Below, in pieces: positions 1 through 64,000 of a DNA stretch of 64,000 nt (position 1 is the first letter of the stretch; each line of letters starts with the position of its first letter). Source of the DNA: Trichobilharzia regenti (Eukaryota > Platyhelminthes > Trematoda > Strigeidida > Schistosomatidae). The notes below the pieces were generated by a model that worked only from the letters and a program-made list of their open reading frames with translations, did not search any database and had not been told where the DNA came from. The stretch is taken from the NCBI GenBank assembly GCA_944472135.2, contig OX235262.1, forward strand, positions 83,116,903-83,180,902, read 5' to 3'. The position numbers were made by a program, and so were the translations under genes.

Positions 1-572
1 CCGAATTTTGTTGATGATTCTGGCTGAGTGACGAAGGTTTCCAGATTGGTTTCAGGTTGATGAATGTGTTTCTCGCCTGCCTTATCGATTCTCGCTCGAT
101 TTGACATCCTCGTCCGTTCCAACTTCCTGTAGTTGAGACAATGCTGCCTAGATAAGTGAATGAAGTATGCTCTTTCAAATACCTCCCGCTGATGGTGACT
201 GGTGCTGGATGTTATTGTTGTTGTTGTTGGTTGGTTATTTCCATAACCTCCGTCTTGTCTATGTTCACCTGGAGTCCTGTCTTCGCCGGCTGCTTCTTCG
301 ACCAGTTTGTTGGTTTTCGCTTGTAAGTCTTCGATTGTGTGTGACATCAAACATAAATCATCCGCGAAATCCAGGTCTTCTAGGTTCTTCACGTTGGTCC
401 AGCGTATTCCTGTCTTCTCGTTTCCCACTTTCTGACGCATAATCCAGTCCATTACAGTTAGGAATATCATTGGTGATAAGAAGCACCCTTGTCTGACTCC
501 TGTGCTTACTCCAAACGCCTCGCTGAGTATTCCGTTGTGGATCACTTGACATATGCCGTTGTCGTACAGCAT
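1..572 (-). mobile_element. RTE-type non-LTR retrotransposon fragment (reverse transcriptase)
   Basis: The minus strand encodes a reverse transcriptase fragment with the STGVRQGC...LSP block near 500-525 and the catalytic FADD motif near 372-383. These are followed by the post-RT region with poly-Thr/Gln (near 220) and an IRQARNTFINLKPIWK stretch. Frames are broken in several places, so it is dead. It is cut off upstream at about 572 by an ATA-rich stretch and runs off the window at base 1. Nearly the same element lies at 31005-31890. Confidence 0.75.
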
Positions 573-1930
573 AATAATAATAATGAAACACATTAAAGAT
601 GACATTTTACCCCGGCCTAAGTGAATACATCCGAGTTACAATGTTAAATGTTAGTACTCATGTTTTATAGGTTTTAAAACTGTCAAATCCATATATTTAT
701 CTATCTGTATATAAACAACAATGCAAACAATTAAAAAAAAGCCTAACCCTAAGCCTAATAATTACCTAGACCTTAATCCTAATTCTAATCACAACTCTAA
801 TCCCAAAGCCCTGTCGACCCATTGTCCAAATAGTACTTTAAAACGCGATCATGATGAAATTCGCACCTCAGTTCGTGCACACATTTCATACTGGCGCTGT
901 AATGACGACAGGTTTTGTAACCCAGTGAGTAAAATATGTTCAAGGCCATTAGTGCATACGCACTCCATGGTGGCTAATCTTTAGGTTGACCAGAATTATA
1001 TACAAAGTGTCAACTTGATAAATTTAAGATTACTTCAGCTTAGGGTGGTGGTGTGATACAGAATGATACATATACATATACATAGTCTTTGAACATTCTA
1101 TTTCATGTTGTTTAATGTAAACCGAAATCACACTTTCAGTGATTGGTTAAACTTTATATAAACTATATGTATATATATGTTTTGTTCACGTAATAAATTT
1201 TGATGATATAAGGGTCTCATTTTGAATTGTTATCTTTAAAAGTTCTATAATATTTGCTTTATGTTAGATATATTTCGAGAATAACCGGATAAAAATGTAG
1301 AGGTTAAATTAAAAATTTGAGGCGACAGAGAGATAAAGAAAATGAATTAACTGTCGATTGTGCGGTGTAAATTACAGCCTTAGATTCCACGGAGTAATAC
1401 GACTATTATTATTATTATTATTCCTAACAGAGTATGCCATTTAGAAAAACGTAGTGGTAGAACAAAAAACTGTGCGCTACTGTCATTCAAAGATTCAAAA
1501 TATCTTATGCAATATCAGACTACTTAAACTGATGCTGTGCATAATAAAAGTTTCTTTGAAATTTAACAGATTTAATGCACAAAGACAAAAACTGGTAATA
1601 ATTTTGAAATCGACTATAATTAAAAGCATACAATGATTATTTAAAAGATTTATTAAGATACCTCACACCACTTTCAACTTACGTTCAGAATTTTCCTTTC
1701 CTTTTTCTTAATGAATGGATTAGAAATATAATTTTACGTTAGATAGTTTAATTTGGAGAATATACAAGTAATTGCATAAATAAAATACTGAAGAAAACAA
1801 CATTACTAAGAAAGAGTCGAGTATGATTTGAATTATTAGTTGGAGGAAATATTTAGAAGAGTTGGGTTCAACTGTGGTAGTGTACTCTCAGTTAACATTT
1901 TACATAAGAACAACAACCTTTAATACATGT
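573..1930. other. AT-rich stretch without a gene
   Basis: No coding or RNA signal seen. It holds a C-T-A-A-rich patch at about 739-805 that resembles decayed CCTAA-type (telomere-like) repeats, and a short ATT microsatellite near 1403-1421. Confidence 0.5.
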
Positions 1931-1932
1931 GT

Positions 1933-3019
1933 AAAACTTAGGCACTGTGATTGTAAGTAATTTCATATTAGTTTGTATATTAGCTGTATCACACAGTGAG
2001 ACAGTATTATTATTTACTGGATGACAAGGTTTCAAACAAAATTTATTCATTGTCAATAATCATCTCATCAATTATAATCACAAAACTTCGAAACTTAAGT
2101 TTCATAATTTTCTTTGTTCTCTCCTGTTTGTCGTCGTATGGGTAGTGGAATTTTCCAGGTATCTGGGACAGGTATTGAATCATTCCTATTAAACGTGTTT
2201 GCAGCTGATTCGATAAACAAAGCTTCTGTTATCAATCTCTCCCTCCACCCTGGTGTTACATTAGATTTTAAAACTGTCATCCCATCCCATCTTATTGTAT
2301 GGTTGTGTGTAATTGCGTGTAGTGATTGATATAGCTGAACTATTCTCTAGATTTCTTATCTTTTTCCAGTCACCTAATCTAGCTTTTCTTAGGTTTTTAT
2401 GTTCAGCTAGTCTGACTGCCCCTGTTCGACTAGTTTGACAAATGTATTTGACCTGACAATCATTGCAGGGTAATAGACAAACTCAATCGTTTTGTTTCAA
2501 AGGCTCCACAGGATCCAACCTTTCACCGACAAAGCTTGTTTCTGATTGAGTTTGTGGATGGTTTGAATGCCAGCCAGTTTTATTTCTGCTTTGTTAGGAA
2601 TTCTGCGTAAGGTTTTCGAGGTTCCTTCTTTGTATGGAATTACTACTGTTGATTTAGCTTCCTTATTGTTGGTGTTATCATCGCCTTTCGCATGTTTGAC
2701 ATGTGTGTCGTCGTTAATATTACCATTATTATTACTATTATGATGATTATCACTACTATTATTATCGTCATCATCGAATCAACCGCAAATACGTGTAATG
2801 AGAATGATTTCACGCCTGTCCACCCAAATATCTGGAAAATTCTACTACCCTTAGGACGACAAATAGTAGAAAACAAAGAAAACTTTAAAACTCAAGCCTC
2901 AAAGTCGAGTGATTACAATTGATATGATTATGAACAATAAATGTTGTTCGAAACCTTGTCATCCAGTAAATAATAATACTGTTTCACTGTGTGATACATT
3001 TAATAAACAAACTAATATG
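1933..3019 (-). mobile_element. Penelope-like element fragment with inverted arms (PLE copy 1)
   Basis: The minus-strand core (about 2650 down to 2290) encodes a decayed PLE C-terminal GIY-YIG endonuclease, recognisable by CNDC...YICQTSR..AVRLAEHKN. The left arm (1964-2214) contains the ORF end and 3' flank. The right arm (2773-3019) is an inverted copy of the same sequence, including the NTCN..D..P...WKILLPL stretch. PLEs move by target-primed reverse transcription and often carry such inverted end copies. An ATT/ATC-rich microsatellite sits at the inner edge of the right arm. Confidence 0.75.
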
Positions 3020-3575
3020 TAGGGACAAAGTTTTTCCATGTTTCCATTTTCAAACCTAATAGTGTTTAAAATTTCTAATCGTGGTTTTACACGACTTCTG
3101 GAGTAAATTAATACTGTACGGTCTTATTACTACAAGTTTTAGTAAGTAGCGAAATGTATTCACTTTGATTGTTCATTTGGATAGTTTCGAAATATTATAG
3201 ATTATGATAATTTCAGGTCACACATGGCATTTCTTATTGTGGAAATTCTGATTCTACTTCTTCTGTTATGAAGTGTTGTTTTGGAAACCTTACACGTATT
3301 TTTAGCGATGGAATAAGGCAAGAGAGCACATCTTTAGTTTTCGGCTTCTTATAAACTATTTAGGCACCCTTAAGGTACCTTATGAACCAGCTAATCAGCT
3401 TAACAATAATGGCTAACCTACAATTTAGATTTCAGTTTATAAATCGTGTTAATTAACAATATATACAGTTTGGCTTAAGATGTATACTGAAACTTAGTTA
3501 CGAACGCAGAAGTCCTTGATACTGCTGCTACTATAAAAGTAAAATTATAAGCTTGTACTACCTTAGTTACTTTAC

Positions 3576-3587
3576 GCGTATACACTG
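3576..3587 (-). CDS. Possible 12-nt micro-exon (V-Y-T)
   Basis: Acceptor gctcggaattacag and donor gtaaagtaac flank 12 nt, open in phase 1 as Val-Tyr-Thr. The pyrimidine tract is moderate and the donor is not the usual GTAAGT. Confidence 0.25.
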
Positions 3588-3739
3588 CTGTAATTCCGAG
3601 CATATGGGATAAAGCCGTCGCATGTATACGACGTTAACAATGCAAAACATATCATGTGATCGGCAGATAATCAGAATTTGATTTTAGAGACAGGAAAATG
3701 GGTTCACAGAATAATGTCAGATATTCTGAATAGTAGTAG

Positions 3740-3925
3740 GTGTGTTTCAGTGATGGAGTACTCGCTAGCTACGCTCAAGGTCAGAATGCGATTCTCATCC
3801 AAGGCACTCCAAAATCACGCCTATTTCACTTGCCGATACTAAGCTGAGAAAGAGGGAAGGTTAGGGGGAAAAATAATACCACCCCTACTGAAACCATAAA
3901 GTTTGAAGCCCTGGGATTCACTCAG
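3740..3925 (+). repeat. Degenerate tRNA-derived repeat
   Basis: The order matches the better copies at 44910 and 63205: a tRNA-like head, then a 'gagagggaaggtt' block, a short A-rich block, 'ctactgaaac' and a 'ttgaagccct' end. The head has lost clear box A and box B. Confidence 0.4.
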
Positions 3926-4244
3926 AACACAATGAATAAAAATAACTGTACCTGGTTACTAAGATTCAGCCTGAATTCATACTTTAAGATACTTGATTTT
4001 AGAAACTGTATTTCACATGGCTACTTTTGTGTAAATTTATTAGTATTTTCAAAGTGTTATATTAAGTTGAACGTTCTTACGACCTATTCTGTACTTAATC
4101 ACAGAAGTTTAAGTCCGATAATTGTAGATAAGGTCAGATGTTGTCCGATAGTTTTTATGAAAAAACCATCAATTAAGCGTACACCGTTTACGTGCATTCC
4201 AGATAATCTGATTTATTTTCAGTTATTTCCTTAATTTTTTTATT

Positions 4245-4482
4245 CCTTTACGTTTTCAGTGGGACATGGGGTTTCAAGCTAGAGCTTTGAAGCTTCGATA
4301 GCAGTGGCATTTATTTTTACGTGATGGAGTTGATAACTTCATGCCTAACCTTCACTCTTTACCAGTCTCATTACTGGCTTAGCGAGGTGAAGGGGTGTGC
4401 CAGCTAGCGGTCGAACCCCAAACTACCTGTGTTGTTGGTGAGCATTCTGCCGCTGTGCCAACAACGCACACCACTTCTTTAA
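4245..4482 (-). repeat. tRNA-derived SINE-like repeat
   Basis: Minus strand: a tRNA-like head (ggcacagcggcagaatgctc, then ggttcgacc) followed by a conserved tail with 'taaaaataaa' and 'gaaacctcaaag'-type blocks. Same family as 6472-6693, 18785-19015, 44910-45150 and 63205-63430. Anticodon-arm pairing is lost, so it is not a working tRNA gene. Confidence 0.65.
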
Positions 4483-4522
4483 TAGTGTTATCTATTTCAT
4501 ATTTAAAAAGTTGTATGCTTAC

Positions 4523-4528
4523 TTGCAT
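4523..4528 (-). CDS. Possible 6-nt micro-exon
   Basis: Six bases (ATGCAA) between acceptor accctccaaagtag and donor gtaagcatac; phase 1 gives one full codon (Ala). It fits the length rule, but so short a segment could easily arise by chance. Confidence 0.18.
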
Positions 4529-4789
4529 CTACTTTGGAGGGTTTGCGGGTTATACCTGTGGATAAGAAAAATTCAGCATTTGCAATTGAATAAAATCAAA
4601 AATTGAATCATATGAACAGTGATTTTAAAATTTCACAGCAACTATTTTTACCGATTGGCATGAGACAAATAACCACTGAAAGCCTGGAAGTAATTCAATT
4701 TTTATTATTTAGTCAATTTCTGTGAAAAATAAAGTTAAAAGCCATCTGTTCTCTACACAAACATTTTGTCCTTGCAAATGTAACATGCA

Positions 4790-5560
4790 AATATTATTAT
4801 TATTGCATCCTTTAGTTCCTAGGGGAACATAGGGCTTCAGCTGCGCACCTCCATTGCCTTCTGTTTTCTGACAACTTTTTCACCCCGCTCCAGGTCTGTC
4901 CACATGCTTTCACCTCCTCCTCGCATGACCTCCTCCAAGTCATCCTTGGACGACCAACTCGTCGCTTCCCTTTCGGGTTCCACTCGAGAGCTTGTCTGGT
5001 GATGTCACTTGATGGTTTCCTCACAGTATGGCCGATCCATCTCCATTTCTTCTTGCCTATTTGTTTCACAATCGGTTCCTACTGTGTTGGTTTTCTCCCA
5101 GAGATCTCTGTTGCTGATCTTTTCTGGCCATCTGATCTTAAGTATTAAGCGAAGACAACTGTTGGTGAAGATCTGAAGTTTGTCTGAGATGCTCTTTATG
5201 ACACGCTAGCCAAGTCTCTGATCCGTATTGTAAGTAGCACTGACTTCACATTGGAGTTGAAAATCCGGATGTTATTTTTAATACTGAGTGCTGTTGACCT
5301 CCACACAGATTTGAGAGTAATGAAAGCCTGTCTTGCTTTTCCGATTCTGGCTTTGATATCCTCGTCAGTTCCATCCACCTGTAGTTGAGACGATGCTTCA
5401 CAGGTAGGTGAAGGAGGTTGTTTCTTTCAGGTTCCTCCCATTTATGCTGATTGTTGTCTGTTGTTGTTGTTGATGTTGGCTAGGAATCTTCATCACCTCT
5501 GTTTTATCTATCTTCACTTATTATTAATGCTCACTAATAATATCCTCAGAAAGGGGATAA
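4790..5560 (-). mobile_element. RTE-type retrotransposon 3' portion
   Basis: The minus strand encodes the RTE ORF2 C-terminus: GTDEDIKARIGKARQAF with NSNVKSVLL (5378-5196), then KQIGKKKWRWIGHTVRKP (5069-4812) ending in EALCSPRN. There is a frameshift near 5200. The AATAATAAT tail at about 4790-4800 is the element 3' end; the 5' end is truncated. It lies in an intron region of the micro-exon gene, in the same strand sense. Confidence 0.85.
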
Positions 5561-6109
5561 GCCAAATCGTTTTATCAGATTCTGTATGAACATCATTATG
5601 AATACACAATCAAAAATCTTACTAGCTACACAGTAGCGTGGAGGTGAAGTTATTTTTTCTCAATTCATTTCGTTTACAAGGTGCATTCATCAGTGACTTG
5701 ATTGTAAACAGTCAACATGAAATTGTACACTGCTACACTCCACAGATTTCTATATTCTTAGTGGTGAATCGGCTCTTTTCGAATTTTCCAGTTGTTTGTC
5801 TCAGGTTCCCAGAAGTTCCAAATCAAATATATTTAGATCACAATAACTTATTTCAGAAGAAAGCTATCTAAATTTATAATAGTTAATGAGTATCAGGCAT
5901 ACGAAATGTTGTAGTTAATTTTCACAATTCTAATGCGTTCACATCACATATGGAATAATGATTAAGACTAAGTTACTAATGTACAACTTGTAGCTTTCTT
6001 TCTATGTTATCCTAATACTCTTTTGATTACAGAATGTTTAGGAATATTTAACTTTTATCATAGTAACTTGTTAAATAAGTGACGACTCATTTTTAAAAGT
6101 TTTACTTAC

Positions 6110-6136
6110 GTGAACTTCTACCGACAATCTTGTAAG
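6110..6136 (-). CDS. Micro-exon, 27 nt (YKIVGRSS)
   Basis: Acceptor aaattaaatttcttcag and donor gtaagtaaaact flank 27 nt. Phase 1 reads YKIVGRSS. The 42+27 pairing with the exon at 7631 mirrors 37350/37151, which supports both calls. It is the last confident exon in the direction of transcription; no stop codon has been reached. Confidence 0.7.
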
Positions 6137-6471
6137 CTGAAGAAATTTAATTTGTATCATTAGTTTAAAACTGGCCCAAAATATGTTCAATATCTTAAAG
6201 CGATGAACTTGTATTCATCATTTAAATACTACAATATTAACGTTAAAATTGTAAGTATGAAGGAAGATTTAATCTGAAAAAACGCACCAACACTTGTTTA
6301 GTCATTCAGTTTGATAATATGCATAGGAGTGCTTGCCTTTTATCCTAAAGCGCAAAATTTTTGCTGCATCCGTCTTTGTTCGATTCAGAATTATATAAGC
6401 GTTGAAAGTTCTAGTCGACTTTATGGTAGAGACGTATACAATTAACTGTTTCATTCTTCTATATTATTGTT

Positions 6472-6693
6472 TTTTTCCTTCACGTTCCCTTCACGTTCAA
6501 GCTAGGGGCTTGAAGTTTCTGTAGCAGTGTTTATTTTTACAGGATGGGGTTGCTAGCCTCATGCCTAACCTTTCCTCTTTACCAGCATTATTTCTGGCGT
6601 AGAGAGGTAAAGGAGTGCGTCATTGGCCGGGGATCGAATCCCAGACCATGTGTATGGTCGGCAAGTGTCCTAACTGCTGTGCCACTGACGCAC
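6472..6693 (-). repeat. tRNA-derived SINE-like repeat
   Basis: Minus strand: head ggcacagcagttaggacac with box B gggattcgatcc, then the family tail (tgaggctagcaaccccatcc, taaaaataaacac). Very similar to the copy at 18785. Confidence 0.65.
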
Positions 6694-6869
6694 TTCTATA
6701 TTATTATCTTTGCATATTTGAAACAGCTAAACACTGATGGCAAAATATTGCTCATGATAATTGATAAAGTGACCACACAACTTTCAAACGTCACTTCATT
6801 TGTTGTTTACTTATCTTCTAAAACATTTCATTAAAACCTACTTATATTATTATTTTTTTTATTATGGCT

Positions 6870-7026
6870 TGATTCCACACAGTATTTCAGGTACAACTAT
6901 GAAACTTTCAGCATGTGATATCGATAGCCAAATTTAGCAGGCTGACCAGTGATATCAGGTGTCCAGGAACGAACCCTGGACTATGTGCATGGTCGGTGGG
7001 CGTCCTAACTGCTATGCCACCGAATC
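6870..7026 (-). repeat. tRNA-derived repeat, second tail type
   Basis: Minus strand: head ggcatagcagttaggacgcc with box B ggttcgttcc, then a tail mentioning 'tatcgatatcacatgctgaa' and ending 'gtgtggaatcaagcc'. The same tail follows the tRNA-like head at 47005-47190, so it is a separate subfamily sharing the tRNA-like head. Confidence 0.6.
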
Positions 7027-7630
7027 AAATAATTACGTACATAAAATCTTAACATAACTGGAAGAATTCTTAATATGCTATCATATTCAGAAAGGATTGC
7101 AAGGATTTTTGCAGATGTTAAATTAGAGCAGGACTTAAAATCATTAACCTGTTCAAATGATGAGATTTAAACAAGAATAACAATGGGAAGTGAAGGTATT
7201 CAGGTCAAAGTTACTCATATGCTGACATTAAAAACGATATTAGACAAAAACTAATCTAAATTTTAACTTGATATACTGGTTGATATGAGTAGAGTTCAAT
7301 TACTCATATTAAGCAATAGGCCCAATTTATTGCCTTTAATCTCATAGTTTCTTTTCCAGTTTGCATAGGTTTTTCTACCGCAGACTATTATTTGTACATG
7401 TGTGAACTGTCTAATAACAGAATAATATATCCGCGGTTAGTTGCTTTAGTTGGACTACAAATTATTAGGTATTAAAAATATTAGTACTATTTTAAATTTT
7501 TCTGGTAATCTATCTTAATTGCTAATTAGCAGAAATCACTTATTAACTTATCATTTAAACTCTTATTTAAGGATAAATATAGAAATTACATAAATCTGAA
7601 ATAAATGGATCATCATCTGTGTTTACTTAC

Positions 7631-7672
7631 CGCGTTTTACAATCACAGGGTCTGTCTCATAATCTGCCCATA
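7631..7672 (-). CDS. Micro-exon, 42 nt, acidic segment ending in K-R
   Basis: Acceptor cttcttttctcttccag is one of the best pyrimidine tracts in the window; donor gtaagtaaac. Only phase 1 is open (WADYETDPVIVKR). Apparent paralogue of the exon at 37350. It lies 29.5 kb from the previous confident exon, so it may belong to the same long gene or to a neighbouring paralogous one. Confidence 0.8.
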
Positions 7673-8269
7673 CTGGAAGAGAAAAGAAGTAGAAGGTTAG
7701 AGATTAAGTACAATTTTCAAGTGTCTACGCATTGAGGATGCATATTTTCAAAAGTCTGTCAGGAAGTGAATCTTAGAAAACCAAGTCCAACAGTTCGAAC
7801 AAAAAATTCCGATGGAAACTCTTCCAGAGTCTTCAGTGTCATAAAATGATATGCCCCCTCACTCAACAGTTAACAGTTCGTCTTCAGGTACTGGTTTATA
7901 TAGATTCAGCTGATTTCAGGATAGGTATCCACATTAACCGCAGTACATTGGTAACTGAGAGGAATTGGAATTCATGGACAATTAGATTCTGACTCTTGTA
8001 ATTCCAACATTATGAGTTAGACCCTAAATAAGATCAATGGTCTGCGCTGCAGAAGAATTCCAAGGTAGGTAGAAGCAGTTACACACCACTTTCAATTTCC
8101 TAGCAATTCATTCTCTTGAGCAGACTCAACTAAATTTGTTGGTGCATAACAATCGAAATTGGGAAATGCGTATGATCGGATATTAAATCAGGTATATCTG
8201 TATCCTAATGAGTTGATACTTGTTTAATATAATAAGTCCTTGGATTTGAATTTGCAAAGCTAATTTGGT

Positions 8270-9440
8270 CATATTGGTTTGTTTATTAAATGTATCACAA
8301 AGTGAAACAGTATTATTATTTACTGGATGACGTTTCGAACAAACTTTATTGCTCATAATCATCTCATCGATTGTAATCACACGACTTCAAAATTTGAGTT
8401 CTATAGTTTTCTTTATTCTCTCCTATTTGTCGAAGGGGTAGCAGAATTTCCCACATGTCTGAGTGGACAGGTGTTGAATCACTCTTATTGCACTTATTTG
8501 CATTTGATATGATGATGATGCTGATGATAGTATTAGCAGTGATAATCATAATAATAGTAATAATAATGGTAATATTAACGACGACACACGTGTCAAACAT
8601 GCACAAGGCGATGATAACACCAACAATAAGGAAGCTAAATCAACAGTAGTATTTCCATACAAAGAAGGAACCTCGAAAACCTTACGCAGAATTTTTAACA
8701 AGGCAGGAATAAAAGTGACCGACATTCAAACCAACCACAAACTCAATTAGAAACAACCTTTGTTGGCTAAAGGATCCTGTGGAGCCTTTGAAACAAAACG
8801 ATTGAGTTTGTCTATTACCCTGCAATGATTGTCAGGTCAAATACATTGTTCAAACTAGTCGAACAGGGGCAGTCAGACTAGCTGAGCATGAAAACCTATC
8901 AACATCTATATTATAGGTTTCCAGACTGTAGGTGTGACGAACTTCCTGGAATAATTTTAGCGCCAAGTCAGACTGATTCATTAGAGATTAATGTAAATAA
9001 TTTATAATGAACACTTATATTAGTTGACCCGAATAAGAATAGAAATTTAAAGAATAGTGCAGCCATAGCACCCACTACATGCAATTACACACAACCACAC
9101 CAATAGGGTGCATGGAATAAGATGACGGTTTTAAAATCTGATGTCACAGGGTGGAGGAAGAGATTGATAACAGAAGCTTTGCAAATACATGTATTAAGAA
9201 TGATTCAACACCTGTCCAGTAGGACATGTAGGAAATTCTGCTACCCCTAAGATGAATAGGAGAGAACAAAGAAAACTATAGAACTCAAGTTTCGAAGCCG
9301 CGTGATTTTAACTGATAAGATGATAATGGGCAATAAATTTTGTTCTAATCGGCATCTAGTGAATAATACTTTTTACTGTGTGATACATCTGACAAACAAA
9401 CTAATATGGAATTACTTACAACCACAGTGCCCAAGTTTTA
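8270..9440 (+). mobile_element. Penelope-like element fragment with inverted arms (PLE copy 2)
   Basis: The plus-strand core (about 8580-9170) encodes a decayed PLE tail: STVVFPYKEGTSKTLRRIF, then a VKYI..QTSRTGAVRLAEH-like GIY-YIG block with stops and frameshifts, then the C-terminal EW-rich part. The left arm 8270-8510 is an inverted copy of the right end 9177-9405. The right end continues to an 'acagtgcccaagtttta' terminus that also begins copy 1 in reverse. An ATG/ATA microsatellite marks the inner edge of the left arm. Confidence 0.75.
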
Positions 9441-10307
9441 TAAATATACTAATTTGATCAGTAAAATTCTGTTGACGCCATCACTTTAAGAAACATTTAT
9501 GTGGCAATAATTAGCAGACGTGAAACAGTATGACATAATCTAGGATAAATCACGCTCAACCACACATTTATTTTTTAAAGAGTTGGGTCTAATAACCTTC
9601 CTTTCTCATAATGTAGAGGACTCAGACTTTCGCTGACTATTTCAGTTCTTGTTTTACACTCCACCGAAGATCTTTATACTCACAGTGAAAAAATATCAGA
9701 TGTAAGTAATCCGTTGTTTTAAAGAAGCTTCAATCACCGACCACCTTCACCCAAAAATGTTTAAAAATTTAAGTTTTGTGAGCATTTTACTATTAGACTG
9801 TGAACAATTACTTACTGTCAGTATATAAAACTTCAGAGTCACAGCAATGAATAAGGACAGCGAGACCCAATATCTTTAGAGAAAAAAATATTCCATTAAA
9901 AAGTATCATAGCTTATTACTTACCAAGAGCTTAATCATTGCCAAATGATTAACAGTTAGTTATTCTGATTAAAAAAATAATCCCAACATATTTATATGCA
10001 ACAAAGGCTATCGACATTTCACACGGTGTATTGACTGTCCAATTACAAGGGAATTTCAAAGATTACTTTTTCTCACCTTAAAGCTATAAAACCTTGTTGC
10101 ATACTAACACCTTTTTGTCTTTACGGAGCTAACCACTAATCTCTGTTACCTAAGTTAATTTTCACCTGAAAAAAGGAATATATTCATATGCACTCTATTA
10201 GGGAAGAGAATGACTATTAGTGCTGGGTCTTAAATTCTGCCTTGCAAAATGTATTTTGCCTCCAGGACAAAATCATTTAGCCTAGATAGACTTAAAGTAA
10301 TCCGGAG

Positions 10308-10445
10308 ATTTTGGACATGACTGTTTTTAAATATTCAAGTGCTGGTTTGTAGGGATTTGATTGGTTACAGGATTTCATCATGAGCTGACATTGGTAAGAG
10401 AACCATTTGAAAACCTAGGAGTACTGGACAGCGACTTACCGTATT
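10308..10445 (-). repeat. SM-alpha-like repeat, 3' part
   Basis: The minus strand matches the family end (cagtactcctaggttttc ... gtcagctcatgatgaaatcc ... acaaaccagcac). The ribozyme-like part is cut off at about 10435, where a plus-strand copy begins, giving a head-to-head arrangement. Confidence 0.65.
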
Positions 10446-10775
10446 TAGTTAGGTAGTTACCTGGGGTTCCAGTGAGAAGTTGTGACCAGTAGAGTGCAGC
10501 AGGTCGAGTATGAGGACAAATATTCGCCGAAGATATTGGCTAGGGGTCAAGCTATGTCGTGAATTGGCAGAAGTTAGAATTCATGGACTGGCCATTGGAT
10601 CGGGTCCCAATGGCTTAATGGTCTACGAGCTCACCTAGTAACCAGGAGGTCCTGGGTTCGAACCGTGGTGGTGGGTGCGTACTGATGAAAAGTCCAAAAC
10701 TAGGACGAGACAGCTGTCCAGTACTCCCAGGTGGTTTTCCAATAGTTCTCTAACCAATGTCAGCTCATGATGGAA
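10446..10775 (+). repeat. SM-alpha-like tRNA/hammerhead repeat, near full length
   Basis: Order of parts: a 5' leader (tggggttccagtgagaag), a tRNA-like segment at about 10600-10670 with box A tggcttaatggtctacgagc and box B gggttcgaacc, a hammerhead-like segment at 10678-10726, and a 3' part ending gtcagctcatgatgg. In the ribozyme part stem II (GTCC/GGAC) is intact, but C3 of the core is A and GAAA reads GAGA, so self-cleavage is not expected. Known: schistosome SM-alpha elements are tRNA-like SINEs with hammerhead ribozymes. Confidence 0.75.
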
Positions 10776-10789
10776 TCCTGTTTTGAAAT

Positions 10790-10945
10790 ATAAGTATAAA
10801 ACTTGGGCACTGTGGTAGAGTATAATTCCATCATAGATAAGATTTTATTCTGATAAATCGCACAGTGTTTACAGTTATATGAACTGATATATAACTGTAA
10901 ACACTGTGCGATTTATCAGAATAAAATCTTATCTATGATGTTTTG
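10790..10945. repeat. Perfect 52-bp inverted repeat with 8-nt spacer (PLE terminus)
   Basis: Bases 10829-10880 are the exact reverse complement of 10889-10940; the spacer gaactgat is at 10881-10888. The left flank (aaacttgggcactgtggtag) matches the terminus of the PLE at 59130 and of copies 1 and 2. Inferred: a solo fused pair of PLE ends. Confidence 0.9.
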
Positions 10946-11652
10946 AAATAGTTTAGCAAACTTTTCATACTTATGTCATGAACACTATCAAAATCACACT
11001 AAATAAAAGTAAGTATATTCTAAGAAGAAGTCAAATTCGTTAGCACGTCTTGCAAAGAAAACTTTTAAGCGACTTAATGTCACTTTTATTGTTTATTCAA
11101 AGTAGCTCTTAGACAAGATACTTGTGCCCTTGAGTTACAAAAACTCTTGCTAACAACTATTTCAGTTAGCATGTGTTGCTCTAATATCTGTCAGTAATTT
11201 TTTTATTCAAACTGGCTGCATAGGAAATAAGTTACACCAAAGATTGAGTAACTGACACACTTTCAATTACAAAATTATCATCTTTCTGGATTTCTTCATA
11301 AAAATAATCCACAGTTACTGCGAATAAGACACCTTAATGAGAACTTCTTCTTAATGTAGTTAAACAACATGGATACTTCAGTTTTATTAGTTGTATGTGC
11401 ACGAATTGTGCATTTCAGGAGTAAAGTAATTTCACTGGCATAATGTTTTTCTCACTCAAAAGCAACACACTTTCGGTTTAAGAAACCATGAAAGTCAATT
11501 AAGTTATTTACATTGAGAACTAGGTAAACTCCATAGTAGATGACTGTCAACTGTAACTCTGATCATTCAGAAATAAAACAAAATGAACCTATGAACTAGA
11601 ATTTCTTACAAACTAAATTGCTTTCAAACTAAAGAGAAAGTAATTTTCTCAC

Positions 11653-11673
11653 CAATGCCAAACATCCTGCGTG
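11653..11673 (-). CDS. Possible 21-nt micro-exon (RRMFGI)
   Basis: Acceptor attgtttctctcctgag and donor gtgagaaaat flank 21 nt, open in phase 1 (RRMFGI). Length and phase fit the series and would place it between the exons at 37151 and 7631. There is no paralogue to support it. Confidence 0.35.
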
Positions 11674-11967
11674 CTCAGGAGAGAAACAATATTTTTTTGA
11701 TTGAGCGCTTCGTGTAAGGGGTTGAAATAAAACTAGTTGCATCTTATGTAGATGGATACTTTGATTCGCTTCTTCAGCGAATGAAATGAAATGTATATGG
11801 TTAACGTGGGGTTTATTCAATTTTTAATCTAGTTTCCAGTTTTATTTAGGTGATTTTTGACTAAGTAAACTAGTACTGTTATTTTATAGCAAATAGAAAT
11901 ACAGTAGGACATTTTAATTATATATATCCTGTCAGTAATATGAAAGTGCTTTCTTCAAATTGCCTCA

Positions 11968-12095
11968 CTGAAGAGTTCCAGGCTAGGACGAAACAGCTAT
12001 CCAGCACTCCCAGGTTTCCCAGTGGTTCTCTAACTAATGTCAGCTCATGATGAAATCCTGTAACCAATCAAATCCCTATAAACCAACAACTGAAT
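11968..12095 (+). repeat. SM-alpha-like repeat, 3' half with the hammerhead core
   Basis: Begins within the ribozyme segment: CTGAAGA (11968-11974), stem II GTTC/GGAC, GAAA (11990-11993) and cleavage-site ATC (11999-12001) all match the hammerhead consensus. The 5' stem I strand is missing because the copy is 5' truncated. The rest is the family 3' part. Confidence 0.7.
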
Positions 12096-12134
12096 GCCTG
12101 ACTAACTGTAGGATAATGAAGAGACGTTGGAATT

Positions 12135-12300
12135 TTTTTTATTTCTTTGGGTTCCTAGTGGTAGATACGGTTTCAACAACACATCTCTACTTCGTTCTGT
12201 TTTCTGCAGTCCACGACTGCCCATAATCTCTCATCTCATCCTCCGACTCACATGATCTCCATGTCATCCTTGCACCGAGCACCCACTCGGGCGGCTAAAG
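12135..12300 (-). mobile_element. RTE-type retrotransposon 3' end, short
   Basis: Minus strand: a tail of A-rich sequence, 'ctaggaacccaaag' and the decayed end of the RTE ORF2 (compare 31020-31200). Downstream (12300-12400) is a different repeat, shared with 23840-23930 (caatcaaactgccaaag / caacgcac). Confidence 0.55.
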
Positions 12301-13230
12301 AAGGAGGGCTGGGGTCTGGGGCTAGCAATCATAACACAAGAAAAACAATCAAACTGCCAAAGAAACCTCAACGCACGAGAAAAATATTAATAATACAAAG
12401 AAAATATAAAAACAAACTTATTCTTCGCTGGAATCGGAGAGGTTAAAAGATACAAGCTAATGAAAGCCTTCGAGAAGCCAGTTAGCCGATATATATTTTC
12501 TCGATGAAAGCGAGGATAAGAGCGGGGACGTGAATTCTTTGTTCAATGTACTAAGCTACGAAGGCTGTCCAGGTAGATAAAACAAATGAGATGTGACACA
12601 GAAGTGCTGAGTATCTTCAAGAGCAGATGGGATGGATGTGGAGTCGGCAATCTACTCCGTTCTGGTCACTCAGACGACAACCACAAGCCTGCCACCCCTA
12701 AACGTTTGTATATAATACGTAAATTACGACTTTTGGATGGTGTTAATGGTGAATACACAAAAAGTGCTTCTTATATGAAGGCGTTATCTCAATTTGTACA
12801 CACAAATATACTGTTAATCAGAATTAAAATTAATGGTAATGCCTGAAAGAAGGCAATGAGTTATAAAAATCTCTGAATATATATGTATATATATACTATC
12901 AAAGGTGTGTGATTTACATTTACTGATATAAATTTACAAATTCTTTCACAATTTTACTCATCTAATTTTTTTGACGCTGCCTTTGAGCCTTATGGTAATT
13001 TAATGTTCCATTGGCACTGTAGCTTAATAATACGTGAAAAGGAGAACAATAGCGTCAATGTTTATTCTACTCATAAAATATTCTTAACCAAGTTTGCAAC
13101 ATCAGTTTTAATGTATTAAATATGACTCATTTATAGTTTTTTGGATATATAGGCAGTGGTTCAAACTACGAATCATCAACTATTCACACTTACACTTAGG
13201 ATACAACCTGATTAATTAATTTGTAATTAC

Positions 13231-13520
13231 AGGATTTCATCATGAGCTGACCTTGGTTAGAGAACCATTGGAAAACCACCTGAGAGTACTGGACAGCTGT
13301 CTCGTCCTAGTTTTGGACTCTTCATCAGTACGCACCCAACACCACGGTTTGAATCCAGGACCTTCTGGTTACAAGGCGATCTCCCATACAATTAAGCCAC
13401 TGGGACTTGATCCAATGGCCAGTCCATGAATTCCAACTTCTGCCAATTCATGACATAGTGCTACTATTAGCCAATATCTTAGGCGAGTATTTGTTCTCAC
13501 ACCCTCCCCGCTGCACCCTT
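13231..13520 (-). repeat. SM-alpha-like tRNA/hammerhead repeat
   Basis: Minus strand: leader, tRNA-like segment, then GTACTG-ATGAAGA-GTCC...GGAC-GAGA-CAGCTGTC-CAGTAC. Stem I (GTACTG/CAGTAC) and stem II (GTCC/GGAC) pair fully, but core positions C3 and A14 are mutated. It faces the plus-strand copy at 13525. Confidence 0.75.
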
Positions 13521-13524
13521 GGCT

Positions 13525-13795
13525 AAGGGTCGCGCTATATCGTGAATTGGCAGAAGTTAGAATTCATGGGACATTGGATCCAGTCCTAGTGTCTTAATGG
13601 TCTACGAGCTCGCCTCGTAACCAGAAGGCCCTAGGTTAGAACCCTCATTGTGGGTTAGTACTTCTGGAGAGTCCCAAACTAGGACGAAACAGCTGTCCAG
13701 TACTCTCAGGTGGTTTTCCAATGGTTCTCTAACCAATGTCGGCTCATGACGAAATCCTGTAACCAACCAAACCCTTACAAACCAACACTTAATTT
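13525..13795 (+). repeat. SM-alpha-like tRNA/hammerhead repeat
   Basis: tRNA-like segment at about 13590-13645; hammerhead-like segment at 13657-13705 with CTGGAGA (A6 changed to G), stem II GTCC/GGAC, intact GAAA and cleavage site GTC. Head-to-head with the copy at 13231, so the pair could fold into a long imperfect hairpin. Confidence 0.75.
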
Positions 13796-13859
13796 GTATT
13801 CGCCTTCTGATAATTTGCTCAATATTTTTGTTCCACAAAAATAATCACAAACAATCTAA

Positions 13860-15110
13860 TCTCATTTTTCAATTCACGAATGTTTTTAACGCATTATCAG
13901 TTCATCCAAGTAGCTAGTCAGAATTTGGGTGGTCTGAAATGAATCGGCTCTCTGAAATAAGTCAATCAGGGTAACCTAGGATGATCACAGCCCAAAAGGA
14001 GCCAAATATCTGTCAAGTGTTTAGAGCATTCCAGTCAGGTTGTCAAGTAATTCTGATTGATGTGAGTTATGCCTGTCTACTCATTTTAACCAATCAGTAG
14101 TACATAGTGTCAACCACAAATCCTGCAAAGAAGAAAACTGTTTCCAGCTGATATGAAAGTATAATAAAAGTGTACATATTCCAACAGTGTGGTGGTCGTC
14201 TGTCATCTAACATAGCATTAATGGATAAAAGGTAAAAACACCTGCCATTCAAGCTTCTTTCATTCAATATATCAAAGTCATAGACTCAGGAAACGTACAT
14301 TATATCCTTCCTTGAAACAGAATAATAATGTTACTTAATAAAACATACTGTAATATAGTACTTCTTATTCACTAATAAATTTTCGAATACAATTTATGGC
14401 TACTAATTATATCACTTAACCTTGATACATTTGTGGACCATAAACTACGCCTGAAAAGTCATTGGTAAATACACATTATTAAATGACCTTGTATTTTATC
14501 CAATAAGATTATTCTATTATGGAATTATATACTCTACCAAACTGACTCAATTTTATTTTGATATCAGTAAATATTTGTTTTAATTTTTTGTAATCAGTTA
14601 CTTTTAACATCATTATTTGACACTTGTTCACTGAAAGCATCGACTAGTTTTGCTCGACCTCATTACGGAGTGTTAAGTTAACCTCCTAGAAACATTCATA
14701 AGTTTATATGCACCTTTCGGTGTTCATAACCGATCATGGGATATTTCCCAATAATCTATAGAAATTTCTTTTAAAAAATATCGCAAATATTGATAAAAAA
14801 TATGACCATTTCTAACGACATTGAGCAGCCGGTAAGCATCGATACGTTGAACGAAATGTGATTGTAATATTGTGTGTGTGTTTATTTTACTTTACAAGAA
14901 AACCATAATTCAAATGAGCTGTAGTGATTTTCCGTATTTAATGCAGTAAGTGAAAATCTAGTTGATCGAGAATACGAACTTTAGATGTGATAAAATCTTT
15001 AACGTTTTGAATGGAAATACTGAATACAACGTGCTTCCAAGTGTTAGTGATTTCATATACTGTGACTTCAGAAAACATAATCTAAGGATAAACGTTTATG
15101 CTCGTTTGAC
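13860..15110. other. AT-rich stretch without a gene
   Basis: I see no exon-like splice pair, RNA gene or recognisable transposon here. Confidence 0.4.
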
Positions 15111-15114
15111 AAAT

Positions 15115-15410
15115 TTTTTAATTTTGATTGGACACTAGTAACTAGTATGACGTGTCTGTTCCTTTCTTTGGTGGAGATCGAATTCTATCAGTCAGGTTTT
15201 GCAATGTGGCCACCATTCTATCAAGTCCGCATAGCTCAGTGGTAACGTCTGTGACTGCAGCACTGAGTGACGCCGGTTCGAATCTTAGAAGGGACGTAAG
15301 TTCCTGCATGATTGCAGATACGCCTTCCTGGTGAGTGACAACTAGCACGAAACCTATGTCCAAGGCGTCCTGCCGATTGCCTCCAACTCTCTAATATCAT
15401 CAAATTTTTT
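15115..15410 (+). repeat. Composite foldback/tRNA-like repeat
   Basis: A left block (tagtaactagtatgacgtgt, cctttctttggtgg, attctatcagtcaggttt) is followed at 15223 by a tRNA-like segment: box A catagctcagtggtaacg, box B ccggttcgaatc. A tail of about 100 bp follows (acgaaacctatgtccaagg). The same parts appear at 16390-16860 and 53690-54110. Confidence 0.65.
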
Positions 15411-16384
15411 AAGTCTATGTTGCATTTAAATTGTTAATTACCTTAACACGTCACTATGATTAAGTTTTATGTGAGAGAGTGAATACCGGTCAACCTTCTC
15501 CGCACACATTTTCTGAAGCATGTAGAATCTCGCTACTGACTGATATCATGTATGTGAATAAATCATGTCGAGAACTCTTCTTTATACTTGTTTGTCATTA
15601 TCTAAATGACTTGACATAGACTATATTTATTCCAATCACTATTATCCTTCATCTAATTGAAACGACAACTGTTGTCATAATCTGAACACTGCGAGTTGCT
15701 GCAATTCTTCGCTGTATATCAAGAACTTTTTTCTCTAGGAAATATGTACTTGAGCAACCGAAGTTCAGAGCGATATGTCTCATAAAGTAATAGCTGCATA
15801 AATACATTCTTGAATATTAGAATTATACTGAAAAGTAGGTGAAAGTGCTGATTCGGATTTTTCGAACAATCTATCTATAGATGACAGGGTGACACAGTCA
15901 ATTACAAGGCCTTTTAAAAAATATTCTTGGTGAACAGCATACTAATCGTTAGAACTTTTAATTCTTGAATTATAAAGACATTTTTTGCCAGGAAATGTTT
16001 TGAGATTGCATGAATTAATTATTTAGAAGCCATTTCTCGGAAATGAGCCCATCTGTAGACTTCATCGAGAAATACCCTGCAACAATTATATAGATCACAG
16101 AATGTGATAGTCAAACACAGGAGTTCAGTTTCCTTATAACTAGATCAATCACCGTTGCATACAGTATGGTTATTTTCTTTGGTTTCTTGATTGTTTTAAA
16201 GACAAGAAGTAGATTAGATTCTGTTATCTAAACATTTGTAGTTTTCAGTAGAATACACACTGCATTTCCACACGAAATCGTGTAATTTGCGAATGATCAA
16301 CTGAACTCAAACCTTTAGCTATGCATAACACTATACATCAGTTTAATTGATTTCGAAAACAATGAAAACAAAAGGTATTGGATA

Positions 16385-16860
16385 AATGCAGGCAACAGGC
16401 ACGAAGCCTTCGACCTAGGTTTTGTGCTAGTTGGCACTCACCAGTCAGCAAGGCGTATCTGCAACCTTGCAGGAATTCATGTCCCTTCTGAGATTCGAAC
16501 ACGCCTCAACCAACGAGTACTGCAGTGAGTGACGTCACCACTGAGCTATTCGGGCTTGCGATTGATCTTCTTTTGGACTGCAGTGGGTACCTTGATGGGA
16601 AACGGGTTAGTAACTAGTGTAATGTGTCTATTCCTTTGTTTGGCGCAGACTGAATTCTATCAGTCAAGTTTATAATGTGGTACAGTTAGTATTCCAATTG
16701 TCTCCAACTATACAGTACCAAAAATTCACAATGCACCGTGATGACGAGCCATCTAGCAAGCTGGTCACATTACAAATTTGTCTGATAGAATTCAGTCTGT
16801 ACCATACAAAGGACTAGATACGTTGCACTAGTTACTGACTAGTGTGCAGTCAAAAATGAA
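16385..16860 (-). repeat. Composite tRNA-like repeat plus foldback
   Basis: 16390-16560 is the tRNA-like segment on the minus strand (gctcagtggtgacg / ttcgaatc). From 16608 to 16850 lies an imperfect inverted repeat whose outer ends are 'agtaactagtg' and 'cactagttactga' and whose arms contain the 'attctatcagtc' block. Confidence 0.65.
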
Positions 16861-18084
16861 AACATCTCTTTAGACCAAAGTAACCTACCTATGAATAATT
16901 GCATATAATTCTATCAGACGTTTTAGAAGTAACTTATGCTATCGTTAACATACAATTTATTACACTTTAACTTCATAACTCAAATTGTGGACATTACTGA
17001 AAATCCCTTTTTTTAAACTACATTTTTGTATGTAGTTCTTCGTTGTTTCACCTGTTTTTGAACATTTTTCATGATAAAATAGTCATATTTTTTTTTACTA
17101 TAAAAAAGAACGGTATTATTTCTTGTTAAACAATAGGAACATTAAGGATTAGTTGTCCTTATAATTTATCATGAATAGAAAACTTGTTGCTAGTATTCAA
17201 TATCTATCCTTCATTATACACTGCGTTTTACTGGGACAAACTTATGTTTTACCATAGAATTATTTTTGAAGATTTTCATTTATACTGAGTTCAACTATTT
17301 TCTCGTGTGTTTACGACGAATTTTACGGTTAGGAAAAATGTGTACTTCTCCTCATAAAAGTAAAGTCATACCAGATTCGTCGAAAAAAGACAGGCTATTT
17401 GAACAACTTTGAAGAAGCACTACAAAAATAAATTATAAGCATTGTTCAAACTTCTGGTGAAATTTCGCTGTTGAGTAGCCAGAATCTAATTTCACGAAGA
17501 ACAAGTCTTGTAAACTGCCTATATTCAGTCATTTTTGTGACTTTAAACTCAAAATAAACCTGACTTCCAAGTTATTCGAGACTACATCCCCAACTATTAA
17601 TAAACTTCGGTTTACACTCCCTAAAATCATCTGTGTCATAAAGAGAAGTTGAAACAGAAACAAATGTTTACATTTCATATAATGATTCCATTTTATAAAT
17701 TTGAACAGAGAATGAAGAAATATTGGCGCAGAATAATCTGGATCTATTTTATTTCGTTGGTTCTCATCAGTTGGATACAACCTGAATTTTTTATTGAAAA
17801 TAAGAGGTGCACATTTTTAACAAAACTTTGTCCATTAGCAAGCATATTGTCAGAGCGTCATAGTGAAATAAGGCGTCGAGATTTAAGGGGTGTCTAAAGT
17901 GTCACGACATATATATATATCTTGGTAGAGAGAAGTTTCTTGAAAAAAATTCATTAACAGTTGTACTGTTGGGGTGGTAACATAAGAAAACTAGCAATAG
18001 TTACGTAATCAGATAAGGGAAGATCAAAATTTTAAAATTACGGTGCACATGAGGTCAGATGAGAAGTTGATGATGTAATGCAGT

Positions 18085-18470
18085 GAGCAGAACTCAGAAG
18101 ATCAAGAAACATTATCTCTTAAGAGAGTCAAGCGAAAAATAAAGGGGGGGGAATTGGATGTGAGTTATCAGGGTAATTGAAGTCCAACAACGGATTCTTT
18201 TTGGACAAGTAAGTCAAGCTTCAATCGTTTTATTGCTATAGCTTCAGAAAACCTGAGAAGACTTGAGATACTTTTTCTGTGAATTATTTTGAATGATTCC
18301 AGCATATCTACTTTGTGACCTGAGTCAATCAGGTGTTTGGCGATTGAAGAGCTTAAACAATTCGGTCCCTTAAACCAGAGGCTCCTTGGTATATGTTCGC
18401 AGAATCTGACGTGGGCCCTCCTCTCTGTTCTTTCAATGTAATTGCTTCTCGCCAAGCTGACAGTTTTCTA
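18085..18470 (-). mobile_element. Penelope-like element C-terminal fragment
   Basis: The minus strand (18455-18168) encodes RRAHVRFCEHIPRS...SSIAKHLIDSGHKVD followed by a RLKLDL-containing end. This is the downstream half of a PLE GIY-YIG domain (helical part with the H-x-x-x-S/T-GH-x-x-D pattern) and its C-terminus. No RT part remains. Confidence 0.7.
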
Positions 18471-18784
18471 GGTCTTTGGACTATAATTTCGTTTAGTAGA
18501 TATCTGTATCATTATTACTGAATAAAAAGTTGACATGCTTTTACTGAACAGAATTTTAAACTCTAGACACCACCAAAAGCTTTTGAATACTACAATAGAG
18601 CGAGAAAGGATGATCAGTCGGCAAAAGTAGTAATTTTATTAATCGCGAATAAGGCAATCTTTCACTATAACTTCTATTATCTTACTATCGCACATCATTA
18701 AAACATACAGGTCATGATTTCAACACAAAGTATTCCAATGAGGAATGTTTACATCACTTTTTTATGAGAGCGGGATTAAGCTTT

Positions 18785-19015
18785 TTTTTCTTTCACGTTC
18801 CCAGTGAATCTAAGGCTCCAAGCTAGCGGCTTGAAGTTTCTGTATCAGTGTTTATTTTTACAGGATGGGGTTGCTAGCCTCATGCCCAACCTTTCCTTTT
18901 TACCAGGATTATTTCTGGCTTAGCGAGGTAAGGGAGTGTGTCGGCCGGGGATTGAACGCCGGACCATGTGCATGGTTGGCAAGCGTCCTAGCCGCTGTGC
19001 TACCGATGCACTAGG
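18785..19015 (-). repeat. tRNA-derived SINE-like repeat
   Basis: Minus strand: head ggtagcacagcggctaggac, box B gcgttcaatcc, then the family tail ending near 'cttgaagccgctagcttgg'. Closest to 6472-6693. Confidence 0.65.
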
Positions 19016-20370
19016 ATAAAACTTTAGAAAGTAATGAAGTGAAGTTGAACTTTTTCATCACAGAAGTCTGTTCCTAGCTTGATCCTGGTTACTAGCAATT
19101 TCAAAGTATCAGAGATATGAAAAAACGGTGGATCACGATTTCCAGTCTATTTCCTTACCCACTTTTGTTTACAAAGTACAAGTGAATAATTTGGTGGAGT
19201 AAACATTAATCTCAAAGAAAAATTATTCTCTCTGTGCAAACAACAACCGACAAAATCTAACAGAATTACGCGTTTTTGGGCTTGCATAGGTAAGCAATAA
19301 CTGAAGGAAGAAAATATGTCTGGTTAACATAATACACGGATTATCGTATGACTTTCAATGAAGTCTGATAGACTTGAGTAACACTAGTGATTATCCTGAC
19401 TAGAAGAAATGAGACACAAAATTAATTCTTAGAAAACAAAGAGTCTACTTAGCGGTTTTGGCTCTTCAGAAAAAAGAAATTTCCACGTATTTTGGTAAAT
19501 GAAATCCTTTTTAATGGTAGAGATGGCCAGCTACTGCCACAAGATTGATTAGTAAACAAGATGGAGAAAGAATCTGGTTATGTTTCTTTTCAAATGTACG
19601 CTTTACTTCATGTTAACAATGTTCCGAAACCCTCATAATTTCATAACATTATGTTTATATTGTTGTGATTTTTCATACGACATTCATTGAAGAATGGCTT
19701 CCAATACAAAATGTAATAGTGTATAATTTAGAACAACTTATTATATTATTTTTCCATACTTCTAATTCAAGTTGGCATTTCTCGATCGAAACGATGCACA
19801 ACATTTTAATACACCAGCTTCTTAGTCAAATATCTTGATATTATATATCTAAAATGACATTCTTTATTTAGTAGGTTGTGGAAACACTTTCATATCTCCA
19901 GATAAGTCCAGTGTAAGACATGCATTGCAGTCTAAATTTCAATACTGGTTTGCAGAAAACATGTAATTCCTGGTTAGAAGCTAGAATATTAACGAGCCAA
20001 GCGTTTGAAGAATACATATTTCAATATGTAAGTTGTTTCTTCCTAGGTGTATCTGAAAAAGTTTCAAAATGGCTGCACTTCTTGCTTCTTAAATAAATAC
20101 GTAAAACCCACAACTAATAAAGAGTATTAAATTTCTACGCAGAAGAAGATGTTACATACGGATAAGGCGTTCAAAGGCAAACTTCTGGTCGACACTCTAG
20201 AGGGGAAAATTCTCAATGCCTTGAATATTCATTGCTTCTACATTATGATTAATATCCTCCTGCTACCAAATGATCCTTAATAACACTACAAATATGCTAC
20301 CACTTCCAGGTGTATCTACCTATTCAGATGCTCGTGTGGAGTGAGATATATGGGTTGTCTAACACGTGTT
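19016..20370. other. AT-rich stretch without a gene
   Basis: No gene, RNA or clear repeat recognised; its right end may hold unrecognisable 5' sequence of the adjacent PLE. Confidence 0.35.
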
Positions 20371-20379
20371 TTATCTAAA

Positions 20380-21950
20380 ATAGTCATAGAAATGTCACAC
20401 TGGATCAGTAATAAATGCTATCATCGAACATATATTCAAAATTGGCCATTCACTACGTAAAGAAAATTCGAAGTCATTCTACAAGGCCAAAAGATGCATC
20501 CAGTAAGCAGTATGCTCCCGTATACTTTATGTTGTTGAATCCTTATAGATTTGGATGAAAAGCTCTGACTTCTGCACACAGAAGGAACTTCTCCATCACT
20601 ACCCTCTATCTTGAGTATTATTCCACTACTATCAGATTGCTTCATGGCAAGCTTTTAGAAAGGTCAACTAAAGCCGAACATAGACAATTTACGACTATAA
20701 AAAGATAGGCAGATGACATATTCATTACTTGTGACAACAGTAATGGCCACAGTCCACTGCTGCAGACATTTAAGCGTTTTCATCCAGCAATAAAATTCAC
20801 TCTTGAAATAGAAAACGAATCAAAAATTGCCTTTCTTGATGTGGAACTAACAAGAAGAACTGAGAGGACCTTAAGAAGATCGATCCACAGAAATGCTACT
20901 TGGGATGGTAAACTAACAAGCTTCTATATCTGGATACCCATTAAACAAAGGCGGAATTTAATGACGTCCCATGTCACCCTCATCCGACGCATCTGTAGCC
21001 CTGATGTTCTAGAAACAGAATTAGATCTTTTTAGAGGAATCTTCATTCAGAATGGATACCCACCAAGATTCATTGATAAAAAATATCAAACCAAGAATTT
21101 GGAGAAATGAGGCTTCACTTGCGCCGAAAAAGAAACTGTACATGAAGTTGGATTTCATGATTTAACAAGCGATATTCTCAAGAGAATGATCACAGCATCT
21201 CTGAGAAGAACATTCTTTGCAGCAAAGCTGAGAATAGTGTTCTCCAGTCGACCACCTATCTACAGAAGCCTTAAAGACAAAATCCAATATTTGACAATTT
21301 ATATGTGCATATATCAGTTCTCCTGTTGATGTGAAGCCAAATACATTGGTCGTTCGACGCGCATCCGGTACAAGAGGATTCAAGAACACCATCCAGCATG
21401 AGTGCGAAAAGACAATAGTGGTACAATAAGGAGTGCGATAACTGAACCCCTGGTGAGCACCGATAATTCCATCTCAACAAACGCCTCCTTCAAAGTAATC
21501 TACAGAGTCAAGAAAGGCAATACAGTTTCGCCTTCTTTGTACCTCTGAATCTCTGGCCATTCACAAAGAAAAACCAGAGCCATGGATAGAAAAGAGAATT
21601 AATTACTCTACTACTTCTATTATCATGGCAAAAACTTTGTTGATTTTTGATGACTTGCAACATAATTTATTTTGATACCCGTCTTTATGCTCTCTTATTG
21701 ACATTCAATGTTTCCCTGAATATCTTCTAAGTTATTCAACCTTATTCTAAACTTACTTATCTCCACCCGCTTCTATAATTAGCATTTGATTATTCATCAA
21801 AATTTTGAAATATTTCGAGGGTGAAAACAACGCTGTAGGCTAATTTTTGTTTTTTGCCGTGTTTCACAAATTGAAATAATTAAATCAATTGCGATTGTAC
21901 AGTTACATGAATGAATTCTCCAAAAACAGTCTCCTCGCTGAACTATTCGT
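20380..21950 (+). mobile_element. Penelope-like element with reverse transcriptase and GIY-YIG remnants
   Basis: Plus strand: the RT catalytic region reads ADDIFITCDN near 20708-20740, then IKFTLEIENESKIAFLDVEL, and (20841-21110) VTLIRRICSPDVLETEL with the connector to the endonuclease. The GIY-YIG part follows with CEAKYIGRSTRIRYKRIQEH near 21330-21390 and the helical tail to about 21600. Stops and frameshifts make it nonfunctional. The order RT then GIY-YIG is that of canonical PLEs. Confidence 0.8.
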
Positions 21951-22094
21951 TCTAATTTCAAATGGCTTCATGATCTTACGGTTGAATGTAAAAAGTGGGT
22001 GATCGAGAGTTAAGCACATATTATATAGGAAGAAAGAAATATTAACTATGAAGTCACTAATCTACTTTGACACAGATAAATATCTGTCGTGTTT

Positions 22095-22215
22095 TACAAG
22101 CATTGGTTTGTAGGGATTCTATGAAGTGGTTACAGGATTTCATCATGAGCTTACATCGGTTAGAGAATCACTGGAAGACCATCTGGGAGTACTAGACAGC
22201 TGTTTCGTCCTGTTG
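22095..22215 (-). repeat. SM-alpha-like repeat, 3' end
   Basis: Minus strand: aggacgaaacagctgtctag (downstream half of the hammerhead segment) followed by the family 3' part to 'aaaccaatgc'. The tRNA-like part is absent. Confidence 0.65.
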
Positions 22216-23759
22216 TGTTTTTGGTATCACTAGTTTATGATCGTCATCATTCTTATTTTTCTTATTATTATGCATTTTATTACTGTTAAAACTATAAAGT
22301 TCCATTACTACTTTACCTCTTATCTAGGTTGTGCAAAGAAACGATAGGTACAACGATGTATTATGTAGTTAGAATTCCATATTGTAAAGATAATATTGTT
22401 ATTCGGTCCAGAAATAACAATAGCAGTCGAGAAACACAATGTAACGACCACAAACGACTCAGAAATGTAAGAAGTAGTTGCAAAGGCCTGGTAATCCAGT
22501 AGATAATATCTTCGCTTTGGAAAACGTAGATGCTGAGTTCATCTCTCGAAGAGTACTCTACAACTATTTGTAAAACTAATAAGCGTCGTAGAAGTAGTAG
22601 TGCTGTCTTTTTTACCTTTTTTGGAACTAACTGTTGTTATTTGAACATTCTACAGAAGACTACAATTCATTCTCATTTTTCTGGCTTACTCCTTTTCTAA
22701 ACCGCTGTTTTACGTATCCAATCATTCTTCAAATGTTTACAACAACCGTAAATATAAATCTACTATTCGCATTTAGTGATTATAGCCTGTGCTTCGTAGA
22801 TCTTGCCATCGCGAAAAGAAGTCGAGTAATAATCAAATATTCCAGAATTACTTTATGCAACAAATCAAAGGATTAAATAGGGGAAGAAAAGAGTGAAATT
22901 TTGAAACATGGAAGCATATTTTATGCATTAGTTTTGAGCGAGACCTAAATAGAGTACGGTGGAAGGTAAAAGCTCAAAGTAAAGAAAAGCGATGTAGTTC
23001 TACAATTTATCTTTGTGTCATATCAGAATGCGACAGTGTGCTTATTGTATGGAAAACTCTTACCCAGACTTCTTCACTATCTTAGAGATTACCATTTCAT
23101 CCTCTCTTTCTCAACGTGAACTATTCAATTACTTTTTTTCACTTCATTTTTTCGTTTACAAGGTTATCTTATCATTTGCATTAGGATATTATCATCAACA
23201 TAACAAACATTCGTGAAAACTCCAACTATACTCATCATATTGATATTATTTGCCATACAGTTATAAATTTATTACGTATAAGTATGCCTATGTAACTGTT
23301 TGAAAGCATGCCTTTGAATACTACTCTCTTTACAAACATTTGTTTGATGACTTTGTGAAAAGATTTAAAACACTTTCACTTCAGGAAAACTGATGAATCG
23401 GTAATGAAAACAAAACAAACGTTCACAACATAATACGATGTATGGTATGTAAGCTAAAGATTTGACTGCAAGTCAAGACATGTATTGTCTATCAAGCAGT
23501 TGAGCTTGTTAGTAGTGAAGCAGTTTTGAATGATTCCATAGAAATTTAGACCATTATTTCCTACTGGATGTATAATACACATTTTCTGAATGAATTTAAG
23601 CGTTTTTTTTGTATACAGTACGTAATCACAAATAAAACAGATACAGAAGTTGCAAGGAATAGTAAAATATCAATCAACATACAATGTAAATTTGATGAGT
23701 AATCAACTACTTTTGAAATAATAAAAAATAATTTCAAACTAAGGTGCTGAGGAAAATTG

Positions 23760-24290
23760 TTTCTTGTTCTCCTAACCTTAACCTTGCCTAGTTAACTAGC
23801 TTGCTAGTTTTGTGGCCAGTCCTAGGCCCTGGTCAAGAGGGAGGGTTCGGCGTGGGACTAATGACCCTACACCACAAAAGCTATCAAACTGCTAGAGCAA
23901 CTTCAACGCACAAAAATCACTAGCAACTGGCCCTATTTAGGCAGTTAACCTGAGGTTCTAGTGAGAAGCCGTGACCAGTTGGGTACATCAGGTTAAAGGT
24001 GAGGCAGTAACTCATCGAAAAAGACATTATGAAGTGATCGCGCTATGTCATGAACTGGAAGAAGTTGAAATTCATTGACTGGCCATTGTGTCGGGCCCCA
24101 GTGGTTTAGTGGTCAATCAGCTCGCCTTGTAACCATAAGGTCATGAGTTCGAACCGTGGCGGTGGTTGCGTGCTGATTAAGAGTCTCATACTAGGGCGAA
24201 ACAGTTGTTCAGTACTTCCCGGCTTTCCAGTGGTTCTGTAACTGATCTCAGCTGATTATGTGATCCTTTAACCAATCAAATTGAAATAAT
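23760..24290 (+). repeat. Repeat block plus SM-alpha-like repeat
   Basis: 23760-23935 is a repeat shared with 12300-12400 (gggagggttcggcgtgggac; caacttcaacgcac). From about 23936 an SM-alpha-like copy runs through leader, tRNA-like segment (box A gtggtttagtggtcaatcag, box B gagttcgaacc) and a mutated hammerhead segment (24168-24215, GAAA kept, stem II and core damaged). Confidence 0.65.
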
Positions 24291-25144
24291 AATAATTAGC
24301 AAGTTTTTCAGAAATTGAAATGAACATCCAGTGTCCTATTTCTCATCTTTGTCTGGTAGTTATCGAAGGTAAAGATTTTTGTTCTCTAACCTTTGCAGCA
24401 TACATTCTGTGAGGTTACACAGGATTGATCTCGCCTGTTAATGTAGTCATGCTTCAATAAAAATGCAGGTGGTTGATTTCCCATTCGGCTGAGGAACGTT
24501 TTATCGATTTTACATGAACTGGGAATTTAAACATTTGGAACGTGGTTTCTACTTAGCTCCATAGATAAACTATTTAATTAATAAACGGTATTACTCAGTA
24601 GTGAAATTGAAGAAATTCAGATCAAGAATTGATTTTCATGTCAAAAAGTGAATAAAACGATAAGCAGAAGAGGAGACGAACAATTCTGCTTCTATGTTTC
24701 TATAAATGAAGCTTCAGTAATGCTAGAAAAAAGTAAATTAGCATCAATGTCCACAGACTACTTATTGTCTTGTAGAGGATTTTGACGAGACAGAATTTTG
24801 AGTATGAAAATAATATTTAATCAGTGTACAACTTACAAATTCACTTGAGACTCTATTGACACATGACAGCGTTTTCCAAAGCCTTTGAACAGAAGCAATT
24901 TCAAACAACTAATACTTAAGTAGCCAAACGGGAATACACACACATAAGTATTTTTGATAGGTACATCGTTCGTTATTTAACTGTTCTGAAGAACAAGAAT
25001 ACTCCATTGCCAGACTTAAGTAATATACGAATTTTTCCTGACATTTCAAAACCTGTTTTGGATTTGAGAAGTATCATATTTGTGTCATGTTTATACCTAT
25101 AAATTCAAAATATTTCAGCTGCAGAGCAACAGACAGTTTTTTTA

Positions 25145-25530
25145 AGCATTGGTTTGTGGGGATTTGATTGATTGTTTAGAGGATTTCATCATGGGCTGAC
25201 ATCAGTTAGAAAGCCATTGGAAAACCAACATGGAGTACTGGACAGCTGTTTCACCCTAGTTTGGGAATCTTTGGCGATACGCACCCACTAGGGTTCGAAC
25301 CCAGGCTAGTTTACGACTCTTCAGAAGTACGAACCCGCATTGCGAGGTTAGAACCTAGGATCCTCCGGTTACAAGGAGAGCGAGCTCGTAGACGATTAAG
25401 CTACTGGGACCCAATCCAATGACCTATGAATTCCAACTTCTGCCAATTCATGACAAAGCGCTACCACTAACCAATGTCTTCGGCGAGTATTTGTCCTCAC
25501 ACCCGACCTGCTGCACCCTACTAGTCATGA
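25145..25530 (-). repeat. SM-alpha-like repeat with duplicated hammerhead segment
   Basis: Minus strand: leader and tRNA-like segment, then a first ribozyme-like half (GTACTT-CTGAAGA-GTC near 25316-25335, core intact), then, after a short GGGTTCGAACC-containing stretch, a second ribozyme-like segment with GAAA and CAGCTGTC (about 25238-25290). The doubled segment suggests recombination between two copies. Confidence 0.65.
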
Positions 25531-26734
25531 CGTTTTAAATTTTACTCAAAATATTGTATCTATTCTAAATAGAGGAAGAGAAAATCTTAACTTTAATGGA
25601 TGGTTCAGCGATGTAATCAGTAAATCACGCACTTAGTCTGGCTTCAATTTGCTGTCAATGTACTCTTAAACCCTGGCTAGATTACTGGCAAACAATGAGC
25701 TCGGAAAATTGACGATTGAGTATCAGATCAACAAAGCCAACATTTGAAAAAACACCATTCCTAATTAAACTTTGAATCCTAAATCCCTTTTTTCTTTCGG
25801 AAAGCAAGCAGTTGAAAGCAGCATCTTAAAAAAACAGATATGGTTTTTCGTCGTTCATTACCTATTCATCCGATTGTTCAACGTCAAGATTTTAGAGCGC
25901 CTATAAATTCAGATCTTCAGTTTATAGTTTGCACCTCTAGTACTCGGGTATCTCAAAATGATGAACCGTCTAAGGTTTCAAAAATACTTCTCTTCTGACT
26001 TACTAAGCTCCTGGATACATTTCCTAAAAATGTTTAAACTTCATCATAGCTAAGTAGAAAGTGAATATATCTTCTTCAGCTGGCTTTCGACTTCTTCCAT
26101 TAAGTCTTATGTTTTCACTGAAATAAACTTCTTTTTTAAAAACATTTTTCGTTTTATTGTAATGTTTAGTACGTAGTGGACGGTTTATTTTGACTTATCT
26201 TACTACCTCAGCAGTAACAACACAATTTTATCCTGCCTGGCAGTTATGATGACGATCTTTACAATTTCTGAACTAACCGATAGTGTTTTCAGCATTAAAG
26301 TACTTTATCATGTCTATTAAATGTTTAATGCAGATTCACTAACAATCATATAATTTATTCTGTTACCAGTGAACACTCTGCTAGGTGCTTGTTTTCAGCT
26401 ACACGATGCTGCTTCATTTCTTCAGTGAGCATCGCTAATCAAAAGAGAATTTCGCCTAGCTGTCTACCGACATCACTACGTTATATTCACCAATGTGTAT
26501 GATATGTTGTAAAGGGACAAAATTTGTCATTCATTTCACCGGGAAAATCAGTCACTCTCAACCCCATTCATAAAATAAATATAATTATTTTATTAAAAGT
26601 ACTGTTCTATAGTGTGACAGCTTCAACATCAGATACATTTCGAAGCGATCTCATTCATACAATAGACCAAATTTCAAAAGCTTCATAATGTAACTCTGTA
26701 TAGAAAAATAGAGAAATCATACTGTATTGCAATG

Positions 26735-26970
26735 TAAATCGGACCTCCTTTTCAACCGCCTAGGAACCTAGTGGACCTAGAAGAGCTTAAAGATTGTCAG
26801 ACCATAGATTTACACGCTGTGTGATCAGCCCGAAAGACTGATTCTGACAAAATTGACATCATCTAGAAGCATTTCAAAAATCACACTGAATATTTCATAG
26901 AAGAAGCACATCACGAAAAAGGATTCCAGATTGTCCGAATAGCAACGATAGATTTAGACTGGATTAGACC
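26735..26970 (+). mobile_element. Decayed Penelope-like element C-terminal fragment
   Basis: Plus-strand DNA follows the PLE at 45780-45930 block by block: 'aaccgcctaggaacctagtg', the 'gacaaaattgacatcatcta' stretch and 'gaagcatttc' repeat the order seen there, with heavy decay. Confidence 0.5.
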
Positions 26971-26994
26971 AGTACTAAAAACTTCCTGGGAACT

Positions 26995-27250
26995 AACATT
27001 GTTATTATTGATATTATGATCACTCCTTTGGGTTCAGAATGGAATAAAAGGCTTGAGTAGCACATTTCTAGTGCACCCTGATCTCTGGCGTCTTTTTCAG
27101 CCAGCCCTACGTTTGCCTACAAGCTTTCATTTCCCCCTCATAAAATCCCCTCCATGTTAGACATCCAACTTGTAGCTTATCATTTTAGTTGCACTCATAA
27201 TCCATCTTGACGAGTGGCGTCACTAAGATGTCTCCTCATTGTACGTTCAC
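26995..27250 (-). mobile_element. Decayed RTE-type 3' end
   Basis: Minus strand: the tail begins at an AATAAT-like stretch near 27000-27015, then a 'gaacccaaagg' block and remnants of the RTE C-terminus. No open frame left. Confidence 0.5.
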
Positions 27251-27399
27251 CATATAAAAGTGTTTTTAAAAAGTAGATTAACGTCAGCATTTTCTTAATA
27301 CGGAGGGGTTAGCTAACAAACATATTTGACTTCAATGTGAAAAGGAGGTGTCTATTGAACCCTAGGTATATTCAGTATTTAGTTCGAATACGCTAATGA

Positions 27400-27401
<2 letters not shown>

Positions 27402-27430
<29 letters not shown>

Positions 27431-27431
27431 T
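27402..27431. repeat. AT dinucleotide microsatellite
   Basis: About 14 uninterrupted AT units. A short CA run (about 27757-27772) follows 330 bases later. Confidence 0.95.
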
Positions 27432-27779
27432 GCTATTAACCTCTGGTGGATACACAAACTTTCGGTGAAAAGTTAGTTTATACTGATTTTCAATGAGTGA
27501 AGTGAAAGTATATGCCGATCACGTATTGATATTAACGGTTACTTGTATGCTGATGGCTTTGATATTTCACCTTTTCTGTCAAAGAAAATAAACACAACTC
27601 TACAATAATAATGTCTCTGCCTTCGGAAGTCTATTAAAAATCTCATTTATCAGTTCATTCATTAGTTTATCCTTGATTTTGTTTTTCAAGCAAAGCCACT
27701 GTTTGTTGATGAGTCGCTCTTAACTAATGTTATTAATGGAGTAATATATACTTCTGCACACACACACACACAGTGCTTT

Positions 27780-28140
27780 AGCTCGTCGTAATGTGCAACT
27801 GCAGATAGTCCATGGTACTGAATTCATATTGACCTTGCTGGTCCTATCAATGGCATGTCTTATCTAGTGGTATCAGTTGACTTTTTAAGGTGATCAGAAA
27901 GAAGACAAAGTAGTTGACAACAAAAGATACCTCCACAATTACATACTGCCTCAGAAAAAGCGCGTTACTGACCATCAGTCTTTTTAAAGTGGGAGGTATT
28001 ATGTGTAACTTAAGACTAGCTGAACAGCCCATTGGTCAGAAATTAAACTGTATAAATATTGACTGGTTAGGCGATAATCAAATAACAACCAGTCGGATTT
28101 CATTATTCTGACAGCCGTTCAGTCAGTGACCCAACATCAT
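27780..28140 (+). mobile_element. Decayed Ty3/gypsy-like integrase fragment
   Basis: Plus strand near 27805-27890 reads IHIDLAGPINGMSYLVVSVDF, matching the first catalytic-Asp region of retroviral-type integrases (H-x-D-x-AGP...Y-LVVVD). Stops follow. No LTR was recognised on either side. Confidence 0.6.
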
Positions 28141-28599
28141 AGTGATTCCTTTTGATGTGCATATAGCAACTGTATTATTCTAACCACCCCTCACTCGTTT
28201 GGAAATACACGTTTCTAATATGAATGTATCAGTCTTCTTCAAATTACTTTTTCCGTTTACAAGGAATCTGGTGGAAAATATTTTGAACGTTTGTTACTGT
28301 TAACCTTACTTCTTTGAAGATTCAGGAAATGCAACACACATTTTCTTCATAATCGGACAAACTATTTCAGGGAACAAAACTTCAATTTCATATCTATTAG
28401 CATTGAGTGTTAAAATTTGTGTCGCTACTATTTCCATATTTCCGCCAGCATAATGTATAAGTATATCCGATATCAAATCTATGCTTTTATATGATTCAGA
28501 GGAGCTTCACCAAAAGCATTCTTAAAAGACTTCAGAAGTTTATCAACACCTTCCTTCTTTCTATACCAAGAATCTATCGCTTAACAAATACTCTGAGAG

Positions 28600-28858
28600 A
28601 AATGTAGATAAATGGGATACACACTGAGGAGAACCTTAAGTGACGTTACGCGCCAGACACACCATCAAGTGGACCCCGGATGGGAAATGGGAAGTTACGC
28701 TACTGAAGCAGATGTGGTGGAGATCGTGCGAGTCAGAAATAAAAGTTCATGGGCAGCCAGCGAGGACTGCAGAGAACAGAACAAATTAATGTAATGTTAA
28801 AGTAATGTAATGTTAAAGCCCTTCGTTCCGCTTGGAACCTAAAGGGAATAATAATGAA
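28600..28858 (+). mobile_element. RTE-type retrotransposon 3' end
   Basis: Plus strand: GYTLRR..SDVTRQ near 28612-28655 corresponds to the IGHTLRKPS.DITRQ block of the RTE C-terminus. The end is 'ggaacctaaagggaataataatg'. An 11-base unit (taatgttaaag) is tandemly duplicated near 28792-28820. Confidence 0.7.
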
Positions 28859-29069
28859 TGCTAAGTAAACTTTATTCTTAACCTATCCAAACCAATGTTT
28901 CCACCAAATTTAATACAAGACGTTCCTAAGATACACTTAATCAAATCTCCACTAGGCTGCATGGAAACAGACTAGTATCGTTTTGAAGGCTTTAATACTG
29001 CACTTCCAAATAGTAGATTAGTTCGCGGGTAAATATTTTCACTTATCAAGTAATGCCTTTGTTGTAATT

Positions 29070-29325
29070 TTGATTGATTGGTTGGAGGATTTCACCATGA
29101 GCTGATATGTTATCGAGAAATATTGGAAAACCTGGGAGTACTGAACAGCTGCTCCGTCTTAACCTGGAACTCCTCAGAAGGTCATGGGTTCGAATCCCAG
29201 TGGGTGCTTACTACTGAAGAGTCCAAACTAAACTAACGAAACAGTTGTCCAATACTCTCTGGAGGTTTTCAAATGGTTCTCTAACTGATGTCATCTCACG
29301 ATGAAATCCTCCAACCAATATTTTC
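29070..29325 (+). repeat. Composite of two SM-alpha-like copies
   Basis: 29070-29165 is a minus-strand 3' half. From about 29170 a plus-strand part begins with box B gggttcgaatcccag and a ribozyme segment: CTGAAGA (29214-29220), GAAA (29238-29241) and GTC at the cleavage point (29247-29249) are all intact, but stem II (GTCC versus TAAC) no longer pairs and stem I is mismatched. Confidence 0.7.
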
Positions 29326-29329
29326 ACTT

Positions 29330-30995
29330 CGACAAGTAAAATGAAACTGTGTTCAGTTGAATGCGCGATAAAGTATGTAGCCACTTTTTATGAGAGAGTG
29401 AAATGTTTCAAGACTTGTAGTTATATCATATTAAGTTCGTTCGACGTCTAGCACCCACTCAGAATTACTTTTAAAGTTTGCATTAATTTGATAGATATAT
29501 CTTATAACCGTTAACATGAAATTTAATTGAGTCTATCTAAACTTTGGATCTGTGGAATACTGATTCAAAGCTTTGAAGGTTATTGTCGTCTAAAAAAGCT
29601 ATGGGGTGATGAGTCTAGAAACACAAACTCTAAGTAATGGTCTGTTAGTTGTTTACTAACCGTTGGATTAGATTTGTGAACCGATATCCACCTAAACCGC
29701 ATCATTTTATCACTTACTGATGAAGACGGTTCCAATCAGAAAACGTTTCATCTACTGGAACAAAATCCATACAGGAGGTTGAAAGACCTCATAGACAGTA
29801 TGTCTTCCCAATCCCATTTAAATGTAAAAGAATAAAGAAACTTTTTAATGCAAACTATATTTCCATATCAATAATACGTCAAAATAGTAAAACATTTTAT
29901 CCACAGAGCATAATAATGTTATCTGAAAAATAACAATTCCCACTGAGTAACACAAATTAAATTAATTGGTTTTCCATAATCATTCTTTTTCAGGGAAAAA
30001 AACTAATTGGTCTTTCATGAAAGAAGATAGTGGGCACCTAAGATGGGTAACATCCAACCAACTATGTGCTTGATTAACACGGAGTAAGAAAGCCAGCTGT
30101 GAGAATCTGAAAAGTAAATTAAGCAGAATATATGTTTAAAACATTTATGAACGCGTATTCGCAAGTAATGATCCGAAAGTATGAGATAGTAACGTCTAGG
30201 TAAACCACAAATGTATTGTTCAATATACATAGAAATAGCTACAATGAAATCAGCGCCTAAATGTGCTAAAAGACTTTAAATATCAACCTGATGCTTCAAT
30301 CTACCTATATATATGCTTCTGTTCAAAACTCTGTCGGATAAACAACAAAATTTCAAACAGACTGAAAGCTAATTTATGCAAATATCTCTAGTGCATTCTG
30401 TGACTTTCTTGCTTTTTGGAAAGATTACTAATTACTGTGAGATTTGAAAAGACTTTAAAAGAACTACTTAGGCTAACCTACATTCCAAACTTTCAAATTA
30501 ATTGTTAGAAAAATTTAATGCTTATTGCCTTATCAAATCATAGAAAAAACTAGATGAAATCGTATGACTGATTCACAAACTTCGCAAAAGCTGCCATAGT
30601 AGAAAATGACCTGCATTGTGTATTCACCAAATGAACAATATCATGAAAGTGACGCGTCATTTACAGGAAAATCTACGACTTATATAATGATGATAATAAC
30701 TTTATTCTAAACAGTACTTACAAATTGAACATCCTGCCGATTTGGAGCCTGTGAGGAATAATTGAGCCATAAATTTATTATTATTTTGTTGTAAAAAATC
30801 CTAATAAATATAGGATTTAGTTTAAATATGCATACTGAATTACATAAATGCATGAAACTATACGTTACTGACTGAGAGAATGACATGAACGCTTGCTAGG
30901 CCGGTCAAAGTGGTCTGAGCACCAAAAATCTATTTTACAAGTTTGTGGCCGAGTTAACCATTCGTGTACACCATTCGACTGAGCTTAGGGAGTTC
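29330..30995. other. AT-rich stretch without a gene
   Basis: No convincing coding, RNA or transposon signal. Confidence 0.35.
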
Positions 30996-31004
30996 AGACC
31001 ATTG

Positions 31005-31890
31005 TTATCATTATTATTATTGTTCCCTTGGGTTCCTAGTGGAACATACGGCTTCAACTGCACGTCTCCACTTGCTTCTGTCTTCTGCTGTACTTTTCAC
31101 CTGCATCCATCTTAGTCCATACTCTTTCAACTCCTCTTCACACGATCTCCTCTATTTCACCCTCGCACTGACGACCCACTCCCCGCTTCTCTTTCAGGTT
31201 CCACTCAAACGATGTCCTGACACGCGATGTCACTCAGCGGCCTCCTCAGCGAGTGTGAAATCCATCTCCACTTCTCCTGCATATTTGTTGGTTGGCGATT
31301 GGTTTTTGTTTTGTTTCTTCCCAGCCTTAGATTCTTGTTGGTGATTCTTTCCGGCCCGACCATCTGATCTTCAGTATAGAGCAAAGACAGTTGTTAATAA
31401 AAGTCTGCAACCTTTTGGAAATATTCTTTGTGACCCGCCCGCCCGCCAAGTTTCTGATCCATATAGAAGAACTGACTGACTTGACGCTGTTTGTATTGAA
31501 AATCCAACCAAATTTTGTTGTTGATCCTGGCTGAGTGACGAAGATTTCCAGATTGGTTTCAGGTTGATGAATGTGTGTGTTCTCGCCTGCCTTTCCGATT
31601 CTCGCTCGACTTGACATCCTCGTTCGTTCCGACTGCCTGTAGTTGAGACAATGCTCCCTAGATAAGTGAATGAATGAGGTTACCTCTTTCAAATCCCTCT
31701 CGCTGATGGTGATTGGCGCTGGATGTTGCCGCTGTTGTTGTTGTTGATTGGTTATTTTCATGACCTCCGTCTTGTCTATGTTCACTTGGAGTCCTGTCTT
31801 CGCCGGCTGCTTCTTCGACCAGTTTGTTGGTTTTCGCTTGTAAATCTTCGATTTTGTTTGGCATCAAACATAAATCATCCGCGAGAGTTC
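31005..31890 (-). mobile_element. RTE-type retrotransposon 3' portion
   Basis: Minus strand: KTNKLVEEAA, NIDKTEVMKI, then a Gln-rich stretch, the RIGKAGEN block and FNTNSVKSV. Then RLQTFINNCLCSILKIRW leads into the decayed C-terminus and the 3' end at about 31005 (AATAATAATAAT). Several frameshifts. It is very similar to bases 1-340 and is 5' truncated at about 31890. Confidence 0.8.
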
Positions 31891-31899
31891 AAACAACCA

Positions 31900-33390
31900 G
31901 CTAGCTGTGTGAAGTGTTAAGATCAAAAATCAAGTTTTTAATATGCCATTTAGTTCACAGCTTTACAAATAAATTTTCAATTTACACAGGTCGAGGTAAT
32001 TATTTTATCAGTTTACTTCAGAAACCAAAATTATTCAGTTCAGAATATGTGATCTGATTGACACTATAAATAACAATCAGGAAATCAAGCATAAATGAAG
32101 ATCACATATTGTGATCTGAATAAATTCACTAGTGAAATTACACCTAGAAATGTGCGAATTGCAAATTACGCACTTGATTTCTGTACTTCTGTGACGACAG
32201 AAGACAAGGGTCAGGCAACAGATCGTTTATCTAGGAAATCAACACATATTTATATACTTTCATGTACATTATTATAGATTATTGTAAGCAAACAAACACA
32301 GTCTTCTGATTGGTGGTTTCTCACTGAACGTTAATCTTTCATCTCTTTGTGGCCGTTAATTGAAGTTCAGATTATCTATCTGCAAATCGTATCCACCTAC
32401 GCAAAGTCTGCTGGGATTGGTTGTTGAATCAGTCTTTGTTCTTATTTTTCTCACGACCAATATTGGCTACTTAAACATTGACGTAAATTCCTGTCTACCA
32501 ATTTAGGCCAGCAGCTAGCCCTCACCACACTTCTACCGTGACTTCAGCTTGTCTCCTTATCTGGCATCCTTTTCCTTGAGTAACTGCCAACAAAAAATTG
32601 TAGGATGACAGTAAACATGCAGACATACATTTACCACTGATTATGGGGGGTTTTGTACATCGAATTCCCACGAATATTAGTCATAGATCAGTATTTCTGG
32701 GACGGAAGAAATAAAAATCAACAATGTTTTACTATTGAAAGTTAACCACGTATCCTATTTTATCAACAAGGAAGTAAAACACATAGAAAAGTCGTTTAAT
32801 GGTAAACAGTTAATGTTGGATTTTTGATCAATCCACGGTTACTTGTCCAAAACACATAAAATAAGTTATAGAATTGCTATTATGCAAACAGAAGCTTACG
32901 TCGTTCACGTCGACTTCTAGTATAGTTTTTAATTCTTTCCACTACAGCTAAAATGAATATAAAACAAAAGTTTTTTATTAATCATCGAACTAAGTTTAGT
33001 TCAAAGTTCAAAAATAGAAAAAAAACTTTCAGGAGAATACTGTGATGTTGTGTGATGTTCTTCCCTTAGAAATGGAATTTCTTGTAAGTTACATTACAAC
33101 GTATAAAAAAACCAAGTTAAACCTTATTTACATATGGTTACATGCTTCATGAGAAGAACAACTTTCTTCCTCTATGGGCCCCTGATTATGACTGAACTAG
33201 TCTGAAGTTATACATAATGGAATAATCTCCATTGGACAATTCAGAATTCTTTCAGAGGAGAATGCTGACGTCACTTTCAGCCAGTCACTTACTTCTTAAA
33301 AATTGTTCAAAGACGTTATTTTCACTTCGATTTACAGTTACTCTGTCAGATGATAATAGATATGAGGAAAAATTTTTCATCTCATCCCCA
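31900..33390. other. AT-rich stretch without a gene
   Basis: Nothing recognisable. A splice-like pair at 32896-32912 gives a 17-nt segment that breaks the length rule of the micro-exon gene. Confidence 0.35.
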
Positions 33391-33397
33391 TCCAGGC

Positions 33398-34403
33398 ATT
33401 AATGAAAACAAAACACGTAGATCAGCGAAGAGTCTTTTTTCGTTGACGAATTCATCTTCTTAGCTGTACAATCGCTAATATATATGTGTTGTTTTATATG
33501 TATGTGTACATTAAGTTTTTCAAACAAAATTACAATTGGTTAAGGTTATTTTAACTAAACAGATAAGGACTGGTAATACAAGTCAAGAAAATTAAGTGTT
33601 AATGAAAATAGGGTAGTAACAAAGGTGATCAGTTGCCACAAACAACTGTTAAAAGAAGTTATGTAATAAATGAATGGTTTGATGAGTGAGTCTTACTCAG
33701 GATGCACATAGAAACAAAGTAGATAATACGAAGTTACGTAAGAGTTCTAAATGAATACAAGAATTATCAGCAATTACAGAACAGACAAAGAAACAAAATT
33801 AAGTCATCAAAATCAAAAAGAACTCAAATCAAATAAAAAATGTTGTTACCATGACAGTAGAAGTGGTTGAGTAGTCTTCTTGTGTATGCACAGCTCCGGT
33901 TTTTCTATGCGAATGTCCAGAGCTTCAGCGATACAAAGAAGAAGAAATCACATTGCCTTTCTTAGGCTTTTATTGACTCTGTAAATTACTTTGAAGGAGG
34001 CGTTTGTTGAAATGGAATGATCAGTGTTAACCACGTGTTCAATTATCGCACTCCTAACTACACCCCTATTGCCTTTTCGCAGCTATGCTCGATAGTGTTC
34101 TTGAATCCTCTTGGACACGATGCGCGTCGAATGACCGATGTACCTGGCTCCACAGCAGCAGGTGACAACTGATCACCTTTGTTACTACCCTATTTTCATT
34201 AACACTTAATTTTCTTGACTTGTATTACCAATCTTCATCTGTTTAGTTAAAATAACCTTAACCAATTGTAATTTTGTTTGAAAAACTTAATGTACACATA
34301 CATATAAAACAACACATATATATTAGCGATTGTACAGCTAAGAAGATGAATTCGTCAACGAAAAAAGACTCTTCGCTGATCTACGTGTTTTGTTTTCATT
34401 AAT
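33398..34403 (-). mobile_element. Penelope-like element with long inverted arms (PLE copy 4)
   Basis: The arms 33398-33636 and 34165-34403 are inverted copies of each other over about 239 bp with only a few differences. Between them the minus strand encodes a PLE GIY-YIG remnant (about 34165 to 33860) containing CCGARYIGHSTRIVSKRIQE and the region after it. High arm identity suggests recent insertion or conversion. Confidence 0.82.
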
Positions 34404-34409
34404 TTTTTC

Positions 34410-35285
34410 ATCATCATCATCACAACAAATAAAACGAGATAAATAGAATTTTACACAAAACGAAGGCAGGGAACTACTTCATTTCAGATTTCAAAATCTA
34501 AATTAAACGTATTTTTCATTGCTAAATACATTTCTGTATTCTTTCGTCAAAAAACCCTCTAGAATGCATTGTTTTGTCGTCTGAGAGTGCCTTTATTGTT
34601 TCGGAGACTTCGTTCTCACATTTTCTTGTCTTTTCAGTTTACACGAAAATAAAAAGAAATGGAATAAACAAGAGAGACAAAAAATGCTCTTTTGATGTGA
34701 ACACTATTTATACCAATATATCTTTAGTAAAGAAGTCGTGCGGCTAGTGCTAATGATAAGAATTAACAGTAGTATATAGAGAGACGTTCATCGATATAAA
34801 AGCATCAAATAGCATGGAGGTACATCTGATTTTAGAAAAGGCAAAGAATACAGAGTTGTGGAGATAGATGGGTGACGTGAAAGGAACACAAAGAAACACA
34901 ACATGAAGTCAAGTAGTACCAAAACACAAAGATCTGTGCAAATGGTGCGTTGAAGATAAGGTATACATAATTTGGCTATATAGAGATACCAATCAGTGAT
35001 CTTCACAATCTCTTTGACCTGCACAATATACTGTGCGAGCCACCTACGAATTTTTGAAAATTCCAAAACCATGCCCTATTGCAAACCTTAATACTGTGCA
35101 GGTAGTTCCGTGTCCTAATATACCGTGTACCCCTTTGCATGTGTGTGTGCATATACATATAACGGAGGGAGTAATCACGCCTAGACATTTGGGATGGATG
35201 AACATTTACCCGAAAAACAAAACTGGAAAGGCGCAAGTGGTGGATTATAACGTTTTCGGCGGAAAGACATATTACTGATATGAAT
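34410..35285. other. AT-rich stretch without a gene
   Basis: No supported feature; short open frames overlap on both strands near 35000-35270 without any family resemblance. Confidence 0.3.
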
Positions 35286-35289
35286 CACA

Positions 35290-35605
35290 AATTCGTGACC
35301 GGTGGGGTACAACAGGTCAGATCAGAGGAAAACCACTTGCCGATGACACTGGCTAGCGGTCACGCCACATCGTGAATTGGTGGAAGTTTGAATTCATGGG
35401 TTGGCCATTAGATCGGTTTACCATTGGCTTAATGGTTTATGTTACTGGAAGGTCATGGATTCAAACCACAGTGGGTGCATACATTTGAAGAACCTTAAAC
35501 CAGGGCGAGACAGCTATTCAGTATTCCCAGATTTTCCAATGGTTTTCTAACCGATGTCAGCTCATGATGAAATCCTGTAACTTGTCAAATCCCTGCAAAC
35601 CAGCA
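35290..35605 (+). repeat. SM-alpha-like tRNA/hammerhead repeat, decayed
   Basis: Leader (gtgaccggtggggtac), tRNA-like segment with box A-like 'tggcttaatggtttatg' and box B-like 'ggattcaaacc', mutated ribozyme segment (35487-35530: TTGAAGA, GAGA) and the 3' part ending 'gatgaaatcctgtaact'. Confidence 0.65.
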
Positions 35606-36082
35606 CTTCAAAATCATAAGAATTATGTGAAAATAGTCTTCAAGATCATTTTCAAAATCATAGTTGAGCAGATATTAAAATATCCCGCGGTAATAAGCAA
35701 TAGCAAAACTAAGTTCCCCCTTGTGTGTCCAAAAGCAGTCAACTGTCACACTTAACCTACCTTGTTCATCCCTATCTGATTACATTACCAACAGCAGTGT
35801 CAATTATTCTCCCCCTTACCTCCCAGTCTCCTATTCTGTTTCTTTTGTTTGACTTTTCAGTTATCACTTTGCTAAATAAAATAAACTTATGAGTAGATGT
35901 GTGATGCAGTTGTCCGAAATCCATTGTCCAAACCTATCACACTTTTCAGGAAAACCCTATTTCCTCAAAACTCGCTCATATCGACAGAAATTTCACGAAT
36001 AAATCAGTAGAATTATTCTTGTCTAATTACTAATGTAAAACTGAGCAGTACTTCGATGTTTGTATAACACCCGTTTATCCAA

Positions 36083-36845
36083 ATACTTTATTATTATTAT
36101 TGTTCCTTTGGGTTTCAAGTGGAACATAGGGCATCAAAAACAAATCTTTACTTTATTCTATTTTCTACTGTCGTCTTTAGGTGGGCCTACAATGGCCCAT
36201 AATCTCTGAAATCCTCTATGCCTTTCTCTGACCAACTCCAAACTTGTCTTTTTCTTCACACCCACTCCACTCAAGTGTTGACCTGATGCACAATTTCATT
36301 CGAGGGTCTCCTTGGCGCGTGCCTAATTCATCTCTATTTTCCCCCACGTATTCGTTGAGTGATCACCTCTTGGTTGATTTGTGGCGAGAGCTTCCTGTCC
36401 CAAAATTCTTTCTGGCTAGTCAGTCATTTGATCTTCAGTATGAAGCCAGAGAAGAGGGGAGTTGTTGATAAAAGTCTACAATAGACTGTTGGAAATCCTT
36501 TTTTGACACTCAAAGTTTTAACCACCATAGTAGAACTGACTGACTTCGCTGAAATTTGTGTTGAAAATCAGAATCTTGTTCTTTATGCTGGGGCGGAGTG
36601 CTGAAGATTTGCAAACTAATTTCAGAACATTGAAGGAGTATCTTGCCTTTCCGATTTCGGCCAGTTTCGACATCTACATCCGTTCCTCCTGTGTTTGAAA
36701 CAATGCTTCCCAGATAAGTAGAGGAAGTAACCTCTTTGAAGTTTTTCCTGATGACAGAGATTAATGCTGGTTGTTGGTTACCTTCATCACCTGAGTGTTC
36801 TGTATGTTCCTCTGGAAGCAGCGAAGACAGAACTCCAATAAATTC
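36083..36845 (-). mobile_element. RTE-type retrotransposon 3' portion
   Basis: Minus strand: VTSSTYLGSIVSNTGGTDVDVE (about 36735-36670) is the RTE thumb-region block; frames then break toward the 3' end at about 36083 (AATAATAATAA tail). 5' truncated near 36845. It sits in the intron downstream of the exon at 37151. Confidence 0.75.
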
Positions 36846-37150
36846 AATTATTTGAACCAAGTGGTATAAGAACACTGATACTGGTCAGTTAAATACATGT
36901 TATGTGTTTTTATATTCAAAATCATGATCATGTAGGGGATATCAGGTAAGTCAGTTGTTAAGATCTGAGTGTTATACGTCAACAAACAAAATCCTTATGA
37001 ACTTCTGCATTGTACTGAAGACTTCTCAACTGGTGAAATCGCATGTAAATCAGTTCAGTTAATTACATAGTACTAAATAATACAAAAACCTGCTTCTTAT
37101 CATTTTCATTAACCAAATAACATCATTTGTTTTTATAAAGCAGGACTCAC

Positions 37151-37177
37151 CTCTAGTCCTTTGGAATCTTTTATGGG
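37151..37177 (-). CDS. Micro-exon, 27 nt, basic (HKRFQRTR)
   Basis: Acceptor cgttttatcttgcag and donor gtgagtcctgc. Phase 1 reads HKRFQRTR. It lies 172 bases downstream of the 42-nt exon; the acidic-then-basic order repeats at 7631/6110. Confidence 0.78.
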
Positions 37178-37349
37178 CTGCAAGATAAAACGAATAGTAA
37201 AATTAGGCGCTTAAGCTAATCTAAATAGAAGGATATTTTAAATCAGAAATTCCTCAGACACATGTTTATAAATCTATATATACACAAACGTACATGTATA
37301 CTTTAGTGTACAGTTTATGAGCACGATATACGACAGATTGAAAGCTCAC

Positions 37350-37391
37350 CTCTCTTGGTCTCGTGATCATCCTTCTCATCTAATTCAGCGG
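37350..37391 (-). CDS. Micro-exon, 42 nt, acidic segment ending in K-R
   Basis: A run of nine T before acag forms a strong acceptor; the donor is gtgagctttc. Only phase 1 is open (AELDEKDDHETKR). Same length, same acidic character and same terminal Lys-Arg as the exon at 7631. Like that exon, it is followed by a 27-nt exon. Confidence 0.83.
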
Positions 37392-37849
37392 CTGTAAAAA
37401 AAAAGCATATTTATTTACTACATTGTGAATATTTGTACATTTATTTTTTTGATTAAATCAACTCTCTACACCCACTTTATACACTACAACATTTGAGGAA
37501 TCTCTCACAAATGAATAATCCGTAAAGAAATAAACTATACGAGATTCACAGGGAATTAGTCGACTTTATCCCTAGCATCCTGAAGCCACAAACATAAGAG
37601 TTTGATGGTTATTATTATTTAAAAACCGTACATTTTTCACCAGGTACATTTCAGAATTGTTTAATAGTGTGGTCATAAAATAAAAGAATAATGTTTCACA
37701 AATGTGTTAGACCCGATTACTTTGAATATAATCAATCTAGGCGAAATGATCCTTGGTAAGTATACCTAACTAGGAATTATGTTCTTGCAGCTGTTTACCT
37801 TGATAAACAGCAAATGCTTCTAATTGCATTGTATGACTTGGAGCATCCA

Positions 37850-38490
37850 CTTTGCCCTCAGCTTTCCCCTTGCATCTCCTCAGGTAGAACAAGGAGTAAC
37901 TTCAGATAACTGTATGCTCACACGTCTAAGTATAAAAATTCTACGATACGATACTTGGCACGTATTTTATGTGATGAAAATCGTGTCAGGAAAGAATTAA
38001 CTAACCTTTTCTCATCTAGCAAATAAACAATTTCCTCCATGCATCCTTTTATACCTTCAAGTTACTACTTTTATTGTTTCTATTATATTTATGGTCCTGT
38101 TGTTTCTTTGTTTTACTCTCATAATTGCAAACACCAACTTATCTCCATGACTGCTGTAATCTTTGTTTCACCCTCACCATATCATGTAAAGAGAACATTA
38201 TATTCAATATTCTTAAACATGCAGGAGTTCTATACCGCATCGACAATACTGTGTGAAACAAGCCCACGGCAATTTTCACTTTTATTATTAATATTACCTT
38301 GGCTGTTATCATTATTATTATTTCCATTTTATATGCTGCATGTCTTTGATATTACCCCTATTGTAAATGTGAAAAATTTTCTGTGTGACTAATTTTATTT
38401 ATAATTTGAGGAAATTAGATGCAATATTGTGATTATTACTGAAAATTCCATTCTGTATCACAAGTACTGTTTTTGGAATAAAGCAAATCA
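37850..38490 (+). mobile_element. CR1/jockey-like non-LTR retrotransposon 3' end
   Basis: Plus strand: a decayed end of the RT ORF (FRYLARILCDEN, KELTNLFSSSK near 37950-38025), then a 3' UTR to an ATT-rich tail near 38490. The whole segment matches 61035-61660 in the opposite orientation, so both are copies of one family. Confidence 0.75.
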
Positions 38491-38499
38491 TAATTATTA

Positions 38500-39380
38500 T
38501 TATTTAAGTATTACTTATGCATTTCCCTATCGTTGCATGACTTTCCTTGACGCTGTGAATGTGTATCACGTAACTGATATTTCGGTGTCATCTCACTAGG
38601 AGGTAGACTCTAAGATTTTCATTCATTTCACTTAGCACGTCGTCATATAAATGTCTATTTGAAATACTAAGGTATTAAACTGTTGTTCATCAGGGGATAT
38701 ATGCTAAATAGACCATCTTTACTGAAACATAATGCACAGCTATGATAACAAAGATTAAACATTGTTAAACTGTCAGCAGGTTCACTGTCTTGGACACCGT
38801 AAGTTTCACAATTTACCCTTTGGTTATGATAAATTACATTTTAAGACAACGTATGACGGTGAGAAATCAGTTCTTATGGTTTTCCATGTTTTTTTTTAAC
38901 TTAGAATTGGTAGTAATTTCTTCACAAATTAGCAGCTAAGGTATTACGTTAGTGACAGGAAGGACAAACAATCCTTATTATTCGTGAAGTCATATAACTC
39001 GCATACGCTGAGATGATAAACTGATTGGATGGTATGTAACTAATTAATTTTCAGCTTGAATTTCCGAGGATTTGTAAACTATTAAGAATACCCTGTAATG
39101 TGAATAACAATATGTTGTCACTGTTGTCATTATTATTTCAGTTAAATCTGACTTATGTGTCCACCCGCGTGCTGGGAATACTTTCAAGTGATCATGTGGT
39201 AACTGTGTGGTGTTTGGAGGTTCATTTTAGTTAAGGGAAGTTAGGCAATAATCTCAAATCAGTAGGTCTTCCTTATAACACTCAGGGCAAATAGATATAT
39301 AATTATTGTTAATGTCAACTATGCTATTCAGAAAAATCCCTTTTCCTGCGACTATAATAATAATAACAAAACAAATATGA
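38500..39380. other. Intron-like stretch without other features
   Basis: AT-rich DNA upstream of the exon at 39396, in which no repeat family is recognised. Confidence 0.3.
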
Positions 39381-39395
39381 TGTCTTGTAACTTAC

Positions 39396-39443
39396 GTTTG
39401 TCAACTTTCGTTAGTGATGAGTTATCGCTTACCAGTTTGGAAG
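39396..39443 (-). CDS. Micro-exon, 48 nt (SKLVSDNSSLTKVDK)
   Basis: Acceptor ttttattttctttctag and donor gtaagttacaag. Only phase 1 is open. Begins Ser-Lys like the exon at 57917. An internal CTG/gtaagc after base 11 could act as an alternative donor but would not keep frame. Confidence 0.8.
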
Positions 39444-39624
39444 CTAGAAAGAAAATAAAAAAATACTGGATTACATTTCGAAGATTCAATAATCATCTAG
39501 ATGCGTGTACATTTTTTTTACGATTTTGTAGCACTGTATTAATTCTAATCGTATAGGTATTCATAGGTGCTATCTAGAGTGAAACCGATAGAATTTCATT
39601 CTCATTCATAGACGCAGGTACCTA

Positions 39625-39785
39625 AATACGAACTCGCCTTGTAACCGGAAGGTTCTGGGTTCAAATCCCGGTGGGTGCGTACTGCTGAAAAGTCCCGAAC
39701 TAGGACGAAACAGCTGTCCAGTACTCTCAGGTGGTTTTCCAATGGTCCTCTAACTAATGTCAGCTCATGATGAAATTCTGAAGCC
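39625..39785 (+). repeat. SM-alpha-like repeat with the best-paired hammerhead stems
   Basis: From box B (gggttcaaatcccgg) onward. The ribozyme segment at 39679-39724 has perfect stem I (GTACTG/CAGTAC) and stem II (GTCC/GGAC), intact GAAA and cleavage-site GTC. The core reads CTGAAAA, so the invariant G8 is A, which should abolish cleavage. Confidence 0.75.
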
Positions 39786-40949
39786 TAAATTCTTGTTAGG
39801 TTCACAGAAGAAACACTTCAAAGAAGATGCATTTGATGACTCAAATAAACTATTATTTGCGCAGAACGTACGACCTCGCATGTCGATTCGGTGAAGAAGA
39901 TTCCGTTCGTCATAGCACCTATCATTCCGATGGATAGATTTTCTTTGCTTTAACATTCAATGTCGTTTCATGATACACATTAGCCCTTAAAACACTGTAT
40001 CTGTCCGAATTGGTAAGTTTTACAGGCTTTCCAAACAAATATCTCACTAAAAGAAGTTATCCTCTATTCACTTCAAGTTTGTTTACTGCCCTTAGCCTCC
40101 TGGACGACATAAGTTTCTAAATAACGATTGACTGATAATGTTACTTGCCTCATGTAAGTAAATACTGTGAAATATCTTGTTGTTTTCCAATATTTATCCT
40201 CTTAATGTGATGTTAACCTCAAAAATGCATATTTTGAAATGTATTTTGATAATTAATGTCGTAATGCATTCGGTTTGAAAATTGAAAATGTCCTCGAATT
40301 GACAGACAACATCTGATAACATCAAACCTTCTCATCTGTCTGTAATACAACCGGTAGATGAGAAAATTATATACGATATTGTATGACATTCTGAGAATTC
40401 CATGTTGTCAAAAGTAGTGTTTAGAGTAAAATCATTATTATTAGTAGTAGTATTCTGCTTCATTGGCTATCACAATACCATCATATAAATTTTTCTTCTT
40501 AATCGCTGATTACAAAACGTGAAAAAATGTCTGTCATGCAAACATAATTTGACTTTTAGTCTGTTTTTATGTAATTTGTTGAAACTTCAATTAAAATTAA
40601 CCCGTCTAATTCAAACACATTAACCAAAATTAAAATACGGCGAAAATATTCACTCAGACATCTAGAAAAAACGAAAAAATGGGCAGAGAATATCCTTTTC
40701 AATAATTTCCTCTTATGGCTCTACAATTATTTATATGCTTATATACGTAGAATATTCTAGAATAATAGTCATTAACAGTATTGGTGTTTTTTTTAGATAA
40801 TATCGATTCGTTAAATAAGATCAATGCAACTACAGATCACTAAAGATGCATAAATTATAATAAGCATACACGTGTAATAGCGAATGAAAATTACAAATTA
40901 CAAAATTACAAATGAAAATTACACCAAGAAAATTAAGGATCATTAGAGC

Positions 40950-41600
40950 CTTGGTGTCCAAGTTAAGAACAGTGTCTAAACCAGCTTCTTTTGGACACAT
41001 AAGTTAGGCTTCTTAATGTGGATCCCAACAGCCAGCCTCAGTAATATGTAGCAGACGAACTCTTAAAGCGAAGTTAAGATTAGGTGGTATGCGATAGATG
41101 ACTTTTAAAGCCTAGTTAACATCAATCTTGTGTTCTGTATTCACGAAATGAGATAGAATAGAACGTTGAATGGATTTTGCTTGTCCCTTACTTAACCACG
41201 CACAGTGATGTTCGGAAGTCCAACGAGAAACACACCTACTTGTTCGGCCTGTGTAACTGGCTCCACAAAAGCAGTCAAATCGGTAGACACACATGGAAGA
41301 AGCAAAATTAGGCAGTTTGTCTTCTATTCCTGAACGCAAAATAGGGCTGATTTTGAAGACACAGAGTAATTCAGCAACAAGGAATGCTCCTTTTACCGCA
41401 TCCCCAAGGCTTTGTGTTAGTATCTCACTGATGTTACCCTGAAGTAAGTGAATTTGTAAGAATAAGGTCTTTTTAGGAACTTTTGATACCTTGGGCTGCC
41501 TTGATTTTTGAATCATATCCTTATTAGTGAACTTCACTGGATAACCATTTTCACTTAGCAACCGTTTAATATTATTAAATTCCTCATCATGACATTCATC
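40950..41600 (-). mobile_element. Penelope-like element, connector plus GIY-YIG domain
   Basis: A 149-codon minus-strand frame (41561-41112) reads NGYPVKF at the start (the tail of the PLE RT), then LRSGIEDKLPNF and YRFDCFCGASYTGRTSRCV, the GIY-YIG core with Y-T-G in the second motif. The helical part ends in SHFVNTEHKIDVN, and decayed C-terminal sequence follows to about 40950. Confidence 0.8.
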
Positions 41601-41840
41601 CGTGCAGATTGCTCTTGCTCTTTGGACGAAGCACTTTATCAGAACGCGTTAGTGTTTCAAGTGCTCGAAGCTGAAAAAAATTGAGTATACTGACCAGTTG
41701 ATGTTGGTTTTCTACATTCACCTCTTCTTATAGTGGCATTTAAATAATTCAACTAATGAAAACTCAGACATCGAAGTGATCTACAGAAAAAGGCATCACA
41801 AAACGGTAACCAATTATCTCATTTAAACATGACTACTCAC

Positions 41841-41888
41841 CACCACGATAATTCATTGGAATTCCTACTTTGATCGCTACACCTGAGT
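41841..41888 (-). CDS. Micro-exon, 48 nt (SGVAIKVGIPMNYRG)
   Basis: Acceptor cctttttaattatag and donor gtgagtagtcatg. Phase 1 is open and encodes a less charged, more hydrophobic segment than the other modules. No close paralogue seen in the window. A PLE fragment lies just downstream in the same intron region. Confidence 0.78.
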
Positions 41889-42184
41889 CTATAATTAAAA
41901 AGGCAAAATAGCAAGTTATGAAGTTTTCCACGCAGGTACATATTCATCAAATAAAAATTTAAGAAATAATTTTGATTTTCTTTAAGTGTAATAAATAAAA
42001 TATGGCGTGAAATACTAAAAACGTTTATTGGTTGTACTATCATCGCAAGGTTCTCTGTTTTTATAAACTGTAATTTCACCACAGGATAATTTCATTTATC
42101 GAGATACGGTATTAATGTTTGTAAAAAGTTTTGGCATTGTAAAATATTAGATGCATTACTATATGTTTATGAATTTTCGAGTAA

Positions 42185-42620
42185 TCTTTATTGCCACTAA
42201 TCGTTGAAGTCCTTGATATGATTATGTACCAGGTTGCAGATTTTATCAACAGCTGCCTTTACTGGCTCCATAGTAAAGATCAAATGGCCGGTCAGAAAGA
42301 ATAAGTAACAAGAAACTGTGGGAACAAACCAACGAAGTAAGAGCCGATCGCTCAGCAAATATGTAGGCAAAGATGGAGATGGATCGGGCAAACGTTGAGG
42401 AGGCTGTCGAAGGACATCGCGTGCCAAGAAATACCCTCTAGTGGAGTCCAAATGAGAAACGACGTCCTAGGCTAACATGAAGAAGATCGTGTGGCGAGGA
42501 GGAGATGAGAGGTTATTGTCAATCGTAGAGCCAGGCAAAGAAGACAACAGAGAATAAAATAAAGTGGAGGTGTGTTGTTGAAGCCCTATGTTCCACTGGG
42601 AACTCAAGGGACTAATAATA
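42185..42620 (+). mobile_element. RTE-type retrotransposon 3' end, decayed
   Basis: Plus strand: RISNKKLWEQTNE and WRCVVEALCSTGN mark the ends of the RTE C-terminal domain, with stops between. The end is 'gggactaataatataataata'. A different retroelement starts about 120 bases later. Confidence 0.7.
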
Positions 42621-42743
42621 TAATAATATATTTTTATTATATGAAGTTATTCTACGAAGAAACTGTACTCTACCATAGAGTTCAAATTCTAGTCTTATAT
42701 TATTAAACCTCAGTTATTTTTAAAGCTCACTAATTTTAATAGC

Positions 42744-43901
42744 TTGATTATGACGTTCACGTGCTGCTATAGCAGACTGAAAACAAACCACTCTGTCGAT
42801 CGGGAAGTTCTCTGGAGATGCTTGGCTGTAAAGGGAATTCCAAGAAAATATATTGCACTGATTAAGGCACTCTACTCGTACTCACACAGCCAGGTGAGGG
42901 CTTACGGCGAGCTGTCATCTGAACTGATGACGACCAGTGGTGTCCGTCAAGGATGCCCATTATCTCCTTTTCTATTCAACTTCATCATAGATGTGTTAAT
43001 GGACTTAACCCTAGGTGACTTCAGTGACTCAGGGATTGACTTGCTACCTGGGAATAATCTCGTTGACTTGGAATATGCAGACGATATAGTCCTTCTAGGC
43101 GAAGACGCTGACGAAATGCAGAGTCTTCTAAACACCTTGAGCCGCAATCTACGAATGTTTGGCATGCGATTCGCTCCAGCCAAATGCAAGATGATGTTAC
43201 AGGACTGGACTACATCGACGCCTAGTTTAAAAATAGGAAGTGAAGTGGTAGAGCACGTTGACCGCTTCACTTATTTGGGAAGTACCATCAGCCCCAACGG
43301 GCTGATCTCTGACGAAATCTCAGCACGAATACAAGGGGCTCGTTTCGTATTTGTTAGTTTACGCCGTCTCTGGCGTAGACGAGATGTTCGACTATCGACC
43401 AAAGGGCGGGTGTACTGCTCATCAGTCCGCTCCGTCCTCCTGTATGGTTGTGAGACCTGGCCACTCAGAGTGGAAGACATGAAAAGACTAGCTGTCTTTG
43501 ATCATAGGTGCCTGCGTTCTATTTCCCGTGTAAAGTGGCATAATAAGGTGAGCAACATTGAGGTTAAGCGTAGAGTTCTAGGTAAACAGGGGAAATCAAT
43601 CGACGAAGTCGTGAAGCTACAAAGACTGAGATGGTTAGGACATGTGTTACGTATGCCAAGTCATCGCCTCCCTCGACGAGCTATGTTAGCGGATATAGGG
43701 TCAGGCTGGAAAAAAGCTAGCGGCGGTCAAACAAAAACTTGGCCTCAGTCAATGAAATCCACAACAGTTGGTCTAAGCCGCGTAGGAAGGTGTAGACTTC
43801 CAGGCTGGGGTCCTCGGGACGGTAAAAATCTATGGTTGGAAACAATTGGTGACATGGCTCAAAACCGTTCTCAGTGGCGCAGATGCATCCACTCCCTGTG
43901 A
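42744..43901 (+). CDS. Non-LTR retrotransposon reverse transcriptase, 5'-truncated, 385 codons open
   Basis: The longest open frame in the window. Residues 65-75 are SGVRQGCPLSP, 111-114 are the catalytic YADD, 177-180 the YLGS block, 234-239 YGCETW, and about 296-304 RWLGHVLRM. These appear in the usual order of palm, thumb and C-terminal domain of a non-LTR ORF2. The first conserved RT motifs (fingers and motif A Asp) and the endonuclease are missing: homology starts at about residue 16 (HSVDREVLWRCL), so the ATG at 42744 is not the native start. The C-terminus (QNRSQWRRCIHSL, stop at 43899) is natural-looking. The 3' UTR runs to a GACA-repeat near 44086-44095. Known: such ORF2 proteins reverse-transcribe their RNA at nicked target DNA. 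Inferred: a recent but 5'-truncated, inactive insertion. The clade is not certain from motifs alone. Confidence 0.85.
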   Translation: MIMTFTCCYSRLKTNHSVDREVLWRCLAVKGIPRKYIALIKALYSYSHSQVRAYGELSSELMTTSGVRQGCPLSPFLFNFIIDVLMDLTLGDFSDSGIDLLPGNNLVDLEYADDIVLLGEDADEMQSLLNTLSRNLRMFGMRFAPAKCKMMLQDWTTSTPSLKIGSEVVEHVDRFTYLGSTISPNGLISDEISARIQGARFVFVSLRRLWRRRDVRLSTKGRVYCSSVRSVLLYGCETWPLRVEDMKRLAVFDHRCLRSISRVKWHNKVSNIEVKRRVLGKQGKSIDEVVKLQRLRWLGHVLRMPSHRLPRRAMLADIGSGWKKASGGQTKTWPQSMKSTTVGLSRVGRCRLPGWGPRDGKNLWLETIGDMAQNRSQWRRCIHSL

Positions 43902-44440
43902 CTTATGATCTTCAATGAAACTGTTTTGTTCTTCGTTATTACTCCTTTGTCTCACACCTCTGCTCACTGTTTCTATTATGCTGTTCTTGTACTTTCTTCT
44001 CTTGCTTCGCGTGCTACACGGAATGTGGCGACTTGAACTTCCGCACATTTGTGCAAAGTTCTATGTCGAAAACAGACAGACAGACAGATATATTACTGTG
44101 TAACACAATGTACATCGTTTCAAACAGCGACACTAAGGGAAAGGGATGCCACAAATATAAGGAAAACCTTTACTTATATTGACCATGTATGAGTGGGTGG
44201 ATTTCCCCTAGAAACTGCATTATGCTCATTAAAGACTTCTATTGAACACAGACGATTAGGCCACCAACAGTATATGAGAATTCCTCATAGGTGTAAATAA
44301 GGGAATAAAACTTGAACAATGGAACAATCCAATGTAACACAAAGCATTGATAAACGACATGTGCTACCAAAGGTGGGATTATTAGCCCTTTGGAAAAATA
44401 CGATTTAAAGCAATACCACTTTCAAAAATTATACACTTAC

Positions 44441-44482
44441 GATTTTTATGAGGCTTGTGGATACCTCTGTAATGCGGAGAAA
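44441..44482 (-). CDS. Micro-exon, 42 nt, SPH type
   Basis: Acceptor ttctattttgtag and donor gtaagtgtataat. Phase 1 reads SPHYRGIHKPHKN. Paralogue of the exon at 54727: same length, same first 12 bases, same internal AG after base 16. The internal acceptor would give 26 nt and shift frame, so the longer form is preferred. Confidence 0.8.
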
Positions 44483-44909
44483 CTACAAAATAGAAAATAA
44501 GATGCAACATTACATAGGAGTGTTCAACGAAATATATCAACAACTAAAGTTTGACTCAGAAATTCAGTTTATCAGGAAACGAATTTAGGTATTCCAGCAT
44601 ATTCATGATGAGCTACACACACTTCAGCATAAATGATACGTGTGTTAAACACGTTAAATCGTTTTAAGACTAAACTATTCGCGTCATTAAATTTGAAGTT
44701 TTAGGAAGGTGTTTGTTTGACAATTTATCACATATTCAAAGGTCATTCTTTTTACAACTTACAGAACTCTGTACATTGTGTAGTTTACTGAGCAAATAAC
44801 ACATGAAAAACTAACAGTAACATAAATCTAAAGGTAACAAAGACGGTGAGACTTTGATAATGTAGGGTTATTATGTTAACTTCTGAATTATTTTCTCTTC
44901 CTCAATAGG

Positions 44910-45150
44910 CTTCACGTGTGTCGGTGGCAAAGCGGTAGAATGCTCGCCAAGAACGTCTCACGCGGTTCGGGGTTCGATCCCCGGCCGACTCAATCCTTTA
45001 CATCGCTATGCCAGTAATAAGACTGGTAGAGAGGGAAGGTTCGCAATTTGGCTAGTAGCCCCATCCTGTAAAAATAAACACCACTGCTACCGAAACTTCA
45101 AGCCTCTAACTTGAAACCCTATGTTCCATTGAGAACGTAAAGGAACTCAA
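44910..45150 (+). repeat. tRNA-derived SINE-like repeat, well preserved head
   Basis: 44919-44990: box A ggtggcaaagcggtagaatg and box B gggttcgatcccc, the best preserved tRNA-like pair in the window. The family tail follows ('gagagggaaggttcgc', 'taaaaataaacacc', 'cgaaacttcaag'), then 'cctatgttcc'. The tail argues for a SINE rather than a working tRNA gene. Confidence 0.7.
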
Positions 45151-45289
45151 AAAAATAAGCTCAACGAAATAAAAATTTAAACTATACACATATATGTCCA
45201 AACCAAGTTAACTTTTAATTAGGCAGTGGGTATATAATATTCATGAATAGATTCAAAAATAACATCTTTTCAAGCATACTCACTCCTAA

Positions 45290-46450
45290 ATATGGTTAAG
45301 ATATGTGGATGATACTTTGGTAGTACTAAAACGATATCTACACAGTTCATTCCTGGAGAAAATAAACTGTGTATCTCCCAGGATCCAGTTTACTTCGGAA
45401 GCAGAATCAGACGTCGGTGAACTACCATCACACCTTATCAGCGCAAAGATTTCAGTTCTTTCAATTCTTCTTAGACTAGCACACTCTCAACAAAGGTATG
45501 GCCAAAAACGCATTCCTAAAACATGGACATCAACAGTCATCATTCCATATAGAGCAGAGACGTCAGACGATATTAGAAGAGTACTTCATCAGCTCGATAT
45601 TAGAGTTTTCTTCAAAACATCAGACATACTTCAAAGCAACCCTGTCCATATAAAAGACCGAATCCCTAAAGATTCTCCATCTAATTGTGTCTTTAAAATA
45701 AAATGATTGGAATGCAATGCGATATACATCGGACAAACATCGCCAGAAAGAAATCAAAACCCGAAGAAATGAACACCGTAGAGCATTTGTTCGACCACCG
45801 AGAAATCCGGTTGAACTAGAAAGGCTTGAAAAATCATCAGCCATAGCTTGTCTACACACTACAGAATCAGGCCACAAAATTGATTTTGACAATATTGAAA
45901 TCATCCAGAAAAAGCATTTCAGAAATCACAAAGAACGTCTAATATCAGAAGCACTTCATATCAAGTGGAATCCAAATTGCTTGAATAGGGATGATGGACT
46001 AAAACAGAATCTGACCTGGTTACAACACCTCCCTCCCTTCCACCATGAAGTGACAAAATCACCACGAATGTGATAAACAAGTTCACCATGTAAACACACT
46101 GATCAAATCCAATAATCTACACTTGATTTTGTTACCTTTGCCAATCGACCAACTTGACAACGAATAATGACCTCAGACTGACGAACGATCATCAAGTTAG
46201 TAAACCTTGTTTTGATATCATAACAAATGTACTACTACGTTTGTTAGTTGGTTTAGTGATCTTCATTGTTATTTTGACTTTCAATATGTCCTTTTAAGTT
46301 GAACTAAGTCTATTTTTCTCACCCCCTTAACTGTTTGTTGTTTATGTGCTGAGATTTTGTGGATTCCTGTTTAGTAATACTTTGATAAAGTTATTAGCAT
46401 TAAACAGCGAAACGTCAGTAAAAACAACGATATCGTTTTGTTTTTCATTT
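45290..46450 (+). mobile_element. Penelope-like element, RT motif C to 3' end
   Basis: Plus strand: YVDDTLVVLKR (45302-45334) is the catalytic RT motif. Then come VSPRIQFTSEAESD, a connector (QRYGQKRIPKTW, IPYRAETSDDIRRVL), the GIY-YIG core (CVFKIK..ECNAIYIGQTS near 45690-45735, one frameshift) and the C-terminus (SAIACLHTTESGHKIDF, then LISEALHIKWNPNCLNR). The 3' flank reaches about 46450. 5' truncated at about 45290. No inverted arm was seen for this copy. Confidence 0.85.
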
Positions 46451-46701
46451 ATTGGGAAATACAAAAAAACCTTTATTATAAACCATAGACACTTGTTGAA
46501 GTTAAATTAGACTTATACCAGGGCCAACGACTAATGCTAAATTAGGCGTTTTTGAATTCTACTTCAAGGGAGTAACTGGTTGTATAATTTAGGAATCACT
46601 ACACTACGTCAATAAACGACTCTCAGATTTTTATCTTTTTACACATAAGCGTATGACAAATACACAGCAATTGACAAAGAGATGATACTGAATCAGCTTA
46701 C

Positions 46702-46713
46702 CTGGTCGTCGTT
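46702..46713 (-). CDS. Micro-exon, 12 nt (R-R-P)
   Basis: A 12-nt exon between acceptor ttttttcttgacctattacag (a good pyrimidine tract) and donor gtaagctgattc. Phase 1 gives Arg-Arg-Pro. Partner of the 12-nt exon at 57078; both immediately precede, or nearly precede, a 42-nt SPH exon. Confidence 0.75.
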
Positions 46714-47004
46714 CTGTAATAGGTCAAGAAAAAATGTAAGATCCACAAATTTATTATTATTATTATGAGTTATAAATACAGTAAGAATGAGTATTTTTGC
46801 AAATTATTTCTCAAATTAACAAAATATATTGACATTGTAGCTTACAAAAACTACATAATAATATGAAAGGAGAACTAAAAGAGCCAAAAGAGCAGGAAAA
46901 GGTGTACATAGGACGCAAATAGCATGTACTAAAGAACATGTTTAAATAATACCCATGTTACGGATGAAGCCTGACAGACAAGCTGAGATTTCACGTTAAA
47001 AGAC

Positions 47005-47190
47005 TGACTGTGCGTCGGTGGCACAGTGGTTAGGACTCTCACCGACCATGTACATGAACTGGGGTTCGATTCCCTGCCGACACAGACCCGATATCAATGG
47101 TTGGCCTGCAAAATTTAAGCTACCGATATCACATGCTAAAAATTCCGTACTTGTACCAAAAATACAGTGTGGAATCAAGCCGTAATCAAA
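47005..47190 (+). repeat. tRNA-derived repeat, second tail type
   Basis: Head: box A cggtggcacagtggttagga, box B tggggttcgattccc. The tail (ccgatatcacatgctaaaaa, 'gtgtggaatcaagccg') matches 6870-7026 in reverse. It lies in the intron between the exons at 47619 and 46702. Confidence 0.65.
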
Positions 47191-47618
47191 AACCCTCTCC
47201 TAGCATTATATTTCATTTGTTGTTACCTGATTAATTTTTAGGAGGTCTGCAGGTGAACACTACATGCTGCAATCATATGTAAGTTGCTTACATTGTGGGC
47301 AGTTATCTATAAGAAACAATATTTCCACATTCAATAAATAAACTTAATCAAACAAAGTGAAACCAAAATGAAGGGAAATAACAATTGCCTAAGGCTCATC
47401 GATCTAAGAGCTTCGTTCTCAACCATCGGATCACTAGTTTAAAATTCAACGCAACTGGAAATAGGTGTGGTCCATTGTCAGTCAGATGCATAGATATGAA
47501 AGTGAATGTTGAGTCGGATTTCTTCGAAGATAATGTCGCCCAGCAAAACTTGATCCCAATGAATAATGGCTACTTCATAATAACGCGAAACTTTGCATTA
47601 TATGTATACGTTACTTAC

Positions 47619-47672
47619 GCTTAGTAGAATTGATTGGAGATCGTGTCACTTTCAAATGCCTCACAGTGGAAT
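47619..47672 (-). CDS. Micro-exon, 54 nt, N-x-T repeat module (long form)
   Basis: Acceptor cccgattatttgacag and donor gtaagtaacg. Only phase 1 is open (STVRHLKVTRSPINSTK). The longest exon of the set, with two extra codons at the 3' end adding a second Asn-Ser-Thr. It sits 141 bases downstream of its paralogue at 47814. Confidence 0.83.
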
Positions 47673-47813
47673 CTGTCAAATAATCGGGAGAAGTAAGGAA
47701 ACATTTATAGAGTTTATCTAGATTAACCGATAACGACTAGTAAAATTTCTGCAATTAAAAATATATACCAGATGATGCAGATATAATACCGAAGTTTTTT
47801 CAGTTTAACTTAC

Positions 47814-47861
47814 TGCTTCTCCTGGGAGACCGTGCTATTCTCACTTGCCTTGTAGTTGGAT
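47814..47861 (-). CDS. Micro-exon, 48 nt, N-x-T repeat module
   Basis: Acceptor tttcttaacttggttttacag and donor gtaagttaaactg. Phase 1 reads PTTRQVRIARSPRRS, strongly basic. Its ARSPRRS end matches the TRSP of the exon at 47619. Its 5' half matches the exon at 53001. Confidence 0.85.
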
Positions 47862-48349
47862 CTGTAAAACCAAGTTAAGAAACAAGTACATATTGCTTAC
47901 TCTTCTTTCGAGACGAATAAAAACTTCTACAATCATGATAGTACTTTTTCCACACATACGGAATTTTCGCGGTGCAATTGTTATAATATGTAAACAGTCA
48001 GTTTGATGAGAACAAAGCTCAATAACTAACGTTTCTCCACATAAGCTTTTTACTTTCTAATATTCTTGCACTATTACATAACCTAGTGCAAGTACATACA
48101 AAGAGATAGTTGAGTACTTTTCCTGTATTCTGGTAAACTAATTGACACTAAATTACTCATCTGAGCCACGAAAATGACCTCTCAGCTACTGCACGACATA
48201 TACTGTCTAATTAAGTCACTAAGATGCTAAGGTTAATACATTTTTTTTTCTCTGAGTGACCCTAAAGGTTTAAGTAACCACCCTCTCTAATTCCAGTATT
48301 ATTAAGAAACCTGTATAGGTTTTCAGATTCCCTTTCTCTATATGGTAGA

Positions 48350-48480
48350 ACTATAGGGACTAGATTATTCATCAATAATATAACCAATGGAAAACCAGGG
48401 AGTACTGAACAGCGGTCTCGTCTCAGTCCGAGACTCTTCATCTGTACGAACACAGGGCTTTCTCGTTAAAAGGCAAGCTT
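48350..48480 (-). repeat. SM-alpha-like repeat fragment
   Basis: Minus strand: the ribozyme segment near 48405-48450 (agatgaagagtctcggactg, then gagacc) plus part of the 3' region. Core changed, stem II partly intact. Confidence 0.55.
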
Positions 48481-49222
48481 GCAGACCATTCAATCATTGC
48501 ATCAAATCTGTAACCAAACACTTGAACGTATTCATCAGGTAATACTGTTTCCATCAACTCTTTCTGCGTTTTGATAACTCTTAGCATCGATTCTGTTGAA
48601 AGCTGTTTGGTAGGAATTATTCTTTATCCTTTTTTTATTTAGTGGACAGATTATTATCTGGACTGCTTATTCATTTGACTGATATTTGGTGGGATGATTT
48701 GAATTACAACTACTTATCAGAACAAGATGGCTTTTTACGGATAAGGGTTGGCATATTTATCACCTATCTATCTTTGTTGTATTTCACAACCTGAAACATC
48801 CAGTTCACTTAGCTGATTTTTTAAGTCTTAAATATAACGTATTTGAGCAAACAGTGAATGTAGTCACATTTCAGCATAGGTCATTTTTATTGTTCTCAAA
48901 TCCCCATCACACCCTAGAAGCGGATATTTGCTGGAAGCTCAGTAGTTTTGAAGAAATTATGTCAAATGAAAACCATCCATCTATATGCAAAAGGCACTAA
49001 TAACCAGAAAGAATAGAATAATTCTCTCTCTGGAAAGATAAAGGCACCTTTTCGGTTAAATTATCCACCTCAGAGGGAAAATGACACTGAAATGTTAGAA
49101 AGCAGTAAAATAAAGCGCCAATGATGCAACTGACATAATATGAGAAGCAAAGTAAACTAGCACAGCACTCCATATAAGAAGAGCATCAATACAATAAATA
49201 TTTTTGCTTTGAATGGTCTTAC

Positions 49223-49270
49223 TTGATCTATGAGTAAAAGGTGGCTTTTTCACTGGTAACTTAGTTAAAT
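49223..49270 (-). CDS. Micro-exon, 48 nt, N-x-T repeat module
   Basis: Acceptor tttgtttatatttacag and donor gtaagaccattc. Only phase 1 is open (LTKLPVKKPPFTHRS). With the split codon the junction reads Asn-Leu-Thr. Closely related to the exon at 50294: both start with a TAACTAAG-like block followed by a P-x-K motif. Confidence 0.85.
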
Positions 49271-49429
49271 CTGTAAATATAAACAAAAAGAAAAGAGAAA
49301 GTGTATCTCAAGTAGTATTTCTGCCTCTAACTCACTTATTACTGATTTAAGTAGTAATGTGATTATTATTTAAAAAATATTTAAGATGTTTAGATAGGAC
49401 AGAGATTTGTAGCTCAGGTGGATGATTTT

Positions 49430-50190
49430 GATGTGGTTGTGTTCTCTAAGCTGGATGGTTAATTTGCGAAGCTTTCATCGACCTACTAGGCGACATCTTC
49501 AGCACACAAAGCAAAAAGCACAAAGAAAATCACATTACCATATATAAAGGATATCTCAGAAATAACTACAAGACTCTTCAAACCTTTAGGAACTAACGTC
49601 GTACACAAACCAACAAAGTCACTTCACTCAATTCCATGTCAACCAAAAGACTCAACAGCGAAAGAAGATAAAACCAACATCATCTACAAAATAAATTGTA
49701 ACAACTGTGAAAAACACTAAAGTGGACGTCTCCATCGTCTTCGTATCCCCGAATATAAGCTAGCCGTCAAAAGACATGATATCCACTCCCTCATATCACT
49801 ACATACAGACAACCACGGATATCAATTCGACTCGGACAACGCTCAAATATTAGAGAGAGGAAACAACAAGAATGTTAGAGAATTTTTAGAAGCTTGCCTG
49901 GTATTCCAGTGAATCATCAATCAATAGACACATCGAGAAAGACAAAATTTATCAACCAATAAGAAAGAAACTTCACACACAGAGGGTCAAAGTTCAAGCC
50001 AAATAAACAATAAGTTCCAATACAATACAACCAATCACGTCCAAGGTCACCGACCAGGAGAGATGATTAATAAACTCGTGGAGAAATCTAAAAGCCCACT
50101 TCAACAAATTGAAGTATAAGCTGAAGATGTCGTCTAGTTGGGGGATGAAAGCTTCGCAAATTAACTCTCCAGCTAAGAGAATACAACAAA
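49430..50190 (+). mobile_element. Penelope-like element fragment with inverted arms (PLE copy 7)
   Basis: The ends 49447-49505 and 50120-50178 are inverted copies (aatttgcgaagctttcatc / gatgaaagcttcgcaaatt). Between them the plus strand holds a decayed PLE: the connector (SLNSMSTKRLNSE region), a lost GIY-YIG core, and HTDNHGYQFDSDNAQILER with EFLEAC. It sits in the intron between the exons at 50294 and 49223. Confidence 0.75.
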
Positions 50191-50293
50191 ATCAAAAATA
50201 TTTCAGATGTTTTTTCCTCATTTTTAGGAAACAAATAAAACCTTCTCTAAAAATAAGTATTCAAAATAATGTAGGTGTTTCAGTTTAACTTAC

Positions 50294-50341
50294 TATCTTT
50301 CCGAGGATATGGTGTCAATTTTCCTGGTATCTTAGTTGAGT
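50294..50341 (-). CDS. Micro-exon, 48 nt, N-x-T repeat module
   Basis: Acceptor tacctttctttgtag and donor gtaagttaaactg. Only phase 1 is open (STKIPGKLTPYPRKD). The codon split across the upstream junction is AAC, so the joined sequence begins Asn-Ser-Thr, an N-glycosylation sequon spanning an exon boundary. Confidence 0.85.
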
Positions 50342-50899
50342 CTACAAAGAAAGGTAAAGATAGCAGAGTGTAATTTTTGATTATTTTGCAATATTATTCA
50401 TAACTGTGAGTCTGATCGATATTATACAACATAACCTTATTTTTTTCATGATGAATCTTGTGACTAATAATCAAGTTTTCTCTTGTTCTGAGTAGCAACA
50501 TTAGAAACGAATGGTCATCTTTCTTGTTTTACATGAAGTCATAGAGTGAATTCTTGTTTGAGGCTAATTTGAATTCAAATATGATCGATATCTGTGGTCA
50601 CTTCATTTTATAAGTTATCAAAAGATTTTACGTCTTTCATATATTTTCGAGAAATCTTAGAACTTATAAGTAGAATATTGTGTGTGATATTAACTACAAG
50701 AATCCTCGGGTGCAAGTTACTAGGCAATACTTGGAGTACCAAGAAGGCGTTAAGGGCCGATTGTCCAAGGCCAGCTGTTTTTCAGCATCAACGAAACAAA
50801 ACGTGTGTGGCTGTCTAGAAAGAAAGTTTTGTAATAATGTAGGCATCAGATGAATAGAGACCTTATGTACTCAGTCAACGGTTCAATATTCAATCTGAT

Positions 50900-52200
50900 G
50901 ATAAGACTTCAAATTGGTTGAAGACAGAAAGACACTCACTTGAGGAATTGTTGAGGTGGACGATACATCTACAACAGTATGGACTTACCACCTCGTATGT
51001 CATATGAAAGGAAAATTTGTTGGTAGATGTTCAATCAAGATAGGTTGACGAGGCTGAGTTACATGTGACTGTATACAGAATTCATGCTCTAGAACATCAC
51101 CTATTAAGAATTGCCCACTCTCAAGCATTGGGTTCTACCACTGACACAACTGACTACTGATGCAATAGATATAAACTGACCTACGACTAATGCGGAGCTA
51201 ACCATGTTTCTCAGCCAGGAGGAACGATGAAAACTGAAAGTTTACAGAACTTTAGCTTGGCGAGTAAATGGTATAAGCTGATTGGCGACGATACCTCAGT
51301 AACTACACCATGAGGTTACGCTAGACAGTTACCAGCTAACACATTAAGATACAGACAAATCGACTGACCTGTTGAGATAAAGCAGTTACTGACCAAGAAT
51401 GAGAGATGTTGCATATATGTACTGTGTTGTCCGCAGTATCATTTTATGAAAAGGTATCAGTGTATATGCTCGTCTCTATAATCGATCCCATTTACGGTAG
51501 TAGACGATTTGTGATACTTAGATGTAATGGGATATTTTCTCTTGGTAAGCAGTACCTGCTGGTAATGACAGAATACGTCGCATGATGGGTAGACACGGTC
51601 ATTTATCAATGCGCGAAAGGTATGGCCGGTGCAGATTACGGTAAACCAGAGATGATGCTGACAGATCAGAGTTTAAACAATGAAACTGGAGAACTTATTG
51701 AGCATTTGCAACAGTTAAGTATTTGGAGAGATCAGATAACACCATATCGTCTTCAAACTAATCCTTAGATTGAGGGAAATAACATAGCACTAAGAGCGAG
51801 TCTGACATCATAGGAAGGCAACTAGGATAAAGGAGCTTGGGTTAGTTCCACTAGAAAATCGTCTCTTTATCCAGGAAACAGCAAAGAAGCCGCTATTTTG
51901 CCTAATGTTTGATAGAAAACCACGACCACTATAAGAAAACTTTGCCGAATAATCATGAGTGGTGTTCGACTAGACGGAAAATAAAAATAAAAAGCAGCCA
52001 GAAATCTGAAGTAGAAACCGAAAATCTACTCTGAGAAATTAAGAGAAAGAGAAACAATGCATTACTGTTGAAGAGTGAGATCAGATGAAGTATACAGAAG
52101 GTGTGTCGAGTTCAAGAAAACTCCTTACAAAGTGGGAAGCGTCGTACACTGTGACCAAGAGACGTTATCCTGTTTATACTGTCAGAAGAATGGACAAACA
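50900..52200 (+). mobile_element. Decayed Ty3/gypsy-like pol (RNase H end and integrase)
   Basis: Plus strand: LEELLRWTIHLQQYGL near 50939-50990 matches the RNase H tail (RW-x4-LQ-x-Y), with a decayed V-D-V-Q-S-R where ADALSR is usual. Integrase follows: YLLVMTEYVA near 51556, MMLTDQSLNNETGEL near 51648-51697 (second catalytic Asp) and ITPYRLQTNP near 51738. EFKKTPYKVGSVVHCDQ near 52110-52160 resembles the post-integrase region. Many stops and frameshifts; no LTRs recognised. Located between the exons at 53001 and 50294. Confidence 0.68.
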
Positions 52201-53000
52201 GAAAAGTGTTAACAGCATACGAGGGCAGAGATGAACACAGTAGGATAAAAAAAGTCAGCACCAATAGTCACCAAGAGCGAGCATCACCTAGAGAGTTGGA
52301 GAGGCTGCGCTCGAACAATTTTGACAGGAATACATGTGCCATATGTGCTACTAGTGAAAATTTATAAGCAGTATATTTTGCATGATGCTTTCATCAAAAA
52401 TCTTGAATAGCGAAATGGCGGATAAAGTGGCGATTAGGAGAAATGCAAAGATTATTCGTGAAATAACATAAAAAGCACAAAATGTAGACTAAAGAATGAG
52501 AATACGAAGAACTTTTACAAATGGAAATATCAGCGCAGAGTTTCTGTATTTTGCAATCACTGTAAATTATAAGCTGATTAAGTATCCTGCTGTCAAATAC
52601 ATCTGTGTTCTTCCACACACAGAGAGCTAAAATTCCTAGTCACTTGTCTTTTAAGGGTGTGATCTGTGTCTTCTCGGTTTAAGAATAGTAGTGCATTAGT
52701 CAGGTACTCATTATCGTTCGTTGAAATACTGTTAATCTTGCAACAAGTCAATTGGGAGAATGCATTATCTGGTCACTTGAAGCATATTAAAACTATACCT
52801 TTGTTTTATGGCAAACGCTCTATGGAATGATAGAAGTGACGATACGAAGCAATGTCGACTAAGAAATATGGAGGTGCCAGTAGAGTTTTTGTTTAAAAAT
52901 TCAAATACGATACACAGAATTATTGTAAACGCTTAAAACGGTTGAAAATTCAAAGGTGAAAAACATAAATCAGAAATCACTTCATTTTAGTTTAACTCAC

Positions 53001-53048
53001 TCAATTTATTAGGCAATGTTACCACTCTTACTGGCCTCCTAGTTGGAT
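53001..53048 (-). CDS. Micro-exon, 48 nt, N/H-x-T repeat module
   Basis: Acceptor ttttatatattatag and donor gtgagttaaact. Only phase 1 is open (PTRRPVRVVTLPNKL). The first 20 bases are close to those of the exon at 47814, and the donor flank gt(a/g)agttaaact is shared with the exons at 50294, 47814 and 58180, suggesting tandem duplication of exon plus adjoining intron. Confidence 0.85.
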
Positions 53049-53197
53049 CTATAATATATAAAAGTGATTAAGAGATTTCTTTTCTAGGATATTAGATAAA
53101 CAAGAAGAGTAAATTACCGATGAAAACACCTTTCAATAATAATAAATATTTAAAATGATGAAAGTAGTGTATTAAAATTTATTTCATTTCAGCTTAC

Positions 53198-53236
53198 GGG
53201 TTCTCAGAGTAAATTTCACTGGCTTCTTAACTGTTT
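53198..53236 (-). CDS. Micro-exon, 39 nt, P-V-K module (short form)
   Basis: Acceptor tttatctattgacag and donor gtaagctgaaatg flank 39 nt. Only phase 1 is open, encoding TVKKPVKFTLRT. It carries the T-x-x-x-P-V-K pattern of the 48-nt modules but is three codons shorter. It lies only 149 bases before the next module exon. Confidence 0.78.
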
Positions 53237-53689
53237 CTGTCAATAGATAAAAACATACAAATAACAGTTGAAAACTTTCTTCCATACTTCAGTAAGGGTA
53301 ATAAGATATTCTACAACAAATATGATCAGTCAAAAGATGCATATATAATTCAAATATTTATATTGGCCTTTATCTGATCATGTTTCAATTGAATACGCGA
53401 AAATAAGTACTAATCCCTTTCATAGCCTGAATGATAACATTCTCATAACTTAATCAGAATTACTCTGAACATAGGCACACTGGTTACGAGCTTAAGACCA
53501 CAATAGAATAGTCTTCAGTAAAAGCAAGGGTTTCACAATCACTGCTTAACTGAAATCAAGTGATGATATAAACCTTTGAGTAGCCCATCTTATGGTGACC
53601 TTTAACTTAACTCTCATGACACAATACTACTTAAACGATACTGGTAACACATGAAATTCATTGTTAAGGAAAGTTTTGATGTTATTAGA

Positions 53690-54110
53690 TAGTTGAAGGC
53701 AATCGGCCACAGGCAGCTGTCGACCTAGGTTTCGCGCTAATTGTCACTCGTCAGCAGGAAGTCATGTCCCTTCTGAGATTCTAACCCGCGTCACCTAGTA
53801 CTGAAGTCAGAGACGCTTTCACTCAGCTATTCGGGCTTGCGACTGCCCTCCTGTAGGACTGTAGTGGGTATTTTGATTGAACACAAGTAACTAGTGTGAC
53901 GTGTCTAGTCCTTTCTTTGGTGCTGAATAAATTCCATCAGTCAGGTTTGCAACTATCTAATATCACCAAATCAGTGTGCACGGTGATGGTGAGCTGCCTA
54001 GAATGGTGGTAGCCACACTGCAAACCTGACTGACAGAATTCCGGCTGTACCAAAGAAAGGACTAGACACATCAGACTAGTTACTACTGTCCAATCAAAAG
54101 TTTTGATTCT
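53690..54110 (-). repeat. Composite tRNA-like repeat plus foldback element
   Basis: 53700-53850 is the tRNA-like segment on the minus strand (gaatagctgagtgaaagcg, then a degraded box B). 53885-54095 is an imperfect inverted repeat. Left: agtaactagtgtgacgtgtc ... cagtcaggtttgca. Right: tgcaaacctgactgacag ... gactagacacatcagactag. The third copy of this composite in the window. Confidence 0.7.
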
Positions 54111-54726
54111 ATTATAAAATCTTATTGATTTGCAATCCAAAATATGATTAGTTAATGAGAAACATAATAATAATAATTTAAACGACTTCCACTGACATTG
54201 TTTATTCAAAATGAATAGCAATCACTGTCTTATTTCATTGATCAAGAGAATTTTGCTTGTTTTTGTTTACAAATAAAACTAAGCAGACAGTTAACAAATA
54301 AACAACAGATCAACAAGAAAAGACTTATTATGGTGAAGTTAAAATGTAGGAATTTCGTGGTATTTATTTACTAATGATAAGACTACCTCAAATGCCGCTC
54401 ATTTAGTGGGCTGTCGTCAATGTAGCTATACATAAATGTGAGTTGCCTTAGAATTTGAATCAGCCACCTCTAAATTACAAGTATGACTCACTATTAGCTG
54501 ACATACACTGACCAACTTCTGGTTATGTCAAAAATTATGACAGAATGAGCATTATAGGAGAGCAATACTACTAGGCATGTTCCATGAAAAGGCAGATGTA
54601 GTAATTAAATGCATAGTTTTCTTGATAAATCTTGATATTTGTCTTTTTTCAAATAAATTATTAGGAAATTCTGAGTAAAATCTGGCAATAATTCAAAGTT
54701 TAAAGTCATCATTTTATTATACTTAC

Positions 54727-54768
54727 CGTTTGGACTAGGTGTACTTATTGCTCTGAAATGCGGAGAAA
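54727..54768 (-). CDS. Micro-exon, 42 nt, SPH type
   Basis: Flanked by acceptor cgcgcattttag and donor gtaagtataat. Only phase 1 is open, encoding SPHFRAISTPSPN. The first 12 bases (TTTCTCCGCATT) match the paralogous exon at 44441, and both are 42 nt. An internal AG lies 16 nt into each exon, a possible alternative acceptor that would break frame. Confidence 0.82.
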
Positions 54769-54844
54769 CTAAAATGCGCGACAGAAAAAAAAATAGAATC
54801 AGCTTACGGTTATCACATGTTAATGAAACAAACAGCGGGCAATG

Positions 54845-55738
54845 AGAGAACAGCCATAAAATGGACTCACACAAAAACTTGGAGGATCTGGACTTCGCCG
54901 ACGATGTATTTATGTCTGATTTCCCACAAACTGGAAGATATGCAAGTGATGAAAAGCAACAAGTTGGCAGAAGAAGCATAAAAGATAGGACTTCAGGTGA
55001 ACATAGAGAAAATAGAGGTGATGAAGATTCCTAGCCAACACCAACAGCAACAACAACAACAGACAACAACCAGTCAGCATAAATGGGAGTAACCTAAAAG
55101 AAACATACTCCATAACCTACCTACCAGGGAAGCGTCGTTTCACCTACAGGCGGAACTGACAAGGACATCAAAGCCAGAATCGGAAAAGCAAGACAAGCTT
55201 TCATTACTCTTAAGTCTGTGTGGAGGTCAACAGCACTCAGAATCAAAAATAAGATCCGGATTTTCAACTCCAATGTGAAGTCAGTCAGTGCTACTATACG
55301 GATCAGAGACTTGGCGAGTCATAAAGAGCACATCAAACAAACTACAGACCTCTATGAACAGTTGTCTTCACTCACTACTCAGGATCAGATGGCCAGAAAA
55401 GATCAGCAACAGGGATCTCTGGAAATGAGCGAACCAACCGAACAGGAACCGATTGTGAAACAAATAGGCAGGAAGAAATTGACATGGATTGGCCATACTC
55501 TGAGGAAACCATCAGGTGATATCACTAGGCAAGCTATTGCTTGAGTGGAACCCGAAAGGGAAGCGGCGATTTGGTCGTCAGTGCTAGGGTGACTTGGAGG
55601 AGGTCATGTGAATAGGAGATGAAAGCATGTGGGCAGACGTGAAGCCAGATGAAAACGTTGGCAGAGGACCGAACGCAATAGAGACACATGGCTGAAGCCC
55701 AATGTTTCTCTAGGAAGTAAAGGAAATAATAATAATAC
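54845..55738 (+). mobile_element. RTE-type retrotransposon, RT motif C to 3' end
   Basis: Plus strand: NLEDLDFADDVF (54872-54910) contains the catalytic Asp pair. Then come a Thr/Gln-rich stretch, GGTDKDIKARIGKARQAF, LKSVWRSTALRIKNKIRIFNS, QEPIVKQIGRKKLTWIGHT and SGDITRQAIA, with frameshifts between. The 3' end is 'aaataataataatac' at about 55738. It is opposite in sense to the micro-exon gene and lies between the exons at 55795 and 54727. Confidence 0.82.
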
Positions 55739-55794
55739 AGCACTTACTTCATAACTAAAGCATGCTTAACTACAATTTACTTACAATTAGAATT

Positions 55795-55818
55795 TTTCGT
55801 TAGAAGCTCTGACTTTCT
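55795..55818 (-). CDS. Micro-exon, 24 nt (LLTKNSN)
   Basis: Donor gtaagtaaattg is strong. The acceptor chosen is the AG of agaaagtcag, because it gives a 24-nt exon open in phase 1 (LLTKNSN) while the other two frames stop. Upstream AGs would give 28 or 32 nt and break symmetry. The LTK core resembles the SLTK of the exon at 39396. Less certain than its neighbours because several AGs compete. Confidence 0.6.
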
Positions 55819-56449
55819 GGTGAAGTAAGAAGCAGACATCAGCTTGTTTCTATTATAAATACATGCCTTTTGAGCCAGACAGAATAATATTTTTAGAAAC
55901 TAAACACACTGACTTATAGCTTTCATCAATCTAGCTACAAACCACATTTGATGTCATAAGTTCATAAAATAATATGGCAGTGTTATATACGTTAGATTAA
56001 ATACTGAGTATCCGTGTTGTCTTTTTCGTTCTTCCAAAAAATGAAAAGTATTGAGAATCAGGCATAAGTCATATCTACTGTCTCCAGTCACTAACTCCAG
56101 TAACCAAATAATTTGTGGTGAATTCAACTCTAGATCATTCCAGTTAGCAGACCACACAGTGATACCGCATTAATAAGTGGATGACGTTTTGAGCACATTA
56201 TATTGCTAATAATTCACATGAGTGTCAGTTTGTGTGGGTTATATGAAATCAACTTGTTTATTTTAGAGTTACATTATACCAAAGAACCGAAATTCTTCAC
56301 CCACATAATTTCCTGTGTTGATCGTTTACACAATGATAACTTGACTCTCTCATGGCAATCTTTGGAGGATAATTACTGTTCATGATAATAAAAAAAACAT
56401 TTTTCCTATTCAAGTGAATGCTGCATATGATTGATAGTTGTTGTTACAG

Positions 56450-56730
56450 GAAGATTTCAGAGTGGTGTCCGCGCTAAAATCACGATAGAACCGATAGAAG
56501 TTAGAATTCAATGACCATTTAGTCTGTCCCCAGTGGCTAAATGTTCTGAGAGCTTATCCTGTAATAAGAAGGTCCTAGATTCGAATCCCAGCGATGCGAA
56601 CAGCTGGTGAGACCCAGACTGGGGGGAAACATCTCTCCAGTAGTCTGTGGTTTCCACTAGTCCTCTTAATGCGATATCAACCCTTGGTCAAACTTAAAAC
56701 AAATCCGGATAAGCATCCAGTCAGTAATTT
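56450..56730 (+). repeat. Diverged SM-alpha-like repeat
   Basis: Leader (tagaagttagaattcaatga), tRNA-like segment (cagtggctaaatgttctgag; box B tagattcgaatccc), ribozyme-like segment reduced to CTGGTGA ... GGGGGAAAC, and a changed 3' part. The oldest-looking copy. Confidence 0.5.
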
Positions 56731-57077
56731 TTCACTTCATTTAATTATACCGCATTTCAAAAACATCTTCGTGACGAGATCACTTTTACTTGTTTAAGAT
56801 AACTATAAGCAATGAGCACTACACTGCTTTTATTCGTTATTCAGGAGAATTTAACAACACTTAGAATCACCTCAAACAAATACAACACTATATATTTATC
56901 ACTTATTGTAATCGAACTGGAGATTACTTGTGCTATTCAGCTGGGAGGTATTCAGTGGTATCAGGTGCACAATACTTATACGTCTATCAGGATCTTTCTT
57001 GTTATAAAATGATGCAAAGAAAAAATATTCACCGCACTTTCACAAATAAGAATTCAAATAGAAATTTTGTAACTTAC

Positions 57078-57089
57078 CAGGTCGCTGAC
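57078..57089 (-). CDS. Micro-exon, 12 nt (Q-R-P)
   Basis: A 12-nt exon between acceptor caaaacctttag and donor gtaagttac. In phase 1 it gives only Gln-Arg-Pro plus the split junction codons. It resembles the other 12-nt exon at 46702 (Arg-Arg-Pro, also ending in G), and each lies upstream of a 42-nt SPH-type exon (here with a 24-nt exon between). That makes a chance splice-site pair less likely. Confidence 0.68.
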
Positions 57090-57469
57090 CTAAAGGTTTT
57101 GACAAAAATTATGAAAAAAGTAGCTTCAACATTATTTATGAAGTAAATAGTTTGCTTAAAACTAATTAAAATTCATTTCTGCCACAGTAGAGTATGCCTA
57201 TAAAACATGGTATACTGAATACACAGTATGTACTGTAGAAGGTATTTTCAGATTATCCGATTTCTTCATATTTATTTTATCCAATATGGTCAACCCAATA
57301 ATGATTCTTTCGCAAATTCCAACTTGCTTACTTGTTAAACTTGTTAGTCTGACAACAGACTTTCCAAGTGTCAAAAATTCACTGCTTCTCGCTTCAGTGT
57401 ATTAGAGAATTCTTTCCTTTACGCGACGAATTAGTCAAAAATTAATACATGAGTGGTTTAACAGTAGAA

Positions 57470-57665
57470 TGCTAGTCAGCTTTGCACGTGGCCTAATGTA
57501 TGACTCCCAACCAACGTACTGCTAAACCTCGATTCGCTAATAGCATACCGCATAAAGGGTGAAGATTGGACATGAGTATCGTAACCCTAACCCGTAAAAA
57601 TGACGATACCGCTGCTTTTGAAACCTCAAAGCTGATGCTTGAAGCCACATATTCATCCCATTTGG
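57470..57665 (+). repeat. Degenerate tRNA-derived repeat
   Basis: Tail blocks 'cccgtaaaaatgacgatacc', 'gctgcttttgaaacctcaaa' and 'gcttgaagccacatattc' follow the order of the family tail at 44910. The head has lost recognisable boxes. Confidence 0.45.
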
Positions 57666-57916
57666 AATGCAAAAATGAAAAAGATCTACTATTATGAATA
57701 TTGGATAACAGTATGATTCCTCCATATTGGCATTAAATACCATTCATATAGGTTTGAGCTGCTTTGAATTTCGCTAATACCTTATAGACCTACGTACAAG
57801 CAAAGTGATAAATGCTCAAATAAACATCAATAATCTCAGTGGAAATCTTTTTCAGTCAAGAGTATAGAATCAATGACTAAGACCTTCAAAACTGATTTCC
57901 TTTTACCGCAACTTAC

Positions 57917-57964
57917 TGTAATTGACAGAATGGCGTTTTTCATCTAGTGGATCTGACTTTGATT
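57917..57964 (-). CDS. Micro-exon, 48 nt, charged segment
   Basis: Acceptor ttattctttcgcag and donor gtaagttgcg flank 48 nt. Only the phase-1 frame is open; the other two hit stops. It encodes SKSDPLDEKRHSVNY plus split codons, a charged, unstructured-looking segment. It is the most 5' confident exon of the minus-strand gene. The last base (A) joins the next exon's GT to make Ser. Confidence 0.8.
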
Positions 57965-58179
57965 CTGCGAAAGAATAAAAATTAACAGACAGATATTTTA
58001 AGCATATTTCATTGTTTACAATAAGTTAACGAAAAATAGGCGGTCTGCTTAAATCACTGGGCTACCAAAATTACTACTTTCCACTGAAATTTTTAATTTC
58101 ATCTGAATTTATCATTGTTTTAATCGTCAAGTTATATGAAATGACCAAGGACACGAATTTGCGCGCTGGTTTAACTTAC

Positions 58180-58192
58180 TTTCAAGTAAACG
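58180..58192 (-). CDS. Possible phase-converting exon, 13 nt
   Basis: Donor gtaagttaaacc is strong and shares its flank with the module exons. Acceptor gaattgcacag gives 13 nt, read as RLLE from phase 0 to phase 1, which would switch the gene into its phase-1 series. An alternative acceptor gives 23 nt (phase 2 to 1). Confidence 0.35.
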
Positions 58193-59129
58193 CTGTGCAA
58201 TTCTTCAACGAAATGAAGATATCCTACAGATTATTTCTTTACATGTAAATCGTGTATGAAGAAAAAAGTATTTTGGAACAAAATATGCCGAAAATGTTTG
58301 CACCATATGTTCGCATATTGTGTAAAATAAGGCTTTATTATTATGAACACTATTACAGCTATCTTGGAACTGATCTGTTTAAGATTTTTGTATTCATATG
58401 ATATTTGCTTTTGGTGAAGAAATATTCTTTTCACAAATTTAATACGATAATAGTTTTTAATGAAAACACATTGCCTTATTTAGTACTTCTATGTATGGGT
58501 CAGTATCTAACTTCTCAAACAACTGTGAACTGAAGAAAAAAGCTTCTGTGTTGCGTATCACTAAAAGTGTACATATATTTTTGCCGATATATATATAGTG
58601 TCTATTACTGTTATGTACACATTATCGGAGAATATTCGAAGTAATATAGTCAGCTTCTGTACATTTTAGAATTGGATGGTTTACACATGAACCCTGATAG
58701 GCACATAAAATTGACAGAGACAATTTTACTACACAAAAACAATCGTGTATAAATTTCATTCAGGAAGACATTAGCGTAGTTTTGCTTAAAATCAAGATCT
58801 GTCTACCAGTCATCTTCATCAAGAAGTATTTTTGGTGTCACCTGTGGAACGGAATGAATATTTTATTCTACATTACACGAAAAACATCTCAAATATCGCA
58901 GTTATTCTGCTGAAGCTTAATTTAGCTATTATAGTTCACAAATCTAAATTATTTCTTCCTTCTAACTTCAGTAAATCACGGGAAAATCAAAGGCTTATGG
59001 AAAAAATAAATCTAAAGTGTGAAATACAAAGCTAGGAGAGAAAATTATTACAATAATAAAAGCTTTATTCTGAAATTTTCAGCGAGTTTCATTGCAGGAT
59101 TTCTTTTGTACAAGACAAAAACTATATAA

Positions 59130-60057
59130 GAATAAAACTTGTGCACTGTGGTAGAGTGTAATTCCATTATGGGTAAATTTTGTTTTGATAAAGTCTCGCA
59201 GTGTTATACAGTAATGTTTACTGATGACCAAGTTTCGAGCACAATTTATTGCCACTCATAATCATATCAAGGTAATCACACGACTTCCTAAATTCATTTA
59301 TATAGTTCCATTGTTTTTCTCTTGATTTTCACTTGATTTGATTGGTAATAGTATTTTCCATATTTCAGGTATGAGTGACGAGTCATTCCTATTGCATGTG
59401 TTGGGTGTAGATTCGATGAACAAGGATTCAGTAATCTGAATAAAATAGGAATTAGGGTGGCATTTAAGCCTACAAACTCACTCAGGGACAAGCTCTGTAG
59501 GTTAAAGGACCCAGTTGACCCAATTAGACAAAATAATACTAGTTACAAAATACCCTGCAATGACTGTGAGGTCAACTACATAGGTCAAACTAGTAGGTCA
59601 GGGGTAGTCAGATTGTCAGAGCATAAGAATTTAGCCAAGCTAAGAATGGTTGACCCCGAGAAGATAAGTAATTTAGAAAAAAGCTCAGCAATTGCAATGC
59701 ATACGCTAACACACAACCACACAATAGGGTGGGAGAGGGTTAAAATTCTAAAAAGTAATCTAGATAGGTGGAGAGAGAGGTTGATTACTGAATCCTTGTT
59801 CATTGAGTCTACACCCAACACATGCAATAGGAATGACTCGTCACTCATACCTGAAATATGGAAAATACTATTACCAATCAAATCAAGTGAAAATCAAGAG
59901 AAAAACAATGGAACTATATAAATGAATTTAGGAAGTCGTGTGATTACCTTGATATGATTATGAGTGGCAATAAATTGTGCTCGAAACTTGGTCATCAGTA
60001 AACATTACTGTATAACACTATGAGACTTTATCAAAACAAAATTTACCCATAATGGAA
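59130..60057 (+). mobile_element. Penelope-like element 3' end with near-perfect inverted arms (PLE copy 3)
   Basis: An open plus-strand frame (59457-59921, 154 codons) encodes the PLE endonuclease region: connector (FKPTNSLRDKLCRLKDPVD), GIY-YIG core (YKIPCNDCEVNYIGQTSRSG), helical part (SAIAMHTLTHNHTIGWE) and C-terminus (ITESLFIESTPNTCNRND). The arms 59162-59435 and 59784-60057 are inverted copies, 274 bp each, with about three differences. The right arm contains the ORF end and 3' flank; the left arm is an extra inverted copy. The frame lacks the RT, so the copy cannot move on its own. It is the youngest-looking PLE here. Confidence 0.88.
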
Positions 60058-61034
60058 GACAAAAACTACTTTACGGGGGTTATATATATATATATTTTTA
60101 TTTATTTTTTATAATTCACACTGAATGCATTCTACATCGTTTATGGAGTAATAAAATTCTCTTCTCTTTGTTTTTACCTTTTCTACAAACTTGTAAATCA
60201 GGCAAATAAGTTTGGAGAGAAAATACAGGTTTCTATGGAGATGATTCGAAATCTACTGTACGACATTTTAATGTACAATCAGTCAGAAAACTGGTGTGTT
60301 ATTTTAATTCAGTTTTCTATCCTCGAGAAATAGTCAACTTATTCTCAGGTTAGCTTATTTCTAAATCAGTTGAAAAATCCTTATTTCTCATTCCTCTAAT
60401 AAAGGCTTTCTCTCTCAACTTATATAGGTTATGGTGTTTCATGAACGTAAAATTCAAACTAAAATGGAGGTGCACCATACTGACAAGCAACTGAGTTAGT
60501 TAATCAAATTAAAGTTCATTTTAAACAGAAAAATGTAGCAAACAATATGTTGGTTATAGATGCATGAAATACCTAATCCTTTTTACAAGACACTGACCTT
60601 TCACGAATCTATCTTATTTTTTTTACAAACACTGAGGTGTCTTCGCTTTGTCTCACTTCTCAGAAGTGCATAACCATGTCATTATTTTAAACCCATTTTT
60701 AAACGTAGATAGCAGTGGATAGCTGCTGTATTTGTGATCAGAGTTTTAATACAGGAATATGCATTTAATCTTAAGATATCATGCAAAGGAAAACATTAAG
60801 GTTACGAGACCAAGACGTAGTGATTTATAATCATTTGGATGACATTCTTTGATAAAAGATCTCCTACTTCTATTGACTCGCAACACGCACGCCGCCACTT
60901 TTCTTAGGTATCTCATCCACTCACAAATTAAAACTACGCTAACTCTCCTATTACATGTCTTATTTCTCAACAACTCTTTGAGTAGACTTTAAGACTGATT
61001 TTTAAAGGAAAATACTCATGCATTATTAATAATA

Positions 61035-62460
61035 ATGATTTACTTTACTCCAAAATCAGCACTTGTGATACAGAATGGAATTTTCAGCATTAATCACAAT
61101 ATTGCATCTGATTTCCTCAAATTATAAGTAAAATTAATCACACAGAAAATTTTCCACATTTACAAAAGGGGTAATGCTAAAAACATTCAGCCTATTAATT
61201 GGAAAAAATAATAATAATGATAACAACTAAGGTAATAATAATAATAAAAGTGAAAATTGCCGTGGGCTTGTTTCGCACAGTATTGTCGATGCGGTATAGA
61301 AATCCTAGCATGTTTAGGAATATTGAATATAATGTTCTCTTTACATGATATAGTGAGGGGAAAAACAAAGATTACAGCAGTCATAGAGATAAGTTGGTGT
61401 TTGCAATTATGAGAGTAAAACAAAGAAACGACAGGACCATAAATATAATAGAGACAATAAAAGTAGTAACTTGAAGGTATAAAAGGATGGATGGAGGAAA
61501 TTGTTTATTTACTAGATGAGAAAAGGTTAGTTAATTCTTTCCTGACACTATTTTCATCACATAAAATACGTGCCAAGTATCGTATCTTAGAATTTTTATA
61601 CTTGGACGTGCGAGCATACAGTGTTCTGAAGTTACTTCTTGTTCTACCTGAGGAGATGCAAGGGGAAAGCTGACGGTAAAGTGGATGCCCCAAGTCAGAC
61701 AAAATCCCTCTAGCAAATTTATTGCACGAAGTCAAGTGCCTATCGACAACGATGTTAACTATGTGGTCCACTGGGACATCACTCACCCTTCTGACAATCT
61801 TCAGCATTCTACGAATTGTGACATAGTCTTTTTTAAGCAAAACAGTAAAGAATAAGGGTGAACAATAAAGACGAATAGGTAGGATGCAAGAGTTTATGAA
61901 CTGTAAGAGAAGGGGTTGAGTTATACCCGAGTGCCTTAACTTCTTGATGTAAAATGTCAGGCGGAATATTTTACTGGAGATTGCTAGGACATGGGAAGAC
62001 CAGGAGAGATCAGAAGAGAGAATGAGTCTAAGATACTTAATTTTTGATTTAATTCCTATATCATTGTCGTCAATTTTACAACTGTCATGAGAATCAACGA
62101 CTTCTTTTAACTGTCGTTTACATCTTAAGCTGAAATTAACAGGTTGACATTTAGAAAGATTCGGTTAAAGACCGTTAAACTCAGACCATTTACTGACTCT
62201 CGACAGAAAGCTATTTATTTTCGTACAATCTATCTGGGAGTTGACAGCCATTGAAACTGTTAAATCATCAGCGTACTTCACAAAGTTTATTTCATCAGAG
62301 TGAGGCAAGTCATGTAAGAAGAAAGAAAAAAGAAAAGGAGAAAGGACAGTGCCTTGAGGGATACCAGCTTTAATAGGCAGTGAAGTGGAAGACTTCCCTT
62401 TATACACGGTGTACTGCTTTCTTTCTGAGAAATAGGAATGTAAGCAGTTAACGCATAACT
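61035..62460 (-). mobile_element. CR1/jockey-like non-LTR retrotransposon, RT to 3' end
   Basis: Minus strand: GIPQGTVLSPFLFSFF and VKYADDLTVSM (62407-62165) are RT motifs B and C. The thumb and C-terminal parts follow after frameshifts (VDHIVNIVVDRHL, then FRTLYARTSKYKNSKIRY at 61840-61505), then a 3' UTR to an ATT-rich tail at about 61035. 5' truncated near 62460. Sister copy at 37850-38490. Confidence 0.82.
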
Positions 62461-62740
62461 ACTTATACGAGTTCACTGAAAACATGGAATTCATAAACTA
62501 CGACCTATTCATTAGTAATTTTATGTTGCGACGGAAAACTGATTCTTCAGTGAACTTAACTTTATCACTGTCTTTACAATATAGTTACTTCAATGGTTAT
62601 AGGTGTATTTCGCATAACTTCAAATTATTATAAACTGATTTACACTAGTTAGACTATATTGATACTTTTAACAGTGTATAGGTTCATAGCTAGAGGAAAC
62701 GGGCAATTTTTTCTTATTTCTGGTTATTTGGTTTACTCAC

Positions 62741-62758
62741 TTCATTTATGAACGAATG
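62741..62758 (-). CDS. Possible 18-nt micro-exon (HSFINE)
   Basis: Acceptor gagcttgtgttataag and donor gtgagtaaacc flank 18 nt that are open only in phase 0 (HSFINE). The phase agrees with the flanking candidates, but the acceptor is only moderate. Confidence 0.3.
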
Positions 62759-63204
62759 CTTATAACACAAGCTCTTCATAATTTTGACCTTTAGGACAAA
62801 ACATTATATATACACTTAGATTTGAAGTGCTTTTCCATTAGGCTTTTAATAATGCATATTTATGCTAAGATGGGTATTTTCCTGAGTGAAAATATTCATT
62901 TTTCGGCTGTGAACCCCTTGTTTATTCTCAAAATGAGTGTTCCTATCATTCAGTTCCTTTGTAAGCTTTCAAACATATGATTTGTGATATTTAAATTTTA
63001 CGGAATAAAAATCTTTTGAAGTGGAATAACCATTACAATAAAAATGATTGAATATGGCTCCCCACATAAAGTCATTTTTTAGTCATCTGTTATGATTCTA
63101 TTCGTTTTATGTAAGTCTAAATTGTTTGGGGTTTAGAATTCATACAACAATCCAATTCTATAGATTGGGTCTTTTACTAATATGTTTCACCTTCAAAACA
63201 TATT

Positions 63205-63430
63205 ACCAAGTATTGTATAGAGTCGCTGGCTGATTATGCATGTCACCTGGGGTTCCATTCCCGGCCGATGCATGCCTTGGCCTCCTCTAGCCAACTGTAA
63301 GCCAGACTAAGACAGGGGAGTTTGGGCGTGAGGCTAGAAATTCCTTCCATCCAGCAGAAAACAACAGCTGAAACTTCAAAGATACGCTTTTGAAGCCCTA
63401 TGTTCCACTTGGAACTCGAAGAAATAAGAA
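63205..63430 (+). repeat. tRNA-derived SINE-like repeat
   Basis: Box B ggggttccattccc near 63250, then the tail 'gccagactaagacaggggag', 'cagctgaaacttcaaag' and 'ttgaagccctatgttcca'. Box A is unclear, so the copy is 5' damaged. Confidence 0.6.
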
Positions 63431-63570
63431 AAAGTATTAGATAATCTTACGATTAAACTAATCTACAATCTCACATACAAATATTCTATGAAATAATTAG
63501 TCAGTATTCAAGCAACGTACAGCTTTAAAATAAGAGCATGCATAAATTTCAGTTATTCAAGAAAACTCAC

Positions 63571-63597
63571 TATTTTGACTGTGTACATCAGACACAT
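63571..63597 (-). CDS. Possible initial coding exon of the micro-exon gene
   Basis: A minus-strand ATG at 63597 starts a 27-nt reading (MCLMYTVKI) that ends in phase 0 at a strong donor, gtgagttttc. Chained to the candidates at 62741 (phase 0 to 0) and 58180 (phase 0 to 1), it enters the phase-1 series correctly. The joined N-terminus is not a convincing signal peptide, so the chain is tentative. Confidence 0.28.
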
Positions 63598-64000
63598 AAA
63601 GGCATATAATAAACGCAGTCCATAAGATCACCTAGTTGACAATCAAAAAAAGAAGAATAGAAAGATATTTTCAATTATAGTTAATCATTAAGCGAATAAA
63701 TCACCCACATTAGCTTTAAACATTTTTCCTGTAATTTGTTGAAAAGTTTTACAAAGTAAATTGACCATACCTTTATATTGTAGACAAGAAATCAATGGTT
63801 TATTTGGTGTAAATAAAGTAACCAGTAGAAAAACAAGGTTTACTAAAGTGGGAACTAGCTGAAAACTATTGACGCAATGATTAATAGTGATAACAATTAA
63901 AAGACGATTTTCCTTTTGACGAATTAATGAATAGTTGGTTAGTCCAACAAGAATTTCTCATAATAATATTAATAATAATAATAACAATCATAGGACGAAG

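Follow-up and report, generated by a model that had tools for sequence, protein, structure and literature searches.

A micro-exon-type gene (gene 1) on the minus strand of a genomic stretch of Trichobilharzia regenti, a schistosome of birds and not a Schistosoma species, probably encodes a variable glycoprotein, secreted or on the surface, at the boundary between fluke and host, resembling the products of the micro-exon genes (MEGs) and accompanied by a similar neighbouring gene; the probability of this reading is put at about 0.72. Gene 1 spans positions 63768..30015 (33,754 bases, 20 coding exons) of the window, by which we mean the whole stretch of 64,000 nucleotides that was analysed. MEGs are one of the main explanations proposed for the variation in the proteins that schistosomes show to their hosts, and because these genes change so fast their relatives are hard to find.

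The translation of gene 1 is identical over 297 of 297 residues to A0AA85JP53 (A0AA85JP53_TRIRE, P0001 below), an 'Uncharacterized protein' of T. regenti retrieved from among 5.8 billion database sequences, which places the ATG at 63768 and the stop at 30015. It was the only T. regenti record for gene 1 found by protein searches; it carries no functional name, a literature search on its accession found no paper, no Pfam family scored above cut-off in it and no relative was found in the PDB. The earlier note had called the gene apparently undescribed, which is wrong insofar as its model is public but apt insofar as that model is named as uncharacterised and no paper was found by accession. The coding exons are as follows (residues are those of P0001).

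63709..63768 (-): exon 1, 60 nt, ends in phase 0, donor gtgggt; residues 1-20, exact match
63571..63631 (-): exon 2, 61 nt, phase 0 to 1; residues 21-41, completes the hydrophobic signal-peptide-like stretch
57917..57964 (-): exon 3, 48 nt, phase 1-1; residues 41-57
57078..57089 (-): exon 4, 12 nt, phase 1-1; residues 57-61; 7/12 nt match exon 12
54727..54768 (-): exon 5, 42 nt; residues 61-75; copy of exon 13 in the pair test (27/42 nt)
53198..53236 (-): exon 6, 39 nt; residues 75-88; probably a short copy within repeat family A
53001..53048 (-): exon 7, 48 nt, repeat family A; residues 88-104
50294..50341 (-): exon 8, 48 nt, repeat family A; residues 104-120; split codon creates sequon N104
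49223..49270 (-): exon 9, 48 nt, repeat family A; residues 120-136; split codon creates sequon N120
47814..47861 (-): exon 10, 48 nt, repeat family A; residues 136-152
47619..47672 (-): exon 11, 54 nt, repeat family A; residues 152-170; split codon creates sequon N152
46702..46713 (-): exon 12, 12 nt; residues 170-174; 7/12 nt match exon 4
44441..44482 (-): exon 13, 42 nt; residues 174-188; copy of exon 5
41841..41888 (-): exon 14, 48 nt; residues 188-204; 16/16 compared residues identical in T. szidati
39396..39443 (-): exon 15, 48 nt; residues 204-220
37350..37391 (-): exon 16, 42 nt; residues 220-234; missing in the T. szidati model
37151..37177 (-): exon 17, 27 nt; residues 234-243; missing in the T. 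szidati model
32900..32947 (-): exon 18, 48 nt; residues 243-259; ends with the basic run RSRRERR
30722..30748 (-): exon 19, 27 nt; residues 259-268
30015..30106 (-): terminal exon 20, 92 nt with TGA; residues 268-297 and stop; hydrophobic C-terminal helix

All 17 internal exons are symmetric in phase 1-1, measure 12-54 nt in multiples of three, and are bounded by an AG acceptor and a GTRAG donor, as had been claimed from the letters of the sequence; together they make up 17 of the 20 coding exons and 681 of the 894 coding nt (76%). In ten of these exons phase 1 is the sole open phase; together with the exon at 7631 (see below) they give the eleven such segments counted earlier. Nineteen of the 20 coding exons fall between 12 and 61 nt, the terminal exon being the exception; four of the internal exons are no longer than 36 nt, and the other 13 measure 39-54 nt. 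The introns lie within about 0.1 to 5 kb in 17 of 19 cases (the outliers are 77 and 5,606 nt). None of the 171 ordered exon pairs gives a stop at the junction. Since every internal exon starts and ends in phase 1, any subset of the 17 middle exons could be included or skipped with the frame kept and no stop at the join, and protein diversity through exon skipping is thus possible by design. Three further phase-1 exon candidates within the gene (57332-57391, 54492-54518 and 47292-47306) are unused in the public protein.

Symmetry in phase 1 greatly exceeds what chance would give, and it is strand-specific. The non-repeated DNA of the window was scanned for symmetric AG..GTRAG candidates 12-66 nt long, nested acceptors being counted apart. 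With at least 11 pyrimidines in the 15 positions before the AG, 16 of 16 minus-strand candidates were open in phase 1 (9 of them in phase 1 only) and the plus strand gave 0 candidates; at 9 of 15, phase 1 was open in 35 of 44 candidates on the minus strand versus 5 of 13 on the plus strand, and an order-3 Markov null gave 11.7 ± 4.2 phase-1-open candidates, with a maximum of 25 in 200 runs. A looser scan that included other GT donors yielded a weaker signal (phase 1 open in 30 of 66 symmetric minus-strand candidates, versus 18 and 14 for the other phases). When phase-1 candidates were tallied in 20-kb bins across 304 kb around the window, the excess stood out between about −50 kb and +70 kb in window coordinates (e.g., 16/18, 10/13, 11/13, 15/18, 7/8), with none in the 10-30 kb bin (1/3) and, as judged by eye, none in the bins outside that range.

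A possible third gene at 73-85 kb was dropped, phase 1 being open in 6 of 8 candidates of the 70-90 kb bin and phase 0 likewise. Several candidates that are absent from the public protein were also set aside: that at 54871 sits in DNA repeated within the window, those at 42731-42923 lie opposite a frame with a reverse-transcriptase match, those at 45284 and 41192 lie in or opposite long frames that we judged to be transposon-like (no Pfam family), and that at 10440 touches a repeat.

The product would enter the secretory pathway by way of a hydrophobic N-terminus split across exons 1 and 2; hydropathy locates a hydrophobic stretch near residues 16-34, where the AlphaFold2 model has a helix, and residue 16, in exon 1, is a second Met. 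Residues 40-267 have a charge of about +41 and a pI of 11.6, with basic sites in exons 3, 16, 17, and 18; heparin-type basic motifs are not enriched relative to shuffles (22 vs. 19.3 ± 3.2, and 5 vs. 5.6 ± 2.2). The AlphaFold2 model, built from a single sequence, suggests that the mature protein is mostly disordered, with most of residues 52-216 below pLDDT 50; residues 225-262 (exons 16-19) are modelled as a well-scored helix, so the disorder would not extend to all of the middle. The protein holds 10 N-glycosylation sequons, 7 of which span exon junctions, and because many are made or split at junctions, exon choice would alter both the number of repeats and the predicted glycan sites. The hydrophobic last exon may anchor the protein in the membrane or act as a lipid anchor signal; its segment is weakly hydrophobic (best 19-residue mean 1.36) and contains one Lys and two His, which makes a membrane anchor uncertain.

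Part of the middle consists of duplicated exons. Five exons, probably six (7-11 and probably 6), are copies of one exon that arose by old tandem duplication and repeat a single basic motif of 16 residues (repeat family A); pairs within the family agree at up to 31/48 nt. A separate 42-nt exon has also been duplicated (exons 5/13, 27/42 nt). Exon 6 agrees with exon 8 at 22/39 nt and has a similar intron start, and its profile score is no better than chance. The intron starts after exons 6, 7, 8, and 10 match at 9 to 12 of 14 nt in all six pairs; across all exon pairs the mean is 4.5, with one further pair at 9 (exons 3 and 7). Exon 14 was tested as a member of family A and was not supported (p 0.84).

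One protein of T. szidati, found by protein search, is a relative of P0001. The T. szidati model is without exons 11-12 and 16-17, in frame; exons 1-7, 19, and 20 are missing too, and exon 8 is short of four residues. The model terminates by reading into intron 18, with the same five residues that T. regenti has there: read-through from exon 18 (32880-32899) gives KLLFA and then a stop. The start of the model weakly resembles intron sequence (E 4.4), and this exon-poor record may be a faulty gene model. In the aligned part, 5 of 5 sequons are kept. The T. szidati pieces taken as exons 8, 9, and 10 are each closest to their own counterpart, hence the family A copies predate the split between the two species. 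With an exon map that reproduces the public protein exactly and a relative that lacks whole exon groups in frame, the earlier proposal of a micro-exon-type gene with symmetric, skippable exons is supported.

A second gene of like design (gene 2) appears to adjoin gene 1 on the same strand. The segments at 7631 and 6110 most likely belong to this predicted gene, which would be transcribed as its own unit from a first exon starting at 9909 and would extend out of the window.

9816..9909 (-): predicted first exon; ATG, hydrophobic signal-peptide-like stretch, ends in phase 1 at gtaagtaa
7631..7672 (-): predicted exon, 42 nt, phase 1-1, acceptor pyrimidines 15/15
6110..6136 (-): predicted exon, 27 nt, phase 1-1
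4523..4555 (-): predicted exon, 33 nt, phase 1-1; the series goes on below window position 1

The exon cassettes of gene 2 are tandemly repeated in a 2,228-bp unit, of which full copies are 99.6-99.96% identical, and appear to have been amplified in tandem very recently. Taken alone, the start exon is weak: 64 kb of a single strand would be expected to hold about 0.47 such exons by chance, 35% of 60 random sequences contained one or more, and for the 3.7 kb upstream of the 7631 exon, an interval picked afterwards, the expected number is about 0.03. Eleven candidates for a terminal exon were considered, none convincing. Exons of the two genes were compared as possible mutual copies in 130 peptide pairs, using a hand-picked gene 2 list that left out 10440, two exons ending at −3546, those at −4234, −4309, −5085, and −47968, and nested 39-nt forms of 45-nt exons; no pair passes correction, the lowest shuffle p-values being 0.0005 and 0.001, each for a pair that includes a 10-residue exon, followed by 0.0035 (exon 10 vs. 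a 45-nt exon).

The same exons could belong to an ordinary secreted structural or matrix protein that is spliced constitutively, its short symmetric exons being a trace of repeat growth and not a device for making variants. Duplication by itself would account for the equal phase inside family A, and the T. regenti records found amount to a single protein; however, the exons outside the family (3-5 and 12-19) are likewise all in phase 1-1, no possible exon pair makes a junction stop, and it is whole exons that set the T. szidati model apart, so that we regard it as unlikely. Rather doubtful is a bolder extension of the preferred reading, by which splicing would write a glycan code: exon choice would reset the junction sequons (7/10) and the repeat number in frame, read-through of intron 18 would release a soluble form lacking the hydrophobic end, and the neighbour would still be expanding by near-identical cassettes. 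The basic sites KR and RSRRERR, together with the secretory-type start and the distribution of such sites over exons 3, 16, 17, and 18, could also suit a peptide-hormone precursor cleaved there, but by eye these sites do not regularly bound the repeats, and with ten sequons present such a precursor is highly improbable.

How far the gene extends was a matter of its own. The earlier note had drawn one gene across at least 52 kb, in which exon 20 would have to be an alternative end, and all segments from 57964 down to 4523 do share strand, phase and splice signals; moreover, gene 2 has a start exon that is just predicted, and of a kind expected by chance 0.47 times per 64 kb. Nevertheless, the public protein stops at 30015 with a hydrophobic tail and excludes 6110 and 7631, which fit predicted gene 2, a signal-peptide-like start exon (9816-9909) lies directly upstream of the 7631 exon, and there is no phase-1 excess between 30 and 10 kb (1/3). 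A single gene is thus highly improbable, and the span as drawn also omits the start of gene 1 (63571-63768). That the exon pattern is noise of an intron-rich, AT-rich region, where splice-like signals are common and the plus strand has some candidates too, is hardly credible: chance is very unlikely for gene 1 given its exact match to a publicly annotated protein and the related protein found in another species, a support that predicted gene 2 does not share. If gene 1 is indeed a MEG-like gene with a similar neighbour, the old diverged copies of gene 1 beside the very recent cassettes of gene 2 would be two stages of one process, and the pair would make it possible to study the growth of such genes and to see if glycan sites change with the choice of exons.

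Published MEGs encode secreted or membrane-anchored proteins, have short symmetric exons, evolve fast, and carry repeats and a hydrophobic C-terminal part; short symmetric exons are expected to make up about 80% of the coding region (PMC5825161), and the 76% of coding nt in gene 1 was counted as agreeing with this. By the strict MEG exon size of 6-36 nt, gene 1 falls outside, with 4 of 17 internal exons in range; by the wider size of 3-81 nt given in the abstract of PMC10526429 it falls inside, with 19 of 20 coding exons at 12-61 nt, as it does for the MEG intron range of about 0.1 to 5 kb (17 of 19 introns). Pattern searches of P0001 found neither the MEG motif that follows the signal peptide (F-L-hydrophobic-hydrophobic-F-X6-W-polar-basic) nor CGGL or Cys-His-Cys, some of the Cys motifs of the red clade; one CLY occurs, within the hydrophobic start. 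No named MEG was similar to P0001 in a word-based protein search, which required shared 5-residue words and imposed length limits so that distant relatives could escape: P0001 and the T. szidati protein were the sole matches with E no higher than 10 among 326, 561, and 4 candidates. The earlier note had not recognised the exon series as a described family; the architecture does fit that of MEGs. MEG-4, MEG-8, and MEG-9 of T. regenti are reported in the literature and MEG-26 in a supplement.

Among individual MEGs, Schistosoma MEG-14 is described in PMC3723592 with a signal peptide, a hydrophilic repeat middle and a single C-terminal membrane-spanning stretch; by hydropathy and repeats gene 1 appears roughly alike in these three features, the C-terminal stretch weakly so. 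Unlike gene 1, with its 10 N-sequons and highly basic middle, MEG-14 is predicted there to be heavily O-glycosylated, and no sequence match between the two was found by the word-based protein search. Schistosoma MEG-4.1 (antigen 10.3) is reported as a secreted repeat protein with a hydrophobic C-terminus and tandemly repeated exons (the latter also in the title of Davis 1988), a build like that proposed for gene 1; its repeats are of 81 bases with no predicted N-glycosylation, whereas those of gene 1 are of 39-54 nt with sequons, and MEG-4 proteins are reported to have a common 22-residue C-terminal motif. MEG-8 and MEG-9, with orthologues reported in T. regenti, share with gene 1 the build of a micro-exon gene with a hydrophobic C-terminal exon, but their terminal exon starts in phase 2 and that of gene 1 in phase 1. 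The gene pair looks like an uncharacterised addition to the known MEG-type design rather than a new kind of gene.

The pattern described in the earlier note, eighteen short minus-strand segments that have an AG acceptor, a GTRAG donor and a length of 3n and are all open in the same phase, was recovered in a masked scan compared with a Markov null. The scan collected symmetric AG..GTRAG segments of 12-66 nt after masking of window-internal repeats (24% of the window). When at least 11 of 15 pyrimidines were required before the AG, 16/16 minus-strand segments were open in phase 1, 9 of them in no other phase, and no symmetric candidate was present on the plus strand of the masked window; at a cut-off of 9/15, phase 1 was open in 35 of 44 minus-strand versus 5 of 13 plus-strand segments, counts that are not independent because nested acceptors of one donor were scored separately. 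An order-3 Markov null gave 11.7 ± 4.2 phase-1-open segments (maximum 25 in 200 runs). Despite the non-independence of the counts, the contrast of strand and phase is clear; a looser scan that admitted more donor kinds diluted the signal (30/66).

Exon peptides joined with X at every junction were searched against 5.8 billion proteins, and of 326 candidates a single one matched, a 297-residue Trichobilharzia regenti protein that carries no characterisation (UniRef A0AA85JP53_TRIRE, E 1.2e-130). Mapped back, this protein is encoded by 20 coding exons (gene 1), with a translation identical at all residues. The identity assigns the window to T. regenti, a bird schistosome, in agreement with its four hammerhead ribozyme matches. 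The proposal of a single micro-exon gene spanning 52 kb or more was not supported, since its segments at 7631 and 6110 are absent from the public protein encoded by 63768-30015; they fit an apparent second gene (gene 2). The window (C1:83116903-83180902) lies on a 197.6-Mb contig of a 954-Mb assembly, a search of which with the gene 1 protein gave 12 matches, 11 at the gene 1 locus and one weak match elsewhere (E 0.46). By this search gene 1 looks single-copy, although distant copies could be missed because several of its own short exons escaped detection.

Coding exons of gene 1 (63768 to 30015, minus strand)
Exon 1: 60 nt, ends in phase 0, part of the hydrophobic start
Exon 2: 61 nt, part of the hydrophobic start
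Exons 3-19: 48, 12, 42, 39, 48, 48, 48, 48, 54, 12, 42, 48, 48, 42, 27, 48 and 27 nt, all phase 1-1 (symmetric, both ends in phase 1)
Exon 20: 92 nt, protein end

Exons 3-19 make up 681 of the 894 coding nt, introns range from 77 to 5,606 nt, and a polyadenylation-type signal (AATAAA or ATTAAA) is found at 29849. No junction stop codon occurs in any of the 171 ordered pairs of exons 2-20; the internal exons can therefore be left out in any combination. Three further symmetric phase-1 minus-strand candidates within the gene (57332-57391, 54492-54518 and 47292-47306), unused by the public model, are possible cassette exons.

Several exons are copies. Exons 7-11 form one family, in which pairs have up to 31 of 48 nt in common; a profile of these exons scores its own members at 42 to 50 and the best other segments at 9.7 (minus) and 9.3 (plus). 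The score of 9.7 belongs to exon 6 and is no better than chance, but exon 6 resembles exon 8 (22/39 nt, p 1e-4; 136 exon pairs tested), and this likeness, together with its intron start, makes it a probable member of the family. Over intron bases 7-20, all six pairings of the starts that follow exons 6, 7, 8 and 10 have 9-12 of 14 positions in common, versus a mean of 4.5; among unrelated pairs one, exons 3 and 7, likewise reaches 9, and the pattern was absent after exons 9 and 11. From these like intron starts, the copied DNA probably included part of the intron. Copying also links exons 5 and 13 (27/42 nt alike), and since the adjoining 12-nt exons 4 and 12 share 7/12 nt, which alone is not significant, a block (exons 4-5 and 12-13) may have been copied to both sides of the array.

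A search with residues 170-297 found, among 4 candidates, an unnamed T. szidati product of 133 residues with counterparts of exons 8, 9, 10, 13, 14, 15 and 18 in the same order; the presumed exons 8, 9 and 10 each match their own numbered counterpart best. Exons 11-12 and 16-17 are missing, with gaps at exon borders, as are exons 1-7, 19 and 20 and four residues within exon 8. Beyond exon 18 the product ends in five residues of translated intron 18: read-through of the exon 18 donor in the window (32880-32899, minus strand) gives KLLFA and then a stop, identical to the T. szidati end. The first residues bear a weak likeness to intron sequence near 54.5 kb (E 4.4). The record may be a faulty gene model or carry a true alternative end.

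The gene 1 protein has 10 N-glycosylation sequons, of which 5/5 in the aligned part are kept in T. szidati. Seven overlap an intron-split codon; when the junctions were shifted round, a mean of 2.2 did so and 7 was reached in 2/227 shifts, an excess over chance that is no more than suggestive, because 3 of the 7 derive from copies of one exon. Residues 40-267 carry a charge of ~+41 at pH 7.4 (pI 11.6), and the last segment is only weakly hydrophobic (1.36 across 19 residues). The protein gave no PDB relative and no Pfam match above cut-off. AlphaFold2 (single sequence) gave a mean pLDDT of 58, with most of residues 52-216 below 50 and helices at 2-42, 46-51, 225-262 and 268-296.

Several mobile-element and RNA features also occur in the window.

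Ribozyme, RNA and open-frame matches in the window
13286-13331, minus: Type I hammerhead ribozyme (Rfam)
39679-39724, plus: Type I hammerhead ribozyme (Rfam), within intron 14 of gene 1
13658-13703, plus: Type I hammerhead ribozyme (Rfam)
10679-10724, plus: Type I hammerhead ribozyme (Rfam)
43263-43340, minus: Rfam mir-3492 match, 53.4 bits
42693-43901, plus: long open frame with Pfam RVT_1 (reverse transcriptase)
62165-62458, minus: long open frame with Pfam RVT_1
59379-59921, plus: long open frame, no Pfam family at E 0.01
61505-62164, minus: long open frame, no Pfam family at E 0.01

All four hammerheads exceed the Rfam gathering score; schistosome retroposons carry such ribozymes, and those in the window are presumably borne by short retroposons. 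The four open frames lie in gene 1 introns 13 and 2. The mir-3492 match is probably transposon-derived, because it lies opposite the reverse-transcriptase frame 42693-43901.

Phase-1 minus-strand candidates continue in the flanking chromosome to ~47 kb left of position 1 of the window, after which they become sparse; other 20-kb bins, judged by eye, have no comparable excess. These candidates point to an apparent second minus-strand gene of micro-exon type, whose exon cassettes appear to have been recently amplified.

Apparent gene 2
9816-9909, minus: predicted first exon, with ATG, hydrophobic start and phase-1 end at 9816
Window 4523-9909 plus G000:C1:83070824-83116902 (source genome, left-flanking pieces L002-L006), minus: apparent gene 2, micro-exon type
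C1:83071432-83087451: array of the 2,228-bp unit

Its 34 hand-picked candidate exons span 55,988 bases (9909 to -46078), with no stop at the 33 joins; of 11 candidates for a last exon, none was convincing. A ~5.63-kb unit holds a threonine-proline-rich exon of 54-57 nt and a basic 45-nt exon, and is present in the assembly as two full copies with 98.8% identity, a long partial copy at 97.4% and further diverged pieces. The 2,228-bp unit holds a 48-nt and 45-nt exon pair and is assembled as six full copies, five of them 99.6-99.96% identical to the sixth, used as query, and two partial copies (96.9 and 98.8%). To the right of the window, 73197-84977 (L007-L009) contains a small number of minus-strand exon candidates just 12-30 nt long, several of them rich in lysine, with no clear phase preference.

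T. regenti orthologues of MEG-4, MEG-8 and MEG-9 are reported in PMC5825161, and matches to MEG-4 and MEG-8 are also tabulated in PMC4749378; MEG-8/9 was ruled out as the identity of gene 1, whose last exon has a different phase. The gene 1 product would enter the secretory pathway, be N-glycosylated and possibly be anchored through its weakly hydrophobic last segment, and exon skipping would generate protein variants. As described in PMC5825161, nearly all MEG proteins of schistosomes are either secreted or anchored in a membrane, and they originate from glands and tegument, with variants detected by proteomics. Gene 1 would work most like two of these: MEG-14, in which a signal peptide and repeats are described along with a membrane stretch at the C-terminus, and MEG-4.1, described as encoded by repeated exons (PMC3723592, PMC3961193). 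The architecture fits, but strict exon size and the reported motifs are lacking, and the word-based protein search gave no match to a named MEG; gene 1 is therefore termed MEG-like and placed with this kind of gene rather than with a named family.
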